Both the position numbers and the translations under genes were made by a program. Source: Microlunatus phosphovorus NM-1 (GTDB taxonomy: Bacteria; Actinomycetota; Actinomycetes; Propionibacteriales; Propionibacteriaceae). Taken from it: 64,000 bases of DNA. The notes beneath the pieces were generated by a model. That model saw nothing but the letters and a program-made list of their open reading frames with translations. It searched no databases and was not told the origin of the DNA. Positions 1-64,000 of this stretch are shown here, in pieces; within the stretch, counting starts at the first letter, position 1, and each line of letters begins with the position of its first letter. The stretch is taken from NCBI RefSeq assembly GCF_000270245.1, contig NC_015635.1:3038001-3102000 (forward strand). The letters are read 5' to 3'.

Positions 1-538
1 CGGCGGGGTTGAACACGATGTTCTGCGGATGCAGTTCCAACGCGACCTTGACGCCGTGATCGGCCGCAAGCCGGTCGGTCTCCCGCCAGAACTCTTCGGC
101 CACCGTCCACTGATAGTCCAGCACGTCCAGCGCAGCGGAGTTCCAAGCATTGACGATCCAGTTCGGCCGGGTCGCGCCCGGCTCACCGCCTGGCAGCCCG
201 GACATGGTGACCACGCGGGTCTGTCCTAGCCGGGCCGCCAGCCGGATCGAGCGGCGTACGTCCTCGGCGTGCTTCTCCCCCACCGTCGGGTTGGGATGCA
301 GCGGGTTGCCGTTGCAGTTCAGCCCGGCGATCTCCACCCCGGTGCCCTCGAACAGCCCCAGGAACTCGTCCCGCGCGTCGTCGGAGAACAGGATGTCGTC
401 AAAGGTCGGGATGTGCGTGGCCGGCAGGAAGCCACCGGAGTTCAGCTCGATCCCGGTCAGTCCCAGGCCGCCGATGATCTTCAGCGCCTCGGGCAGCGTA
501 CGGTCGTGCAGGATTGCGTTGTAGACGCCGAACTTCAT
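1..538 (-). CDS. Sugar phosphate isomerase/epimerase, TIM-barrel (partial, 3' end outside window)
   Basis: The reading frame is open from the ATG at 538 down to base 1, so the C-terminus is missing. The visible 179 residues begin MKFGVYNAILHDRTL and carry the features of the xylose-isomerase-like/AP-endonuclease-2 TIM-barrel family: a GLGLTGIELNSGGF strand near the start, an AGLNCNGNPLHP segment and an ALELHPQNIVFNP segment, whose Glu and His are typical metal ligands. These enzymes isomerise or epimerise keto-sugars and polyol derivatives in the cytoplasm. Its start overlaps the stop of the upstream oxidoreductase (ATGA at 535-538), so the two are translationally coupled and probably act on the same substrate. 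The substrate cannot be told from sequence. Confidence 0.85.
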   Translation of the reverse strand, partial: MKFGVYNAILHDRTLPEALKIIGGLGLTGIELNSGGFLPATHIPTFDDILFSDDARDEFLGLFEGTGVEIAGLNCNGNPLHPNPTVGEKHAEDVRRSIRLAARLGQTRVVTMSGLPGGEPGATRPNWIVNAWNSAALDVLDYQWTVAEEFWRETDRLAADHGVKVALELHPQNIVFNPA

Positions 539-1740
539 CGAGAGATCTCCTCAGCTTGAGTGGAAACGGTGACCGCGGCACCGGCACGACCGGCAGACTC
601 GGCGACGGCAGCGAGGACTTCCATGTTGTGCACACCTTCGGCGAACGAGGCGCAGCGCGGCAGGGACTGCTCCTCGGGCAGCCCTGCCACTTCCTCCAGG
701 AACGCCCGCGCCTGATACGCGAACCCGTCGTTCTGGCCGAGACCGACCCCTGGAGCGTCCATCGGCAACCCACCCGCGACGTAGGGGTGATCCGGGCCGA
801 TGAGCACGGTCCGATAGCCGTTGGTCCCGGCTGCGCTGCCCTCGTCGAGCATCAGCTGGAACTCGGCCGGGCGCTCCTGCGCCCACGAGGCCGCGCCTCG
901 ATCGCCGAAGACCTCGAGCACCAGACCGTTCGGATGTCCGGCTGCCACTCGAGATGCCTGGACCACTCCGGCGGCGCCGTTAGCGAAGGAGGCACTGAAC
1001 GCGGCATAGTCGTCGTTCTCCACCGGCTCGTACGTGTCGCTCACCGCGACCTTGCCGTGACCGACCACTGCCTCCAAGGGGACGGGACGCTCGGTGATCG
1101 TGGTGGCAAACCGGCCCCCGCTGACCTCGACGATGTCGTCGGCCAAGAACTCGGCCAGGTACGCAGCATGGCTCCCGATGTCGGCCAGCGCCCCAGACCC
1201 TGGCTGACCTCTGAACCGCCAGCTGATCGGCCCCTGCGGGTCACAGGCGTAGTCGCACCAATAGCGGACGTCGACGTGCAAGACCTTGCCGAGCGTGCCG
1301 TTCCGGATCAGCTCACGCAATGCGGCCACACCCGGCGCCCGACGGTAGGTGAAGCCGATCCGCGCCACCGTGCTGGCCGCGTCCGCGGCGCCCACCATCG
1401 CCCGTGCGTCCTCCAGCGTGTCGCTCAGCGGCTTCTCGCAGAGCACATGCTTGCCGGCGGCCAGCAGCCCCTCGACCATCTCGCGGTGCAGTCGGTTGGC
1501 AACGACCACGCTGACCACGTCGACAGCAGGGTTCTCGGCGACCGCCTGCCAGCTGGTGACTGCTCGCTCATAGCCGAACCGACGCGCCGCAAGGTCGCCC
1601 AGTTCGGCATTGGCATCGGCAATGGAGACGTACCGCAGCGGCGGCAGCGTCGAGGCATAAAGCGTGGGGGCGATCCGATAGGCGGCGGCATGAGCCCGAC
1701 CCGCCATACCAGCGCCAATGACTGCGACACCCAGAGTCAT
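535..1740 (-). CDS. Gfo/Idh/MocA family NAD(P)-dependent oxidoreductase
   Basis: The protein has 401 residues. The N-terminal Rossmann motif GVAVIGAGMAG (residues 3-13), the CEKPL motif near residue 100 with the catalytic Lys, and a D-x3-H pair (DIGSH, near 187) define a sugar or cyclitol dehydrogenase of the Gfo/Idh/MocA family. The ATG at 1740 is chosen over a GTG at 1755: AGAGG lies at suitable spacing before 1740, and the Rossmann strand then begins at once. It leads a two-gene unit with the isomerase that overlaps it downstream, and a LacI-type operator lies 40-53 bp before the start. It is the second enzyme of this family in the cluster (see 3751-4767), so it probably performs another oxidation or the reverse reaction on the same sugar. 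Confidence 0.9.
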   Translation of the reverse strand: MTLGVAVIGAGMAGRAHAAAYRIAPTLYASTLPPLRYVSIADANAELGDLAARRFGYERAVTSWQAVAENPAVDVVSVVVANRLHREMVEGLLAAGKHVLCEKPLSDTLEDARAMVGAADAASTVARIGFTYRRAPGVAALRELIRNGTLGKVLHVDVRYWCDYACDPQGPISWRFRGQPGSGALADIGSHAAYLAEFLADDIVEVSGGRFATTITERPVPLEAVVGHGKVAVSDTYEPVENDDYAAFSASFANGAAGVVQASRVAAGHPNGLVLEVFGDRGAASWAQERPAEFQLMLDEGSAAGTNGYRTVLIGPDHPYVAGGLPMDAPGVGLGQNDGFAYQARAFLEEVAGLPEEQSLPRCASFAEGVHNMEVLAAVAESAGRAGAAVTVSTQAEEISR

Positions 1741-1779
1741 CGGGCAACCTCTCACTTCAAAGCGATGTGATGGAACTCA

Positions 1780-1793
1780 CTAGAGCGTTCTAG
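1780..1793. promoter_or_regulatory. LacI-type operator upstream of the oxidoreductase gene
   Basis: CTAGAGCGTTCTAG is a 14-bp palindrome with one symmetric pair mismatched and a central CG, the usual architecture of LacI/GalR-family operators. It sits between the LacI gene (ends 1833) and the start of the oxidoreductase (1740). The simplest reading is that the local LacI protein represses the 1740-to-1 gene pair here. Binding is inferred from form and position only. Confidence 0.6.
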
Positions 1794-1832
1794 GAAGGCG
1801 TCTTAAACGATAGGGATCAAGCGACGTCCATG

Positions 1833-2852
1833 TCAAGACATGCCAAGGGGTGGCGGACAGGTGCTCTGCCGGAGCCGCAACTCCGGCTCCAGGATGATCT
1901 CCCGATCCTCGATGCGGCGTTGCTTGATCCGGTCAATGGTCCGCTCCACTGCGAGACGAGCCAGCTCTCCGGGCTCCTGGCGGACACTGGTCAGCCCGAC
2001 CGGGGACAGCATGGCCAGCTGACTGTCGTCCCAACCGATGACTGAGATGTCGCCAGGCACGGAGATCCCTTGTTGGGCGAGTACGCCCATGGCGGCGATC
2101 GCCGTGTCGTCGTTGTACGCGATCAGTGCAGTCGGGAGGTCATCCTCGTTGGCCAGCAGCCGTAGCGCAGCGCGTTGACCATCGAGCTGTGCCTGTCCGC
2201 CGGGCACGAGGCGCATCGTGCCCGCCAGGCCCCGCTCGGTCATTGCTGCCACGAACGCCTGCCGGCGGGCCACACCGATCACCGTCTCACCGCCGTCGAG
2301 ATGAGCGATCCGCCGATGTCCCAGGGATGCCAGATGCTCCACGGCAATCGCCATTGCGGTCTCATCGGAGGTGCGGACGATGTCGACCCGAGGGTGATCG
2401 ACGTGCCAGCCGACGACCACCACCGGCAGTTCACCGGCCAGCAGCGGTTGCTCCGTCGGTGGCCCGAGCATGATCAGACCGTCGAACCGGAAGTCCTGCA
2501 GCGACGCCAATGCGGTGGCCTCATCACGGCCAGGGGTGACGGCGCTCAAGATCAGGTTGTGATCGTGTTCGGCTGCGGCGGCGTACAGACCCTCCAGCAG
2601 ATCGAAGTGGAAGGTCCCCACGCCGACCCCGAACATCACCCCGATGAGCTTGGACTTCTGACCACCCAGGGACCGCGCGCGGACGTCTGGTCGATAGCCG
2701 AGCTCCCGGGCGGTGGCCAGCACCCGCTCGCGGGTCGCCGCGCTCGCCCCAGGTGCGTCGCGCATCACGATCGAGGCCAGGGCGCGTGACACCCCAGCCT
2801 CGGCCGCCACGTCCTCGAGCGTGACTCGCCCGCTGCGTCTCGCCACCGCCAC
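1833..2852 (-). CDS. LacI family transcriptional regulator
   Basis: About 339 residues from a GTG at 2852; a second in-frame GTG at 2846 is equally possible, and neither has a strong ribosome site. The N-terminal helix-turn-helix VTLEDVAAEAGVSRALASIVM is followed by the hinge helix region and a periplasmic-binding-protein-like effector domain (GVMFGVGVGTFHFDLLEGLY, VIGWDDSQLAMLSPVGLTSV). The open frame continues upstream to 3182, but that part overlaps the preceding isomerase gene and is not real coding sequence. It lies 35 bp after the isomerase stop, inside the catabolic operon, with a LacI-type operator just downstream at 1780-1793. It probably senses the sugar or an intermediate of the pathway. 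Confidence 0.9.
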   Translation of the reverse strand: MAVARRSGRVTLEDVAAEAGVSRALASIVMRDAPGASAATRERVLATARELGYRPDVRARSLGGQKSKLIGVMFGVGVGTFHFDLLEGLYAAAAEHDHNLILSAVTPGRDEATALASLQDFRFDGLIMLGPPTEQPLLAGELPVVVVGWHVDHPRVDIVRTSDETAMAIAVEHLASLGHRRIAHLDGGETVIGVARRQAFVAAMTERGLAGTMRLVPGGQAQLDGQRAALRLLANEDDLPTALIAYNDDTAIAAMGVLAQQGISVPGDISVIGWDDSQLAMLSPVGLTSVRQEPGELARLAVERTIDRIKQRRIEDREIILEPELRLRQSTCPPPLGMS

Positions 2853-2887
2853 CTGACCAGTCTGCAGGGTCAGCCCGGGAAGTGCCC

Positions 2888-3754
2888 TCAGCGCGTGAAA
2901 TGTTCGGTGATCAGTGCCTGAGCCTTCTCCCGCTGCCGGGTGTTGACCCCGTCGCGGTCGTCTTCCCAGCCGAACACACAGGAGGAGATGACCCCGTCGA
3001 AGCCGACCGAGGCCAAGGCCGCGAAGACCTCCTCGTACGGCACCTCGCCGCGCCCCATCTCCATGTGCTGGTGCACCCGCACCGGGTTGCCCGGCGGGTT
3101 GGTGATGTAGCGCAGACCGTTGTTGCTGGTGTGGTCCCACGCGTCGGCCAGGTGCACATAACGGGTCTTCTCCGCCGCGCACTGGATGATCTCGGTCGCC
3201 GAATGTCCCTGATGGAAGGCGTGCGGCGTGCAGTAGAGGAAGCCGATCCAGTCCTTGTTCAGACCGCGGATCAGCTCGATCGCCTCGATGCCGTCCTCGA
3301 TGAAGTCGTCGGGGTGCGGCTCCAGGATCAGCTCCACTCCCTCCCGCTCGAAGATCGGCAGCAACTCGTCCATCGACTTGAGGAACTGCGCCTCGGCATG
3401 CTCGGCCGCCTCAGGTCGCCCGTTGAACTCGGAGTTCATCACGTTGACGCCGAGGTCCACGGTGATCTGGATGGCACGTTTCCAGGCGCGTACGGCGGCC
3501 TGGCGTTCGTCCTCCCCCGGCCCCGACCAACGCTGCACCGGCAGCACGGACGCGATCCCGACGCCGGCGTCCGCGGCGACCTTCTTGAGTTTGCGCACCC
3601 CTGCGTCGTCGATCCGCGGGTGCTTGAAGAACGGGACGAAGTCAGCCTTCGGCGAGATCTCCATCCACTCGTAGCCCATCCGGGCCACGTGATCGGGCAG
3701 CTCGTAGACGGTGCTGGTCGAGTAGTACATCTGCGGATCGAGCGCGAGCTTCAT
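2888..3754 (-). CDS. Sugar phosphate isomerase/epimerase, IolH-like
   Basis: 288 residues beginning MKLALDPQMYY, a TIM-barrel isomerase/epimerase. The segments YEWMEISPKADFVPFFKHPR, WKRAIQITVDLGVNVMNSEF, ELILEPHPDDF and YVHLADAWDH resemble IolH-type proteins of inositol-catabolism clusters and hold the Glu, Asp and His residues used as metal ligands in this fold. The ATG at 3754 overlaps the stop of the upstream IolG-like dehydrogenase (ATGA). Pairing with an IolG-like enzyme and a CUT2-type ABC importer points to a cyclitol or related polyol as substrate. That substrate is an inference; no iolB, iolC, iolD or iolE genes are present in the window. Confidence 0.85.
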   Translation of the reverse strand: MKLALDPQMYYSTSTVYELPDHVARMGYEWMEISPKADFVPFFKHPRIDDAGVRKLKKVAADAGVGIASVLPVQRWSGPGEDERQAAVRAWKRAIQITVDLGVNVMNSEFNGRPEAAEHAEAQFLKSMDELLPIFEREGVELILEPHPDDFIEDGIEAIELIRGLNKDWIGFLYCTPHAFHQGHSATEIIQCAAEKTRYVHLADAWDHTSNNGLRYITNPPGNPVRVHQHMEMGRGEVPYEEVFAALASVGFDGVISSCVFGWEDDRDGVNTRQREKAQALITEHFTR

Positions 3755-4767
3755 CGGGCGGCCTCCGGGCGGGTCTGGAGTTGGACTTCGACTTTGCCGT
3801 CGACGGTCAGGGCCTGGACACCGGCCTCGCAGACCGCGACCGCGGCGTAGCCGTCCCAGGCACCGGGTCCGTCGATCGTGCCCTGGCCGGCGGCGTCCAC
3901 CCAGCGCTGCAGCTCGACGGCGTACGCCTGCCCGAACCGCTCGACGAAGCCTGGGGTGATCCGGCCTCCCCAGCGGCCGTCGGTCGACTTGACCTGCAGG
4001 TTCTGGTCCAGACCGATCAGCGCGCTGCCGGACTCGCCGACCACCTCGGTACGCACCTCGTACGCGACCCCGGTGCGCACGTAGATCTCGTCGGTGACGA
4101 TCCGTCCGGAGGTCATCTCGAAGATCACCAGCATCGGGTCGTTGGTGCCCTCGGGAGCCGTGGACGTGGCCACGCCCTTGATCACCTGCACGGAGGCGAT
4201 CTCCTCGCCCAGCAGGAATCTGGCGACGTCGACCTCGTGCACCACCGAGTCCCTGATCATGAACTCGGAGTTGAAGTGCGGCGGCACGGCCGGGTTGCGG
4301 TGGGTGCAGTGCACCATCAACGGGTTGCCGAGGCCACCGTCGACGATCAGCTCCCGCAGTGCGGCGTACTCCGCGTCGAACCGGCGCATGAACCCGACCT
4401 GGATCAGCTGCTTGCCGAGTGCGGCCTCTTTGGCGACGATCGCGTACGCGGAGTCGACATCGGTGGTCAACGGCTTCTCGCACAGCACGGGCTTGCCCGC
4501 ATCGAGGCAGGCGTTCACCTGCTCGGCATGGGTGTTGCCGGGCGTGGCCAGCAAGACCGCGTCGACCTCTGGGTCCTTGATCGCCTCGATCGGATCGGCC
4601 ACCACCCGAGCGCCGATCCGAGCGGCCACCTCTTCGGCCTTGGCCTGTACGAAGTCGTTCACGACCGTGACTTGAACGCCGCGGATGCGGCTGGTCAACA
4701 ACTCGGTATGGAACGAGCCCATCAGGCCGAGGCCCAAGACGGCGACACGCAGGTCAGTCAATTTCAC
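3751..4767 (-). CDS. Gfo/Idh/MocA oxidoreductase, inositol 2-dehydrogenase (IolG)-like
   Basis: 338 residues. Rossmann motif VLGLGLMGSFH near residue 10, catalytic CEKPL near 97 and a D-x3-H pair (DSVVH, near 170) match inositol 2-dehydrogenase and related cyclitol dehydrogenases, as do VGFMRRFDAEY and the length. Reaction class: NAD-dependent oxidation of a polyol hydroxyl to a ketone. It follows the ABC importer after 32 bp and overlaps the IolH-like isomerase by 4 bases, so uptake and first oxidation are co-transcribed. Other family members act on scyllo-inositol, glucose or rare sugars, so the exact substrate stays open. Confidence 0.88.
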   Translation of the reverse strand: MKLTDLRVAVLGLGLMGSFHTELLTSRIRGVQVTVVNDFVQAKAEEVAARIGARVVADPIEAIKDPEVDAVLLATPGNTHAEQVNACLDAGKPVLCEKPLTTDVDSAYAIVAKEAALGKQLIQVGFMRRFDAEYAALRELIVDGGLGNPLMVHCTHRNPAVPPHFNSEFMIRDSVVHEVDVARFLLGEEIASVQVIKGVATSTAPEGTNDPMLVIFEMTSGRIVTDEIYVRTGVAYEVRTEVVGESGSALIGLDQNLQVKSTDGRWGGRITPGFVERFGQAYAVELQRWVDAAGQGTIDGPGAWDGYAAVAVCEAGVQALTVDGKVEVQLQTRPEAAR

Positions 4768-4799
4768 AGCTTCCTTTTCTGTTGAGAATGATCTGGATC

Positions 4800-5615
4800 T
4801 CAGCGTTGGAGTTCGTGGCTGAGTTCGGTGAGTTCGTCGCCGCCGGCCATTTGGCGGGTGAGTTCGTCGAGGCCGACGTCGGAGCGTTTGCGGTCGAGGA
4901 CGGCTTGGCCGAGTTTCAAGATGATGAAGTGGTCACTGACCAGGTAGGCGTGGTGTGGGTTGTGGGTGATGAATACCACCCCCAACCCGGCATCCCGGGC
5001 GGCCGCCGTGTATTTCAGCACGACCCCGGACTGTTTCACGCCGAGGGCGGCGGTCGGCTCGTCCAGGATCAGGACGCGGGCGCCGAAGTAGACGGCCCTA
5101 GCGATGGCCACGCATTGGCGTTGGCCGCCGGACAGGGTGCCGATGGGTTGGTCGATGTCTTTGACCACGATCCCCATCTTCCGGAGCTCTTGGTCGGCGA
5201 TCTGTTTCATCTCCTTGACCCGCATCCCGGCCAGCGGGAACTTGGAGGTGACGAGTTCGGAGCCGAGGAAGAAGTTCCGCCACACCTCCATGAGTCCGAC
5301 CACGGCGAGGTCTTGGTAGACGGTGGCGATGCCTTGGCCGAGGGCTTCGCGGGGGGAGGCGAAGGTGGTCGGGTTGCCGTGCACGAGCATGGTGCCCTCG
5401 TTGTGCGGGTGCAGCCCGGCGATGATCTTGATCAACGTCGATTTCCCGGCCCCGTTGTCACCGAGCACACCGGTCACCTCCCCGGCCCTCACGGTCATGT
5501 TGATGCCCTTCAACGCCCGGATCGCCCCATACGTTTTCCCGACATCAACCATCTCCACCAACGCCTCACCCTTGTGCAGCTCCGGATCGGCATGCTCACG
5601 CAAACTATCGGTCAT
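4800..5615 (-). CDS. Sugar ABC transporter ATP-binding protein (single-domain, CUT2 class)
   Basis: 271 residues with one nucleotide-binding domain: Walker A GDNGAGKST near residue 50, signature LSGGQRQ near 158, Walker B LILDEP near 180 and a switch His in VFITHN. Many CUT2 sugar ATPases (RbsA, XylG) carry two fused domains; this single-domain form resembles FrcA-type fructose importers and presumably acts as a homodimer. It begins 3 bp after the permease stop, so the two are translationally linked. It energises import of the sugar captured by the lipoprotein encoded at 6754-7743. Confidence 0.92.
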   Translation of the reverse strand: MTDSLREHADPELHKGEALVEMVDVGKTYGAIRALKGINMTVRAGEVTGVLGDNGAGKSTLIKIIAGLHPHNEGTMLVHGNPTTFASPREALGQGIATVYQDLAVVGLMEVWRNFFLGSELVTSKFPLAGMRVKEMKQIADQELRKMGIVVKDIDQPIGTLSGGQRQCVAIARAVYFGARVLILDEPTAALGVKQSGVVLKYTAAARDAGLGVVFITHNPHHAYLVSDHFIILKLGQAVLDRKRSDVGLDELTRQMAGGDELTELSHELQR

Positions 5616-5618
5616 GGG

Positions 5619-6683
5619 TCAGCCGACCTTTCGGGTGGTGGAGAGTCTCTTCACATACAGGTTCACCATCACCGCGAGCAGCAGCATCACGCCGAGGAAC
5701 GCGCGGAACCAGTTCGGATCCCACCCGGCGTACACGATGCCCAACTGGGTCATGCCGAAGATGAACGCGCCGATCGCGACGCCGATCGCGTTCCCGTAGC
5801 CGCCGGTGAGCAGGGTGCCGCCGACGACGGCGGCGATGATGTAGATGAACTCGTTGCCGACCCCGTTGCCGGCCTGCAACGTGTTGAACCGGTACAAGGT
5901 GTGCATGCCGACGAACCAGCCAAGGAAGGAGACGGCCATGAACAGGCCGACCTTCACCCGGATCACCGGCACACCCACCGCCCGCGCGCTCGCGGCGTTC
6001 CCGCCGACCGCGTAGATCCAGTTGCCGATCTTCGTCCGGTTCAAAATCCAGGAGGACAAGGCGACGAACAAGAACCACCAGATCACCGTGTTCCACACCG
6101 TGACCGGGCCGATCTTGAACGACCCCGCAAAAATCGTCGACAAGACGGCGTAGCCGTCCATCTGGGAGATGTTCGGGCTGGACACCGCGCCGGATACGAG
6201 TTTGGTGACACCCAGGTTCGCGCCCTGCAACACGAAGAACGAACCGAGGGTGATCAAAAAGCTCGGGATGCCGGTGCGCATCACCATGTAGCCGTTGAAG
6301 AACCCGATCCCCAGACAGAACACCAACGACACCACCGCGCCCACGATCAAATTGATGCCCAGGTAGTAACAGAACAAGGCGTTGAACAAGCCCGCCGAGG
6401 TGACGATCACACCCGCCGACAGATCGAACTCACCACCGATCATCAACATGCCGACCGCGACCGCGACAATCCCGATCGTCGACGCCGCATACAACACCGT
6501 GAACAACGACTCCGCCGACCGAAACGACGGCGCCACCACCAAAAAGAAGATCAAGATGACCACCGCAGCCACCGCGGCACCCACCTCAGGACGAGCAAGA
6601 AGACGATTCGACCAACCCAACTTCACCCGGTTCGACGCCTCCGACGGCGCACCCACCGGCGCCGACTTCACAGACTGACTCAT
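5619..6683 (-). CDS. Sugar ABC transporter permease (RbsC/FrcC-like)
   Basis: 354 residues from the ATG at 6683, which has GGAG at good spacing; the upstream extension to 6746 runs through a hairpin and is rejected. A Ser/Ala-rich cytoplasmic head is followed by about eight to ten hydrophobic segments and the family signatures IGGEFDLSAG and GGTLLTGGYGNAIG, which mark the BPD_transp_2 (CUT2 monosaccharide permease) family. It is the membrane channel of the importer, presumably a homodimer. It is separated from the binding-protein gene by a strong hairpin (6720-6744), so it is probably expressed below the level of the binding protein. Confidence 0.92.
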   Translation of the reverse strand: MSQSVKSAPVGAPSEASNRVKLGWSNRLLARPEVGAAVAAVVILIFFLVVAPSFRSAESLFTVLYAASTIGIVAVAVGMLMIGGEFDLSAGVIVTSAGLFNALFCYYLGINLIVGAVVSLVFCLGIGFFNGYMVMRTGIPSFLITLGSFFVLQGANLGVTKLVSGAVSSPNISQMDGYAVLSTIFAGSFKIGPVTVWNTVIWWFLFVALSSWILNRTKIGNWIYAVGGNAASARAVGVPVIRVKVGLFMAVSFLGWFVGMHTLYRFNTLQAGNGVGNEFIYIIAAVVGGTLLTGGYGNAIGVAIGAFIFGMTQLGIVYAGWDPNWFRAFLGVMLLLAVMVNLYVKRLSTTRKVG

Positions 6684-6719
6684 AGCGCTCCAATCTCCAT
6701 TGAAAGAACCAAGAGAGGC

Positions 6720-6744
6720 GGCCGGCCCCCGTCGGGGGCCGGCC
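6720..6744 (-). terminator. Intra-operon hairpin between binding protein and permease
   Basis: Two 11-base GC-only arms (6720-6730 and 6734-6744) enclose a 3-base loop, lying 9 bases after the binding-protein stop. No U-run follows on the minus strand, so it is better read as an mRNA-stabilising or attenuating stem-loop than as a full terminator. Such elements are common after binding-protein genes and raise their level over the membrane components. Confidence 0.75.
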
Positions 6745-6753
6745 ACGATCCGG

Positions 6754-7743
6754 CTACCGAGTGTTGTTCTTTGCGAACGGCAGGATGGCGTCGATGTTGT
6801 CCTTGTCGACGAACGACGGGCCGGTCAGGACCGCCTTGCCACCACCGATGTCGTTACCGTTCTTGATGTAGAGGTAGAGCGACGACACGGCCAGATAGCC
6901 CTGCAGATACGGTTGCTGATCGATCGAGAACTCGATCTTGCCATCCTTGATCGCCTGCGCCGCATCGACATTCAGATCGAATGTGATCAGTTTCGCCTTG
7001 CTGGAGGACTGTTCCATCGACTTGAGTGCGTCCAGAGCGATCGGCGCGCCCAGCGTGACGATGTAGTCGATCGACGGATCCTGCTGCAGCTTCGCCTGCA
7101 GGCTGGCCACCACCGCGGAGTCGTCGGCGCCGTTGACCTGGATGTTCTCGGTGCCCGGCACCTTGGCCTTCACACCAGCGCAGCGTGCTTCCAGAGCGAC
7201 CGATCCGGCGGCTTGGATGACGCACAACGGGTGCTTGCCGCCGGCCTTGGCGATCCGTTCGCCGGCGGTCTGGCCGGCCAGCGTCTCATCGGAGCCGAAG
7301 TACATCAACGCACCCAGCTTCTGGTAGTCGTCGATGCCCGAGTTGAAGCCCACCAACGGAATGCCCGCGTTGGTAGCCGACTTCACCGCACCAGCCAGTG
7401 CGTCCGGGGTGACCAGCGTGGTGGCGATCCCGTCGACCTTCGAGTCCACCGCAGCCTGGATCAGCTGAGCCTGCTTGTCGGCTTGCGGATCGTTGGAGTA
7501 CTTCAGTTCGGAGCCCGTGTCCTTGGCCGCCTGCTCTGCACCCGCTCGAATCTTGTCCCAGAACGTGTCGCCGGGGGTCTCGTGGGTGACCATGGCGATC
7601 GTGTAGCCGGAATTGCCGCCCCCACCACCACTGCCATCATTCGATTCCGTCTGTGGAGCACCGCCACCACTGCATGCAGCGAGGGTCAGCGCCAAGGCGG
7701 CCGCAGTGCCAACCGCCAGCACACCGAGTTTGCGAGGGATCAT
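6754..7743 (-). CDS. Sugar ABC transporter substrate-binding lipoprotein
   Basis: 329 residues. The N-terminus MIPRKLGVLAVG is followed by a hydrophobic stretch and the lipobox LAAC, with Cys24 as the lipidated residue, then a Gly/Ser-rich linker. The mature part has the Peripla_BP_4 fold (YTIAMVTHETPGDTFWDKIR, KVDGIATTLVTPDALAGAV, QPYLQGYLAVSSLYLY) used by ribose/fructose/inositol-type binding proteins. It is the first gene of the catabolic operon, facing outward in the cell envelope and delivering ligand to the permease and ATPase that follow. A hairpin right after its stop probably keeps it the most abundant product. Ligand identity is not visible. Confidence 0.93.
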   Translation of the reverse strand: MIPRKLGVLAVGTAAALALTLAACSGGGAPQTESNDGSGGGGGNSGYTIAMVTHETPGDTFWDKIRAGAEQAAKDTGSELKYSNDPQADKQAQLIQAAVDSKVDGIATTLVTPDALAGAVKSATNAGIPLVGFNSGIDDYQKLGALMYFGSDETLAGQTAGERIAKAGGKHPLCVIQAAGSVALEARCAGVKAKVPGTENIQVNGADDSAVVASLQAKLQQDPSIDYIVTLGAPIALDALKSMEQSSSKAKLITFDLNVDAAQAIKDGKIEFSIDQQPYLQGYLAVSSLYLYIKNGNDIGGGKAVLTGPSFVDKDNIDAILPFAKNNTR

Positions 7744-7833
7744 CAGCGATTCCTTTCACGTCCGAGCACGCTGCTCGTGACAACCGGTCGGCAGTTGCAG
7801 GGCCAACCAGGCCGATTCCGCATCCGCCATGCT

Positions 7834-7900
7834 GTGTCTTGAATCACTGGCGCTCACCAGTGATGAGACACAATCAACACCCGCCGTCGGAGTTTGTCAA
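7834..7900 (-). promoter_or_regulatory. Promoter and dyad operator of the sugar ABC operon
   Basis: On the minus strand TTGACA (7900-7895) is a perfect -35, followed after 17 bp by TTGATT (7877-7872) as a weak -10. Directly downstream, across the expected start of transcription, is a large dyad: ATCACTGG and CCAGTGAT (7843-7850 and 7857-7864) around six bases, flanked by GTGTCT (7834-7839) and AGACAC (7866-7871). A smaller dyad, CGAGCA-CGC-TGCTCG, lies at 7763-7777 in the leader. The position is typical of a repressor site. Either the divergent regulator or the LacI protein could bind; the sequence does not resemble the LacI site at 1780. Confidence 0.55.
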
Positions 7901-7991
7901 TACATACGGCCAATGTCTCGGGAAGATCGCGACAGAGCCTGGTACTGGCAGGCCCTTCCTCCGCCTCGACCGCTACCCGTACCGTCGGTTC

Positions 7992-8879
7992 ATGAGCAAT
8001 CGCAGCGAGGTGCGCGAGTTCCTCGCCGCCCGGCGCGCCCGGATCACCCCAGCGCAGGCCGGGTTGCCTTCCTGGGGTGGCACTCGGCGGGTGCCTGGCT
8101 TGCGCCGGGAGGAGGTGGCGCTGTTAGCCGGAGTGAGCGTCGACTACTACACCCGACTGGAGCGCGGCGACCTCGCCGGCGTATCCGAGGCCGTGTTGGA
8201 CGCCATCGCCGGAGCGCTGCAGCTCGACGAGGCCGAGCGCACGCACCTGCACAATCTGGCGCGGACCGCCCAGACCGGCCCGCGCCGAGCCAGCCGAGCC
8301 GGCCGAAACGCGGCCACCCGCCCCGAGGTCCGTCCGGAGATCCGCCGCGTTCTGGAGGCGCTGACCGAGGCGCCCGCCTATCTGCGCAACGGACGCCGGG
8401 ATCTCCTGGCCGCCAACCAGCTCGGCCAGGCGCTCTATGCCGACCTGTTCCTCGACCCGAGCAGACCACCCAACCTGGGCCGTTACGTCTTCTGCGACGC
8501 GCGATCACGCACCTTCTTCCCGAACTGGCCGACCGTCGCTCGAGACATGGTCGCAGCGCTGCGGATCGAAGCCGGCAAGAACCCGTACGACCGCGAGGTG
8601 AGCGATCTCGTCGGTGAGCTGAGCACGCGCAGCGACGAGTTCGCCACGCTGTGGGCGGCGCAGCAGGTTCGCTTCCACCGAAGTGGACGCAAGTCATTCC
8701 AGCACCCGATCGTGGGCGAGCTGGACCTGAGCTTCGAGGCGTTGGAGCTGCCCGCCGATCCAGGCCTGTCGCTGGTCGTCTACACCGCCGACCCTGGAAG
8801 CTCCGCGGAGGATGGGCTGCTCTTGCTGATGTCCTGGGCGGCGACACAAGAAGCAGCCCGGCCGCGAACTGGCACCTGA
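7992..8879 (+). CDS. Helix-turn-helix regulator with MmyB-like ligand-binding domain
   Basis: 295 residues from the ATG at 7992; the frame is open back to 7653, but those codons cross the divergent promoter and the start of the binding-protein gene. The N-terminus SEVREFLAARRARITPAQAG and LRREEVALLAGVSVDYYTRLE is the XRE-type DNA-binding domain of the MmyB class. The C-terminal part, with PAYLRNGRRDLLAANQLGQAL and ELSTRSDEFATLWA, matches the PAS-like MmyB ligand-binding domain, thought to bind fatty-acid-like molecules. MmyB proteins usually regulate a divergent neighbour, here the sugar ABC operon. That pairing is suggested by position only. Confidence 0.9.
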   Translation: MSNRSEVREFLAARRARITPAQAGLPSWGGTRRVPGLRREEVALLAGVSVDYYTRLERGDLAGVSEAVLDAIAGALQLDEAERTHLHNLARTAQTGPRRASRAGRNAATRPEVRPEIRRVLEALTEAPAYLRNGRRDLLAANQLGQALYADLFLDPSRPPNLGRYVFCDARSRTFFPNWPTVARDMVAALRIEAGKNPYDREVSDLVGELSTRSDEFATLWAAQQVRFHRSGRKSFQHPIVGELDLSFEALELPADPGLSLVVYTADPGSSAEDGLLLLMSWAATQEAARPRTGT

Positions 8880-8892
8880 CGAGAGTCTCGTG

Positions 8893-8907
8893 CCCGGAGA
8901 TTCCGGG
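8893..8907. terminator. Short hairpin between convergent genes
   Basis: CCCGGA and TCCGGG arms (8893-8898, 8902-8907) enclose a 3-base loop in the 31-bp gap between the MmyB-like gene (ends 8879) and the convergent hydrolase (ends 8911). A second small dyad around 8880-8892 adjoins it. No T-run follows on either strand. It is a possible bidirectional terminator. Confidence 0.4.
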
Positions 8908-8910
8908 TCG

Positions 8911-9615
8911 CTAGCCAAGCCGGGCGCGCAAGTACGGGTTGGTGGCTCGCTCATGAGCCATCGTGGTCTGCGGACCGTGGCCGGGCAGCACGGCCGCACT
9001 GTCCGGGAGCGGCAGCACCTTGTCCTTCAGTGACCGGAGCATCGCGACTTGGTCGCCACCCGGCAGATCGGTGCGTCCGATCGAGCCTGCGAAGAGCACA
9101 TCACCGCTGAAGACGACCTGGTCGATCTCGGTGTCGGCACCGAGCGAGGTCAAGGGATAGTCGGAGCGATACATCACCGAGCCGGCGGTGTGACCCGGCG
9201 CATGAATCGCGTCGAGAGTGACTCCGGCGATCTCCAGCACCGATCCATCGACGAGTTCTCGTACGTCGTCCGGCTCGGCGAAGGTTGACGTCCCGCCCGT
9301 GAGCTGGGCGAGCAGGTGATGAGTCTCGGCGCCCATCGCGCGCAGCGGGTCGGTCAGCAGAGCGCGGTCATCGGGGTGGATCCAACAGGTCGCGTCATAG
9401 CTCCCGCACACCGGCGCGACGGCGAACATGTGGTCGAGATGGCCATGGGTGAGCACCACTGCGACCGGTTTGAGCCGATGCTCGGCGACCAGCTCGCGTA
9501 CGCCGTCCGCCGCACCGACCCCCGGATCGAGGATCAGACACTCCGCCCCTGGCTGGGTCGCGACCACGTAACAGTTGGTCTGCCAAGGGCCTGCCGGAAA
9601 GGACGCGATGAACAC
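8911..9615 (-). CDS. MBL-fold metallo-hydrolase, glyoxalase II-like
   Basis: 234 residues beginning MFIASFPAGPWQTNCYVV. The metal-binding motif THGHLDH (about residues 55-61), the later His in APGHTAGS, the Asp in FSGDVLFAGSIGRTDLPGG and the last His in LPGHGPQT form the full dinuclear metal site of glyoxalase-II-like hydrolases. Likely reaction: hydrolysis of a thioester or similar ester in the cytoplasm. The gene is divergent from the DUF349 gene and near relA, apt and secDF, a neighbourhood I recall as widely conserved in Actinobacteria, so it is a core gene and not part of the sugar operon. Confidence 0.9.
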   Translation of the reverse strand: MFIASFPAGPWQTNCYVVATQPGAECLILDPGVGAADGVRELVAEHRLKPVAVVLTHGHLDHMFAVAPVCGSYDATCWIHPDDRALLTDPLRAMGAETHHLLAQLTGGTSTFAEPDDVRELVDGSVLEIAGVTLDAIHAPGHTAGSVMYRSDYPLTSLGADTEIDQVVFSGDVLFAGSIGRTDLPGGDQVAMLRSLKDKVLPLPDSAAVLPGHGPQTTMAHERATNPYLRARLG

Positions 9616-9711
9616 ACGGCTGAGACTAACGACCGCCGATCGAACGCCGGAAGAAGTGGCTTCGCGATACAGATGTGACCAAGCTCATGTCTATCGGGCA
9701 GGATGGACCTC

Positions 9712-10974
9712 ATGAGTGACGAAGGCGCCCCCGCCACTCCCGCACCAGGGCCCGCCTCCTTTGGCCGAGTCGACCCCGACGGGACGGTGTACGTCTGCAC
9801 CCAAGCCGGCGAACGTGCCGTCGGCCAGGTGCCCGATGTGCCTCCCGACGAAGCTCTGGCATTCTTCACTCGCCGCTACGAGGCGTTGGACTTGGAGGTC
9901 TCCCTGCTGGAGACCCGGGTCGCCTCCGGTGCGCTGTCCCCCGACGACGCGATGTCATCGATCAAGACGGTCCGGGGCAGCGTCGCCGACGCTCATGCCG
10001 TCGGCGACCTGGATGGCCTCTCCGCTCGCCTCGACGCCCTGGTGCCGAGAGTCGCCGAGCAGCGTGCCGCACGCAAGGCCGAGCGGGCGAAGGCGACGGC
10101 CCAGGCCAAAGAGGCCAAGGAGCGTTTCGTCGCCGAGGCCGAGAAGCTGGCTCTCAGCAACGACTGGCGCGGCGGGGTCAACCGGTTCCGAGACCTGCTG
10201 GAGGATTGGAAAGCGCTCCCCCGGCTCGATCGAGCGACAGATGACGAACTGTGGCACCGATTCTCCAGCGCCCGCACCACCTACACTCGCCAGCGCAAGG
10301 CGCAGTTCGCCCGGGAGGCTGAACAGCGCGACGTCGCCCGCCGGGCCAAGGAGAAGCTGGTCGCCGAGGCCGAGGCGCTGCAGAACTCCACCGACTGGGC
10401 CCAGACCACGACGGCGTACCGAGATCTGATGTCCCGCTGGCGGGCTGCCGGCTCGGCACCCAAGGGTGTCGACGACGAGCTGTGGAAGCGATTCCGCGGC
10501 GCCCAGGATGTGTTCTTCGCCGCCAAGCAGGCCGTGCAGTCGGAGCAGGACACTGAGTTTCGGGCCAATGGCGCCGCCAAGCAGGAACTGCTCAGCGAGG
10601 CCGAGGCGCTGGTGCCGGTCCGCGACCTGGCCGCAGCCAAGGCGGCCTACCGGGACATCCTCGACCGCTGGTCGGCGATCGGCAAGGTGCCACGCGAGAT
10701 GATCCGGCCGCTCGACAGCCGGCTGCGCGCCGTCGAGACCGCGATCCGGCACGCCGAGGACGACCAATGGCGACGGACCAACCCCGAGGCACGCGCCCGG
10801 GCCGAGGACACCGCCGCCAAGCTCGAGGCCCAGATCGCCCAGCTCGAGGAGAAGGCCGCCAAGGCGGAAGCTCGAGGCGATGCCAAGGCCGCCCGCGACG
10901 CCCATTCGTCAGCGGACACCTACCGTCAGTGGCTGGAGCAGGCCCTCAAGGCAGCCGACGACTTCAGCGGCTGA
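9712..10974 (+). CDS. DUF349 domain-containing protein
   Basis: About 420 residues from the ATG at 9712 (AGGA just upstream; an ATG at 9703 is an alternative). After a short acidic head come three DUF349 helical repeats, recognisable by recurring patterns such as LSNDWRGGVNRFRDLLEDWK, NSTDWAQTTTAYRDLMSRWR and VRDLAAAKAAYRDILDRW, each followed by a DDELWxRF-type motif. The C-terminus is a charged Ala/Glu/Lys-rich coiled coil (about 360-420). The function of the family is poorly known. It ends 3 bp from the convergent stop of relA, leaving no room for a terminator. Confidence 0.9.
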   Translation: MSDEGAPATPAPGPASFGRVDPDGTVYVCTQAGERAVGQVPDVPPDEALAFFTRRYEALDLEVSLLETRVASGALSPDDAMSSIKTVRGSVADAHAVGDLDGLSARLDALVPRVAEQRAARKAERAKATAQAKEAKERFVAEAEKLALSNDWRGGVNRFRDLLEDWKALPRLDRATDDELWHRFSSARTTYTRQRKAQFAREAEQRDVARRAKEKLVAEAEALQNSTDWAQTTTAYRDLMSRWRAAGSAPKGVDDELWKRFRGAQDVFFAAKQAVQSEQDTEFRANGAAKQELLSEAEALVPVRDLAAAKAAYRDILDRWSAIGKVPREMIRPLDSRLRAVETAIRHAEDDQWRRTNPEARARAEDTAAKLEAQIAQLEEKAAKAEARGDAKAARDAHSSADTYRQWLEQALKAADDFSG

Positions 10975-10977
10975 GCC

Positions 10978-13374
10978 TCACTGCCGGATGCGGTAGACGT
11001 CGAAGACACCCGGCACCTGGCGAACGCCGCGGAGCACGTGGTCCAGGTGGGTCGGGTCGGCGGTCTCGAAGGTGAAGCGGGCCTTGCAGATCTTGTCCTT
11101 GGTGGTGTTCAGCGCCGCGGACAAGATGTTGACGTGCTGATCCGACAGCGCGCGGGTGATGTCGGAGAGCAGCCGGTTGCGGTCCAGCGCCTCGACCTGG
11201 ATCGCGACCAAGAAGGAGCTCTGCGCGGTCGGCGGCGCCCAGCCGACGCCGATGATCCGCTCGGCGTGCTCAGTGCGCAGATGATCGGCATTGACACAAT
11301 CGCTGCGGTGCACCGACACGCCTGCGCCCCGGGTGATGAAGCCGATGATGTCGTCGCCGGGCACCGGCGTACAGCACTTGGCCAGCTTGACCAGCAGATC
11401 GGTGTCGCCGTCGATCTCGATCCCGGAGTCCGAGGCCGACCGTTTGCGCCGCCGCCGGCCGGTGACGACCTGGTCTTCGTTGATCTCGTCGGCAGTGGCG
11501 TCCTGGCCGCCCTCGGCCTCGATCAGCCGGTTGATCACCGCCTGCGAGCCGACGGTGCCCTCGCCGACCGCGGCGTAGAGCCCCGGCACGTCGCGGAGCT
11601 TGAAGTAGTCCGCGACCGCGGTCAGGTGCTCCACGGTGAGCAGCCGCTGCAGCGGCAGCCCGGCCTTCCGCAACTGCTTGGCGATCGCTTCCTTGCCGTT
11701 CTCGATCGACTCCTCACGGCGCGTGCGGGTGAAGTAGTGCCGGATCTTGTTCCGCGCGCGTGGGCTCTTGGCGAACTCCAGCCAGTCTCGCTTCGGTCCG
11801 GCATCGGGGCTCTTGGTGGTGAGGATCTCGACGACATCGCCGTTGGAGAGCTGCGACTCCAACGCGACCAGCCGACCGTTCACCCGGGCGCCGATGGTCC
11901 GGTGTCCCACTTCCGTGTGGATCGCGTACGCGAAGTCGACCGGGGTCGCGCCCTGCGGCAGCGCGTGGATATCGCCGTTGGGCGTGAAGGTATAGACCTG
12001 GGAAGAGTTGATCTCGAACCGCAGCGAGTCGAGGAACTCGCCCGGATCGGTGGTCTCTCGCTGCCAGTCGAGCAGCAGGCGCACCCAGGTCAGGTCGTCG
12101 CTGCTGCCGGTGGCGGTCTCGGCCAAGGCCTTGCCGCCTTCCTTGTACTTCCAGTGCGCCGCCACGCCGAACTCGGCGCGCTTGTGCATCTCCTCGGTGC
12201 GGATCTGCAACTCCACCGGCTTGCCCTGCGGGCCCAGTACGGTCGTGTGCAACGACTGGTACATGTTGAACTTGGGCATGGCGATGTAGTCCTTGAACCG
12301 GCCCGGCAGCGGGTTCCAGCGGACGTGCATCACCCCCAGCGCCGCATAGCAGTCCCTGGTGCTGTCGACCAGGATCCGCAGACCCACCAGGTCGAAGATG
12401 TCGGCGAAGTCGCGGCGCCGGACCACCATCTTCTGATAGATCGAGTAGTAGTGCTTCGGCCGCCCGGTGACGGTCGCCCGGATCTTGGCCGCTCGCAGGT
12501 CGGCGTTGACCTGCTCGATCACCTGGGAGAGGAACTCGTCCCGGCGCGGTGCGGCCTCAGCCACCATCCGGACGATCTCGTCGTACACCTTGGGCTGCAT
12601 GGTCGCGAAGGACAGGTCCTCCAACTCCCACTTGATCGCGTTCATGCCCAGCCGGTGAGCCAACGGGGCGAAGATCTCCAGGGTCTCCGAGGCGATCCGA
12701 TATTGCTTGTCCGGCCTCAGGTAGTGCAAGGTGCGCATATTGTGCAGCCGGTCGGCCAGCTTGATCACCAACACCCGGATGTCGCGCGACATCGCGATGA
12801 TCATCTTGCGGATGGTCTCGGACTTGGCCGACTCGCCGTACTTGACCTTGTCGAGCTTGGTGCAGCCGTCGACCAGCAGAGCGACCTTGTCGCCGAAGTC
12901 GTGGGTCAGGGCCTCCAGCGTGTACGCGGTGTCCTCGACAGTGTCGTGCAGCAATGCGGCGCACAGTGTCGTCTCGGTCATCCCGAGCTCGGCCAGGATC
13001 GTGGTCACCGCCAGCGGATGGGTGATGAAGGCATCACCGCTCTTGCGGGTCTGGCCACGGTGATAACGCTCGGCGGTCCGGTACGCCCGCTCGATCAGCG
13101 CCAGGTCAGCCTTCGGATGGTTGGCCCTGATCACCTTGAACAGCGGATCGAGCACCGGTGCCTGCGCCTTGCCGGCCCCGAACCGGGCGATGCGCTGCCG
13201 CATCCGCACCCGGGGCTGCTCCGATTCCGGGACGACTCGAACCACCGGAGTGGGCGGCGGAGCGGCGCTCGCCGGCGACCCCGGTGACAGAGTCTCCGCC
13301 GGCTCAGGGCGCACCCCAGCGCGCCCCGTCGTCCCGCTCGACGGTCGCGTCACGGTCCCAGGCTCAATCGTCAC
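10978..13374 (-). CDS. relA: Bifunctional (p)ppGpp synthetase/hydrolase
   Basis: 798 residues from a GTG at 13374. Domain order is that of long RSH enzymes: HD hydrolase domain ([13 protein letters not shown] and HDTVEDT, near 115-147), synthetase domain ([34 protein letters not shown] and [11 protein letters not shown], about 300-410), TGS ([22 protein letters not shown]), helical and zinc-finger-like CC segment ([21 protein letters not shown]), and a C-terminal ACT domain. With the HD residues intact it should both make and degrade the stringent-response alarmone. The first 60 residues are a Pro/Ala-rich extension. It follows the potassium-channel gene after about 75 bp and converges on the DUF349 gene. 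Confidence 0.97.
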
Positions 13375-13448
13375 CCCTGCGCACCCTTCAGCCGAAGTGC
13401 AGCAAGTCTAGGACAGCGCCTCGCAGTCGGGTTACCGGTCGGTCCTGA

Positions 13449-14570
13449 TCACCAGTTGCTGCGACCCGAACGGCGCCGGCTCGGGGGCTGCGGCTCCGAG
13501 CCGGCGACCTCGGCGACGGCATGCCGGACCACCACGACCTGGTCGCCGGTCTCCAGCTTGGCCACGGTCGGGTCGTAGAACCGGCGCAGCGTCTTGTTGC
13601 GCACGACAGCGATGACTGCCTCGCCTTTGACGTCGTCCGGCGCCCGGCCGACCTCATCGGGGCGCACCTGGCGCTCCCCGACCTCCAGGCCCTCCTTGCT
13701 GGACAGCAGGTCCTCGATCACCGTGCCCAGGTTCGGGCTGACCGCAGAGAGACCCAGCAGACGTCCCACGGCCTCGGAGGAGGTCACCACGGCGTTGGCG
13801 CCGGACTGGCGCACCAACGAGGCGTTGTCGTCCTCGCGGACCGCGACCACCACATGCGCGCTCGGATTGAGCTGGCGTACGGTCAAAGTCACCAGGATCG
13901 CGGAGTCGTCGCGGTCCAACGTGATGATCACCTCGCGCGCCTTGATGATCTCGGCGCGACGCAACACGTCGCGGCGGGTGGCGTCGCCCTCGATGGCGGC
14001 GAAACCACGCAGGTTGGCGTCGACGACGGCGCTCGGCTTGGGATCGATGACCACGATCTGCGCCGGGTTGGCGCCGTTGCTCTGCAGCGTGTCGACGGCG
14101 CTGCGGCCCTTGGTGCCGTAGCCGACGACGACCACGTGGTTGCGCATGTGATTCCTCCAGTAGCTGTCGCGCAGGATCCGGCGGCCCTCGTTGGCCAGCA
14201 CCTCCAAGGTGGTGCCGACCAACAGGACCAGGAACAGGATGCGCATCGGGGTGACCAGCACCGCGTTCAGGATCCGGGCCTGCGGCGTGACCGGGGTGAT
14301 GTCGCCGTATCCGGTGGTGGTGATCGTGACGGTCGCGTAGTAGATCGCGTCCACGAAGGACACCGCGCCGTCATGGGTGTCGGTGTAGGAGCCGCGGTCG
14401 AAATAGACCAACGCCACGATGAAGACCAACAGACTCAGCGCCAGCACACCTCGGCGAGCCAGTTCGCGAGCCGGCGTCGAGGAGCGCGACGGCAGGCTCA
14501 CCAGGGTCTGGTGAGTCCATGATGGGTGAGCCCGACTCCGGGACCGCCCGAAGCCACGCAACATGCTCAT
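13449..14570 (-). CDS. Potassium channel protein with RCK (TrkA-N/TrkA-C) domains
   Basis: 373 residues. A Ser/Arg-rich N-terminus leads into a first membrane helix (VLALSLLVFIVALVYF), a pore loop with the K+ selectivity filter TTGYGD (near 85), and a second helix (MRILFLVLLVGTTLEVLA). The cytosolic part starts with a Rossmann RCK_N domain (HVVVVGYGTKGRSAV) that binds nucleotide, and ends with an RCK_C domain (DVKGEAVIAVVRNKTLRRF). This two-helix, RCK-gated layout is that of MthK/Kch-like channels. It begins 10 bp after the apt stop and so is probably co-transcribed. Confidence 0.93.
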   Translation of the reverse strand: MSMLRGFGRSRSRAHPSWTHQTLVSLPSRSSTPARELARRGVLALSLLVFIVALVYFDRGSYTDTHDGAVSFVDAIYYATVTITTTGYGDITPVTPQARILNAVLVTPMRILFLVLLVGTTLEVLANEGRRILRDSYWRNHMRNHVVVVGYGTKGRSAVDTLQSNGANPAQIVVIDPKPSAVVDANLRGFAAIEGDATRRDVLRRAEIIKAREVIITLDRDDSAILVTLTVRQLNPSAHVVVAVREDDNASLVRQSGANAVVTSSEAVGRLLGLSAVSPNLGTVIEDLLSSKEGLEVGERQVRPDEVGRAPDDVKGEAVIAVVRNKTLRRFYDPTVAKLETGDQVVVVRHAVAEVAGSEPQPPSRRRSGRSNW

Positions 14571-14580
14571 GCCCGGGTCA

Positions 14581-15129
14581 TCATGACGCGCCGAAGGTGA
14601 GGACCGACGTCACCGGGCCGAAGCCCAGCCGGGTCAGCCGCTCCCGCCCACCGAGCTCGCTCAACTCGAGCAGCAAGGTGATGCCGACCAACTGCCCGCC
14701 GAGCCGGCCCACCAGCTCGGCCGCGGCAGCAGCGGTGCCGCCGGTGGCCAGGACGTCATCGACGATCAACACCCGGGCGCTGGGACCGAAAGCGTCGGCG
14801 TGCACGGCCAGGGTCGTGCTGCCGTACTCCAGGTCATAGGTGACCGACTCCACCGGCCGCGGCAGCTTGTCCGGCTTGCGCGCGGGCACGAATCCGGCCC
14901 CCAGCGCCAACGCGATCGCCGGGCCGAAAATGAAGCCACGAGCCTCCAGGCCGACCACGATGTCGACATCCCGCGGGCCGGCCGCCACCATCTGCTCGAC
15001 GGCCGCGGCCAGACCGCCGGGGTGTGCGATCAGTGGGGTGATATCGCGGAATCTGACCCCTGGTGTGGGGTAGTCCGCCACCTCGGCGATCAGCCCGGCC
15101 AGGTCGGTGCCAGGCGACGTGTCGCTCAT
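14581..15129 (-). CDS. apt: Adenine phosphoribosyltransferase
   Basis: 182 residues, the normal length. The PRPP-binding loop VLIVDDVLATGGTA (about 120-133), the N-terminal FRDITPL and the VGLEARGFIFGPAIA segment are diagnostic of Apt, which converts adenine plus PRPP to AMP in purine salvage. It lies 17 bp after secF, and apt followed by relA downstream of secDF is a standing arrangement in Actinobacteria, here with a potassium-channel gene between apt and relA. Confidence 0.96.
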   Translation of the reverse strand: MSDTSPGTDLAGLIAEVADYPTPGVRFRDITPLIAHPGGLAAAVEQMVAAGPRDVDIVVGLEARGFIFGPAIALALGAGFVPARKPDKLPRPVESVTYDLEYGSTTLAVHADAFGPSARVLIVDDVLATGGTAAAAAELVGRLGGQLVGITLLLELSELGGRERLTRLGFGPVTSVLTFGAS

Positions 15130-15146
15130 CGGGTCCGCCCTCTCGG

Positions 15147-16400
15147 CTACTTCTTCCGTTGACTGCGAGGCTTGTGTTGTGGCTGAGGCCGCCCTGACGC
15201 GCCCTCGCTGGTCGGTCGGGGAGGCCGGCTGACAGCTGGCGGTGGACTCGTCGAGATGGTGATCCGGGGCTTCTCCAGACTAGGCTCAGCGACGTCCTCC
15301 TCGGCCGAGTCGGCCGGCGGGTCGTACGACGGCAGATCTTCCGCGTCTTCCGCATCGGCAACCGCGACCGGCGCTGCCGAGTTGGCCCTCGCGCCGGCGC
15401 CTGCCTTCGCCTCGGTCTTGGCGCGCCGGGCCAGCACCCGCTTGGTCAGCTTCTGCATCTCCGGCTCGCGCTCCTTGAACTGCGCCAGCAGCGGGGTGGC
15501 GATGAAGATCGAGGAGTACGCACCGGAGATCATGCCGACGAACAACGCCAGGGCCAGGTCCTTCAACGGACCCTCGCCCAGGATGAAGGCGCCGGCGAAC
15601 AACAGCGCCGCGACCGGGAGCACACCGATGATGGTGGTGTTGATCGAGCGGACCAGCACCTGGTTGACCGCCAGGTTGGCTGCCTCGGAGTAGGTCTGGC
15701 GTGCCGACGAGGTCAGATCGCGGACGTTCTCCCGCACCTTGTCGAACACCACCACGGTGTCGTAGAGGGAGTAGCCGAGGATGGTCAGCACCCCGATCAC
15801 GGTGGCCGGGGTGACGGTAAACCCCACCAGCGCGTAAATGCCGATGGTGAGCACCAGGTCGTGCAGCAGCGCGACCAGGGCCGCGATCGACATCTTCCAG
15901 TTCCGGAAGTACGCCCAGATCACCAAGGTGACGAGCAGCAGGAACACGCCGAGGGCGATCAGCGCTCGATCGGTGATCTGACCACCCCACGATGCGCCGA
16001 TCAGGCTGTAGGCGACCTCGTCGGTCGACACACCTGCTTCCTCGGCGATCGCGGCGCGCACCTTCGGCACCTCGGCAACCGGGTCGAGAGTACGGGTCTG
16101 GATCCGGACCTGGTTGCTGCCGATCGTGGTGACCGACGCCTCGGTCAGATCCGGCACTCCGGAGTTGGTCACGGCGTCGGTGAACTGGCTCACCGTCTGG
16201 TCGGTGACGGTGGCCTGCGCCTGGAAGTCGGCACCGCCCTCGAACTCGATGCCCCACTGCATGCCGCGGACACCGATGGAGGCGATCGAGACGATCATCA
16301 GGATCGCCGAGATCACGTACCACCGACGACGCTTGGCGACGAAGTTGTAGGAGACCTCGCCGGTGTAGAGCTTGTGGCCGAACTGGCTGAGCTTCGACAT
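15147..16400 (-). CDS. secF: Protein translocase subunit SecF
   Basis: 417 residues. The N-terminal membrane helix, the EFEGGADFQAQ motif after it, a periplasmic P4-like domain, and five clustered C-terminal helices with ILGYSLYDTVVVFDKVREN, RSINTTIIGVLPV and MISGAYSSIFIATPLL identify SecF. The last 100 residues are a long hydrophilic Ala/Pro/Glu and then Arg/Lys-rich tail ending RSQRKK, longer than in E. coli but common in Actinobacteria. The ATG immediately follows the secD TAG with no spacing. With SecD it uses the proton motive force to complete protein export. Confidence 0.96.
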   Translation of the reverse strand: MSKLSQFGHKLYTGEVSYNFVAKRRRWYVISAILMIVSIASIGVRGMQWGIEFEGGADFQAQATVTDQTVSQFTDAVTNSGVPDLTEASVTTIGSNQVRIQTRTLDPVAEVPKVRAAIAEEAGVSTDEVAYSLIGASWGGQITDRALIALGVFLLLVTLVIWAYFRNWKMSIAALVALLHDLVLTIGIYALVGFTVTPATVIGVLTILGYSLYDTVVVFDKVRENVRDLTSSARQTYSEAANLAVNQVLVRSINTTIIGVLPVAALLFAGAFILGEGPLKDLALALFVGMISGAYSSIFIATPLLAQFKEREPEMQKLTKRVLARRAKTEAKAGAGARANSAAPVAVADAEDAEDLPSYDPPADSAEEDVAEPSLEKPRITISTSPPPAVSRPPRPTSEGASGRPQPQHKPRSQRKK

Positions 16401-18068
16401 CTACGCCTCCTTCCCCGCGGTCGCCGGGACGCCGGTCTTGGCCGCCGCTCGCCGGCTGCGCATCCCCGGCAGGACGCTGACCCCGAGATGATCGGGTGAC
16501 AGGCCCGACAGCCGGTGTCCCTGACCGAAGAACTCGGTCCGACCCAGCAGCGACATCAGCGGCTTGGTGAAGAAGAACACCACCGCAACGTCGATGATCG
16601 TGGTGAGCCCCAGGGTGAAGGCGAAGCCCTTGATCGAGCCGATGGCCAGGATGAACAAGATGATGGCGGACAGCATCGAGACCGCATCGGCGATCAAGAT
16701 GGTCTGCCGGGCGCGTACCCAGCCGGTCTCGATGGCGGTACGCAGACTTCGGCCATCGCGGACCTCGTCTCGGATCCGTTCGAAGTAGATGACGAACGAG
16801 TCCGCCGTGACCCCGATCGCCACGATGGCGCCCGCGATGCCGGGCAGGTTCAGCGCGAAGCCGACCGAGCCGCCGAGCAGCACCACCGCCGCGTACGTGA
16901 TCGCCGCCGCGACCACGAGCGAGGACACCACGACGATGCCGAGACCGCGGTAGTAGAGGAAGCAGAATCCGACCACGAGGATCAGCCCGACGATGCCGGC
17001 GATGATGCCGGCGTGCAGCTGTTCTCCGCCCAAGGTGGCCGAGACGTTGGAGACCTCCGAGACCTCGAACGACAGCGGCAGCGCACCGTACTTCAAGATG
17101 TTCGCCAGCTCGGTCGCCGACTGCTGGTTGAAGCTGCCGGAGATCTCGGCCCGACCACCGGGGATCGACGAGCTCACCGAAGGCGCCGAGATGACTTCGG
17201 AGTCCAGCACGATGGCGAACTGGTTCTCCGGCGGCTGCCGGGTCGCCAGGGTCCCGGTCACAGCCGCGAAGGTGGCGCCACCCTCGCTGTTGAACTCGAG
17301 GTTGACCACCCACTGCACCTGGTTCTGCGGCACTCCGGCCGACGCGGTGGTGAGCTTGGTGCCCTCGATCAGGGTCGGACCGAGCAAATACTTCTCGGTC
17401 TGCTCCCGATTGCAGGCGATCAGCGGCTGATCGGAGACGTCAGGATAGGCATCGGCCTGATCGCAGGTGAAGGCGGCGAAGTCGCTCTGGTCGGCCTCCG
17501 AGGGTTGCCACTCGATGGCTTTGTCCGGCGGCGTGCCCTTTCCTGGCTCGCTCGGCCGGGGTGTGCTCGGTGCCGGGGGCGCGGTCGGCAGCTGAGGGGC
17601 CGGGCGCCGGTCACCGGAGGGGCTGGCGCTCGGCTCCTGGCTGGGCTCCCCGCTCGGGTTGGCCGAGGGTTCCTGGGTAGCCGGTGGCGTGACAGCCTCG
17701 GCGCCGTACACAGCCCGGAAGCGAAGCACAGCGGTCTGACCCACCAGGCGGACCAGTTCGTCCTGCTGCACGTTCGGCACCGCGACCACGATCTGCCGGT
17801 CGCCGGACGTGGTGACCTCGGTCTCGCCGACGCCGAGGCTGTCGACGCGGGACTGGATGATGGTCCGGGCCAGTTGCAGGCTGTTGGGATCGACTTTGCC
17901 GGTGCCGTCGGTGTTCTGAGCAGTCAGGGTGATCGTGGTGCCACCCTGCAGGTCCAGACCCAGCTTCGGTGTCCAGTTGTTCGTGACTGCCATCAGCCCG
18001 TAGAGGGCCGCGACGATCACGCCGAAAATGATGAGAGTGCGACCGGGGTGGCCGCCGCGGTTCGCCAC
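16401..18068 (-). CDS. secD: Protein translocase subunit SecD
   Basis: 555 residues. The first helix is followed by KLGLDLQGGTTITL, the P1 base and head domains, then six membrane helices with GIVGLILVVGFCFLYYRGLGI, IGVTADSFVIYFERIRDEVRDGRS and the final helical pair. Residues about 120-185 are an extended Pro/Ser/Thr linker (PSANPSGEPSQEPSASPSGD and onward) inside the periplasmic head, absent from short SecD proteins and probably disordered. It abuts secF and follows yajC by 6 bp, giving the classical yajC-secD-secF unit. Confidence 0.96.
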   Translation of the reverse strand: MANRGGHPGRTLIIFGVIVAALYGLMAVTNNWTPKLGLDLQGGTTITLTAQNTDGTGKVDPNSLQLARTIIQSRVDSLGVGETEVTTSGDRQIVVAVPNVQQDELVRLVGQTAVLRFRAVYGAEAVTPPATQEPSANPSGEPSQEPSASPSGDRRPAPQLPTAPPAPSTPRPSEPGKGTPPDKAIEWQPSEADQSDFAAFTCDQADAYPDVSDQPLIACNREQTEKYLLGPTLIEGTKLTTASAGVPQNQVQWVVNLEFNSEGGATFAAVTGTLATRQPPENQFAIVLDSEVISAPSVSSSIPGGRAEISGSFNQQSATELANILKYGALPLSFEVSEVSNVSATLGGEQLHAGIIAGIVGLILVVGFCFLYYRGLGIVVVSSLVVAAAITYAAVVLLGGSVGFALNLPGIAGAIVAIGVTADSFVIYFERIRDEVRDGRSLRTAIETGWVRARQTILIADAVSMLSAIILFILAIGSIKGFAFTLGLTTIIDVAVVFFFTKPLMSLLGRTEFFGQGHRLSGLSPDHLGVSVLPGMRSRRAAAKTGVPATAGKEA

Positions 18069-18074
18069 CAGGCG

Positions 18075-18458
18075 TCAGTCCTTCTTGGGATCGTTCCCGA
18101 ACGGGTCGATGGGCTCATTCGGCTCCGAGGGCTCGCCGTACGGGTCCTCGTGTGCTTCCTCGACGGACTCGATCGGCTCACTGAACTCATCACCCGGCTG
18201 GATGATGCGAGCGATCGCCTGCTTGAGTACGGTGAGCTCGACGCCGGGGGCGGTCGAGATGACCGCCTGCTTCTCGGCTACCGAGACGACGGTGCCGAAG
18301 ATCCCGCTGCCGAGCAGCACCTGGGTGCCCGGCTGGATCTCGGTCATCGTCTTCTGCTGCGCCTGCTGCCGCTTCTTCTGCGGCCGCAGCAGCAAGAAGT
18401 AGAAGGCGACCACCATCAAGGCGATCATCAGGATCGTGCTCAGGGGTGAACTTCCCAT
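18075..18458 (-). CDS. yajC: Preprotein translocase subunit YajC
   Basis: About 127 residues from the ATG at 18458, which puts the single membrane helix (LSTILMIALMVVAFYFLLLRP) at the N-terminus as expected; an open frame reaches 18515 and adds a basic extension that is unlikely to be real. After the helix come QKKRQQAQQ, the YajC core (IQPGTQVLLGSGIFGTVVSV) and an acidic Glu/Pro-rich tail. It is the accessory partner of SecDF in the inner membrane. GGAG lies only 2 bases before the ATG, so an upstream alternative start cannot be excluded. Confidence 0.9.
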   Translation of the reverse strand: MGSSPLSTILMIALMVVAFYFLLLRPQKKRQQAQQKTMTEIQPGTQVLLGSGIFGTVVSVAEKQAVISTAPGVELTVLKQAIARIIQPGDEFSEPIESVEEAHEDPYGEPSEPNEPIDPFGNDPKKD

Positions 18459-18638
18459 GACTCCAACAATCGGGTTCTCAGCAACGGCGACGCGGACGCG
18501 CCGACGGGTCGACACATCCGCCGACCGCCGTACTCTACCTAATCGGACGCAAGATCTTGCTTTTGACGATTCGCCGCGCCGCGCGGAGCCTGGGTCGCCG
18601 CCCGACGGGAGCGCGTACGCCGAGAAGGAGCGGCCTGC

Positions 18639-18699
18639 ATCGAAAAGGAGCAGTTACACCTCATCCGGGCCGATTTGCCTGTAACTGCGCCTTTTCGAT
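18639..18699. repeat. 61-bp near-perfect inverted repeat between ruvB and yajC
   Basis: Two 20-base arms (18639-18658 and 18680-18699) match at 19 of 20 positions when one is reverse-complemented and enclose 21 bases. Each outer arm carries an A4 or T4 run, so on either strand the transcript would have an A-run, a stem and a U-run, like a bidirectional terminator. It lies 14 bp after the ruvB stop and could end the ruvCAB message. Its symmetry and length would also fit an interspersed palindromic element; no second copy was noticed in the window. Confidence 0.7.
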
Positions 18700-18712
18700 G
18701 AAACCGGCCACC

Positions 18713-19774
18713 TCAGAACAGGCTTGGGCCGTCGACCGCGGTGCCGGCGTCGGGTGGTCGCAGTCCCAGGTGCTCCCACGCGGCGCGGGTGGCGACCCGT
18801 CCGCGGGGCGTACGCATCATGAAACCTTCGCGCACCAGGAAGGGCTCGGCCACCTCTTCCACGGTCTCGGTCTCTTCGCCCACCGAGATCGCCAGCGTCG
18901 ACAGACCGACCGGTCCGCCGCCGAATCGGCGGCACAGCGCCTCCAGCACGCCTCGGTCGAGTCGGTCGAGTCCGATGGCGTCCACCTCGAACAGCTCCAG
19001 CGCTTGCCGGGCCAGGTCGCGGGTGATCCTGCCGTCCGCGCGGACCTGGGCGAAGTCACGGACTCGGCGCAGCAGTCGGTTCGCGATTCGGGGCGTGCCA
19101 CGTGATCGCCGGGCAATCTCCGCCGCGCCGTCGTCGGACAGCTCCGCCCCGAGCACGCCGGCCGAACGGCGCACGATGTGCTCCAGCGCGGCGGCGTCGT
19201 AGAACTCCAGCTGCGCGGTGAAGCCGAATCGATCTCGCAGCGGTCCCGGCAGCAGGCCGGCCCGGGTGGTGGCACCGACCAGGGTGAAACGTGGGATCTC
19301 GATCGGGATGGCGGTGGCCCCGGGGCCCTTGCCGACGACCACGTCGACTCGGAAGTCCTCCATCGCCAGATAGAGCATCTCCTCGGCCGGCCGGGACATC
19401 CGGTGGATCTCGTCGAGGAAGAACACCTCGCCCTCGCTCAGCCCCGACAGGATCGCGGCCAGATCCCCGGCGTGTTGGATGGCCGGGCCGCTGGAGATTC
19501 GGATCGGAGCCGACATCTCGGCGGCGATGATCATCGCCAGGGTGGTCTTGCCCAGCCCGGGCGGGCCGGACAGCAGGACGTGATCCGGCACAGCACCACG
19601 TTGGCGGGCCGCAGTCAACAGCAGGCCGAGCTGCTCGCTCACCCGTGGCTGGCCACGAAACGCCGCCAACTCGTGCGGTCGCAGTGCGCTCTCGGCCGCT
19701 CGTTCGTCGGCCTGAGCGTCGGGCCGAACCAGGGCCTCCAACTCCTCGGTGGTGAGCCGTCCGGGGTCGCTCAC
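18713..19774 (-). CDS. ruvB: Holliday junction branch migration helicase RuvB
   Basis: 353 residues from a GTG at 19774. AAA+ motor with Walker [12 protein letters not shown] (about 67-77), Walker [10 protein letters not shown], sensor 1 [19 protein letters not shown] and the Arg-finger region, then a winged-helix domain at the C-terminus ([20 protein letters not shown]). It drives branch migration of Holliday junctions with RuvA. The GTGA overlap with ruvA at 19771-19774 couples translation of the two subunits. Confidence 0.97.
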
Positions 19775-20388
19775 CGGCGCGCCAATGCCTGCAGGGCCGC
19801 GCGCATCAGCTGCGGCACGCCGACCCCGGACTCACCGGCCAGCGGCTCCACCTCGTCGCAGGCGGCCTCCGCGTCCCGGGTCGACCAGCCGAGTCCCTGC
19901 AGACCCTGGCTGACCTGATCACGCCAACCAGCCGCGGCCGGTGCAGGACCATCGGCCGTCGGCACGGTCGGCTCACTGACCAGCCCCAAAGCGTTGATCT
20001 TGTCCTTCAGCTCGATCACCAGCCGCTGCGCACCCTTGCGCCCGATGCCTGGCACCTTGCACAGTTGCACCAGGTTCTCGGTCGCGATCGCCGAGCGCAG
20101 CTCATCGGGGCTGAGCACGGCCAGTGCCGCCTGGGCCAGTTTCGGTCCGACCCCGGTGGCGGTCTGCAAGAGCTCGAACAGCTCCCGCTCGTCGACCGTG
20201 GCGAACCCGTACAGGGTCAGGGAGTCTTCGCGGACCACCAGCGACGTGGCGATCGTGGCCGTCTCCCCTAACCGCAGTCCGGCGGTCGTGTTCGGGCTGC
20301 ACAGCGTCAGCACGCCGAGACCGCCCACCTCGATCACCACTGCCGTGGGACCGAGCTGGATCACGGTGCCTCTCAACTGGGCGATCAT
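19771..20388 (-). CDS. ruvA: Holliday junction DNA-binding protein RuvA
   Basis: 205 residues. N-terminal OB-fold ([25 protein letters not shown]), tandem helix-hairpin-helix motifs ([20 protein letters not shown] and [20 protein letters not shown]), a flexible linker and a small C-terminal three-helix domain that contacts RuvB. The tetramer holds four-way junctions in the planar form. The start overlaps the ruvC stop by 4 bases. Confidence 0.97.
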
Positions 20389-20954
20389 CGGCTGCGTACC
20401 TCAGGTCGGGGCGGGCTGGCGGGAAGACTAGGACGTTGATTGCGACGCGCCCGATCGACGGCCTCCTGCAGCCGATTCTGCGCGCCGCCCCGCCAGACAT
20501 GACAGATCGCCAGCGCCAGCGCGTCGGCAGCGTCGGCAGGCTTGGGGGTGCTCTCCAGCCGCAGGATCCGGGTCACCATGCCGCCCACCTGGTCTTTGTC
20601 GGCTCGACCGGAGCCGGTGATCGCGGCCTTCACCTCGCTCGGGGTGTGCAACGCCACCGGACAGCCCCGGCGGGCGGCTGCCAGCATCGCCACCCCGGCA
20701 GCCTGGGCGGTGCCCATCACCGTCTGCACATTGTGCTGGGCGAAGACCCGCTCGACCGCGACCGCATCGGGCCGGTGCTCGGCGATCCAGGCATCGATCT
20801 CCGTCTCGATCCGCAGCAGTCGACGTGACAGGTCCAGATCGGCCGGCGTCCGGATCACACCGACGGCGACAAGGCTGGGCGGCCGGCCGGGCTGCCCGTC
20901 GACCACCCCGAGACCGCACCGGGTCAGACCGGGATCGATGCCGAGCACCCGCAT
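20385..20954 (-). CDS. ruvC: Holliday junction resolvase RuvC
   Basis: 189 residues. [19 protein letters not shown] holds the first catalytic Asp; the Glu of [11 protein letters not shown], and the Asp pair in the [13 protein letters not shown] segment, complete the RNase-H-like active site. It cleaves Holliday junctions symmetrically. GAGAGG lies 7 bases before the ATG. It heads the ruvC-ruvA-ruvB operon and has a perfect LexA-type SOS box 23 bp upstream, so damage-inducible expression is expected. Confidence 0.97.
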
Positions 20955-20976
20955 GCAGAGACCTCTCGAATCGAAG

Positions 20977-20990
20977 CGAACAGACGTTCG
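20977..20990. promoter_or_regulatory. LexA (SOS) box upstream of ruvC
   Basis: CGAACAGACGTTCG fits the actinobacterial/Bacillus LexA consensus CGAAC-R-N-R-Y-GTTCG at every position. It lies 22 bp upstream of the ruvC ATG and just after a possible -10 (TAACGT on the minus strand, 20998-20993), overlapping the likely start of transcription. SOS control of ruvCAB is well established in related bacteria. Confidence 0.88.
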
Positions 20991-21044
20991 TACGTTACGC
21001 GAACCGCCCGCTCGAGCCTCCGACCGACACGCCAGAATCCCGGG

Positions 21045-21809
21045 TCAGCCGAGAGAGGCCATGACCTCGTCGGAGGCGTCGAAGTTGCTGTAGACGTTCT
21101 GCACGTCGTCGGAGTCCTCGAGCGCATCGATGATCTTGAACAACTTCTCGACGGTCGGGGCGTCGACCTCCTGGGTGAAGTCCGGCACGAACGACACCTC
21201 GGCGGACTCGTAGTCCAGACCAGCGGCCTGCACCGCTTCTCTGACACGGACCGTGTCGGCCGGATCGGAGATGACCTCGAAGTTGTCCCCGAGATCGTTG
21301 ACCTCTTCCGGGTCGGCGTCCAGGGTCGCCTCCAGGAGGTCGTCCTCGCTGATCGTCTTGCCACCTTCTTGGACCTTCGGCACCACGACCACGCCCTTGC
21401 GGCTGAACATCCGCTGGGTGGAGCCCACATCGGCCATGGTGCCGCCGTTGCGCGTCACCGCGACCCGGACATCGGAGGCAGACCGGTTGCGGTTGTCGGT
21501 CAGGCACTCGATCAGCAGCGCGATGCCCGCCGGGCCGTACGCCTCGTAGAACAGCGTCTGATAGTCCGCACCGCCGCCCTCGGCACCCGAGCCGCGCTTG
21601 ACCGCCCGGTCGATGTTGTCGTTGGGGACAGAGCTCTTCTTCGCCTTCTGGATGGCGTCATAGAGGGTGGGGTTGCCGGCCGGGTCTCCCCCGCCGAGCC
21701 GCGCCGCCACCTCTACGTTCTTGATCAGCTTGGCGAAGAGCTTGCCGCGGCGAGCGTCGATCACCGCCTTCTTGTGCTTGGTGGTCGCCCACTTGGAATG
21801 TCCCGACAT
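21045..21809 (-). CDS. YebC/PmpR family protein
   Basis: 254 residues beginning [22 protein letters not shown], the invariant YebC start. Other hallmarks are [39 protein letters not shown] and the acidic C-terminal domain. The open frame extends 56 codons upstream, but that part precedes the invariant start and is not coding. Family members were described as transcription regulators and more recently as factors that help ribosomes through difficult proline stretches. Placement just before ruvC is conserved across many bacteria. Confidence 0.95.
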
Positions 21810-21831
21810 GGTGAATAACCCTAGTCCTTCT

Positions 21832-22833
21832 TCAGCTACGCCAGATCCTGCGCCGCCGGGGGCGACCACCCGCCGTCGGCTCTTCGCTCTGCTGCCAGAT
21901 GCGCCGCCACCGAGCATCCGGCAGCTCCGCGCCCGATCCGCCGGCACCGCGGCTGACCTGCCACCAGGTGGTGGCATCCTCGTCGATCAGGTCCGCGACC
22001 GCCCGATGGATCCGCGCGGTGTAGACCTCACCGGACTCCGCCGGCTGGGCCGTGATCGGCGCACCGTACCTGACGGCGACCCGCGGTCGTCCCTTGCGCG
22101 GCCAGGTCGTGCCCTGCGGCATCGCGGTGAAGGCGCCCCGGATGCCGATCGGCACCACCGGCACCGAAAGCTGGGCGGCAACGCTCGCGACTTCGGGGCT
22201 GAATGGCTGCAGCACGCCGTCGCGGGTGCGGCCGCCTTCGGGGAAGACCAGCACGTTCCAACCCGATGCCAGCACGGACGCCAGCGGACTCACGTCGAAG
22301 CGGGTCTGACCGTCGCGGCTGGGCTCGGCCTCCGGCAGTTGGAACGTGTTGAACCCCAGCGCTGCCGCCCCGGCCTTCCACCAGGTGTGGAAGAAGGCGT
22401 CGGAGGTCAGCGCCACCGCGGTACGCGCGCGCCAGGCGGCCGGCAAGGTCGCGAGCACCGAACCCACGTCGAGATGCGAGGAATGGTTGGCCACCAGCAG
22501 CGTCGGGCCGCCGAGTCCCGTCAGGTTCTCGGTGCCATAGCTCTCCAGACCGACCTCGGCCTTGATCAGGGGCCGCAACACGCCCGCCTGTGCGGTGTCG
22601 CGGACCGCCACCACGAGCGGGGTACGAGCCCAGCCGGTCGGCAGCGGCGGCGCATCCTCGGCGCCCTTGACCGTGCCGATGGCGGTGTCCAGCGCGGACT
22701 TGGCCACGTCGACGGTGAGGTGCCATTGCCAGCCGCGGGCCAGGATCTGGAGGTCGCTGGCGGCCTCGGCCAGTCGTCCCGCCGGCCGACGCCGCGGGCC
22801 GGCGCCGGCCCAGGGGGCCAGCTCCCGACTCAC
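21832..22833 (-). CDS. Lysophospholipid (1-acylglycerol-3-phosphate-type) acyltransferase
   Basis: 333 residues from a GTG at 22833 that overlaps the stop of the LarA-like gene (GTGA); the longer frame to 23091 is a shadow of that gene. The acyltransferase motifs NHSSHLD (HxxxxD, about 115-121) and [10 protein letters not shown] (about 194-203), plus [16 protein letters not shown], place it in the PlsC family. An N-terminal region of about 90 residues precedes the catalytic part, and the C-terminus is strongly basic (RRRR), as expected for a peripheral membrane protein. Tight linkage to the fused acyl reductase and LarA-like genes suggests one lipid-related pathway; the acceptor lipid is unknown. 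Confidence 0.85.
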
Positions 22834-24365
22834 TGGACGTCCACCGCCAGCCGAGGCGGGGTGTGCAGATAGCTGATCTGCGGCGTCCGTCCGACCGTCG
22901 AGGAGACGATCTCCAGCGCATCGGCGAGCGTCGAGGCCGCCCGGAAACCGAGCCGTTCGGCGTTGGCCCGATCGGCGCCGACCCACACGACATCTGAGAG
23001 CCCCTGCGTCGCCCGGGCGATCTCGTACCAGCGATGCACCGGGTGCAGACCATGGAAGGCATGACTGGTCCGATAGAGATGGATGTACCAAGGATCGGTC
23101 GCGAACTTCTTCTCGAAGTCCGCACTGATCTGCGCCGGGTCGGTGGTGACGCTCAGCACCTCGGCGAAGAAGTCCACGTACGAAGGGTGATAGAGCGGGG
23201 AGAAGTCACTGCCCAGCGGATGGAACAAGATCACCGCTCCCCCGTCCCGAACCACCGGTGTACCGGTGTGGGAACCCAGGGTGGCAGCCAGACCGGACCA
23301 CGCCGCGACCACCGGGTTGATCGGCGAATCCACGCTGTACGGGCTCAGGCTGGGCACCCCGATGATGGCGACGTCGGCCTGACCCGGGACGCTGACCTGC
23401 TGTTGGGCCAGCGCAGCGGCACTGCTGGCAGCTCCAACAGCCGCCGGGTCGCCGCCCTGGATACCGATCGGGTGCCAGGGGGCGGCCAGCCGACCGAGGA
23501 TCCGGCGACGCAGCTTGGCCGAGGTGACCGCTGCCGTGCCACGGCGGAGGGCGAACCAGCGGGCCTGGTCCTTCACGCTCCACTCCCACTCCCGCTTGGC
23601 GAGGAAGCTGAGCGGCTCGGGAAACACGTCGGCGTCCAGCACCGCCTCGACACTGAACACCGGAATCTTGGCCGCCACCAGTTCAGCCGCCTGGGCGGTC
23701 AGTCCGGGAGCAGCGTCGGCTGCCCCGAGTCCGGCCAGCGTGCTCGCCGCGCCGAGACCGGTGAGCACCCCGGCCGCGCCGTTGCCGCCGCGCGAGTTGA
23801 CCAGCCGGACATGCACAACGAGATCGGAGTCGACGACCCGTTGGTTCAGCGCGACGCTGAGCTCTCCGACGGTGCCGATCTCGGCCAGCGCCTCGGTGTC
23901 CTCGGCGTCATGGTTGGTCAGCAGCCCATCGGCGAGGAAGGAGCGCAGCACCCGTTCGCCGACCAGCTGGCGCAGCTCGGCGACACTCTGCCGGCGGTTC
24001 AGACCGATGGCGGCGATCAGCGCGACATCGTCCACACCGGCAGCGGCTGCCCGGCTGAGCACGGCTTCGATGATCTTGGCCCGGAGGTCGGGCGCCGTCA
24101 TGGCCGGCACCGGGGTGGTGTTGTCACCGAAGGTGATGGTCAGCCGCATACCGGGACGCAGCCGAGCGCTCAGCGGTTCGGAGCCAACCGGGTTGTCGAG
24201 TGCGGCGGCGATCGCCTCGGCGACCGGGACGGCAGGCAGCGAGTCGGCCGGGTAGATCACCCGGGCACCGAGCGGCAGCCGCTCCAGCCGGAAGGTGTCG
24301 CCGGAAGCGACCAGGACCGGTGGGGTCCGTTCATCGACGTCGAGGACGAATCCGGGGCGGGCCAT
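22830..24365 (-). CDS. Divergent LarA-like protein (lactate racemase / DUF2088 family)
   Basis: 511 residues. The order of motifs follows nickel-dependent lactate racemase LarA: FGDNTTPVPAM (about 78-88; family form DHTRPxP), IAAIGLNRRQSVAEL (about 115-130; family form GxHRxxT), then TNHDAEDTE (about 148-156), with a long C-terminal domain. From memory of the L. plantarum enzyme, nickel-pincer binding uses His108, His174, Lys184 and His200. Here the first two positions are Asn, the lysine segment has none, and only the last His is kept. The protein is therefore unlikely to be a nickel racemase of the known kind. It lies between a fused acyl reductase and an acyltransferase. No larB, larC or larE is nearby. 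Confidence 0.75.
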   Translation of the reverse strand: MARPGFVLDVDERTPPVLVASGDTFRLERLPLGARVIYPADSLPAVPVAEAIAAALDNPVGSEPLSARLRPGMRLTITFGDNTTPVPAMTAPDLRAKIIEAVLSRAAAAGVDDVALIAAIGLNRRQSVAELRQLVGERVLRSFLADGLLTNHDAEDTEALAEIGTVGELSVALNQRVVDSDLVVHVRLVNSRGGNGAAGVLTGLGAASTLAGLGAADAAPGLTAQAAELVAAKIPVFSVEAVLDADVFPEPLSFLAKREWEWSVKDQARWFALRRGTAAVTSAKLRRRILGRLAAPWHPIGIQGGDPAAVGAASSAAALAQQQVSVPGQADVAIIGVPSLSPYSVDSPINPVVAAWSGLAATLGSHTGTPVVRDGGAVILFHPLGSDFSPLYHPSYVDFFAEVLSVTTDPAQISADFEKKFATDPWYIHLYRTSHAFHGLHPVHRWYEIARATQGLSDVVWVGADRANAERLGFRAASTLADALEIVSSTVGRTPQISYLHTPPRLAVDVQ

Positions 24366-24430
24366 CTAGCGTGCTCCTGTCGCTGGCTTTGAATGTTGCG
24401 GGGTTGCCGGGATCATCGTGCCTGCGTCTG

Positions 24431-26794
24431 TCATCGAGGTAGGGCCCAGCGTGGTGTCGTAGGAGCGATCTTCCACTCCACCGTTGTCCATTGGTTGGCC
24501 GCCGCGGCCCGCATCAACGCGATGTCCGGGCTGACCGCAACTGCGTTCCCGACCGCGGACAGCATCGGCAGGTCGGAGTGGGAATCCGCGTAGGCGAAGC
24601 TGCGACTCAGGTCGATGTCGTGCAGCGCGGCGTAGTGGGTGAGCCAGGCGGCCCGGGACTCCCCGACCAGCGGCGGACCGGTCAGGAAACCGGTGCAGCG
24701 GCCCTGATCGTCGGTCGCCAGGTCGGCGGCCACCACCACGTCGAAGAGCGGATGGAGCGGCCTGGTCAGCGGCCGGACCACGCCGGTGATCAACACCGTG
24801 GTGTGGCCGGCGGCCCGGTGCTCCCGGATCCGGCGGCCGGCATCCGGCGACAGCCGGCTGAGGATGGTCGGTGCAAGCTGGGTATCGACGAACTCCTCGA
24901 GCGCCTCCAGGTCGGCACCGGCGTACCGGCGGTAGACCGCGCGCAGGAAGGTGCCCCGGTCGCGCCGCTCGGCGCGCAGGTAGGCGGGCAGCCGCTGCAG
25001 CACCTGGCCGAGCTCAGCGACCTGGCGTGGCGTCGACATCTCCGGCAGCCGAGCCCACAGGTACTGCTCGATCACGTTGGTGGACATGATGGTGCCGTCC
25101 AGGTCGAAGACCGCGAGGGCACTGGCGCCGGCCTTGTTCTTGCTCAGATCCTTCATCGTGGTCGGCCGGTTACCACGCCGCCGGCGCAGCGCATCCATCC
25201 GGCGGACCGTGGTGGTGATGGACGGGCAGTGCACGTCCTTGATGTAGGTGTCCCAGTCGTAGACCGCGGTGTCGAAAGCGAAGATCGGCTGGTCGTCGGG
25301 ATGCAGCGACTCGGTCAGTGCCAAGGTGTTGTCGTCGACGAAGTGCAGCTCGGACTGGGCGTACTCGTTGTAGAGCGACAGATACCGACGCAGGAAGTCG
25401 AGTCGCCCGCGGGTCCGGTCCAGGTCCAGCGCGAGCTTGCGGGTCCGTGCCGAGCGCGGAGCCTTGTCCAGCAGCCGATCGGCCAGCTTGTGGGCACGCT
25501 CGGAGGTGGACAGCAGTCGCTCCACCGACGCCGCCCCCGGAAAGTGCCACTGCGGCAGCTTGGCGGCCCCTCGCGGGCCACCCTCCAGCGGGTGCTCCAG
25601 GAAATACTCCCGGATCCGCTCGTACAGGCCTTGGAAGGTCAGCGGGTTCCGGGCACCGGAGTTGACGTGATAGAACTCCGGCTCGCCGATCCTGGGATGA
25701 GTGGCACAGACGGCCAGGATCGCGTTGACCACGTGATCACAGGGCACGATGTCCACCACTGCGTCCGGCGAAGCCGGGAACTCGGGCAGCTCGCCCCGCC
25801 CGTACGCCAGGATCAGTGGCTCGGCCATCTTGAAGCCCTCGATCCACCCCGGGTACGGGTGCAGCCAGGAGGACTCGACGATGGCCGGCCGGACCACCGA
25901 CACCTCGATGTTGGCGCCGACCTCGGCGACCACCCGCTCGCCCAGCGCCTTGGTGAAGGTGTAGACGTCGGTCCAACCCAACGACCGGGCACGCTCGGTG
26001 CCGGCCTTGACCAGCTCGGCCTGCACCCATTCCTGGCGCCGCCGCTCGGTGTCGGCGGCCGTGGTCAGATAGCCGGCCTGCCGATGCTCGCGCTCGGCCT
26101 GCTTGCGCAGCTTCGTGAGCTGCTCGGAGGTTCGCGACTCGGCCTCGATCAGATCCCGCATCGCCAGCCCGGCCTTGGTCTCGGCCTCGTAGTCGATCGA
26201 GTGAACGTGCGGCGCCTCGGGAATCGCCCCGCGCCGACGACCGGCGGTGTACGCGGTCGAGATGTGCACGTAGTGCGGGACCTTGACCAGATTGCCCGAG
26301 TCGTCGGAGCAGGCTTCGATCATCCGATCCATCAGCGCCTGGGTGCCGACCACGTTGGTGGTGAAGGCCTGGTCGATGGGTGGGTCGAAGGAGACGTCGC
26401 CGGCGCAGTGCACCACGACGTCGATGTCGTTCGGCAGTGGCGGCACGTTCGGCAGATCGCCCTCGATCACGTCGATCCGGCTGTCCAGCAGCGCCTCGGG
26501 ACCGCCGGCCGCCTCCCGCGCAGAACGGAAGATCTCCTTCTTGACCACGGTGATCATCCGGTCCCGGGCACCGGCAGATCGCTTGCGACGCACCAGGACG
26601 GCCGGCGTGGTGTCGGGCAGGTCGGTGAGGATCTTCCACAGCAACTGCTCCCCGATGAAGCCGGTGACACCGGTCATCAGGATCTTCTTGCCGGCCAGCA
26701 GATCGCGCAGCCGCCCGTCGAGCAGCGGTCGGTCGGAGCGCTGCTGTGCGGCCACACTGCGCCGGAACGTGTCAGCCGGGGACACAACACTCAT
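24431..26794 (-). CDS. Fusion of fatty acyl-CoA reductase-like SDR and HAD-IB hydrolase
   Basis: 787 residues with two enzymes. Residues about 38-500: an extended SDR of the thioester/fatty-acyl-CoA reductase (male-sterility) type with NAD(P) motif [36 protein letters not shown] and the catalytic YTFTK pair (near 276-280). Residues about 555-787: a HAD-IB hydrolase with motif [12 protein letters not shown], motif II LITGVV and the acidic motif [11 protein letters not shown]. Similar fusions occur in Actinobacteria; a plausible role is reduction of an acyl thioester and dephosphorylation of a phospholipid intermediate, but the product is not known. It overlaps priA by 4 bases (ATGA) and precedes the LarA-like gene by 65 bp. 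Confidence 0.85.
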
Positions 26795-27555
26795 CGTGAA
26801 CTGGCCTCCCTGGCTGAACTCGCGGCGAGCTCGAGCGCATCGGTCAAGGTGAAGTTGCCGACGTACAGTGCCGTACCGATGATGGCGCCCTCAACGCCCT
26901 CGTCGACCAGCGCTGCAAGCGCGGCGATGTCGCTGAGGGACGATATCCCACCACTGGCCACAACCGGCGCATTCGTGCGGGCACAGACCTGCCGCAACAA
27001 CGTGGTGTTGGGTCCGGAGAGCATGCCGTCGGAGGCGACATCGGTGACCACATAGCGGGCACACCCGGCCGCGTCGAGCCGGTCGAGGGTCTCCCAGAGA
27101 TCGCCGCCCTCCCGGGTCCAGCCGCGGGCTGCGAGCCGGGAGCCGCGGACGTCGAGCCCGATGGCGACCCGCTCGCCATACGCCGCGATCACCTCGGCGC
27201 ACCACTCCGGCCGCTCCAAGGCGGCGGTGCCGATGTTGACTCGGGTGCAGCCGGTCGCCAGGGCCCGCTCCAGCGAGGCGTCGTCGCGGATCCCGCCGGA
27301 CAACTCCACCTGCAGGTCCATCGCGGCGGTGACCTCGGCGATGACCTCGGCGTTGCTGCCGCGACCGAAGGCCGCGTCGAGGTCCACCAGGTGAATCCAC
27401 TCCGCGCCGGCGTCCTGCCAGCGCCGGGCAGCGGCCCGCGGGTCGCCGAACACCCGCTCCGAACCGGCCACCCCCTGCACCAGTTGGACGGCCTGTCCGC
27501 CGGCCACATCCACCGCCGGGAGCAACTGCAACCGGTCTCCACCACGTGCGTTCAC
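26791..27555 (-). CDS. priA: Phosphoribosyl isomerase A (HisA/PriA)
   Basis: 254 residues; a (beta/alpha)8 barrel with catalytic Asp residues in [10 protein letters not shown] (near 15) and [11 protein letters not shown] (near 175) and the phosphate-binding [15 protein letters not shown]. In Actinobacteria this protein usually serves both histidine (HisA) and tryptophan (TrpF) synthesis, hence PriA. It stands apart from hisH, hisB and hisC, which lie 5.9 kb upstream on the same strand, and hisF does not follow it. Its stop overlaps the reductase-HAD gene. Dual substrate use is a family expectation; no trpF is in view to test it. Confidence 0.93.
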
Positions 27556-27612
27556 GCGGAAGACCCTATCGCCGGACGGCGACAGTTCCGATTTCTCGCG
27601 AAACCCTGGCGT

Positions 27613-28647
27613 TCAGCAGGCGGCGCTGGCGAGTCCGTGCTGCCGGCGGGCGACGCTGGTCACGGTGCCGAGGAAACGTCGAGAGTGAGCGCCGGTGTCC
27701 GGTGTGTACCAGCTCGGTTCGATGTCACACACCAGCAGTTCGACTCCCGTACCGGCCAGCACCACCGGCAGCGTATGGACCACGGTGGAGGGAAAACTGA
27801 CGACCACTGAGCCCACCTCCCCGGCTCGCAGGAAGAGCTCGAGCGGCCGGTCTGGGATCGCCACCCGCAATCCCAGGGCAGCGATCCTCGCCAGCTTGGC
27901 AGGTGACTCCTTGCGATGCGCGAGATAACGGTCGGCGCGATGCCGGACAGCGAGGGAGGCGACCGCCACCACATAGTCGCCCTCGGCCACCACGCCGGTC
28001 TCGACCAGGGAGGTGCCGATGAGGTCCGCGCCGAGCTTGAGCACCGGCTTCGGATACTGCGAACGCAGCCAGCCATAGTCGTTGGTGATGACCTGGGCCT
28101 GGGTGAGCTCGACCGGTAGACAGCTGAACACGGTGAGCCGGCAGCCGGAGCTGGGCTCCAGCCGGCGACGCAGGGAGTCTGCGATCTGGTCCCGGGCAAA
28201 GCGTGCGATGTGCCGCTTCTGCTCCGTCGTCGCCACCTGGTGCCAACGTCGCAGATGCTCCCCGGCGACCCACTGCCGGGCCAACTCCAAGGTCGCTGTG
28301 CCGTCGTCGACGAACGTGACCTCACTCGGCTTGACGAGGCTGACCACCACCTGCATCACGCCGGAGAACGGATCGCCCAACACGAGCCGGTCGGCGCCGG
28401 CCAGATCGCCGGCGAGCGCACGTACGGTGCGGGCAATTGCCGCGCCCCCGGACCGTGGCTCGTGCCAAGAGACCGTCAGCCCGGCGCTGCGCGCCACCTG
28501 CGCCATCGTGCGCAACTGCCACCGGCTGGTCTCGTTCGCCGGCGCCAGCACCAGGACCGACGGCCGTGCCCGAGCCCAGTGTGCCCACTCCACCACGTTC
28601 AGCAGCTGTGCCGGGCTCTCCACCAAGGCGACGGTCTTCACGCTCAA
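27613..28647 (-). CDS. Polysialyltransferase-family-like glycosyltransferase
   Basis: 344 residues. The N-terminal VALVESPAQLLNVVEWA, the FVDDGTATLELARQW motif and the late VVVSFPSTVVHTLPVVLAGTGVE segment (Ser and His likely in the CMP-sugar site) match the bacterial alpha-2,8-polysialyltransferase family. Such enzymes transfer sialic acids from CMP donors to surface glycans. The start overlaps the stop of the NeuB-like synthase by 4 bases, a strong sign that donor synthesis and transfer are linked. The family is diverse, so the actual nonulosonic acid and the acceptor are unknown. Confidence 0.7.
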   Translation of the reverse strand: MSVKTVALVESPAQLLNVVEWAHWARARPSVLVLAPANETSRWQLRTMAQVARSAGLTVSWHEPRSGGAAIARTVRALAGDLAGADRLVLGDPFSGVMQVVVSLVKPSEVTFVDDGTATLELARQWVAGEHLRRWHQVATTEQKRHIARFARDQIADSLRRRLEPSSGCRLTVFSCLPVELTQAQVITNDYGWLRSQYPKPVLKLGADLIGTSLVETGVVAEGDYVVAVASLAVRHRADRYLAHRKESPAKLARIAALGLRVAIPDRPLELFLRAGEVGSVVVSFPSTVVHTLPVVLAGTGVELLVCDIEPSWYTPDTGAHSRRFLGTVTSVARRQHGLASAAC

Positions 28648-29603
28648 CTTGCGCCGACCAGGATCGGTTCGGTCGGCTGGACCTCGTCGGCAGTCTGTAC
28701 CCGGCGCAGCTTCTTCATGGCCACCAGTTCGCCGTCATAGATCCGCTTCACCCCGTCGCCGAGGGAGTCGGTGATCGTCCGAATGTCGCGGACCAGCCGC
28801 TGCAGCCCCGGCGGCTCGACCGAGGCAGCCTGGTCGGAGCCCCACATCGCCCGGTCCAACGTGATGTGCCGCTCGACGAACGTGGCCCCGAGGGCGACCG
28901 CTGCCAGGGTGGTCTGCAGTCCCACCTCGTGCCCCGAATAGCCGATCGGCACATTCGGGAAGTCGGCCTGCAGCGTGTGGATCATCCGCAGGTTGAGCTC
29001 CAGCGGCTTGGCCGGATAGGTGCTCGTGGCATGGCAGAGCACGATGTTGTCGCTGCCCAGCACCTCGACGGCGTGCCGGATCTGGCGCGGCGTCGACATG
29101 CCGGTGGAGAGGATGATCGTCCGTCCGGTGGCCCGCAGCCGACGCAGCAGCTCGTCGTCGGTCAGCGATGCCGAGGCGACCTTGTGTGCCGGCACGTCGA
29201 ACTGTTCGAGGAAGTCGACCGACTCGACATCCCACGGCGAGGCGAACCAGGCGATGGCACGCGAGCGTGCGTACGCGTCGATTGCCGCGTATTCGTCGGC
29301 ACCGAACTCGACCCGATGCCGGTAGTCGATATAACGCATCCGGCCCCACGGCGTGTCTCGCTCGAGGTCCCATTGATCTCGCGGCGTGCAGATCTCGGGG
29401 GTTCGCTTCTGGAACTTCACCGCATCACAGCCGGCGGCGGCAGCCTGGTCGATCAGCGCGAACGCGTTGCTGAGCTCTCCATTGTGGTTGATGCCGATCT
29501 CACCGGTGACATAGACCGGATGGCCGGCGCCGATGATCTTGTCCCCGATGGTGCGGGTGGGGATCTGCAGCGTCGTCATGGGCGCATTGGGGATGATGCT
29601 CAT
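28644..29603 (-). CDS. neuB: N-acetylneuraminate (nonulosonic acid) synthase family protein
   Basis: 319 residues. The NeuB barrel is complete: VTGEIGINHNGELSNAFALI, AVKFQKRTPE, SPWDVESVDFL, STGMSTPRQI, HATSTYPAKPLELNL, then the metal-binding His residues in YSGHEVG and VERHITLDRAMWGSDQAASV. The family condenses phosphoenolpyruvate with a hexosamine-type aldehyde to give sialic, legionaminic or pseudaminic acid. The C-terminal SAF (antifreeze-like) domain of typical 345-residue NeuB is missing; the sequence ends soon after the barrel. An ATG at 29579 is an alternative start. No NeuA (CMP transferase) or NeuC gene is in the window. Confidence 0.87.
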   Translation of the reverse strand: MSIIPNAPMTTLQIPTRTIGDKIIGAGHPVYVTGEIGINHNGELSNAFALIDQAAAAGCDAVKFQKRTPEICTPRDQWDLERDTPWGRMRYIDYRHRVEFGADEYAAIDAYARSRAIAWFASPWDVESVDFLEQFDVPAHKVASASLTDDELLRRLRATGRTIILSTGMSTPRQIRHAVEVLGSDNIVLCHATSTYPAKPLELNLRMIHTLQADFPNVPIGYSGHEVGLQTTLAAVALGATFVERHITLDRAMWGSDQAASVEPPGLQRLVRDIRTITDSLGDGVKRIYDGELVAMKKLRRVQTADEVQPTEPILVGAS

Positions 29604-29690
29604 GCTCGCACGCTAGGTCGATAACCTTGCTGAACGGCCGATGTCGCCTGAACAGGTGACCAACAAGAGTCGACGGACCACGTCACCGGG

Positions 29691-30590
29691 TCATCGGGTC
29701 ACCGACCAAGGCTTTCCAAGCCCGCCGAGCTTCTCCGGGTTCAGCATGATCAAGACCTGCTCGACGACTTGATCCACGACCACCAGCTGAACGGCAGCCA
29801 TCAGCTGCTCGCCGGCCCAGGCCCGCCAGCCCGGTACGCCGTTGATGAGTGCCGGTTCCAGCTGGAGCCCTGGGGCCGCCTTCTGTGTGATCCCCACCAG
29901 CAGCCGGGCTGCCGCGTCCGCACCCTGCACGGGCCGCCGGGCCGCTCGCACCTTGCCTCCGCCGTCGGAGAGCACCACCACGTCCGGCGCCATCAGATCC
30001 ATCAGTCCTTGGATGTCGCCGCCGATCACCGCCGCGGTGAAGCGCTCGCGTACCTGCTCCGCCAACTCATCGTCGGGCTCGAAGCGAGGTCTGCGAGCCT
30101 CAACGTGCTGCCGGGCTCGATGCGCGGTCTGGCGGACCGCGGCCGGCGTCATGTCCAACGAGTCGGCGATCTCGGCGTGGTCATAGCCGAAGACCTCTCG
30201 CAGCAAGAACACCGCGCGTTCCTTGGGACCCAACGACTCCAGCACGACCAGCAGCGCCAGTGACACCGACTCCGCGAGCACGATGTCGTCGGCCACGTCG
30301 GGTGCGGTGAGCAGCGGCTCCGGCAGCCACGGTCCGACGTAGTCCTCACGTCGCCGAGCCAGGGTACGCAGCCTGTTCAGCGACAGCCGGGTCGCGATCT
30401 GCGCCAGGTAGGCCTTCGGGCTGCTGACTTCGACGTCCGCCGGCCGTCCCGTCCACCGCAGGTAGGTCTCCTGCACCACGTCCTCCGCGTCGGCGACGCT
30501 GGCCAGCAGCTCGTACGCGACGGTGAACAGCAACGACCGGTGCTCGTCGAACAGCTCGTCGTCGGACGCGGTCGCCGTCGGATCAGCCAC
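29691..30590 (-). CDS. ECF41-type RNA polymerase sigma factor with SnoaL-like C-terminal domain
   Basis: 299 residues from a GTG at 30590. Sigma2 (FDEHRSLLFTVAYELLASVA and DAEDVVQETYLRW), a linker with WLPEP (about 86-90), sigma4 (YDHAEIADSLDMTPAAVRQTAHRAR), then a SnoaL/NTF2-like domain. The three motifs reported for group ECF41 are present: WLPEP, DGGGK (about 208-212) and NPEKL (about 282-286; usual form NPDKL). In that group the C-terminal extension replaces a separate anti-sigma factor and modulates activity. The start overlaps the stop of the carboxymuconolactone-decarboxylase gene by 8 bases, the standard partner of ECF41. It sits between NeuB and the DUF6716 gene. Confidence 0.93.
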   Translation of the reverse strand: MADPTATASDDELFDEHRSLLFTVAYELLASVADAEDVVQETYLRWTGRPADVEVSSPKAYLAQIATRLSLNRLRTLARRREDYVGPWLPEPLLTAPDVADDIVLAESVSLALLVVLESLGPKERAVFLLREVFGYDHAEIADSLDMTPAAVRQTAHRARQHVEARRPRFEPDDELAEQVRERFTAAVIGGDIQGLMDLMAPDVVVLSDGGGKVRAARRPVQGADAAARLLVGITQKAAPGLQLEPALINGVPGWRAWAGEQLMAAVQLVVVDQVVEQVLIMLNPEKLGGLGKPWSVTR

Positions 30591-31218
30591 GGTTCGACGG
30601 TAGCTGACAGCTCGCCGAGAACCCTTGGGAGACCAGTCCCAGTGACGCATTGAACCGAGAGCGCTGGTTCTCGACCGAGATCATCATGGTCAGCTCGATC
30701 AGCGCCTTGTCGCCAAGCGCTTCCCGCAGCCGTACGACCATCTCGTCGGTCGCCGCGCTCGGGGTCGCGGTCGACGCAATCGCGTACTCGATCACCTGCT
30801 TTTCCAGCGGGCTCAGGTTGTCGGCTTCGCGCCAGCGCGGCACGGCAGCGAGCTTGGCGAGATCGAGGTCCTCCCCGTTGGCCTTGAAGAACCCGAAGTC
30901 CACGCACCAGGAGCAGCCGATCTCGATCGCCACCGCCATCTCCGCCAACGAGGTCAGCAGCGGGTCCAGGCTGTCGAACTTCGCCACCCGGCGCTCGTGA
31001 AACAGGGTCGCCCACAAGACCTTGCGGTTGGCGGCCATGGCGAAACCGTTGTCAGCCGCTTGGCCGTAGAGCCGGTTGCTGAGCCAGTTGATCAGCCGTC
31101 CGGTCAGTCCGGGTGGCTGGTCGATGGGCACCCTGGCCAGCAGCCGCCGAGCGTCGAGCTCGGTGCCGGGCCCTGGGGCGACAGAGAGGAAACGAGGAGT
31201 GTCATGTGAGGTCGTCAT
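30583..31218 (-). CDS. Carboxymuconolactone decarboxylase (AhpD-like) family protein, ECF41 partner
   Basis: About 211 residues from the ATG at 31218. The AhpD-like core has the redox motif CSWC in EIGCSWCVDFGFF (about 99-111) and the helical repeat following it (LSPLEKQVIEYAIASTATPSAATDEM). Members of this fold are peroxidase-like or decarboxylase enzymes; the CxxC suggests a thiol redox activity. It is one of the three enzyme types (carboxymuconolactone decarboxylase, oxidoreductase, epimerase) linked to and controlled by ECF41 sigma factors. The start lies only 9 bases after the -10 of the ECF41 promoter, so the message should have almost no leader. Confidence 0.88.
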   Translation of the reverse strand: MTTSHDTPRFLSVAPGPGTELDARRLLARVPIDQPPGLTGRLINWLSNRLYGQAADNGFAMAANRKVLWATLFHERRVAKFDSLDPLLTSLAEMAVAIEIGCSWCVDFGFFKANGEDLDLAKLAAVPRWREADNLSPLEKQVIEYAIASTATPSAATDEMVVRLREALGDKALIELTMMISVENQRSRFNASLGLVSQGFSASCQLPSNRG

Positions 31219-31226
31219 GCTCACGA

Positions 31227-31253
31227 GACACCGCCCGGCCCTGGCGTGTGACA
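31227..31253 (-). promoter_or_regulatory. ECF41-dependent promoter (autoregulatory)
   Basis: On the minus strand TGTCACA (31253-31247), 16 bp, then TGTC (31230-31227). The published ECF41 target is TGTCACA-N16-CGTC, so the -35 and the spacing are exact and the -10 differs by one base. It precedes the decarboxylase-sigma pair and lies in the 39-bp gap after the DUF6716 gene, giving the pair its own promoter within the larger operon. Confidence 0.85.
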
Positions 31254-31257
31254 CCGC

Positions 31258-32487
31258 TCAGCGTTGAGCCCGTCGTCGCAGGCGGCGCGCCCGGCGCAGC
31301 AGCACCGGTGGCAGGAGATCTCGGATGATCTTCCCGCCCGGGTCACGGCGCACCATCCCAGGCACCGGCGTACTGCGCAGATAGCGTGCAGTGCTGGCGA
31401 AATAGGCCGAGTCCCACACCGCTCGTGACGGCCGTTCCCCCGACGCCAGCAGCTTCTCCACCCGATCGCCGATGAGCTCGGCCGCCGTGCCCGGTCGATC
31501 GAAGAAGTAGCTGTCCAGCCACGGTTGAGCCGGCGTCCCGAGTTGATCGTCGATCAGCTCATCGAAGGTACGCAGCAGCCCGCTGGGCAGGAACACCTGG
31601 TTGCCGTAGCGCTCGTGCACCCCGAGATCCAGGATGAGCCCGACCCGGCAGCCCGCGCCGACCGCTTCCAGGCACGCCGTCGAGGACACGGTCAGCAGCA
31701 GGTCCACCTGTGGAAGCGCCTCGCTGATCGGCGTGTAGTCGATCCGGAAGTTCGGCGGGCGCTCGATCCCGGCCAGCAGGTCCTCGGGATGGTGCTTCAT
31801 GGTGTGGAAGGTGTCCTCGTCCGGGCGGTGTCGCGGCTTGAGCAGCACCTCCCGGTCGGGATGGGCGTACGCGTAGTCGATCAGCCGCGTGTAGACGTAC
31901 CGTCGTTCGCCGGCTTGCCTGGGGACCGTCGGCTGGTCGGCAAAGAGCACCTGCCGGATCGGTCGGCCATGCGGGGGCTTCAGCGATGACGTCAAGATCG
32001 GCAGCCCCGACAGCAGCAGATTGTCGGCGGCGAGCCCTAGCTGGCCTGCGACGCCTAGGAAGTATTCGAGGTCGGCCACGCAGTTGACGGCGACGACATC
32101 CGAGCCCGATCGGTCGAGATAGCCGGCGGCGATCTTCTCGATGACGACACCCACCCAGCCCGTGACCAGCACCGGCCCCGGTTCGCCGTCGGCCGCTCGC
32201 TCGCTCAGTTCGGCTGCCAGGTCGACGGTGAACCGCAGGGTGGACGGCCCCGAGAGCGCGCAGACCACCACCTCGCTGGCCAATGCCCGGCTGACCAGCT
32301 CGGTCCAGCTGCAAGACTCGACGGCTTCGAACCCGGCGGCAGCGATCTGACCCGGTGAGAGCGCGGAACGGACGTCAGGCACCAGGACGGTGCAGTCGAT
32401 TCCTCGAGCCGTCAGCTCCCCGCGGATGCCGGCCAGCCATTTGAGCTGGGAGTCGAAAGCGGCGACCAGGAGAGCTTTGCGAAGCAC
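31258..32487 (-). CDS. DUF6716-like putative glycosyltransferase
   Basis: 409 residues. The overall shape (KALLVAAFDSQLKWLAGI at the N-terminus, VLFADQPTVPRQAGERRYVYTRLIDYA in the middle, LLLTVSSTACLEAVGAGCRVGLILDLGV near 270-300) is that of a GT-B-like protein annotated DUF6716 in Actinobacteria, found with NeuB and polysialyltransferase-like genes. The second half looks like the nucleotide-sugar-binding lobe. The C-terminus is very Arg-rich (RRARRLRRR), suggesting membrane association. It starts 9 bp after the HAD-DUF952 gene. Activity has not been established for this family, and assignment rests on pattern memory. Confidence 0.65.
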   Translation of the reverse strand: MLRKALLVAAFDSQLKWLAGIRGELTARGIDCTVLVPDVRSALSPGQIAAAGFEAVESCSWTELVSRALASEVVVCALSGPSTLRFTVDLAAELSERAADGEPGPVLVTGWVGVVIEKIAAGYLDRSGSDVVAVNCVADLEYFLGVAGQLGLAADNLLLSGLPILTSSLKPPHGRPIRQVLFADQPTVPRQAGERRYVYTRLIDYAYAHPDREVLLKPRHRPDEDTFHTMKHHPEDLLAGIERPPNFRIDYTPISEALPQVDLLLTVSSTACLEAVGAGCRVGLILDLGVHERYGNQVFLPSGLLRTFDELIDDQLGTPAQPWLDSYFFDRPGTAAELIGDRVEKLLASGERPSRAVWDSAYFASTARYLRSTPVPGMVRRDPGGKIIRDLLPPVLLRRARRLRRRAQR

Positions 32488-32496
32488 CCGGCGAGG

Positions 32497-33444
32497 CTAG
32501 GCCGAGGCATTGAACAGCTCGTGAACATCAAGCTCCCGGACGACCATCTCCTGGCTCAACGGGGCGAACAAATGCGGAAAGGAGTACGTCGTGCCCTCCT
32601 CGACCACCGGTCGTGCCCGCCCGGGATCCAGCTCGAGCACGATGAGCTCCTCGGGTTCGAAGCGGCCGAAATAGCGCTCGATCACCGCCTCGACCTGTTC
32701 GCGATAGGCCAGGTGCACGAAGCCCTCGGCCTCATAGCTGGTGCCGTGGCTGGACCACGGGTAGGAGCCGGCCCGCCGCGCTTCGTCCCAAACGATCCGC
32801 TGAGTGGTGTGATACAGCGGCTGGCTGATCGGCGGGCGCGCGCCCAACAGTCCCAGTTCCACGAGTCGGGCGCGAAGTGTGTCGGCGTCGGTGAACTGGA
32901 TGGCGGTCAGCCCCAGCTCGGTGGCCGCCACACAGTTCGCCGGGTTGTCGTCGACGAAGATCGCGGTCGACGCGTCGACGCCGAACCGGTCGAGCAACAG
33001 GTTGTAGAGCCGCGGATCCGGCTTGATGATCCCTTCCCGACCGGACACCACGATGGCTTCCAACCGCTTCAGGATGCCGAACCTGCGTTGTGCCATAGGA
33101 AAGGTTTCGTCCGACCAGTTGGTCAGTCCGAGCAGGCGGACTCCGCCCCGCGCGAGTTCGGCGAGCACCGCGGAGGTGCCCGGCACGGGCCCGGTCAGGG
33201 CTCGGTCGAAATAGCGTCGATAGGCGGTGATCGTCTCGGCATACTGCGGCCAGTTGCGGGCCACTTCAGCCTCGCCTTCGGCGAATCGGCGTCCCTCGTC
33301 GTTGCGACGGTTCCAGTTGGCGAAGTCGACGTCCCGCATCAGCTGGCGGGCCTCATCGACATCGACCTCTGCCTTGAAGGCTCGTACGGGATCCCAGGAC
33401 AGCACCACACCGCCCAGGTCGAAGATCGCCGTACGCCGGGTCAC
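32497..33444 (-). CDS. Fusion of HAD hydrolase and DUF952 domain
   Basis: 315 residues from a GTG at 33444, which overlaps the hisH stop (GTGA). Residues 1-200: HAD hydrolase with motif [12 protein letters not shown], motif II LTNWSD, Lys of [12 protein letters not shown] and motif [11 protein letters not shown]; subclass IA, as in small-molecule phosphatases. Residues about 215-315: a complete DUF952 domain ([52 protein letters not shown]). The two domains are normally encoded separately. Coupling to hisH might suggest a phosphatase role in histidine synthesis (histidinol-phosphatase) or in the sugar-acid module that follows; neither is proven. Confidence 0.87.
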
Positions 33445-34061
33445 AGCCGTGCGATCCAGTTCCTGATCAGCCGGCCACCCGCGACCCCGGACTTCTCCGG
33501 ATGGAACTGGGTGGACCACAGCGGCCCCTGCTCGACGGCGGCCACGAACCGGTCACCGCCGTGCTCGGCCCAGGTGATCCGCCGGTCCTCGGTCTCCGGG
33601 AGCTCGCGGACGCCGTACGAGTGCACGAAGTAGAACCGCTCGGACTCGATGCCGGCGAACAACTCGCTGCCGGGCGCCGGCTCCACGGTGTTCCAGCCCA
33701 TGTGGGGCAGCCGATCAGCGTGCAGCAGCTCCACGGTGCCCGGCCAGATGCCGCAGCCGTCGGCGTTCACGCCGTGCTCGATCCCGTTGCCGAACAGCAC
33801 CTGGTGACCGACGCAAATAGCCAGCACCGGCTTGTCTGCGGCGACTCGTTCCGCGATGAGCCTTGGTCCGCCGACCTCGACCAGACCTGCCATGCAGGCG
33901 GCAAAGGCACCAACACCGGGCACCACCAGGCCGTCCGCGGCGGCGGCCAACGCCGGGTCGGAGGTCACGGTGACCCGCGCACCCGCCTTGGCGACGGCCC
34001 GCTCAGCGGAGCGGATGTTGCCCGATCCGTAGTCGAGCACCACGATATTCGGGGTCCCCAC
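33441..34061 (-). CDS. hisH: Imidazole glycerol phosphate synthase subunit HisH
   Basis: 206 residues from a GTG at 34061. Class I glutamine amidotransferase: nucleophile Cys in [11 protein letters not shown] (near 83), and the His-Glu of [10 protein letters not shown] near the C-terminus, with [14 protein letters not shown] at the start. The nucleophile-elbow sequence is CVGHQ where CLGMQ is most frequent. It supplies ammonia to HisF for imidazole-ring formation, but hisF is not in the window. The start directly abuts the hisB TAG. Confidence 0.94.
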
Positions 34062-34709
34062 CTAGAGAGCCCCCTTGGTGCTCGGCACGCCGTCCACCCG
34101 GGGATCGAGCGCGATCGCATCCCGCAGCGCTCGAGCGACGGCCTTGAACTGGGCCTCGACGATGTGGTGCGGGTCGCGACCCGACAGCACGCGTACGTGC
34201 AGACAGATGTGCGCGTGGAACGCGAGGGTCTCCAGCACGTGCCGGGTCAACGAGCCTGCGTACGGGACGCCGCCCTGTCCAGACGGAAACGGACCGCCGC
34301 CGATCAGTGCATACTCCTGACCGGGCGGTTCCCCGGTGTGCACGCAGTACGGCCGACCGGACACATCGACCACAGCCTGAGCCAGCGCCTCGTCCAGCGG
34401 CACCAGAGCGTCGGCGAACCGGCGGATCCCCCGTTTGTCGCCGAGGGCCTCCCGGATCGCCTGACCGAGCACGATCGCGGTGTCCTCGACGACGTGATGG
34501 GCGTCGATGTGCACGTCGCCGACGCTCTCCACCGTCAGGTCGAGCAGACCATGCTTGGCCAGCGCGGTGAGCATGTGGTCGTAGAAGCCGACCCCGGTGC
34601 TGATGCTGGACCGGCCGGAGCCGTCGAGGTCGAGGCTCACCTTGACGCTCGACTCCGAGGTGGCCCGCTCGATCGTGGCCGTGCGGCTCCCCGCCTGCTC
34701 CGAGCTCAC
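34062..34709 (-). CDS. hisB: Imidazoleglycerol-phosphate dehydratase HisB
   Basis: 215 residues. The manganese-binding repeats [39 protein letters not shown] and [20 protein letters not shown] are fully conserved. It removes water from imidazole glycerol phosphate, the sixth step of histidine synthesis. Monofunctional form with no phosphatase domain. It overlaps hisC by 4 bases. Confidence 0.96.
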
Positions 34710-35794
34710 AGCAATCGTCCCTTCTCGGTCCCCAGCACCGACGTCAAGGCGGCCTTGAACGCCGCCATCTCCTCGTCGGTCCCGGCCGAGACACGCAACC
34801 AGCCTTCCGGACCGACGACCCGGATCAGCACACCTTTGTCAAGAAGAGCCTGCCAGACGGCCTGGCGATCGGCGAACCGGCCGAACAGCACGAAGTTGGC
34901 GTCGGAGTCGGCGGCCTGCAGGCCCTGGTCCGCCAACCAGGCGGCGAGGGCGTCCCGATTGGCCCTGAGCTTGTCGACCGCCGCGAGCAGTTCGTCGGCG
35001 TTCGCCAGCGCGACGCGGGCGACAGCCTGGGTGACCGCTGAGAGGTGATAGGGCAGCCGCACGACTCGGAGGGCATCGACGAATTCGCGTGAGGCGGCCA
35101 GATAGCCCAGCCGCCCGCCGGCGAAGGCAAAGGCCTTGGACATCGTCCTGGTCACCGCGAGCCGCGGATAGTCCGGCAGCAGTTCAAGCGCGCTCGGTGT
35201 GCCCGGCCGAACGAACTCGTAGTAGGCCTCATCGACCACCACCACGCCCGGCGCGGCGTCGACGATGGCGCGGATGGTGTCGAGGTCGACCGCCGTACCC
35301 GACGGGTTGTTCGGGCTGGCGATCAAGATGACGTCGGGGCGTTGCTCGGTGACAGCCTGCACCGCCGTGACGGGATCGATGGTGAAGTCATCGCGGCGCG
35401 GGAAGGTCGTCCAGCCGGTGTGGCTGTCGCGGGCGTACTCCGGATACATCGAATAGGTGGGGGCGAAGCTCAACACCGTGCGGCCCGGGCCGCCGAAGGC
35501 CATCAGCACATGCAGCATCACCTCGTTGCTGCCGTTGGCCGCCCACACCTGGTCTGCGGTCAGCCCGTGTCCGAGATAGGCGGCCAGGTCGGCGCGGAGT
35601 TCGACAGCGTCCCGCTCCGGGTAACGGTTCATGCTCTTGGCTGCGGCAGCCGCGGCGGCGCCGATCTCCGCAGCAACCTTGTCGCTGGGCGGGTAGGGGT
35701 TCTCGTTGACATTCAGGCAGTAGGGCACGTCCAGCTGCGGCGCGCCGTACGGGACCTCCCCGACCAGCTCGGGACGGACCGGCAGTCCGCTCAT
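34706..35794 (-). CDS. hisC: Histidinol-phosphate aminotransferase HisC
   Basis: 362 residues. Fold-type I aminotransferase with N-terminal [30 protein letters not shown], the Asp-x-x-Tyr motif [10 protein letters not shown] and the PLP lysine in [17 protein letters not shown] (near 220). It converts imidazole acetol phosphate to histidinol phosphate. It is the first gene of this his cluster; hisD, which commonly precedes hisC in Actinobacteria, is not here, since upstream lie an intergenic gap and the defence island. Confidence 0.95.
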
Positions 35795-35968
35795 CGGCGA
35801 AGATCGATCATCCGTAGCACCCTGCGATTCTAGGGAGACCCTCTGACAACCGACCGGTTATCCAACCGACAAGATGGCAAGCTGGGCCCAGCGATCTGGG
35901 CCTCTTGGTCCGGCCACGACGCATCTGGCATACTTGACGGTGACTGGGGCGCTGAGCCTCAGGAAGTG

Positions 35969-36006
35969 AGCCCGAGACCCGGCCGGACGACCGTGGCGCT
36001 CGGGCT
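35969..36006 (-). terminator. Hairpin after the DUF3800 gene
   Basis: Arms AGCCCGAG (35969-35976) and CTCGGGCT (35999-36006) flank 22 GC-rich bases, starting 9 bases after the DUF3800 stop on the minus strand. A smaller stem lies farther on (GGCCCAG and CTGGGCC, 35885-35902). Neither has a T-run. Together they may separate the defence-island transcript from the his operon. Confidence 0.4.
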
Positions 36007-36015
36007 TCGCGCATC

Positions 36016-36552
36016 TCAGATCTCTCGCACCGCGCTCACGATTGGTCGCACCCGCTGCCGCCAGTGGCCGCCCTTCGCCCAGCACCAGGCGATCGCGTCG
36101 GGCAGGATCAGCAGTGGCTCCTGGTGTCGGGTGACGTGGGCGTAGCTGATCCGATCACGTAGGTCGCCCGTACTCGTGAGGTCCAGGAGTGTTTGGCGGT
36201 CCCAGCTCAGCAGTGTCTCGTCGCGGTCGAACAACACCCTCGTCTGCACGTCCCGCGGAACATCGTCCAGGAGCGCCCGAAAGCACCGCACACGCCGGTC
36301 GCGCTCTGTCCCGATGCGCCCCGCGTCGTAGAGCGCGACTCGAAGTTCGAGACTCTGGAACCTGACGATCGTGTCGGCGATCGCTCGTTTGCGGGACTCC
36401 TTCTCGTCCTTCATGTGCAGGCTTCGCTGTCCGGGCAGAAGTAGACCGTCGAGTTCCCTCTTCGCGATCCGCAACTGGTCATAGCTGCCGATGGCGGCTG
36501 CGACCAGATACCCCTTGGCCTTCGTCTCGTCGACGTAGATGTGCGTACTCAC
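36016..36552 (-). CDS. DUF3800-like protein
   Basis: 178 residues from a GTG at 36552. MSTHIYVDETKAKGYLVAAAIG carries the Asp-Glu pair at the first strand that is typical of DUF3800, an RNase-H-like fold; further acidic residues are in LFDRDETLLSWD and LLILPDAIAWCWAKGGHW, the latter resembling the Asp-containing final helix of the family. Biochemical function is unknown, but the family is common near defence genes and mobile DNA. It overlaps the winged-helix gene upstream by 4 bases (GTGA), so the two form one unit after the BREX operon. Confidence 0.65.
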   Translation of the reverse strand: MSTHIYVDETKAKGYLVAAAIGSYDQLRIAKRELDGLLLPGQRSLHMKDEKESRKRAIADTIVRFQSLELRVALYDAGRIGTERDRRVRCFRALLDDVPRDVQTRVLFDRDETLLSWDRQTLLDLTSTGDLRDRISYAHVTRHQEPLLILPDAIAWCWAKGGHWRQRVRPIVSAVREI

Positions 36553-37445
36553 GGCCAGATCCCTGTCGAAGTACCAGGAGGCGGGGTCACTGGCGCAGGA
36601 TTCGCTGTTGTTTCGGGCGCCAACGCCTTCTTTGACGACTTGATCGGGACGGTCGCAGGCGGGACGAGGAGTCCGACCAGGGTGTAGACATTGACCTCGG
36701 TAGCGCCAGTCGGTGCGAGCGGGGCGGTCTTGATCCGCTTACGAATGCTGACGAGACCCAACTGCTCGAGTGTCTTTATCCCGCGCTCGGCAGTGTCTGC
36801 ACTCCAGCCATACCAATCTGGCACTCGCTCGGACGCCAGTTCGAATCCTGGCTTTTCGTGCAGAGACACAAGCAGCATCGCGAGCGCCGGAGTGTCCAGC
36901 TTCTCGTACCAACCTTCGGTCCAGAACCGATGGCTGAGCTTGAGAAAACGATCAGCGTGGCCGTCTGGTCTGGTGTACGACGTCCCCGATCCGTCGGGCC
37001 GCAGCAGGGTGATAGTGATGTTGCGCGCCTTCCCCGTGCGCTGCCGAGTGATGAGGTTTCGCTGCTCGAGGCGACTTAGGATCTTGGTGGCCGCGGAGGA
37101 CGCGGATGCGCGGTCGGCGGTCTTGGTGGCGTCGAACACACGCGCCCAGACCGCGAGGGGCAGCGTTGTGCTCCAGCCATCTTCTCCTGCCCCGCTGCTT
37201 ATGATCGCGTGCGCGAACAGCAGCGCTAGGAGCCCGCGACGATCGCCCTTGCGGATGAACTCGCTCAGCGGGCCAGCGCGGTTGGCCAAACTCTTGTCGG
37301 GGTTCTGAACAAAGTCCCTCAGCAGCGGGGTGAACTCGCGCCCAGAACGCTTCAGGAGGTAGGCACGAGTCGCCGCCTCGTCAGCCGGCGCCTCGTCCTC
37401 GACGGAAGTGCTGGCGCCAGGATCGGGGTAGGTCGGCTGGTCCAT
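36549..37445 (-). CDS. Hypothetical protein with two winged-helix-like segments
   Basis: 298 residues, not assigned to a named family. Two segments look like winged helices: about 105-155 (ASSAATKILSRLEQRNLITR followed by a KARNITITLLRPDGSG wing) and about 225-255 (TAERGIKTLEQLGLVSIRKR). The N-terminus is acidic and the C-terminus is a Pro/Thr-rich tail. Paired winged helices occur in plasmid replication initiators and in regulators of transcription; no initiator signature is otherwise visible. It begins 260 bp after brxHI on the same strand and overlaps the DUF3800 gene, so it may be a BREX accessory or regulator. Confidence 0.55.
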   Translation of the reverse strand: MDQPTYPDPGASTSVEDEAPADEAATRAYLLKRSGREFTPLLRDFVQNPDKSLANRAGPLSEFIRKGDRRGLLALLFAHAIISSGAGEDGWSTTLPLAVWARVFDATKTADRASASSAATKILSRLEQRNLITRQRTGKARNITITLLRPDGSGTSYTRPDGHADRFLKLSHRFWTEGWYEKLDTPALAMLLVSLHEKPGFELASERVPDWYGWSADTAERGIKTLEQLGLVSIRKRIKTAPLAPTGATEVNVYTLVGLLVPPATVPIKSSKKALAPETTANPAPVTPPPGTSTGIWP

Positions 37446-37704
37446 GCCTCAAGAATCAGGTGTCGCAGCGCGATTTTCAAGCGGACCGTCATCCTCAAGA
37501 TTGACGGCACAGCGGGTGCTTTGGGTAAGCCCTGTGAACTCCATGCGATCTCCAATGGCACAACTATGTAATAACTCCGGTCAACTTCCGGATGAGCGAC
37601 CACTTCCAATCGGGGCGCGGGTTGACACCAAGCGCACCAGCTGGGTGGTCACGGACGATCGGCCTCGAATCCGCGCCCGGTAACCGTCCATCGACGTGGA
37701 AGGC
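37446..37704. other. Intergenic gap between brxHI and the winged-helix gene
   Basis: No convincing coding frame. The half next to the winged-helix gene is more AT-rich than its surroundings and holds two near-identical decamers, CCTCAAGAAT (37447-37456) and CCTCAAGATT (37491-37500), which could be regulator half-sites for the gene starting at 37445. No clear -35/-10 pair, terminator or tRNA was seen. Confidence 0.35.
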
Positions 37705-39885
37705 TCACGCGCCGCCTCTAGGACCTGGCACCCAGGTCGCGATCGGACGCGCCAGAACCCTGATTGCGCCCTCGCGATCAGCCAGCCGGGACTGCAGGGT
37801 GTCGCGAGCCAGATCTGGCGGCAACAGCTCGGAGAACTTCAGCTGTTCCAGCGCCCGGTCGCTGACGAAAGGCCGGAGACCCGCAAGGTCGCTCACCCGA
37901 GCTTGCACCTCGTGCACGGTCCGTCGCAGGTCATGAGCACCGACACTGCTGCGCAGCCCTATTTGGCGGTTGTCGTACACGTAGTCGTCATCGACCAGCG
38001 TTGGGTCGACCGACTCCAATGCAGCAACCAGGATCGCGTTCGCTCGGCCACCGGCCCAGGTCCACCACCGAGTGCGACCGGCGTCAGTGACAACCAGCGT
38101 GCTGTCCGCATCAACCCGGTTCAGGTACTCCGCGTGCACCGCCGGCAGGTGCTCAATCGCCCGGCGCGACAGCCGTGTTCGGGTCGGCAGAGCACCGAGC
38201 AGCACTCGCCGCTGGGCATCGACGAACTCGTGTGTCTGCGGCTGCCCGACGCTGATCCAGCGAGCGGCGCCAGACACGTCGGCCGGCTCGACGTGCGCGC
38301 GCCGCCTGGCCCAGTCGATCGCGGTCACCAGCCACCCCCGCCCGGCCAGTGCGAGCACGCGAGGTCCAGTCACCTTGCGGACGAGTACGAAGGGGTCAAC
38401 CTGACCGATCTCGGTTCGGCCGTGCACGATTGTGAACTGCGGCGAGGACGTGAAGACCGACAGCAACTCGAGGAAATGCCGGCGACCGAACTGCTTCTCC
38501 GCTTCAGGGCCGACGAACACCATCGGGCCGTCGACATCGAGGTGACCGGTCTGGACCATCCAATCGGTGATCAACTCCCGATCGACATCTGACCCGAGCG
38601 CAAGTCCGCCTAACGGCTGCCACCACGAGCCCCGTGGGAGAGCCCGCTTCTGTAGCGCCAGCGCCACGAGTTGCTGGGCCAGCACATGCCGTGGCAACGG
38701 AGGCGGCACTACTGGCTCGACAAAGCCCTCCTCCCAGAGCAGCGCCAGCGCCGTCGTCTGCACGAGTTCATCGTCTGTCACGGCCAGGAACAGCAGGTTG
38801 CGACTGCTGCCGGGTCGGCGCCCGGTGCGCCCGAGCCGTTGCAGGAAGGATGCGACGGTCTGCGGAGTGCCGACCTGGATCACCCGATCAAGATCACCGA
38901 CATCGATCCCCAGCTCCAGGGTTGAGGTCGACACGATGACGCAGTCCCGGGCCTCGGCGAACGCTTGCTCCGCCCGACGCCGCTCGTCAGAACTCAAGGA
39001 GGAATGCGACACGTACGTCTCGGTGCCGAGCCGACGCAGCTGGTTCGCCAGCACCTCGACATTCGCTCGTGTCTCGGCAAAGACCAGCCGCTTCTCCCCC
39101 GTGTGCAGTGCAAAGATGACCTTCGCCGCATTCACCAGGGACGCCACATAGTCGATCTCGATCGACGGTTCGACCACGCTGCCCTCGTTCGACCGGTTGC
39201 CGATCTCCAGACTGATCACCTGGCCTACTCCGCGATCCGCTGACGTCGAGCCTTGGAACCAAGACAACAGCTCTGTAGCGTTGCCAACGGTCGCCGACAG
39301 GCCGATCCGTTGCAACCGGCGGCCCGCGATCTCGCTCACGCGGGCAAGCACCGCGAGGAGGTGCCAGCCCCGGTCGTCGCCGGCGAAGGCATGAATCTCG
39401 TCCACTACGACTGCGCGGACATCTGACAGTAAGGATCGAGGATCGGTGACCGCTGAGACGAGCATCGACTCCAGCGACTCCGGCGTTGTCAGCAGCACAT
39501 CGGGATGTTCGATCGTCAACCGGCGGCGCACCGACTGCTTGGTGTCGCCGTGGCGAACGGCTGCTGTTCGGCCCAGCCAGCCCGCGTACGCGGACAGTCG
39601 CGGCTCAAGGTTGTTGAGGAGGGCCCGCAGCGGGCACACGTAGAGCACAGATGTGCCCCGCCAGTCATCAGCCGCCATCCGGGTGAGGAGTGGGAACAAA
39701 GCGGCCTCGGTCTTCCCGCCGGCGGTCGGAGCCAGCAACAGGGCGTCCTGTCCTGCCACGATGGGCTCGATCGCCTGGGACTGCAATGGCCGCAAGCTCG
39801 TCCAGCCAAGGGTGTTGACGATGTGGTGCTGCACCACCGGATGCAACACCTGAAAAGGATCAGCTGCTTCGCGACCGTCCGTCAT
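37705..39885 (-). CDS. brxHI: BREX type 2 Lhr-like DEAD/DEAH helicase BrxHI
   Basis: About 726 residues from the ATG at 39885 (an in-frame TTG lies one codon earlier). Superfamily 2 helicase: Q-like LRPLQSQAIEP, Walker A APTAGGKTEAAL (about 51-62), LLTTPESLESML, DEIH box VVVDEIHAF (near 160), motif III GLSATVGN, and motif VI FLQRLGRTGRRPGS (near 348). The C-terminal half is a long Lhr-type accessory region. Its ATG shares one base with the brxD stop. In type 2 BREX the helicase is the last of six genes; its step in defence is not established. Confidence 0.9.
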   Translation of the reverse strand: MTDGREAADPFQVLHPVVQHHIVNTLGWTSLRPLQSQAIEPIVAGQDALLLAPTAGGKTEAALFPLLTRMAADDWRGTSVLYVCPLRALLNNLEPRLSAYAGWLGRTAAVRHGDTKQSVRRRLTIEHPDVLLTTPESLESMLVSAVTDPRSLLSDVRAVVVDEIHAFAGDDRGWHLLAVLARVSEIAGRRLQRIGLSATVGNATELLSWFQGSTSADRGVGQVISLEIGNRSNEGSVVEPSIEIDYVASLVNAAKVIFALHTGEKRLVFAETRANVEVLANQLRRLGTETYVSHSSLSSDERRRAEQAFAEARDCVIVSTSTLELGIDVGDLDRVIQVGTPQTVASFLQRLGRTGRRPGSSRNLLFLAVTDDELVQTTALALLWEEGFVEPVVPPPLPRHVLAQQLVALALQKRALPRGSWWQPLGGLALGSDVDRELITDWMVQTGHLDVDGPMVFVGPEAEKQFGRRHFLELLSVFTSSPQFTIVHGRTEIGQVDPFVLVRKVTGPRVLALAGRGWLVTAIDWARRRAHVEPADVSGAARWISVGQPQTHEFVDAQRRVLLGALPTRTRLSRRAIEHLPAVHAEYLNRVDADSTLVVTDAGRTRWWTWAGGRANAILVAALESVDPTLVDDDYVYDNRQIGLRSSVGAHDLRRTVHEVQARVSDLAGLRPFVSDRALEQLKFSELLPPDLARDTLQSRLADREGAIRVLARPIATWVPGPRGGA

Positions 39886-41213
39886 CAAAACTCGAGATCG
39901 ATATCGTCCGGTCCTTGAGCCCCGCGAGCTCGCGGGGAGCTCGCCGTCGCACGCTCGGTCGCGGTCAGTTCTGCGTCGGTGACGGTCAACCGGTAGTGCT
40001 GCCGTGGGTCGAAGTCCTCGAACTGATCAACGCGGTCCAGCACATCTCCGACGAGCTTCTTGAGGAAGACTCGTGGGGCAACGCCGATACTGCCGCCTAG
40101 CGAGCCGGCCACCGCATCAGCCAGCACACCCAGGTATGCATCGTCGACAAGAGCGCGGACCCGATCTGCGTGATCGCTACCCTCTGCGTAAAGATCTCGG
40201 ACCCGAACTCCCAGCTCCACCAGGGATCCCCGGGTGAATCCGGCCAGCCGGATCTGCACTGCTCTGGGGTTGTCGAAGCGTCGCTCAGCAGTGAAGTCGG
40301 CGTGCAGGCGCTGCGCCAACGGCGGCAGCCGAGACAGCCCGGACGGTCCCTCGAAGAAGGCTGGGGTGCCGGTGATCATCAGGTACAGACCTGGGTAGCG
40401 GCCGGCGTCCATCTCGTCGATCAGCTGCCGTAGCGCGTTCAGTGCCTTGTCCCGCACATCCCCGCGCACCCGCTGCAGCGTCTCTACCTCATCGAGCACG
40501 ACCACCAACCCGGGATGCCCAGCGTCCCTCAGTACCAGGAGCAGTCCCTGCAAAGCACCCATCGCACCGAAGTGATCGAGGTCGCCGCGAATCCCGGCAG
40601 ATCGCTTTGCGGCGGCGGCCACATGTGGCTGACCGCCGAGCCAGGCGATTAGCGAGTCCGCGGTCGACTGGTCACCGCCCGACACGGCGGCCCGATAGGC
40701 CCGCAGCGCCTGCGCGAACGCGGGTGTGGTGTTTCGCACCGCAGTGAGCCGTTGCTCCAGCACTCGGTCGACCGAGGCAACTGAGCCCTCACCGCTCTCC
40801 TCGACGTCCGACTCCACGGTAAACAGCCAGGAGTCGAGCACAGAACGGAACGCGCTCGGCGGTACCGACAAGGTCCGCAACGACTCCACAATGCGGCGGT
40901 AGACCGTCTCCAGCCGGTGCAGCGGCGTCTCGGTCTCCGAGATCTGCACCTCCGCCGCGGCGAAGCCTCGCCGCAACGCCAGTTCGCTCAGATAGCGAGC
41001 GAAGAATGTCTTGCCCGATCCGTACTCACCGCGCACGGCCTTGAAGACCGAGCCGCCGCCAGCGACTGTGGTCAGCTCATCGCTGAGCGTGGACTCGAAT
41101 GGCCGCAGGCCAACCGCGAGCAGATCCAGTCCTTGCGCAGGCACAGTGCCTCGACGCAGCGCATCCAGCACCTCCCGTCGGCGGCGCGGCGACACGGGCC
41201 CAGGGTCGGTCAC
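39885..41213 (-). CDS. brxD: BREX type 2 ATP-binding protein BrxD
   Basis: 442 residues from a GTG at 41213. AAA-type ATPase: Walker A GEYGSGKTFFARYL (about 61-74), Walker B LVVVLDEVETLQRVRGD (near 236), arginine-rich sensor region and a helical C-terminal part. Match to BrxD is by this motif spacing and by position between pglZ and brxHI. Overlaps pglZ by 4 bases (GTGA) and brxHI by 1. Presumed cytoplasmic partner of the BREX complex; specific role unknown. Confidence 0.9.
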   Translation of the reverse strand: MTDPGPVSPRRRREVLDALRRGTVPAQGLDLLAVGLRPFESTLSDELTTVAGGGSVFKAVRGEYGSGKTFFARYLSELALRRGFAAAEVQISETETPLHRLETVYRRIVESLRTLSVPPSAFRSVLDSWLFTVESDVEESGEGSVASVDRVLEQRLTAVRNTTPAFAQALRAYRAAVSGGDQSTADSLIAWLGGQPHVAAAAKRSAGIRGDLDHFGAMGALQGLLLVLRDAGHPGLVVVLDEVETLQRVRGDVRDKALNALRQLIDEMDAGRYPGLYLMITGTPAFFEGPSGLSRLPPLAQRLHADFTAERRFDNPRAVQIRLAGFTRGSLVELGVRVRDLYAEGSDHADRVRALVDDAYLGVLADAVAGSLGGSIGVAPRVFLKKLVGDVLDRVDQFEDFDPRQHYRLTVTDAELTATERATASSPRARGAQGPDDIDLEF

Positions 41214-43948
41214 AGCGTTACCCCGAACTGTTCCACCGCGAGCTCAAGATCCAGGATCACCGCGCCCGTCGCCGGTTCACGCGCGATCACGGCGTAACCC
41301 TCGATATTGAGCAGCTTGCGGATCTGCTCCAGGGCCCCTGGCAGCCTGGCCGGTGCGACCTCGAGAACGAGCGCGCACTGCTGCGACGCCAGACGGTGCT
41401 GTGGTGCGGTCAGGAGCCTCGTGAGCACTCGGCTCACCTGCTCGTCAGTGATCGCCAGCCGCCCGACCACCTGCTTCTGCGCTCGATACGCCGACGAGTG
41501 CAGCAGCCTTGTCACCCAGTCCGGTCTCGGCAGCGGCGACGAATCCGCCAGCTCGTCATCAAACAGGGTCGGAGGATCGACGTTCGGTGATCCAGTTGAC
41601 TGGGGGGCATGAGCGGCCCCGACAGGCTCGGACCACCATGCAGGTTGCTGGGACGGGGCCAGACGCACCCCGGGATCCTGGGCCCGTTCGATCGGGACCA
41701 TGATCAACACCGGTATCACGACCTCGGCAGGCGCTGCTCCCCCGTGGTAGCCGGCCTTCATCGGCCCGTACCGTAGCCGTTCGGACACGGCCAGCACCGC
41801 GCGATGGTCCGCGCTCAGTACGCGTGACCCCTCGATCATCACCTCGTCGGCATGCACCGGCTCTTCGGCGTTCCGATAGCGGGTCGTGCTGCTGCCGGGG
41901 TGGGCCCGCTGCTGACCGAGACGACGCTCGACAACGTGTCCATGGTCGGAGGCGATCACCACGGTCCGGCCCGCTTCGCGGGCCCGGTCCAGCAGGGGCC
42001 GCAGGTGCTTGACGGCGTCCACGCTCCAGTGGGTGCCCGCCGGGTCGCTCCGATCCAGGGCGTCGTCGATGGTGTTGAGCACCGCGCTGACCAGACGGGT
42101 GCCGGGATCGTCGATGGCGTGCCGCACTCGATCCGCCAAAGAGTGGCCGAGCCTGGCCACCTCCAAGTCGCGCTTATGGAACAGCGGCGATCCGGTCAGG
42201 CCGTGAGCACGGGTCAGCTCCTCGTAGCCTCGCGTCTCACGATCCTGTGGACCCGCGACCAGCTCACCGGACAACAGCGACGTCCGGCTCACCTCGGTGA
42301 CACTCGGCAACACCGCCAACGCGGCGGCTCGGCGAGGGCTCCCGTCGTCCAGCCGCTCCGCCCAGACGGCAGTCGGATTGTCCAGTAGGTCGGTGAACAC
42401 CTCGGTGGCCACCCCGGTGCTCAGACCATCGAGCACCAGCAGCAGCACCAACTCCGTGCGAGCGAGCGGGAAGACCACCTCCGGCAGTACGTGCTCCAGC
42501 AGGTAGACCCGGCTGCCGTCGTGCTCCAGGTAGCCGTCCTCGGCTCCTTCCTCGTCCCGCACGCCGTTCGCCAGGGACTGGGCGAACTCGAGGTCATGTC
42601 GATCCCGGACGGCACGAACGAGTCCCAGTAGGCCTTCCAGCACCGTTCCCAATGCCGGATCGTCCACCCCGCCGGCGGCGTCATTGACCGCGGCGTCGAC
42701 CCACCCGTCGGTATCCGCCTGGCGTCGGCTGAGCGCTGCCAGCGTGTCGTTGACCGAGGTGTCCGACGACTCGACGACCTGCAACCAGCGTGCCAGTCGG
42801 ACCGATGCCTGGAACACCGGCAGCCGTGGGTCCACCCTCGCCAGCACGTGCCCGAGGACCGCCTGCCAGGCGTGCTCGATCTCCTCGGCAGCTGCCACCG
42901 GCGCCCGCAAGCCGTCAGCCAGTCGATGCAGCCTCCGCTGTAGGCCCGTTCGCAACAGGTCGGATCGCTCGGCCAAGCCTTCTGCTCCGGCGACGCGGAT
43001 CAACCCGTCCGCGGCCGCTATGGTCCGATCGGCATCGGGCCTCGTGCGGTCGTCGGTGAGCAGCGTGGCGGTGACCGTCTCCGCCTGCGGACCGATCAAC
43101 CGCATAGCCTGCTCGACGGCACCGTCCCCGATGCCACCGAGATGACCTGAAAGCCGCGCAACAGCCACCTCGGCTTCATGGCGGTGGCGGGTCTCGGCGT
43201 GCAGGAACCCGACTACCAGACCCAGCGGTACGAGATCGCCGGGCCGACCATCTCGAAAGAGCCGGCGGACCGCCGGGGCTGCCTCACCGGCAGCGTCCGC
43301 AATCCAGTCCACGATTGCGTCCGCCAAGGCGTCGCCACCGGCCTCGCGCAGCTCACCGAGACCACGGGTGGCGTCGGCTCTGGTCGTCCATCCCAGCACG
43401 GAAACCAGATCGAGTGCAGAGGCATCGAGACCCAGCACGGTCCGGGCCACGGAACCGAAGGCGTGATCGCGGGTGAGCATCCCGGCGGGCGCGGCCGGCC
43501 ACCCCTGGGCCGGCATCAGTTCCAGCAGTCCCTGGGCAATCCCCTGCTGAGCGGGAATCGACGTCAGTCGTACGTCGACAGCGACGGCGCCGAAGCGCTG
43601 CCGGACGGCCTGCCACGGGTCCGGGCTGCGCAGCCGCTGCCCGATCAGATGAGCCAGAACTCCCGCGCCGAGATCATCCTCGCCGCGGTCGGTGACCAGC
43701 ACCGACCAGCGATCGGGACGCCAGCCCAGCAAGACCTCCCGCGCGGCCAGGGCCGACTCGGCGTAGCTGACCTCAACCGGTCGTCCACGATGCTCGGTGA
43801 TCAACCGATCCTCGCCTGCCAGCCGGCCGCGGATGCCGAGCACACCGTCCCGGCTGCCGTAGCGCTGGCCGAGGACGTAGTCGATCATGGCGTGCACCAT
43901 GGCCGGCGAGACAACGGTGGCATGGGAGGACCGGGCGACGGTGGTCAT
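41210..43948 (-). CDS. pglZ: BREX phosphatase-like protein PglZ
   Basis: 912 residues from the ATG at 43948, which overlaps the pglY stop (ATGA); the longer frame to 44143 is a shadow of pglY. The alkaline-phosphatase-superfamily domain has the metal-binding and nucleophile region LVLLLVLDGLSTGVATEVF (near 506) and the downstream VVIASDHGHVVERR (near 660) with Asp-His-x-His ligands. A long helical N-terminal half precedes it. PglZ is the hallmark gene of BREX and is needed for both methylation and defence in studied systems. Confidence 0.95.
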   Translation of the reverse strand: MTTVARSSHATVVSPAMVHAMIDYVLGQRYGSRDGVLGIRGRLAGEDRLITEHRGRPVEVSYAESALAAREVLLGWRPDRWSVLVTDRGEDDLGAGVLAHLIGQRLRSPDPWQAVRQRFGAVAVDVRLTSIPAQQGIAQGLLELMPAQGWPAAPAGMLTRDHAFGSVARTVLGLDASALDLVSVLGWTTRADATRGLGELREAGGDALADAIVDWIADAAGEAAPAVRRLFRDGRPGDLVPLGLVVGFLHAETRHRHEAEVAVARLSGHLGGIGDGAVEQAMRLIGPQAETVTATLLTDDRTRPDADRTIAAADGLIRVAGAEGLAERSDLLRTGLQRRLHRLADGLRAPVAAAEEIEHAWQAVLGHVLARVDPRLPVFQASVRLARWLQVVESSDTSVNDTLAALSRRQADTDGWVDAAVNDAAGGVDDPALGTVLEGLLGLVRAVRDRHDLEFAQSLANGVRDEEGAEDGYLEHDGSRVYLLEHVLPEVVFPLARTELVLLLVLDGLSTGVATEVFTDLLDNPTAVWAERLDDGSPRRAAALAVLPSVTEVSRTSLLSGELVAGPQDRETRGYEELTRAHGLTGSPLFHKRDLEVARLGHSLADRVRHAIDDPGTRLVSAVLNTIDDALDRSDPAGTHWSVDAVKHLRPLLDRAREAGRTVVIASDHGHVVERRLGQQRAHPGSSTTRYRNAEEPVHADEVMIEGSRVLSADHRAVLAVSERLRYGPMKAGYHGGAAPAEVVIPVLIMVPIERAQDPGVRLAPSQQPAWWSEPVGAAHAPQSTGSPNVDPPTLFDDELADSSPLPRPDWVTRLLHSSAYRAQKQVVGRLAITDEQVSRVLTRLLTAPQHRLASQQCALVLEVAPARLPGALEQIRKLLNIEGYAVIAREPATGAVILDLELAVEQFGVTL

Positions 43949-46900
43949 TCCTCGACGTGCCATTCCACGATGATCGCCCTGCCCGGGTGTGCGTCCCGGA
44001 CAGCCTGCAGCTCCGAGACGACAGCGACCGGGCTGTCCCCGGCAGCGAGGGTTCGGCGGCCAGCCGAAGGGTGGGTCCGCCGCTGCTGCTCCTGATCCTG
44101 GCGCCGCACGGGAGAATCCGGAAGAGTCGGTGGGGTCAGCCAAGTGAACAGGGCCGTCTCCGCCCGTTCGAGCGCGCCCACGATGCCGACCACCATCTCG
44201 TCGGACTCCAGGCTGCGTCGCACGTCCTCCAGGATGTCAGCGGCCTGCTCTGCTCGGGGACCCTCGCCGCGTTGAGCGTCCTGCAGCGGCCGCAACCGTT
44301 CCCAACGGAACTGGCCGAGCGCGGAGGCAACGGCGCCGGCAGTAGACATGGACCGGGCCAAGGCGGTCTCGTTGCCGACATCGGCCACGGCGAGCCGACG
44401 GATGAGGTCGACCCCGTCGAGGTGACGCAGCACCTGCGTGAGCTCGGCCGCGGACTTGGCGGTGGCCAGGCGCTGACCGGCGCCACCGGCATCAAGATCA
44501 ACACGTCCGTACGCCCGCTCCACTGCCGGAACCAGATCCTGCACCGCCTGATAGCGAGCCTGCACCGCCTCCTTGACCCGCTGCGCCAGATCAGCCACGG
44601 CCTGGGGAGTGAGGTGCCGCCCCCCGGTGGTACCGAACAGCCGCCCGGCCCGATCGTTAGCCACCGACCAGTCCGTCGGCTCCGGCATGGCCTGCTCTCG
44701 CATCTCCATCTCCGGACGGAGAGCGCCCGGCGCAGGTGCCGGAATAGGCGCTCCGTACGCGAACCAGGCGCGCCGCCGCAGTGCCGCCCAGGCCAGCACG
44801 ATGAGGTGCTTGACCTCGGATCGGAGCCCGTTGGGCGGGGTCATGCTCTCGATCCAGCGCTCGACCTCTCCTACGGTCACAGGCCCAGTGGCGTTGCCTC
44901 GTCGGCCCAGCTCGCGCTCGAACTCCGCCGCCCACGGCTGCAGTCGGTCGTCGCCGAACACGAAGTGGGTCTCGGCGGCGTGACCGACCCCAAGCGGATT
45001 GGCCACCCGGCGGACGGCAGCGATATCGCCCTGCAGCGGCACCCGCCGGTCGGGATCGGCCATCGCACGCTCGACGTGCTCGTAGACGGCCTTCAGATCG
45101 CGGGGCCGAACCTCGATGTCGGATGGCTGGAAGCGTGGATGCGCCGGATAAGTCGCGTCGAACGCCTGCTCCAGCAGATTGGCGAAAGCCGCGGCCAGAG
45201 TGACACCGACCGGGCGCTGCGGATCGAAGCCGCGATCCAGTGAGGTGAGCACCCGCTCGTGCGCGTCATCGATGACGTCGCCGGACCGAGTCGGGGCTGC
45301 TGCCTCGTACGCCACCTGGATGGCTCGCTCGACCGTGTGCCGCAGCGTGGTGCGGGAGGACTCCAGAATCGCCCGCGCCTGCACGCGGTCGGTCTCACTC
45401 AGATGATCTGCGTGGGAGGTCCACCGGTCACCGCTGCCGTCCAGCAGCCAGTTCAAGATCACCAGACGACGAACATCGCGCATCCGCTCCTCGGTGAAGA
45501 AGCGAGGCAGCCACACGATGGTCTGCGCATGGCGCTCGCGGGAGATCAGCGAGTCCAACCGCTCGGAGTCCTCCAACCAGGAGTGGCCCGCCTCGTCGAA
45601 CGGGTGGTCGATGATCACCCGCCAGGTGTTCGGCCGGTTCTGGAACTGCTCGTCGGAGAGCCAACCAGGATCACGCACGTTGCCGAACACGAGGTCCACG
45701 TCACGGCGGGATCCTCGCCAGACAATCTGGTGGACATACGCGCCCCGGACGTCTTCTGGGCCAAGCTCGATCCCGAGCCCGCTCGCCACCATCGACTTGA
45801 TCAGCTCCCGGCGGCGGCCCTCGTTGTCCTCCCCCTTGGCCTTCTCGACGATCGACTCGTAGTCGACGTCGGACAGCTGCATCCGGATCACCGGGTTGCG
45901 GACGTCACTGTCCAGGTGGATCTCGGGCACCTGCCGGGCCCAGTCGCGGACGCGGCTGGTCACCATAGTGGCCTCGTTGCCAGGCAGCGGGCTGACGATC
46001 GAGCCGTGGTTGAGGGAGGCGAGTCTGGAGGCCGTCAGCCCCTTCAGCGCGGGCACGTTCGGTGCGACCGCCGACAGCAGCAGAGTCCTGGCCAGCCGTT
46101 GGTTGGCCACCAGGCCGGCCGGGAGTGGCTCGCGACCGTCCAATTGCCCCTCGGTCAGCTCGTACGGCTCACGCAGCAGCGGCTCCAACTTGTCGGCATA
46201 CAAGGTGTTGGCCGAGCGGAACAGCGCCGCCACCTTCTGATCCAGCGGCTGCGCGCCCTGCACCACGTACGGGAACGTGTCTCCCACCGGAATGACGTCG
46301 TCGACGGTGAGTGTGTCGCGCCGATCCACCAGCATCTGTTGCATGACCTTGAGCGCGGTCCGCTCCCGCTGCATGACGCTGGCCAGCGATCGCAAGGTGG
46401 AGACCAGCGCTGGCGAGAAAGGGTAAGTCTGTCGGAACGCGGCTTCGTCAGCGCCGCGGTGCTGCTCGTCGGTGTTGATGCCGTCCAGCAGCACGTCCCA
46501 GACACCCGCTCGGTGACTGATGCGACCGAACGCCTCGTCCAAGATGCGGCGCCCCTCGTCGTTCTTGGGTCGCAGCAGCCTCTGCTGGGCGACGTAGGGC
46601 AGGTTGTCGTCGCCCAGTGCGATCTGGGCGAAGCGGCCCTCCTGGTGACGAAAGGCCCGATCCAGCGCATCCTGCTCGGCTCCGCTGGCGCCGGCGTCGG
46701 CGAACCAACGGCGAAGGTCCATCTGCCGAGCAACGAAGGAGACGAGCGGGATGGGTCGGTGTCCGATCCCGGACTCGACCAGCTTGGTGATCTTCTGCGA
46801 CTCACGCCGGAAGAACTCCCGATCTTGGACGGCGAAGGCCAGCCACAGCACCAGCTCGTCAAGGAAGAGGACCACGGCGTCGTAGCCCAGTGCCTGAGCG

Positions 46901-47664
46901 TGTGCGGCGATCGCGGCCAGGCCGGTGTCCAGGTCGACGTAGCGAGCCTGCCGGACGTAGGACTGGTAGAACCGCTCGACCAGAGCCGACACCAGCGACT
47001 GCCGTTGCGGGGACTCGGGACTGGCAGCACGCGCCTGGGCGTAGCTGTCGGCGTTCCAGGTGCCGGAGCCGAGCAGCGCCGACCACTCGTCGACACCGTC
47101 GCCAACGCTGTCCGTTCCGTTCAGCTGGGCGAAGAACTCTTGGTCACCCAAGACGTCGCGCATTCGCTCGGCATCGGCCAGCAGCCCGTCGGACTGGTGC
47201 AGGCTGGGAAGCGGCGCGGTCGGGTGCAGGGCTCGGATCTGCCGCAGGTAGCCACCGAAGAGCGCGTCCTCCAAGGACTCCGCTCCCAGCAGATGGAAGG
47301 CCAGCGGCAGGATCGTCCTGTCACGCAGCACCGGGTCGACCGAGCCGATCGCTGGTTGCAGCTCGAGCTTGGCGCGGGCCACGGGGTCCTGGCGCAGCAC
47401 GGCGTGCAGTACGGCCATGAAGTGGCTCTTGCCGGAGCCGAACGAGCCGGTCAGGAAGGCGCCGCGGCTGATCCGGCTGGTGACCGCATCTGCCACCAGG
47501 GCCAGCGCGCGCTCGAAGGCGTCGGCGAGGGCCGGGGTGACCACGTAGTTGTCCACCGCAGCCACTGCGTGGCCGGCGCCGACGCTGTCGGTCAGCCGAA
47601 GCACGTAGTCCTCTGCACCCGCATGCTCGGGGATGTCGATGACGTCACGCAGCAGCGCGCTCAC
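43945..47664 (-). CDS. pglY: BREX ATPase PglY (BrxC-like)
   Basis: 1239 residues from a GTG at 47664, overlapping the pglX stop; codons upstream of it belong to pglX. It is a large P-loop protein with Walker A LTGSFGSGKSHFMAVL (about 70-85) and Walker B-like YDAVVLFLDELVLWLAF near 265. The remaining length is mainly helical with no further recognised domain. PglY is the type 2 counterpart of BrxC, a DNA-associated ATPase thought to organise the BREX complex. Codon use and GC match its surroundings, unlike neighbouring pglX. Confidence 0.94.
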   Translation of the reverse strand: MSALLRDVIDIPEHAGAEDYVLRLTDSVGAGHAVAAVDNYVVTPALADAFERALALVADAVTSRISRGAFLTGSFGSGKSHFMAVLHAVLRQDPVARAKLELQPAIGSVDPVLRDRTILPLAFHLLGAESLEDALFGGYLRQIRALHPTAPLPSLHQSDGLLADAERMRDVLGDQEFFAQLNGTDSVGDGVDEWSALLGSGTWNADSYAQARAASPESPQRQSLVSALVERFYQSYVRQARYVDLDTGLAAIAAHAQALGYDAVVLFLDELVLWLAFAVQDREFFRRESQKITKLVESGIGHRPIPLVSFVARQMDLRRWFADAGASGAEQDALDRAFRHQEGRFAQIALGDDNLPYVAQQRLLRPKNDEGRRILDEAFGRISHRAGVWDVLLDGINTDEQHRGADEAAFRQTYPFSPALVSTLRSLASVMQRERTALKVMQQMLVDRRDTLTVDDVIPVGDTFPYVVQGAQPLDQKVAALFRSANTLYADKLEPLLREPYELTEGQLDGREPLPAGLVANQRLARTLLLSAVAPNVPALKGLTASRLASLNHGSIVSPLPGNEATMVTSRVRDWARQVPEIHLDSDVRNPVIRMQLSDVDYESIVEKAKGEDNEGRRRELIKSMVASGLGIELGPEDVRGAYVHQIVWRGSRRDVDLVFGNVRDPGWLSDEQFQNRPNTWRVIIDHPFDEAGHSWLEDSERLDSLISRERHAQTIVWLPRFFTEERMRDVRRLVILNWLLDGSGDRWTSHADHLSETDRVQARAILESSRTTLRHTVERAIQVAYEAAAPTRSGDVIDDAHERVLTSLDRGFDPQRPVGVTLAAAFANLLEQAFDATYPAHPRFQPSDIEVRPRDLKAVYEHVERAMADPDRRVPLQGDIAAVRRVANPLGVGHAAETHFVFGDDRLQPWAAEFERELGRRGNATGPVTVGEVERWIESMTPPNGLRSEVKHLIVLAWAALRRRAWFAYGAPIPAPAPGALRPEMEMREQAMPEPTDWSVANDRAGRLFGTTGGRHLTPQAVADLAQRVKEAVQARYQAVQDLVPAVERAYGRVDLDAGGAGQRLATAKSAAELTQVLRHLDGVDLIRRLAVADVGNETALARSMSTAGAVASALGQFRWERLRPLQDAQRGEGPRAEQAADILEDVRRSLESDEMVVGIVGALERAETALFTWLTPPTLPDSPVRRQDQEQQRRTHPSAGRRTLAAGDSPVAVVSELQAVRDAHPGRAIIVEWHVEE

Positions 47665-50600
47665 GTGCGTGCCCTCCTTCCTCGGGTGGCTGGCTTCGGT
47701 CGCCAGTCGGCCAGCTGCTCCGGCGACCGCCCGACCTGGCGAGACCGCTCGGCCAGCTGCTCGCGGCAGAACGCGGCCAGGCTGACACCGTAGGTGGGAT
47801 CGACCTCGGCATGCCACTGCTCCACCCACGGCTGCAGCTCCGCCAGGCCAGCGACCAACGGAATCAGGCGCTCATCGGTCCAGCCTTCCTCCTCGCGCTC
47901 GGCGATGATCATGGCGAGGGCCAGCGCCTGCTCGGCATGGTCCCAACCCGCCCAGCCCAACAACAGGGTGGAATCGGTACTGCGGCCAGCGTCGGGGTAG
48001 AGGATGAACCGCTCCTTCGGCACGTCCAGCTTGCCGCGAGCCTGCCACCAGATGCTTGACCTGAAGTCCTGCTCCTCGAACGGCCGCGGCAAAGCCGCTG
48101 GGCGAGGAAATTCGTCTCCGTCCTCCATTTGACTGTTGACAATCTCGCGCCAAGAATCACTCTTTCGAAGACCGCCCTCTGTCATCCGATAAGCCGCCAA
48201 AAAGGGGACAGCTTCTCCTGTCAGCAAGTTGGACAAGAACGGCACGATCGACACATCTGGGCGGCGCTCCAGCATACATATTGCACGCACGAGCAATTCT
48301 TCCCGCGACACCATATCTGCGAGCTGAGCGATTGAGATTGGTCGCGGATGCGAGCCTTCCGAAAACCAAAATCGGCGTGACTCAAGTTCAGAAAGAATCC
48401 AATCTCTAAGCGATTGGTCATATCGAGAGTTCCAGTCGTCCCATGTTGACCAACGCCGCTTATATTCGGGACGCTCGAGAAGGCCGAGCAGGTCGTCGCT
48501 GCCGAGCATTTCAATCCTTCGCTCGACCAATGCGCGATAGCTCGGAGACCAGCCAGATGGCAACTCAGTATGTGGAACTATGCCATGTTCCGCAAACCAC
48601 GTAGGAATTTCGCCAGCCTTGGATACGCCCCGAGCCAATGCGATTTCGAAGGCCCTCTGGCCGGGCAGAATTTTGGGTGGAAACTCGCACCACATCTGCA
48701 TCGAGGCCGATTGGAAGACTCCCACGACGCCATATACGTACCAGTCCAGCTCCTCTTGCAATGAGATCATGTGCGCCAGACTTGAACTGTATTTGTTGCT
48801 AGCGTCACTCCGGAGTTTTAGCGGGCTCGTCATCAGCGGATCAAGGTCACGAGTTTCAAGCACAAGTTCCTGAATCCTTCTGGCCAGACTATAGGGAAGG
48901 TCCTCCGGAATCGGAATCTCGGCCACGTTGCTGACGTTGAACTGGTATGTGCGCCTCCAGACATCGCCGGCCGCCCCGCCCTTGGGTTTGCACCTTTGAC
49001 GCAACCAAAAGCATGCCAATGAAGAATTCAAGAAGCCGCAGAGGCCTTGAACTTCCTCGTCGGTCATCGAGTCTGGCAGTGCAATGCAAGGAGCAGTCCT
49101 ACCATAAACGGAGTCATCGGAACGGATGACGAAATGATTGTGCGTCGCTACTTCAGCATAGGCAATCACCCTTTGCGATAACAGGCGACGCTCGTTCATC
49201 TGCGAATATTCCCACCAATGCAAGCCAATATCTACCTGGTAACCACTCTGGGCTCGACGATTCATCAGGCTCGCCTTTAGTGGCCAAAGAGCCTTCCTGG
49301 CTTGATCGTCAATCGCCGGCTTTCCATCGCTGCCATATGGACAGATAGCATCCATCCCGCCTATGGCCCGCCAATCGCGCAGATCTCCCCCTGCGCAGAA
49401 CCTACGGCGAGATCCTTCGCCGATCCCGAGTCGTTGTAGAACATGCCCGCCACGGAGGTAAGCATCGTCCTCGCGGGTCACGGCCATAAACCCTACGTCC
49501 CTTGTAACGTCGCGAAGTCGGCGGGGACCCGTTTCCAGTTTGGACATAAGCTTGGGAACCGCGCCGCCAGCAAGTATCCATGGGTGCCTCGAAAGCTCTG
49601 AGGGGTCGCGGTCGCCTACGGTTATCCAGTCATCCTCATATCCAGGCTCCTCCACGCGCTCCACAATTCGCAGCCAGTGCGCGCTGCCTCCAACACGAGC
49701 CGTAGCCCTGGTCTCGCGCAGTCCTTTTCCCGTAAGAACCCGAATAACTCGACCATCCTGGGGCTCGTTCCGACCAACGATGGTTACAGTTGGCGTGCCA
49801 TCGGCGTTGTGTCCAGGAATCCATGCGCCTTCGGTATCGATAACGCGCACGAGGCGGACTCTTGGTAGATACTCCTCAACCAACCTGTCTCCGAACTCTC
49901 GCTTCATGAAAGAGTTGGAGGCGATCATGCCCACCCAGCCCGACGGTCGATTATCTGTGCGAGCGACTGCAAGTTGGAAGAAGCGCTCAACAAAAGGGAC
50001 CGTCAACGCGTAGTTTGCCTTACAGCTCAAGTACCTCCGTTTGTACTCTCGCTTGAGCACTGGATCCTTTACCGGTATGTATGGGGGATTACCAACGACC
50101 GCATCATATCTACTGGGTGCTAGGACGCTTCTTAATTCGTACGCGTCTTCTGTTGAGTAGGAAACTTGACTCGCCAGCAGATCAGGATCCGCACCGTCGA
50201 ACGGTAACGGAGAATCGCTAGCTCCAAAGAGTAGCGAGTCGCCGGTGTAGACGTGGTAGTCGAAGTGCGGGGCGTGCTCCAGGGACCTGAGACCGCAGGC
50301 TCGCAAGGCTTCGACCGTGAGTCGGAAGCGGGCAATGGCCACTGCGAACGGGTTGAGGTCTACGCCGTAAACCGACTTGAGGGCCAGGTTCACGCGGGCT
50401 TGCAGCTCCATCCCGGGCGCCGCCTTGTCCCACCGATCGAGCAGCCGTCGGAAGGCGCCAAGCAGGAAGTGGCCGGAGCCGCAGGTCGGGTCGATCAGTC
50501 GGAAGCCTTCGAGCGGGCGCTCGGCAAGAGCCGGGTCCATGGTCTGGTCGAGGATGAACTCCTCCACGAACTCCGGCGTCTGCAGCAGGGCGTAGGTCTT

Positions 50601-51182
50601 CTTCGCATGATCGGACAGATCCTGGTACAGATCACCAAGGAACCGGGTGGTCAACTGCTCGTCTGTGAAGTCGTACAGCAGGGCGCCGTCCTCGGTGCGC
50701 TGCCGCCAGAAGGCGATCAGGTCCGAGCACGCCTGACCCGATGGTGACACCAGCCAGAGCCCGGAGTGCTCGTCGACCAACCCAGCCGTTGCCGGTCGCT
50801 TGGCCAGATGAGCGGTCGCCTGGTCCAACCACTCCCGGTCGCTGTCGTCTGGGTGCTCCCGGAAGTAGGCGAGTTGGGCGTCCAGTGCCTCCTGCCGGCG
50901 AGTTGGCGGACCGGCGATCCAGACCGGGGAGAGCAGGCCGTTGTCCTCGCAGAACCGGACGAACACCGTAGTCAGCACCCAAGCCACCGCGGCCTGGGTG
51001 ATCTGGTCGTCCCGCCAGGAGGTCCAAGCACTGGCGGTGCGGTCGGCGTCGACCTGGCGGCGGTGTCGGGCCTGCCAGTCCGCCTTGATCACCGGCAGCT
51101 GCTCGAGTCGCCCGCGGATGTCGTCCTCCAGGACGAGCACCTGCTTCTTCAGGTCGGCGACCAGGGCTGCGGCGTTGATCAC
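47661..51182 (-). CDS. pglX: BREX N6-adenine DNA methyltransferase PglX
   Basis: 1173 residues from a GTG at 51182. N-terminal helical region, SAM motif [15 protein letters not shown] (about 229-242), catalytic motif IV NPPY in [12 protein letters not shown] (about 360-371), then a long target-recognition and C-terminal region. It marks host DNA at non-palindromic sites, providing self-recognition for the system. From about codon 320 to codon 1020 (roughly 50220 down to 48120) the DNA is clearly more AT-rich than either end of the gene and than pglW and pglY. The frame is intact and no long homopolymer (phase-variable tract) is visible. Overlaps pglW and pglY by 4 bases each. Confidence 0.96.
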
Positions 51183-54100
51183 GCGGATGCTCCTTCCTGG
51201 ACAGGCTCAGCAATGGCGGCGTACTGGGCATCGACCCAGCTGGAGTCGACGGGCACGAACTGTCCCGGGGCGGCCAACGGCACCGGTTTGTGATCCAGCA
51301 GGGCGCCCTGGTTGGCGTGCAGCTGTGGAACGACCAGCCAGACGGCTCGTGAGCGGCGGGTCCCGAGGTCCGTCCACCGGCTCAGCCGGTTGACCGCGCC
51401 GTAGCGGGCCAACGGCTCTGCGTCAGCGAGCACCACCGGACCCGGTCCGGCATCTTCCAGCGTTGCCTGGATGCGCTCTTCCAGCAGCGGCAGGCTGCGC
51501 TCGACCAACGCCTTGATGCCCTGTGCGTCTCGGCTGCCCGATGGCTGGGCGTCAGCGGCCCGGACCCGGGCCCAGGGCAGTCCGACCTGGTCGGCCTGCT
51601 GGTGCATGATCGCGATCAGCTCCGCCGAGATGTTGATCAAGCGAGCCGAGTAGGTGGTCTCGAGCACGGTGGGCAGCTTGAGCAGGGCCCGGGCTGGGAC
51701 GCCGAGTGCGAGGAACGAGCGGCGGGCGAGACTGTCGGCCAGCCGTTGGCCGATCGCACCCAGGGCGGAGACCGGGGTTGGCTCCGGTGCGATGTCGGTG
51801 ACTTGACGCGAGGGCAGGCCAGTTGTGCCGTGGTCGGCGCGCGGCGCCCGATAGACCCGCTCCCGGTCGTCGTAGCGCAACCCCAGTCCTGAGTCAGCGA
51901 TCAGTTGATCCAGCCGAGGCCGCTCCGGCAGCGGTCGCAGCGCCGGGAACCGCACGCGGACTCGATCCCGGATCTCGGTCGGCGGCAATGCCTGACCGGC
52001 CGCCAAGGAGCCGAGAGCGTGGGCGATGGCTCGGGGCAACGGCAGCCCTCGGTGGTGGAGCTCACCAGTGCCGGAGAGCGCGGCAGCGGTCGAAGTGGCA
52101 GCAGCAAGCCCTGCCAGACGGGTCGACCCCCGCAGCGCGACTGGCAGCTGGTCAACTCCACCAGCGGCCCTGCTCAGCTCCTCGTTCACGCGAATAGCGG
52201 CCAGGACGGCGATGGTCGGGTCGGCCGGGCTGGCGTCTCGAAGCAGCCGGTCCGCTTCCTCCCCGAGTTGGCCTGCAAGGTCAAGGAGGCTGGCCTCGCG
52301 GGCAACCAAGAGAGGTGACGGGTCACGGCGCCGAACCACATACTCTACTGTCCGCTCATCGGCCCGAGACAGAGCCCGACGTCGATCGACGGCGATGCGG
52401 AGCACGCCTGCCGCGATGCGTTCGGAGTCGGAGGGCTCGTTCGCCGGGTCGGTCACCATCAAGGCGAGCAGGTGCCTGGTCAGCTCATCCGCTGTGGCGA
52501 CGCCGCCCAGCACGTCCAGTCGAGCATCCACCTCCGCACCCAGCCGGGTCAGCAAGGTCAAGGTGGTCTCATCCGCCGCCCACAGATCGTGGAGCTCGGC
52601 CACCACCTGCGTAACACGAGCGGCGGTGACCGGTTCAGGCAGCAGAGCCCCCAGCTGAGCCTGGGTCGCGAACGCATCGGCCTGGCCGGTCACCCCCAGC
52701 ATCATCGACGCCAGGGCGGTTCGGATCCGGGCCCTGCGTGCGTGGGTCGGCGCGAGCAGCATCTCGGCCAGGTCGTACGGAACCGGCAGCGTGCTCTGCT
52801 GCCACGACCCCCCATCGCGACGACCGCGCACCGGCCCGAGCCGGGCCCGCCAGCGCGACACCGCCTCCTTGATCTGGTCACGCGTGGCGCGCGCCACCCC
52901 TGGCAGCCGATTCAGCCGTACCGGATCCACAGCGACCAGCTCGCCAACCGTGGTCACACCCAATGGCTCCAGTGCCGACAATGCCCGAGCGGACAGCCCG
53001 GACCCGGTCAAGGATGTCTCCAGGGTCGCAGCGCCGACCAGCTCGTCGGCGTTGTCGGGGGCGGTGGTGTGGGACTGACCGAACACCTGCTGCCAGCCGG
53101 CGAGCAGCTCGGCCGCCGTGTGCTGCCGGTCAGCGACCCGGCGAGCCAGAGCCCGCTGGAAGAACGACAGCATCTCGTGCGCCACAGCCGGGTCGAAGCG
53201 ATCCAGCCGGAGCGTCACCTCGGCGTCGATGACCGCCGGATCCGACAGACCGTCGCCGTACTGCGGTGGCTGCCCGGTAGCCATCTCCAGCAGTACGGCA
53301 GCGGCTGCGTACCGCTCGGCCGCCGAGTCGTACCGGTCCCGACCGTCGGCTCCCAGGAACGGATCCAGGTACGGCGGCGTTCCCGCCCGCAGCGCCGAGG
53401 CGGCAGCGCGCGACAGGGAGAAGTCGAACAGCACCAGATGCGCGGCGCGGTCTTCTCGAGTGGCCCGGATCTCGCGGACCCCGAGATTGCTGGGCTTGAT
53501 GTCACGGTGGTCGACGCCGGCCCGGTCGAGAGCAATCAGGGCCTCCAGAATGTCGGTGCCCCAACGCTCCAAGAGGTCGAGCGACATCCGGCCGCGGGCG
53601 CTCAGCGCGTGGGCCAGCGTCTGCTCACCCGCGCTCTCCAGCAGCAGGGCAGTCCGGCCGCCCACGATCAGTGGTCCCTCGACCAGTGAGACCAGGCGAG
53701 GGCTGCGGAGACCAGTCAGCACCTCGGCCTCGTCGTGCAGCCGCTGCCGTGCCGCGTCGTCGACGGCCACTTTCAGCACCCGCTCGCTGTCGGCATGCGC
53801 CAGGTCGCGGACCAGCAGGCCTACTGCGGTGGAGCCGGTGCCGAGCCGGCGGATCAGCCGGAACCGCCCGTCCATGATGGCGTCGGGTGGCGCCTCCAGT
53901 GGATCGACCACCGGTTCGTGCTCGGTCTCGACCCGCTCGGCCTCACTCAGCTCGGCCAGGAAGGCGGTCACGTCCGCGGTCCGCTCGCTGACCGCCGGCC
54001 GGGTCGCATGCAGGATGGCCCGGCGCAAGGTAGACGACACCTGCGGCAGCTCGGGAGCGAGATCGAGGCCCGACTGCTCGCGGAGCCGATCCCGAAGCGT

Positions 54101-55432
54101 CGACGCGGACGTCGCAGCCGGCTGGCCGGCCAGCAGATAGAAGGCGAGGGCGCCCAGGCCGAAAACATCGACCCGGACGCGGTCCACGCCGGCGGCCAAG
54201 GCGCCCTCCGGTGCGGCGAAAGGTCCCAGACCACCAGCGTCGTCGCCGATGAGTTTGCTCGGATCGAAGAGGGCTGTAACGCCGCCGGCGGACGATGCCG
54301 TCTGGTCGGTAAACGGCACCTGGCCGGCGCTCTGCCAGTCGCGAACCTGGACGGTGACAGCGCTGCCCTGCTCACGCACCCAGACCGCGCCGGGGCGGAT
54401 GCCGCGGTGCACAACCCGGTTGCCGTGGGCGTACTGGAGGGTCTCGCCCACCTGGCGGATGATGGCGAGCTGGGTAGTCAAAGGGATGCCGTCCGGTCGG
54501 TCGGCCAGCCAAAGGTCGAGTCGCTGCCAGGACTCGTCGAGTGGGTAGACCAGGCCGACACCCAAGTCGGCTTCGACCAGGTCCTGCGGGGCCAGCAGGC
54601 CCTCGTGGTTCAGCCGTCGCATCACGGTGAACTCGTGCTCGGCGATGCGCCGGATCCGGCGGCGCTCGTCGTCACTGGCTCCCGGGGCGGCGATCTGGAA
54701 GCGGATCCGGGCGCGCTCCCGCTGAGTGAAGCGGTGGAAGGCATCCCAGTCCTGCCAGCCGTCGCCTTCACCGACCGGCTCGCCTTCGATCACCCAGGAT
54801 CCGGCTTCGCGCTCGCGCCGGGGCACCAGCCCGATGCGTGCCATCAACTCGGCCACGATGCGCTCGTGAATGGCGACGCCGGGTCGAGCCGGCTCCAGCA
54901 GCAGGTCGGAGATCCCCGGCAGGCGGGTGGTTCGCGCCTGCCCGTCGAGCCCGTAGAGACCGAGCGCGCTCGCTTCCGACAGTTCGCACCGTAGACCTGG
55001 GTGGTGCAGGAACACGGCCTCCTGGATGAACGGAACGACCTCGCGTACCGGGGGTGCGTTTTGCACCCTCTTCTCGCGGACCCAACTCCGAAACTCGTCT
55101 TGGAGCTTGCTCGCCAAATACTGCGCCTTGCGGCGCGCCAGCTTGAGCGGAGAGTCTTCGGCGCGATGACCGTCGCGCAACCAGCGGTGGTCGTCTCCGC
55201 GCAGCCGACCCGAGTAGTACTTGAGTTCGACCAGGTGCAGTCGCCGTCGTCCGAGCACCAGCAGATCGACCTCATGCCAGCGACCGTGAGAGTCGCGGAA
55301 CTCGAAGTTCGACCAGGCTCGGAAGGGCGGCTGACTCGGCAGCAGGTCCTTGACGTAGCGCACGCCCTCGGTCTCGTGGGTGAACTGCGACGGCGACACC
55401 TCGACCCACCGAGGGTCAGCCGCTGGTGTCAT
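51179..55432 (-). CDS. pglW: BREX serine/threonine kinase PglW
   Basis: About 1417 residues from the ATG at 55432, which has GGAGGG at good spacing. Order: NERD nuclease-related domain (FEFRDSHGRWHEVDLLVL and HLVELKYYSGRL, about 40-75); a first kinase fold (about 210-470) with a degraded catalytic loop HRGIRPGAVW (near 340) and DWQ in place of DFG, hence a probable pseudokinase; a second kinase (about 515-800) with LKVAVDD, HRDIKPSNLG (near 640), FDFSLSR and GTPPYLDP, probably active; a helix-hairpin-helix-like segment (LEPLGVTTVGELVAVD, LNRLPGVARATRDQI); and a long C-terminal region. First gene of the operon, absent from type 1 BREX. Confidence 0.95.
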   Translation of the reverse strand: MTPAADPRWVEVSPSQFTHETEGVRYVKDLLPSQPPFRAWSNFEFRDSHGRWHEVDLLVLGRRRLHLVELKYYSGRLRGDDHRWLRDGHRAEDSPLKLARRKAQYLASKLQDEFRSWVREKRVQNAPPVREVVPFIQEAVFLHHPGLRCELSEASALGLYGLDGQARTTRLPGISDLLLEPARPGVAIHERIVAELMARIGLVPRREREAGSWVIEGEPVGEGDGWQDWDAFHRFTQRERARIRFQIAAPGASDDERRRIRRIAEHEFTVMRRLNHEGLLAPQDLVEADLGVGLVYPLDESWQRLDLWLADRPDGIPLTTQLAIIRQVGETLQYAHGNRVVHRGIRPGAVWVREQGSAVTVQVRDWQSAGQVPFTDQTASSAGGVTALFDPSKLIGDDAGGLGPFAAPEGALAAGVDRVRVDVFGLGALAFYLLAGQPAATSASTLRDRLREQSGLDLAPELPQVSSTLRRAILHATRPAVSERTADVTAFLAELSEAERVETEHEPVVDPLEAPPDAIMDGRFRLIRRLGTGSTAVGLLVRDLAHADSERVLKVAVDDAARQRLHDEAEVLTGLRSPRLVSLVEGPLIVGGRTALLLESAGEQTLAHALSARGRMSLDLLERWGTDILEALIALDRAGVDHRDIKPSNLGVREIRATREDRAAHLVLFDFSLSRAAASALRAGTPPYLDPFLGADGRDRYDSAAERYAAAAVLLEMATGQPPQYGDGLSDPAVIDAEVTLRLDRFDPAVAHEMLSFFQRALARRVADRQHTAAELLAGWQQVFGQSHTTAPDNADELVGAATLETSLTGSGLSARALSALEPLGVTTVGELVAVDPVRLNRLPGVARATRDQIKEAVSRWRARLGPVRGRRDGGSWQQSTLPVPYDLAEMLLAPTHARRARIRTALASMMLGVTGQADAFATQAQLGALLPEPVTAARVTQVVAELHDLWAADETTLTLLTRLGAEVDARLDVLGGVATADELTRHLLALMVTDPANEPSDSERIAAGVLRIAVDRRRALSRADERTVEYVVRRRDPSPLLVAREASLLDLAGQLGEEADRLLRDASPADPTIAVLAAIRVNEELSRAAGGVDQLPVALRGSTRLAGLAAATSTAAALSGTGELHHRGLPLPRAIAHALGSLAAGQALPPTEIRDRVRVRFPALRPLPERPRLDQLIADSGLGLRYDDRERVYRAPRADHGTTGLPSRQVTDIAPEPTPVSALGAIGQRLADSLARRSFLALGVPARALLKLPTVLETTYSARLINISAELIAIMHQQADQVGLPWARVRAADAQPSGSRDAQGIKALVERSLPLLEERIQATLEDAGPGPVVLADAEPLARYGAVNRLSRWTDLGTRRSRAVWLVVPQLHANQGALLDHKPVPLAAPGQFVPVDSSWVDAQYAAIAEPVQEGASA

Positions 55433-55627
55433 GCCGTTCCCTCCGTGCTTTCTTTCAGGCTCCGCTCTGAGGCGATTCACCTTAGCCGTTGGTCAGGGGA
55501 CAGCTACAGCCGAGGAAGCACCCGGACGCCAGGTGGATAGGTGGCCGCGTCAGCCGTCCGATCCAGGTAACGTGCGTTCGTGCCTGACGACCCTGACAAC
55601 TCGCCTCGCTGAGGACGACCACGACTC
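55433..55627. promoter_or_regulatory. Divergent promoter region of the BREX operon
   Basis: The 195-bp gap separates pglW (minus) from the DUF554 gene (plus). On the minus strand TAAGGT (55484-55479) resembles an actinobacterial -10 and would give a leader of about 40 bases before the pglW ribosome site; no good -35 accompanies it. No clear promoter for the plus-strand operon was found. No operator-like dyad stands out. Confidence 0.3.
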
Positions 55628-56365
55628 GTGTTTCCTGGTTTCGGCACTCTCGTCAATGTCATCACGGTGATCGTCGGCTCGAGCATCGGTCTGCTGCTCG
55701 GTCACCGGTTGCCGCAGCGTACGCGGGACACGGTCACCGACGCTCTCGGTCTGGTCACGCTGCTGATCGGCGCGCTATCAGCCATTGAGGTGACCTCCGC
55801 CGCATTGTCGGATGCCGTCGGCAGCAGTGCGCCGGTGTTGATCGTGCTCGGCTCGCTGCTGATCGGTGGCATCGCCGGGTCGCTGATCGATATCGAGCGC
55901 CGACTGGAGGGCTTCGGGGTCTGGCTGCAGTTCCGGTTCAAGGCGAAGGGATCTCAGGCACGCTTCGTGGAGGCGTTCGTGTCGTCCTCGCTGGTGTTCT
56001 GCGTCGGGCCGCTGACGATCCTGGGCTCGCTCTCTGACGGGCTGGGTCTGGGCACGGATCAGCTGTTGCTGAAGGCCACCTTGGACGGCTTCGCCTCGAT
56101 CGCCTTCGCCGCTTCGCTCGGCGTCGGCGTGATGGCATCGGCTCTGGCCGTCGGCGTCATTCAGGGATCACTCACCCTGGTCGGCGTGCTCGTTGGTGAC
56201 TTCCTCCCCGATCCGCATCTGGCCGCCATCACGGCGACCGGCGGGCTGTTGCTGGTCGGGGTCGGCATCCGACTGTTGCAGCTCAAAGCGATTCCGGTCG
56301 GCAATCTGCTCCCGGCACTGGTGGTCGCTCCCCTGCTCGTCCAACTGGTGGTGGTGCTGCGGTGA
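55628..56365 (+). CDS. DUF554 family membrane protein
   Basis: 245 residues from a GTG at 55628. Seven or so hydrophobic helices with the DUF554 signatures GTLVNVITVIVGSSIGLLLG, GSLLIGGIAGSLIDIERRLEG and FCVGPLTILGSLSDGL, as in YdfK/YqgA. These are inner-membrane proteins of uncertain, probably transport-related, role. The start is not supported by a strong ribosome site. It overlaps azlC by 4 bases (GTGA), beginning a plus-strand operon. Confidence 0.9.
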   Translation: MFPGFGTLVNVITVIVGSSIGLLLGHRLPQRTRDTVTDALGLVTLLIGALSAIEVTSAALSDAVGSSAPVLIVLGSLLIGGIAGSLIDIERRLEGFGVWLQFRFKAKGSQARFVEAFVSSSLVFCVGPLTILGSLSDGLGLGTDQLLLKATLDGFASIAFAASLGVGVMASALAVGVIQGSLTLVGVLVGDFLPDPHLAAITATGGLLLVGVGIRLLQLKAIPVGNLLPALVVAPLLVQLVVVLR

Positions 56366-57060
56366 GTGAGCACGAGCTGAGCCTGAGGAAGGCCTATCCG
56401 GCGGTGCTACGGGCCGCCATCGGACTCGGCATCTATGCCGGCGTCTTCGGCGCGACCTTCGGTGCCGTCTCGGTCAGCAGCGGGCTCAGCCTCGGCCAGA
56501 CGATGATCCTGAGTCTGGTGATGTTCTCCGGAGCGTCTCAGTTCGCCTTCGTCGGCGTCGCCGCCGCTGGCTCTGTTTGGGCCGCGATCCCGGCCGCGCT
56601 GCTGCTCGGCGTACGGAATGCCTTCTACGGCGTACCGATCTCGGAGATCTTGTCGCCACGCGGCTGGCGCCGGCTGGTCACCGCCCACTTCGTCATCGAC
56701 GAGACCACGGCGATGGCAATCGCCCAGGTCGAACCCCGCGCCAAGCGGTACGCGTTCTGGTCCACGGGTCTGATCCTGTGCGCGTGCTGGCAGACCGGCT
56801 CGCTGACCGGCGCGTTGGTCGGGACGGCGATCGACCCGGCCAGGTTCGGTCTCGATGCGGCCGCACCGGCGGTCTTCCTGGCACTGCTCTGGCCGGCCCT
56901 GAAGACCCGTTCCGGGAAGATCGTGGCGACGCTCGGCGGACTCGTCGCGTTCCTGCTGATCCCGGTGGCACCGGCCGGCGTACCCGTCATCGCAGCAGCC
57001 GGAGTAGCCATCGCGGCCGGTCTGGTCACCAAGCCCAAGCCGAAGGAGGCCAGCGCATGA
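56362..57060 (+). CDS. azlC: AzlC family branched-chain amino acid exporter subunit
   Basis: 232 residues from a GTG at 56362. Membrane protein with the AzlC hallmarks GLGIYAGVFGATFGAVSVSSGLS, LVMFSGASQFAFVGVAAAG, LLLGVRNAFYGVPISEIL and HFVIDETTAMAI. AzlC with the small AzlD forms an exporter of branched-chain amino acids or analogues. Followed by azlD with an ATGA overlap. Confidence 0.93.
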   Translation: MSEHELSLRKAYPAVLRAAIGLGIYAGVFGATFGAVSVSSGLSLGQTMILSLVMFSGASQFAFVGVAAAGSVWAAIPAALLLGVRNAFYGVPISEILSPRGWRRLVTAHFVIDETTAMAIAQVEPRAKRYAFWSTGLILCACWQTGSLTGALVGTAIDPARFGLDAAAPAVFLALLWPALKTRSGKIVATLGGLVAFLLIPVAPAGVPVIAAAGVAIAAGLVTKPKPKEASA

Positions 57061-57377
57061 CCGCCCTGATCGTGGCCCTGGTGATCGCCTCCATCGGCTC
57101 CTACCTGCTCAAACTGGCCGGCGTCTCGCTGCCGGAGTCGGTGCTGGCCAATCCCACTGTGCAGCGGATCGCCGGCTTCCTGCCCGTCGCCATGCTGACC
57201 GCGCTGGTCGTGGCTGGGCTGGCCGATGGGGACGGAGACCGTCACTGGAATCTCGAGTGGCCGGTGCTGGGCGGCTTCGCCGCGGCGATCGTGGCGCTGC
57301 TGCTCCGCGCCGGCGTACTGATTGTGTTCGTGGTCGCTGTTACCATGACGGCACTGTTGCGCTTACTGGTCCCCTAA
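57057..57377 (+). CDS. azlD: AzlD domain protein
   Basis: 106 residues from the ATG at 57057, which overlaps the azlC stop. MTALIVALVIASIGSYLLKL, the RIAGFLPVAMLTALVVAGLAD middle helix and a hydrophobic C-terminus give the four-helix AzlD pattern and length. It is the obligate small partner of AzlC. Confidence 0.92.
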   Translation: MTALIVALVIASIGSYLLKLAGVSLPESVLANPTVQRIAGFLPVAMLTALVVAGLADGDGDRHWNLEWPVLGGFAAAIVALLLRAGVLIVFVVAVTMTALLRLLVP

Positions 57378-57387
57378 GGTGGTCGCT

Positions 57388-58464
57388 ATGAAGGTCGTCG
57401 TGCTGGGAGCAGGAAACGGCGGTCTCGCGGTCGCCTACGAATGGGCCCGCAACGGGCATGAGGTGGCGATCTACTCCCAGCCCGACTACGCCGACCAGAT
57501 CTCCCCCATCGGCGATCGAGGCGGCATCACCAGCGAAGGCGTGCTGACCGGATTCGCCGAGATCGCCACCGCGACCACCGACATCGGCGAGGCGATGTCG
57601 GGCGCCGAACTGGTGTTCGTCGTCGGTCCGGCGTATGCCACGTCTGCGCTGGCTGCCGACGCTGCGCCTCATCTGCACGCAGGCATGACCGTGGTCGTGT
57701 GTCCCGGATCCTGCCTGGGCAGCCTCGCCTTCAAGCGAGCCGCCGGTCTGGATCTCTACGACGAGACCATCCTGGTCGGCGAGACGAGCACCTTGCCCTA
57801 CGCCGTGCGCATCACCGGCCCGGCTCAGATCCACATCTTCCATCGTTTCGACACCGGGCTGTTCGCCGCCGCAGCGCCCCGATCGGCCACACCTCGCCTG
57901 CTGGAAACCCTGCGGCCGGTCTGGCCCCATACCCTCGAAGCGGCCAGCGTCTTCCAGACCGCGCTGCAAAACGGCAACCCGGTGATCCATCCAGCGGTCA
58001 CCTTGCTCAATGCGGCGCTCATCGACCGCACCGGAGGCGACTTCAACTTCTACGAGGATGGCGTGACCACCTCGACCGGGCGCTTGATGGAAGCCGTGGA
58101 CGCCGAGCGAATCGCCATCGCCGAGACGCTCGGGGTGACGATCCTGTCGGAACCCGCGATCGGGGTGATACAGGGCTACATGACCGAGGAGAACTACACC
58201 ACGGGCTATTCGACAGCTCCCGGCTTCTTGGGGATCAAGGCCCAGAGCTCGCTCGACAACCGCTATCTGACCGAGGACGTCGGCTATTCGATGGTTCTCT
58301 TCAGCGACCTCGCCCGGTCCCTCGGGGTGCCCACCCCCGTGATGGACGCGGTGGTGCAGATCGCCTCCGTCGTCCTCGCACGGGACTTCCGGGCCGAGGC
58401 CGCCCGGACGATGCAAGGACTCGGCCTGGCCGACCTCAGCCGCGAAGAGCTCGGCCGCTACTGA
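57388..58464 (+). CDS. NAD/NADP octopine/nopaline dehydrogenase family protein
   Basis: 358 residues from the ATG at 57388 (AAGGTGG just upstream; an in-frame GTG at 57379 is less likely). Rossmann motif VVLGAGNGGLAVAYEWA at the N-terminus, VVCPGSCLGSLAF, and a C-terminal all-helical opine-dehydrogenase domain with NPVIHPAVTLLNAALI, which contains the catalytic His region. The class reductively joins an amino acid to a keto acid, or runs in reverse. It begins 10 bp after azlD, so it may be co-transcribed with the amino-acid exporter. Substrate unknown. Confidence 0.87.
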   Translation: MKVVVLGAGNGGLAVAYEWARNGHEVAIYSQPDYADQISPIGDRGGITSEGVLTGFAEIATATTDIGEAMSGAELVFVVGPAYATSALAADAAPHLHAGMTVVVCPGSCLGSLAFKRAAGLDLYDETILVGETSTLPYAVRITGPAQIHIFHRFDTGLFAAAAPRSATPRLLETLRPVWPHTLEAASVFQTALQNGNPVIHPAVTLLNAALIDRTGGDFNFYEDGVTTSTGRLMEAVDAERIAIAETLGVTILSEPAIGVIQGYMTEENYTTGYSTAPGFLGIKAQSSLDNRYLTEDVGYSMVLFSDLARSLGVPTPVMDAVVQIASVVLARDFRAEAARTMQGLGLADLSREELGRY

Positions 58465-58471
58465 ACGAGCC

Positions 58472-58969
58472 ATGGCCAAGCGGAGTAGACAACAAACGCA
58501 TGGCGGCACGCCGGCGACGACCGCGCTGACCCAGGCCGGCATCGCCTTCACCCTGCACCCGTACGAGCATCACGACGACAACACCCACTTCGGCGACGAA
58601 GCCGTCGCGGCGCTGGACAGCGATCCGAATCGGGTCTTCAAGACCCTGGTCGCCGACATCGGCGGGCACCTCGTGGTCGCCGTCGTCCCGGTCGCCAAGC
58701 AACTCGATCTCAAGGCATTGGCCGCGGTCTTCGGCGTCAAGAAGGCGACGATGGCCGATCCGGCCGTCGCCGCTCGGAGCAGCGGCTATGTGGTCGGCGG
58801 CATCTCTCCCATCGGTCAGCGCACTCCGCTGCCGACGGTGGTCGACTCCTCCGCAGACGACTTCCCGACCATCCACGTCTCCGCCGGTCGGCGAGGGTTG
58901 CAGGTCGAGCTCGCCGCGGCAGATCTGTGCGCAGTCACGAAAGCGCGGTCAGCCCGGATCGCCCACTGA
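58472..58969 (+). CDS. ybaK: Cys-tRNA(Pro) deacylase, YbaK family
   Basis: 165 residues. The YbaK/ProX fold is shown by TPATTALTQAGIAFTLHPYEH, the conserved Lys in DSDPNRVFKTLVAD, VVPVAKQLDLKALA and GGISPIGQRTPLPTVVD. It hydrolyses Cys mischarged on tRNA-Pro in trans. It starts 7 bp after the opine-dehydrogenase gene and ends 17 bp from the convergent DUF222 gene. Confidence 0.94.
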   Translation: MAKRSRQQTHGGTPATTALTQAGIAFTLHPYEHHDDNTHFGDEAVAALDSDPNRVFKTLVADIGGHLVVAVVPVAKQLDLKALAAVFGVKKATMADPAVAARSSGYVVGGISPIGQRTPLPTVVDSSADDFPTIHVSAGRRGLQVELAAADLCAVTKARSARIAH

Positions 58970-58986
58970 TCCTTACAGGACACGCC

Positions 58987-60999
58987 CTAGCCGGTGGTTT
59001 CCCAGAGGTGGGTGGCCCAGGTGGTGTGGCCGAGGGTGAGGGTGCCTTGGTTGGTGGTGATCGTGATCCAGCCTTCGGGTGATCGCCACAGGTAGGTGCC
59101 TGGTTCGGGTTGTTTGGACCGCCAGTTCCCGATCGTTTTGGCCCGGTGTTCACATCGGGCGAGGGGTCCGAGGGTGTGCATGCCGGTTTGTCCGGGTGGC
59201 CCGTTGTGGAGGTAGGCGGGGGTGTGATCGAGATCGGTACGGCCGGTGGTCGGTGAGTGCGGGAACACCGACCGGGGATGCCGAATCTGCATGGCACGAC
59301 GCAGCCGGAGCGGCGTCTCATATCCGTCGGCGGCGGCGGTCTCGGCCGGATCGATGACGGGATACACCGTGAGGTGGGCTTCGTGTTGGACCAGGAACCG
59401 TTGCAGTTGTTCGATCAGGATCGGTCCCCAGTCGGTCCGCACCACCCCGTGACCATCCCGCAGGGTCTGCTCGGACAAGTGGACGTGCAATACCACGGTG
59501 GGTGCGCTGGCGGCGAGTTCGGTTCGGGTCAAGGGTCGCCAACCGGGTGGCCGGAACGCCTCCGGTAATGGTGGTCGCACTGGGCCGGTCCGTGCCGGGC
59601 CGGTCGGGTCGGTGTCGCTGGTGTCGGGATCATCGGGATCGCTGCGTCGCGGGTTGTCGTGACCGGTGGTGTTCTGGTCGCCTGCTGTGGTGGCGCCTGT
59701 CCAGTCGCGACTGGTCTGCTTGGTGCTGGGGCGATGCCCGCCGGTTGGAGGGGTGTCGTTGCTGTCGGGATCACTTTGGCCGGCATTGTTCGGTCCGGTG
59801 TCGCCTGGACCACGGTCACTTCGCCTGGGGTCTGCTTGGCCGGAATCGGCGCCACTGCTCGGCTGGTCGACCGCGGGGGTGTCGTCGCTGGCACTGTCAC
59901 GGCCGGCACTGTCACGGCTGGCACTGTCACGGCTGGCACTGTCGCGGCTGGCATCACCGTCACTGGTGCCGTCGTGCTGATGCTGAAACCAGGCCAGGTC
60001 GTTCGGATCGGGCGGCGGATCCGTCGGCCAATAGTCAGGCTCGCCGCCGTCGCCGGGTCCGGGCTGGTCGGGGCGGGGTTGGGTCCACCACTCATCCTCA
60101 CCAAAGGAGGGTTGATGATAGTTGCCGTGTTGGGCGGTCTCCCAGCCTGCAGCGGGAAGGTCATCCGCCCACGGATCAGTGTCGTCGGCGGCATACGCAG
60201 CAACTTGTTCCCACGGCTCCCGGTGCGGGTCCGGATCGGTCGCGTGCCGAGCCAACAGGTCCAGCACCCGGGCGGGATGCGCGATCCAACCCATCGCCTT
60301 CGACATGCGTACTTGGAGCGGATCCTCATCACCCTCGTCGGCTAAGCATTCCGCGACACGTTGATGCAACGCGAGCAGCATCGCCACATCCCCGGCCTCA
60401 CCTCGGGCGATCAGGGTGCGGAGCCCGTCTTCGGATTGAGTGGCCCGGACCTCCTTCTTCGCCGCGATCACCTTCTCCCGCTCCCGATAACTCTTCTCGT
60501 CGACTTCGAGCATGGTCGCGTCCAACGCTTTCAGGAACCTCTGCCACGGCAACTGGGTGACCCAGCCGGCGGTCTGCTCATCCACCATCCCCACGATCGC
60601 GATCGACAGGTGGGCGGTCAGATTCGCGACCTTCCGGGCCTGCCACGCATGGATCTCACCCGCTTGGACGCGTTCCCACAACCTGGGGAGTCGGTGCCGG
60701 ACCGTCAAGGCATCAGACATCCAAGACCGGGCGGAGGCGGTCGAGGTGCCGTACGGGCCGATCAATCCCTCAGGGGCGAACTCCGCGACCGGCGGTGTCC
60801 CGACCGGCCCGATCCTGACGAGTCGTTCGACCAACACCCCACCCTCGAGATGATCCACCTCCGAATGCGCGTCAGCCCAGGCGGCGGCCACCACAAGCTT
60901 GCGGCAACCCCATCGTTTCGACTGCTGCTCGGCCCGGGCGGCGAGGTCGGCCAGGGCGCGCCGGTCCCCGAGCGCCGCCTCCAACCGGTCTTCGAACAT
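58987..60999 (-). CDS. DUF222 and HNH endonuclease protein (13E12 family)
   Basis: About 670 residues from the ATG at 60999 (or 673 from 61008). DUF222 domain (about 1-240: LADLAARAEQQSKRWGCRKLV, MSDALTVRHRLPRLWERVQAGE, HAWQARKVANLTAHL), a long disordered Asp/Pro/Ser linker (about 290-500) with pentapeptide repeats, and a C-terminal HNH-like region (TGRTDLDHTPAYLHNG and LGPLARCEHRAKT). The family is multi-copy in Actinobacteria and was first seen as the M. tuberculosis 13E12 repeat; its DNA-cleavage activity is presumed, not shown here. A promoter with an embedded LexA-like box directly precedes it, and 60999 suits a leaderless message. Confidence 0.88.
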   Translation of the reverse strand: MFEDRLEAALGDRRALADLAARAEQQSKRWGCRKLVVAAAWADAHSEVDHLEGGVLVERLVRIGPVGTPPVAEFAPEGLIGPYGTSTASARSWMSDALTVRHRLPRLWERVQAGEIHAWQARKVANLTAHLSIAIVGMVDEQTAGWVTQLPWQRFLKALDATMLEVDEKSYREREKVIAAKKEVRATQSEDGLRTLIARGEAGDVAMLLALHQRVAECLADEGDEDPLQVRMSKAMGWIAHPARVLDLLARHATDPDPHREPWEQVAAYAADDTDPWADDLPAAGWETAQHGNYHQPSFGEDEWWTQPRPDQPGPGDGGEPDYWPTDPPPDPNDLAWFQHQHDGTSDGDASRDSASRDSASRDSAGRDSASDDTPAVDQPSSGADSGQADPRRSDRGPGDTGPNNAGQSDPDSNDTPPTGGHRPSTKQTSRDWTGATTAGDQNTTGHDNPRRSDPDDPDTSDTDPTGPARTGPVRPPLPEAFRPPGWRPLTRTELAASAPTVVLHVHLSEQTLRDGHGVVRTDWGPILIEQLQRFLVQHEAHLTVYPVIDPAETAAADGYETPLRLRRAMQIRHPRSVFPHSPTTGRTDLDHTPAYLHNGPPGQTGMHTLGPLARCEHRAKTIGNWRSKQPEPGTYLWRSPEGWITITTNQGTLTLGHTTWATHLWETTG
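59888..59951 (-). repeat. 15-bp in-frame tandem repeats in the DUF222 gene
   Basis: About four copies of a 15-bp unit (forward form GGCACTGTCACGGCT) encode repeated Ser-Arg-Asp-Ser-Ala pentapeptides in the disordered linker. Because the unit is a multiple of 3, copy changes would keep the frame and only alter linker length. Confidence 0.8.
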
Positions 61000-61006
61000 G
61001 TCACCC

Positions 61007-61035
61007 ATTCTAGTCGAACAGGTGTGCGATGACTA
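61007..61035 (-). promoter_or_regulatory. Promoter with LexA-like box before the DUF222-HNH gene
   Basis: On the minus strand TAGTCA (61035-61030) and TAGAAT (61012-61007) are 17 bp apart and match -35 and -10 at four and five of six positions. Within the spacer lies CGAACAGGTGTGCG (61015-61028), one mismatch from the LexA consensus CGAAC-N4-GTTCG. LexA there would block RNA polymerase. Several 13E12 family genes of M. tuberculosis are known to carry SOS boxes, which supports the reading. Confidence 0.6.
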
Positions 61036-61085
61036 GTGTTTGAGCCCACGTTTTTCCTGTCCACACGAGGAAAAGTGATCATCTC

Positions 61086-61345
61086 TGTGGCCCGTGGGTG
61101 CGAGACGTACCCGCGGCTCGCCTGGCTCGCGTCCATGTGTGGCCCGCGGGCGCGAACCGCACCGGCCGCACGCCTGACTCGCGGCTATCTGTGGCCCCTG
61201 GGTGCTGAACGTACCGTCCGCACGCCTGAACCCGGTCGTGTGTGGCCCGGGGGCGCGAAACGTGCCCGCCGCCCGCCTGCCCCGCGATCATGTGTGGCCC
61301 GCCGGCGCGAAACGTACCGGCTGCCCGCCTGACCGGGGTCGTTGT
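61086..61345. repeat. Five tandem copies of a 51-52 bp repeat (MIRU-like)
   Basis: Copies begin at 61086, 61138, 61190, 61241 and 61293, each with TGTGGCCC followed by a G/C-rich core with GCGCGAAACGTACC (or a variant) and GCCTG about 35 bases in. The unit length is not a multiple of 3 and no supported gene covers it. A small dyad, TTTTCCT and AGGAAAA (61052-61074), precedes the array. It fills most of the gap between the DUF222 gene and the membrane protein ending at 61455. Bases 61346-61454 show no recognisable element. Confidence 0.88.
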
Positions 61346-61454
61346 CCCCCTCGCATCCCTGAGCTGCTCACGTCGACTCAGCCGGGAAAGGCGGCCGGCA
61401 CCGCGACTCGAACGACATTGGCCCTAGCCCGGAGCACCGACAAAGCGCCTGCGC

Positions 61455-62018
61455 TCAGACTTTGCCGCCCGCTGACACCTCCGCCGATTTGCGGTTGCGG
61501 CGCCGCCAGGGCAGCAACGGGGTCGGCTCCTCGGTGTCCTTGCCGAGCGAGGAAGCCAACAGCACTGGCGTGACCGCGCACAACGGCCACAGCAACAGGC
61601 TCGCCTTGGCCCGGATAGTGAGCGCGATCGGTACCGATCCACCAGGCTGGGCGTCGGCCAGCCGCGGTACGAATTCACCGGGCCCCAGTTTGTAGCCCAC
61701 GAACCAGCACAGCAGTCCGGCCCCGATGGCACCTAGCACGACCACGATCACCAACGGCCAGCCGAGCTCGCGGAGCAGCCGATAGCCGATGATGCCCAGC
61801 CCGACGCCGATCAGCACACCCAGTAGACAGAACCAGGCATCCCCGGCGAAGAACTGGGTCAACTGTCGTTCGGTGACCGAAGCTCGGCCCTCCGAATCGA
61901 GCTGATAGGCGGGTAGCGGCACGATCAGCCACCACAGCACCCCCGCCGCCGCACCGAGCGCCGCCGCCAAGGCCAGGAACCCGGCGACGTGACGGCCGAA
62001 GCGCGGCGACTCAGACAC
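61455..62018 (-). CDS. Hypothetical membrane protein
   Basis: About 187 residues from a GTG at 62018 (an upstream GTG at 62039 is an alternative); the start overlaps the dnaE stop by 8 bases. Four hydrophobic helices: HVAGFLALAAALGAAAGVLW, WFCLLGVLIGVGLGIIGYRL, WPLVIVVVLGAIGAGLLCWF and LLLWPLCAVTPVLLASSL, with an extracytoplasmic segment between helices 1 and 2 and a basic cytoplasmic tail ending KSAEVSAGGKV. It resembles the DUF2567 group of actinobacterial membrane proteins in layout, but this is not firm. No function can be given. Confidence 0.75.
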   Translation of the reverse strand: MSESPRFGRHVAGFLALAAALGAAAGVLWWLIVPLPAYQLDSEGRASVTERQLTQFFAGDAWFCLLGVLIGVGLGIIGYRLLRELGWPLVIVVVLGAIGAGLLCWFVGYKLGPGEFVPRLADAQPGGSVPIALTIRAKASLLLWPLCAVTPVLLASSLGKDTEEPTPLLPWRRRNRKSAEVSAGGKV

Positions 62019-64000
62019 CGGAGGTCTCAAGCCGCCCACTGGCCGCCAGGCATGACGGCCCGAGCAATGCCTTCAGATCGGCCATCAGCGGCTGCGACGG
62101 TGTGACCCGAAGCTGGTTGTCCAGTCGCATCAGGATCGTCTTATCGGGCTTGACCAGCTTCAGCCGCACCTCGGTGGTGCCGGGATGGGACCTCAGCACG
62201 TCCGACAGTTGCTGCACCACCGGCGGCGTACACCGCACGGCCGGCAGCGAGATGACCACCGGGCCCGAGGGCGCCTCGGTCACATCGGGCAGGGTCAGCT
62301 CCTGGGCGTTCAGCGACACTGAGTCGTCGTCGGATTTCACCCGGCCCTTGACCCGCACCACCACGTCGGTGGCGAGCACCGTGGAGACCAGCTCGTACGC
62401 CTTCGGGAACAGCAGCACCTCGATCGATGCCTCGAGATCCTCGACCGAGACGATCGCCCAGATGTCACCGCGCTTGGTGGTCTTGCGGGTGATCGAGGTG
62501 ATCATCCCGGCGATTGTCACCATGCCCTCACGCGGTCCGTCGTCGCTCATCAGCTCGCCGATGCCGATGTCGCGCTCGGCCACCAGGATGTGTTCCAGAC
62601 CCTGCAGCGGGTGGTCGCTGACGTACAGCCCGAGCATCTCGCGTTCGAAGGCGAGCTTGGTCCGCTTGTCCCAGTCGGGCAGGTCAGGCACGGTGCTCAG
62701 CGGCATCGCGGCGACGTCGTCCTCGTCGCCGAAGCCGGCGCCGAACAGGTCGTCCTGACCGTGCGCGGAGTTGCGTTTCAGATCCAGGACACCGTCCACC
62801 GCGTTCTCGTAGACGGTCATCAGCGCTCGGCGGCTGTGCCCCATCGAGTCGAAGGCGCCCGCCTTGATCAGCGACTCGATGACTCGCTTGTTGCAGACTG
62901 GCAGCGGCACCGCGTCCAGGAAGCCGTAGAAGTCGGCCGCCTTGCCCGCCTCGGTACGAGCAGAGACGATCCCGTCGACCACGTTGTGGCCGACGTTGCG
63001 GATGGCGGTCAACCCGAAGCGGATGTCCTTCCCAACCGGGGTGAAGTTGGCGGCGGACTCGTTGACGTCCGGCGGCAGCACTTGGATGCCCATCCGGCGG
63101 CACTCACCGAGATAGAGCGCCATCTTGTCCTTGTCGTCGGCCACCGAGGTGAGCAGCGCGGCCATGAACTCACCCGGGAAGTTGGCCTTCAGATAGGCGG
63201 TCCAGTAGGAAACCAGTCCGTACGCCGCCGTGTGCGCCTTGTTGAACGCGTAGTCGGAGAAGGGCACCAGGATGTCCCACAGCGCCTTGATCGCGGCGTC
63301 GGCGTAGCCGTTCTCCTTCATCCCGTTGGAGAAGGGGATGAACTCCGCGTCCAGGATCTCCTTCTTCTTCTTGCCCATCGCGCGGCGCAGCAGGTCGGCT
63401 TGGCCGAGGCTGTAGCCGGCCACCTTCTGCGCGATCGCCATCACCTGCTCCTGATAGACGATCAGGCCGTAGGTGGTGCCCAGGATCTCCGCGAGCGGCT
63501 CCTCGAGCTCCGGATGGATCGGGGTGATGTCCTGGCGCTTGTTCTTGCGCAACGCATAGTTCGTGTGGCTGTCGGCACCCATCGGACCGGGTCGGTAGAG
63601 CGCCAGCACAGCCGAGATGTCCTCGAAGTGGTCCGGCCGCATCAGCTTCAGCAGCGAGCGCATCGGCCCGCCGTCGAGCTGGAACACACCCAACGTGTCG
63701 CCCCGGCCCAGCAACTCGTACGTCGCCGGGTCGTTGAGCTCCAGATCCTCCAAGACGAGGTCGAAGTCCCGGTTGAGCTTGACGTTCTTCACCGCGTCGT
63801 CGAGCACGGTGAGGTTCCGCAGCCCGAGGAAGTCCATCTTGATCAGGCCCAGAGACTCACACGTCGGATAGTCGAGCTGGGTGATGATCGCGCCGTCCTG
63901 CTCGCGGCGCATGATCGGGATGATGTCGATCAGCGGCTCGCTGGACATGATCACGCCCGCGGCGTGCACGCCCCACTGTCGCTTCAGGCCCTCCAGACCG
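62011..64000 (-). CDS. dnaE: DNA polymerase III subunit alpha, DnaE (partial, 5' end outside window)
   Basis: The frame is open to the window edge; about 663 C-terminal codons are visible. Palm and fingers segments (MDFLGLRNLTVLDDAV, GVFQLDGGPMRSLLKLMRP, YRPGPMGADSHTNYALRKN, YGLIVYQEQVMAIAQKVAGY, NKAHTAAYGLVSYWTAYLKA), then the helix-hairpin-helix region and an OB-fold (GMITSITRKTTKRGDIWAIV, ASIEVLLFPKAYE) identify the replicative polymerase DnaE. The PHP domain and first catalytic Asp pair are outside the window. It is the major chromosomal replicase. The downstream membrane-protein gene overlaps its stop. Confidence 0.97.
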   Translation of the reverse strand, partial: GLEGLKRQWGVHAAGVIMSSEPLIDIIPIMRREQDGAIITQLDYPTCESLGLIKMDFLGLRNLTVLDDAVKNVKLNRDFDLVLEDLELNDPATYELLGRGDTLGVFQLDGGPMRSLLKLMRPDHFEDISAVLALYRPGPMGADSHTNYALRKNKRQDITPIHPELEEPLAEILGTTYGLIVYQEQVMAIAQKVAGYSLGQADLLRRAMGKKKKEILDAEFIPFSNGMKENGYADAAIKALWDILVPFSDYAFNKAHTAAYGLVSYWTAYLKANFPGEFMAALLTSVADDKDKMALYLGECRRMGIQVLPPDVNESAANFTPVGKDIRFGLTAIRNVGHNVVDGIVSARTEAGKAADFYGFLDAVPLPVCNKRVIESLIKAGAFDSMGHSRRALMTVYENAVDGVLDLKRNSAHGQDDLFGAGFGDEDDVAAMPLSTVPDLPDWDKRTKLAFEREMLGLYVSDHPLQGLEHILVAERDIGIGELMSDDGPREGMVTIAGMITSITRKTTKRGDIWAIVSVEDLEASIEVLLFPKAYELVSTVLATDVVVRVKGRVKSDDDSVSLNAQELTLPDVTEAPSGPVVISLPAVRCTPPVVQQLSDVLRSHPGTTEVRLKLVKPDKTILMRLDNQLRVTPSQPLMADLKALLGPSCLAASGRLETSGV

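Follow-up and report, generated by a model that had tools for sequence, protein, structure and literature searches.

A complete type 2 BREX operon with a mosaic pglX gene beside the histidine operon of Microlunatus phosphovorus NM-1

The operon and its site

The window, which is the whole 64,000-nucleotide (64-kb) stretch of Microlunatus phosphovorus NM-1 DNA analysed here, carries a type 2 BREX (Pgl) operon at 37705-55432 on the minus strand. Its genes, in the order pglW, pglX, pglY, pglZ, brxD and brxHI, are followed by a winged-helix gene and a DUF3800-like gene (Table 1), and each of the eight open reading frames is found intact on the minus strand. Overlaps of 4 bases join pglW to pglX, pglX to pglY, pglY to pglZ and pglZ to brxD. 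The last junction, brxD to brxHI, overlaps by 1 base with the ATG start of brxHI or by 4 bases with the TTG start. These coordinates bear out the six-gene order with 1- or 4-base overlaps proposed in the initial annotation. A GGAGG lies a few bases 5' of the pglW start codon (ATG 55432). We infer that the operon would be transcribed from a single promoter and translationally coupled. Phase variation by homopolymer slippage was considered and set aside, as none of the eight genes has a run of at least 7.

Table 1. Features of the island and its border, in window coordinates
Feature	Position	Strand	Description
pglW	51179..55432	-	1417 aa; PADLOC PglW 1537 bits, residues 5-1406
pglX	47661..51182	-	1173 aa; adenine methyltransferase and specificity protein; PADLOC PglX 1614 bits
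pglX central segment, codons 317-1030	48093..50234	-	Bounded by GC3 change points; read as an exchanged specificity cassette
pglY	43945..47664	-	1239 aa; BrxC-type ATPase; PADLOC BrxC-PglY 1599 bits
pglZ	41210..43948	-	912 aa from start codon ATG 43948; PADLOC PglZ 958 bits
brxD	39885..41213	-	442 aa; PADLOC BrxD 674 bits
brxHI (helicase)	37705..39885	-	726 aa (ATG 39885) or 727 aa (TTG 39888); PADLOC BrxHI 1014 bits
Winged-helix gene	36549..37445	-	298 aa; weak likeness to replication initiators; read as a passenger
DUF3800-like gene	36016..36552	-	178 aa; interpreted as a passenger alongside the winged-helix gene
hisD relic	35791..35820	-	Start and nine codons; stop overlaps the hisC start

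PADLOC assigns each of the six proteins to its expected BREX family across nearly its full length. Both the core genes pglX, pglY (brxC) and pglZ and the further type 2 genes pglW, brxD and brxHI are thereby accounted for. NCBIfam models agree for PglW (1286 bits against a cut-off of 990), PglX (BREX-2 PglX, 1389 against 400), PglZ (BREX-2 PglZ, 933 against 200) and BrxD (664 against 350). PglY reaches 962 bits with the BREX-2 PglY model, short of the 1700 cut-off, and the 25 of 40 NCBIfam matches listed include no BREX model for BrxHI. PglX also matches a type IIG restriction-methyltransferase model in PADLOC, at 1237 bits, under its PglX-model score. The intact frames carry the core motifs. 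PglW has Pfam NERD and Pkinase domains, with an N-terminal kinase-like region reading HRG instead of HRD and a further kinase with HRD; PglX has DPxCGSG at residue 231 and NPPY at residue 365; BrxHI has DEAD and Helicase_C domains. The complete type 2 BREX identity first read from the sequence is thus upheld by profile searches, and the operon is a further example of this known system. In this family, host adenines within one motif carry a mark set by PglX, and phage DNA that lacks the mark is blocked by the other proteins, namely PglY, PglZ, BrxD, BrxHI and the sensor kinase PglW.

The operon was compared with the surroundings of other type 2 pglZ genes in 55 stretches. Among class-level pglZ places with E <1e-160, seven near contig ends (G352, G376, G337, G405, G489, G152 and G154) were left out, as were weak partial matches. 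The order pglY-pglZ-brxD-brxHI is the same in the other loci compared; across the 55 stretches a pglX match was found in 40 and a brxHI match in 51, and some have extra DNA between pglZ and brxD. One locus (L086, a second copy in the genome of L085) is counted among the 55 and was excluded from the GC3, correlation and fourfold-site analyses below.

The island is missing from this place in all 12 relatives examined, and 19 same-genus genomes gave no match to type 2 pglZ. It does adjoin hisC, as originally described, but hisC natively lay next to hisD, which is now reduced to a nine-codon relic. Comparing the DNA upstream of hisD and of hisC in 12 relatives identified the relic, and a -10-like TAGAAT lies by it at 35827-35832. 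The only hisD match in the genome sits elsewhere and is open for 519 codons; a stop flagged in this second hisD falls outside the gene. Replacement of hisD by the island is less likely: hisC retains the -10-like box and the hisD start, and hisD therefore looks to have been lost through internal deletion. No direct repeat of at least 9 bases is common to the three boundary stretches compared, and inverted matches of 9-10 bases at the island boundaries were judged to be chance. ARAGORN finds no tRNA in the window and, since the eight frames fill the island, there is no integrase or transposase gene within it; both absences had been noted at the outset.

The downstream gene pair

The winged-helix gene starts 259 bases beyond the end of brxHI on the same strand, matching the spacing of about 260 bp first reported, and overlaps the DUF3800-like gene by 4 bases. 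A scan of 35600-37900 finds no promoter-like sites and four terminator-like sites (shuffle mean 1.2), and the hairpin 3' of the DUF3800-like gene is no stronger than shuffled sequence (z -0.96). The winged-helix protein has weak matches to PHROG 678 (E 5e-5, residues 176-237 only) and PHROG 186 (E 8.5e-4). Its gene is matched by no phage record and by one viral contig. The DUF3800 label of the second protein is weak: the window protein matches no Pfam family at E 1 or better and does not reach the PF12686 gathering score, and among 30 relatives two match this family, at a best E of 0.01. An hhalign comparison with DUF3800 proteins aligned 11 columns, with frames found for only 4 of 11 proteins. 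Sequence searches of solved structures returned nothing useful for either protein.

The initial annotation suggested that the pair might be regulators or extra effectors of BREX. Membership as one regulator together with an additional RNase H-type effector would suit the shared strand and the 259-base spacing, and nuclease effectors adjoining BREX have been described (PMC12839542). This reading is nevertheless very improbable and is largely refuted by the pair's distribution, which lies away from BREX. Neither gene occurs in any of the 55 type 2 stretches, and no BREX gene occurs at any of 35 loci with a winged-helix relative (flanks up to 10 kb). In a set of 146 related genomes that includes the window's own, type 2 pglZ is matched in 16 and the winged-helix gene in six, and only the window's own genome has both. 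DUF3800 is also absent from the main text of PMC12839542. A tentative alternative, somewhat less than evenly probable, is that the pair forms a small defence or mobile-element module in its own right. Supporting this, the pair or its single genes occur on 41 and 50 plasmid records (the winged-helix gene on 41), and D8, E9 and D152 are invariant in 30 aligned members of the DUF3800-like family. Among 82 proteins encoded near the winged-helix gene at 34 of the 35 loci, some match Lamassu, Shedu, pAgo or restriction models, three match integrases and two match resolvases. Against it, only 6 of the 35 winged-helix genes have a detected DUF3800-like gene next to them, and PADLOC gives a confident match for neither protein. 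The pair is probably a passenger adjoining this BREX, and a separate unit.

The centre of pglX

The pglX gene is a mosaic, with a centre whose history is unlike that of its ends. GC3 is 0.85 in the ends and 0.59 in the centre, with change points at codons 316 and 1030, and identity to the nearest PglX is 83-89% in the ends and 28-61% in the centre. The identity steps against a PglX relative (P0242) match the GC3 steps within about 20 codons. The whole protein is 59% identical to its closest relative among the matches listed, mostly because of the divergent centre. No donor of the centre was found, the best matches reaching at most 47%. We infer that the centre may have been replaced by recombination with a lower-GC donor, which would probably have reset the target of this BREX.

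A similar pattern recurs at other loci. In 35 of 35 pairs (26 loci), the fourfold-site difference over codons 361-780 exceeds that of pglY and of the pglX end, with means of 0.63, 0.34 and 0.35, respectively; these pairs are those with enough sites among 62 with PglY identity of at least 0.72. Four pglX genes from one genus, compared as four of the six possible pairs, show an identity drop and a fourfold-site rise from residue 361 to about 780. GC3 is higher in the pglX end than in the centre at 35 of 37 other loci, and higher in pglY than in the centre at 36 of 37. Two parts of pglY, in comparison, differ by a mean of -0.013 (n=39). Counting against the exchange reading, a small GC3 difference is seen between pglY and pglZ as well (mean 0.028, n=39). 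Pairwise identities in the pglX centre correlate with those in the second half of PglY at 0.37 (28 loci), a pattern that speaks clearly neither for nor against exchange: the pglX end reaches only 0.44 and BrxHI 0.35, against 0.74 for PglZ.

Very fast evolution under phage selection would produce a divergent centre without exchange, and target-recognition domains are said to diverge rapidly (PMC12839542). Consistent with this, 111 PglX pairs whose two ends are each at least 90% identical have centre identities spread over 0.50-0.80, without two peaks. However, selection on amino acids alone would not push fourfold-site divergence well beyond the level in the flanks, nor would it lower pglX GC3 with sharp edges. 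In one PglX pair, moreover, identity is higher in the centre (0.96) than at the N-terminal end (0.87); this end and centre comparison excluded four near-identical PglX proteins. Fast evolution without exchange is therefore unlikely, and recurrent swapping of a specificity cassette appears to be the explanation that best fits the pglX pattern. Swaps of a comparable segment seem to be frequent in type 2 BREX of actinobacteria. More generally, type 2 BREX is likely to retarget by swapping a single long cassette of pglX, which would run from near the NPPY motif into DUF7008. Homologous recombination between the conserved ends, often with lower-GC donors, would bring the cassette in, while the neighbouring genes would be co-inherited.

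Interpretation and known systems

Taken together, it is highly probable that a complete type 2 BREX operon was inserted beside the his operon, that the centre of its pglX was swapped in and that the downstream pair is separate. PglX would methylate host adenines at one motif and the other five proteins would block unmarked phage DNA, while exchange of the pglX centre with a lower-GC donor by recombination would reset the target. The winged-helix and DUF3800-like genes would form a separate unit, one that also occurs on plasmids and within other islands.

If a single cassette determines the target, the specificity of type 2 BREX would move between strains independently of the machinery, helping to explain how related strains exclude different phages. 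The motifs used for methylation and exclusion would then differ between strains with near-identical operons. The pglX pattern marks a segment worth study for specificity, and, with the pair read as a probable passenger, a misleading candidate for BREX accessory genes is set aside.

Restriction-modification systems also exchange specificity, as exemplified by HsdS of type I systems. The likeness lies in a conserved frame with a swapped DNA-reading part; the difference is that the segment in the window sits within a BREX methyltransferase and stretches from near the NPPY motif into DUF7008, with no donor found. As for DUF3800 (PF12686), the window protein shares the N-terminal acidic motif but scores under the Pfam threshold; it does match a protein that passes the PF12686 cut-off (G101:C1:506921-507400; E 1.1e-5, 27%).

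Compared with type 2 BREX in general, the window has the same six genes, including a PglW with NERD and both an inactive and an active kinase. It differs in a PglX at 59% to the closest listed relative and in an unusual site beside the his operon. Type 2 BREX (Pgl) was first described in Streptomyces coelicolor (PMC12839542). In type 1 BREX, divergence of pglX between otherwise similar systems has been ascribed to variable target recognition domains (PMC9009780). The likeness is divergence within pglX; that comparison, in the part of the paper available, concerns type 1 and two systems, without a synonymous-site or GC3 test.

The BREX operon and its relatives

The window spans bases 3,038,001-3,102,000 of the source genome, a single contig of 5.68 Mb. 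In the window, the minus strand carries pglW, pglX, pglY, pglZ, brxD and brxHI, followed by a winged-helix gene and then a DUF3800-like gene. The initial annotation described the first six as a type 2 BREX operon in this order, with junctions overlapping by 1 or 4 bases, and both points hold. PADLOC assigned all six proteins to the expected BREX families over almost their entire length (PglX also hit a type IIG model, which scored below its PglX match), while the NCBIfam BREX models were passed by PglW, PglX, PglZ and BrxD, with PglY below the cut-off. The junctions are 4-base overlaps, with 1 base (or 4) at brxD/brxHI. The expected enzyme motifs were found in the BREX proteins. These comparisons show all parts of the operon to be intact at the level of sequence. 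Its gene content is that of the type 2 BREX set in PMC12839542.

Positions of the features discussed
Feature	Position	Strand	Remarks
BREX genes, pglW to brxHI	window 37705-55432	-	
Winged-helix gene	window 36549-37445	-	
DUF3800-like gene	window 36016-36552	-	
hisD relic and -10-like box	window 35791-35832	-	comparison with relatives; directly before hisC
Sole hisD match of the genome	C1:1,950,121-1,951,419		L140, L142

Type 2 pglZ was matched in 16 of 146 related genomes (one marginal, one the window's own) and in 59 of 394 genomes of the class. Within the genus, none of the other 19 genomes gave a match. Across 55 stretches around strong pglZ matches, searched by tblastn with the window's proteins, the order pglY, pglZ, brxD, brxHI was identical wherever in view. 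The same searches found pglX in 40 stretches, and brxHI was in view in 51. Additional DNA of ~1.4 to 9.4 kb separates pglZ and brxD in L087, L090, L112, L113, L114, L118 and L119. One genome, G036, has two pglZ places of equal score on two contigs (L085, L086). The set of BREX matches does not differ between the two, reflecting either duplication or an assembly effect.

The probable insertion site at hisD

In all 12 relatives compared, hisD lies directly 5' of hisC, and in 11 of them a DUF554 or AzlC gene stands on its far side, 0.04-0.8 kb away by BLAST match edges. A hisD match adjoins hisC in 18 of 19 same-genus genomes; G014, which is 83% complete, gave no hisD match. Beside hisC in the window, a full hisD is missing. 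The remnant consists of the hisD start and nine codons, with a stop overlapping the hisC start, and is preceded by a TAGAAT box conserved in most relatives. Given these retained parts and the hisD/DUF554 layout in relatives, the probable point of entry for the island is between DUF554 and the promoter of hisD, with hisD itself probably lost via an internal deletion.

In G005, the closest relative by hisC, the DUF554/AzlC gene is 2.6 kb from hisD, with two other long frames between them (L076, 2777-4980), so the site may accept cargo more than once. The hisD match elsewhere in the window's genome shares 54-64% identity with the hisD genes of the searched relatives. In an 18-sequence tree it lies outside the clade of the 12 sequences from the genus (support 100/99), on a long branch whose exact place is unsure. 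TetR-like and amino acid permease-like frames, named by eye, lie near it.

The winged-helix/DUF3800-like pair

The pair had been proposed as an attachment to BREX, to be sought beside other type 2 loci, and this association was not borne out. By tblastn, neither gene was found in any of the 55 pglZ stretches; in the 51 with brxHI in view, 0.6 to 7.6 kb past it was covered, so copies farther from BREX would be missed. Conversely, no BREX gene was found in 35 loci from named genomes with a winged-helix relative (flanks up to 10 kb per side, shorter in many), and a DUF3800-like gene adjoins the relative in six (E 1e-5 or better). The same kind of search detected the winged-helix gene in L060 at 32% identity. 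Among the 146 related genomes, the winged-helix gene was matched in 6 and the DUF3800-like gene in 24. Only G115, besides the window's genome, has both pglZ and a DUF3800-like match, ~0.55 Mb apart.

We read the pair as a separate module. Plasmid records were matched by both genes, 41 by the winged-helix gene and 50 by the DUF3800-like gene. For example, the pair lies ~0.9 kb downstream of a TraM-recognition gene on a Curtobacterium plasmid, and a MobF relaxase gene is followed by the winged-helix gene on a Rhodococcus plasmid. The winged-helix protein itself bears a weak likeness to replication initiators. Among 82 neighbour proteins from 34 of the 35 loci, some being the DUF3800-like gene itself, Lamassu, Shedu, pAgo and restriction models were matched, as were integrase and resolvase, in a scan of these neighbours alone. 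In L025, the winged-helix relative lies directly 3' of a Lamassu LmuB-like gene (L025:7169-9712 and 10001-10801).

The DUF3800-like protein of the window had no match in Pfam, and 2 of 30 relatives reached PF12686 (best E 0.01). It matches G101:C1:506969-507394 (E 1.1e-5), a place that also hits PF12686 above cut-off, so a distant tie to DUF3800 is likely, a link that falls short of demonstrating membership. For DUF3800, PMC10910872 predicts an RNase H fold that includes a catalytic rearrangement.

The centre of pglX

From family knowledge, PglX would mark host adenines at one motif, a complex of PglY, PglZ and partners would block DNA without the mark, and PglW would sense and signal. The comparisons show that the putative motif-reading part of PglX has a history different from that of its ends. 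Third-codon-position GC (GC3) in the window pglX is 0.853 at codons 1-300, 0.591 at 301-1050 and 0.847 at 1051-1173, with best change points at codons 316 and 1030. The nearest PglX (P0242), whose source name is Microlunatus, is 83-89% identical at residues 1-300, 83% at 1031-1173 and 28-61% in between; in 30-residue windows, identity drops across residues 271 to 360 and recovers at 1051.

This pattern extends to other loci. GC3 is higher in the pglX end than in the centre in 35 of 37 loci with enough aligned sequence (mean difference 0.146), and higher in pglY than in the centre in 36 of 37, while controls over 39 loci each gave mean differences of -0.013 (two pglY parts) and 0.028 (pglY vs pglZ). 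Within one genus, four pairs drawn from four full-length pglX genes were compared by windows of 60 codons. These pairs are at least 0.90 identical outside residues 361-840, falling to 0.76-0.84 in 781-840 and as low as 0.25-0.42 in 541-660. Their fourfold-site difference is 0.50-0.92 in 361-660, 0.30-0.62 in 661-780 and 0.00-0.53 elsewhere, and GC3 is low where this difference is high. In 35 pairs of loci, PglY is at least 0.72 identical and the number of sites is sufficient. All of these pairs, which come from 26 loci and are thus not independent, show a larger fourfold-site difference at codons 361-780 than in pglY or in the pglX end (means 0.63, 0.34 and 0.35); part of this contrast is compositional, because lower GC3 shifts the saturation level upward. 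The flanks are estimated to lie well below saturation.

We read the pattern as recurrent exchange of the putative cassette. Across 116 PglX proteins (the window's and 119 relatives, after removal of four near-identical ones), identities of the two ends correlate at 0.78, whereas ends and centre correlate at 0.43 and 0.46. Centre identities are 0.50-0.80 in the 111 pairs whose two ends are each at least 90% identical. Against exchange, however, these centre identities lack two peaks, a correlation test over 28 loci gave no clear outcome, and a search for a donor of the centre found none. Exchange is known from type I specificity subunits. For type 2 pglX, no report of cassette exchange appears among the listed titles and abstract openings of openly licensed papers, which is no proof of absence. 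In PMC12839542, divergent target-recognition domains in type 2 systems are inferred to give different targets, and PMC9009780 describes divergence inside pglX between two type 1 BREX systems.
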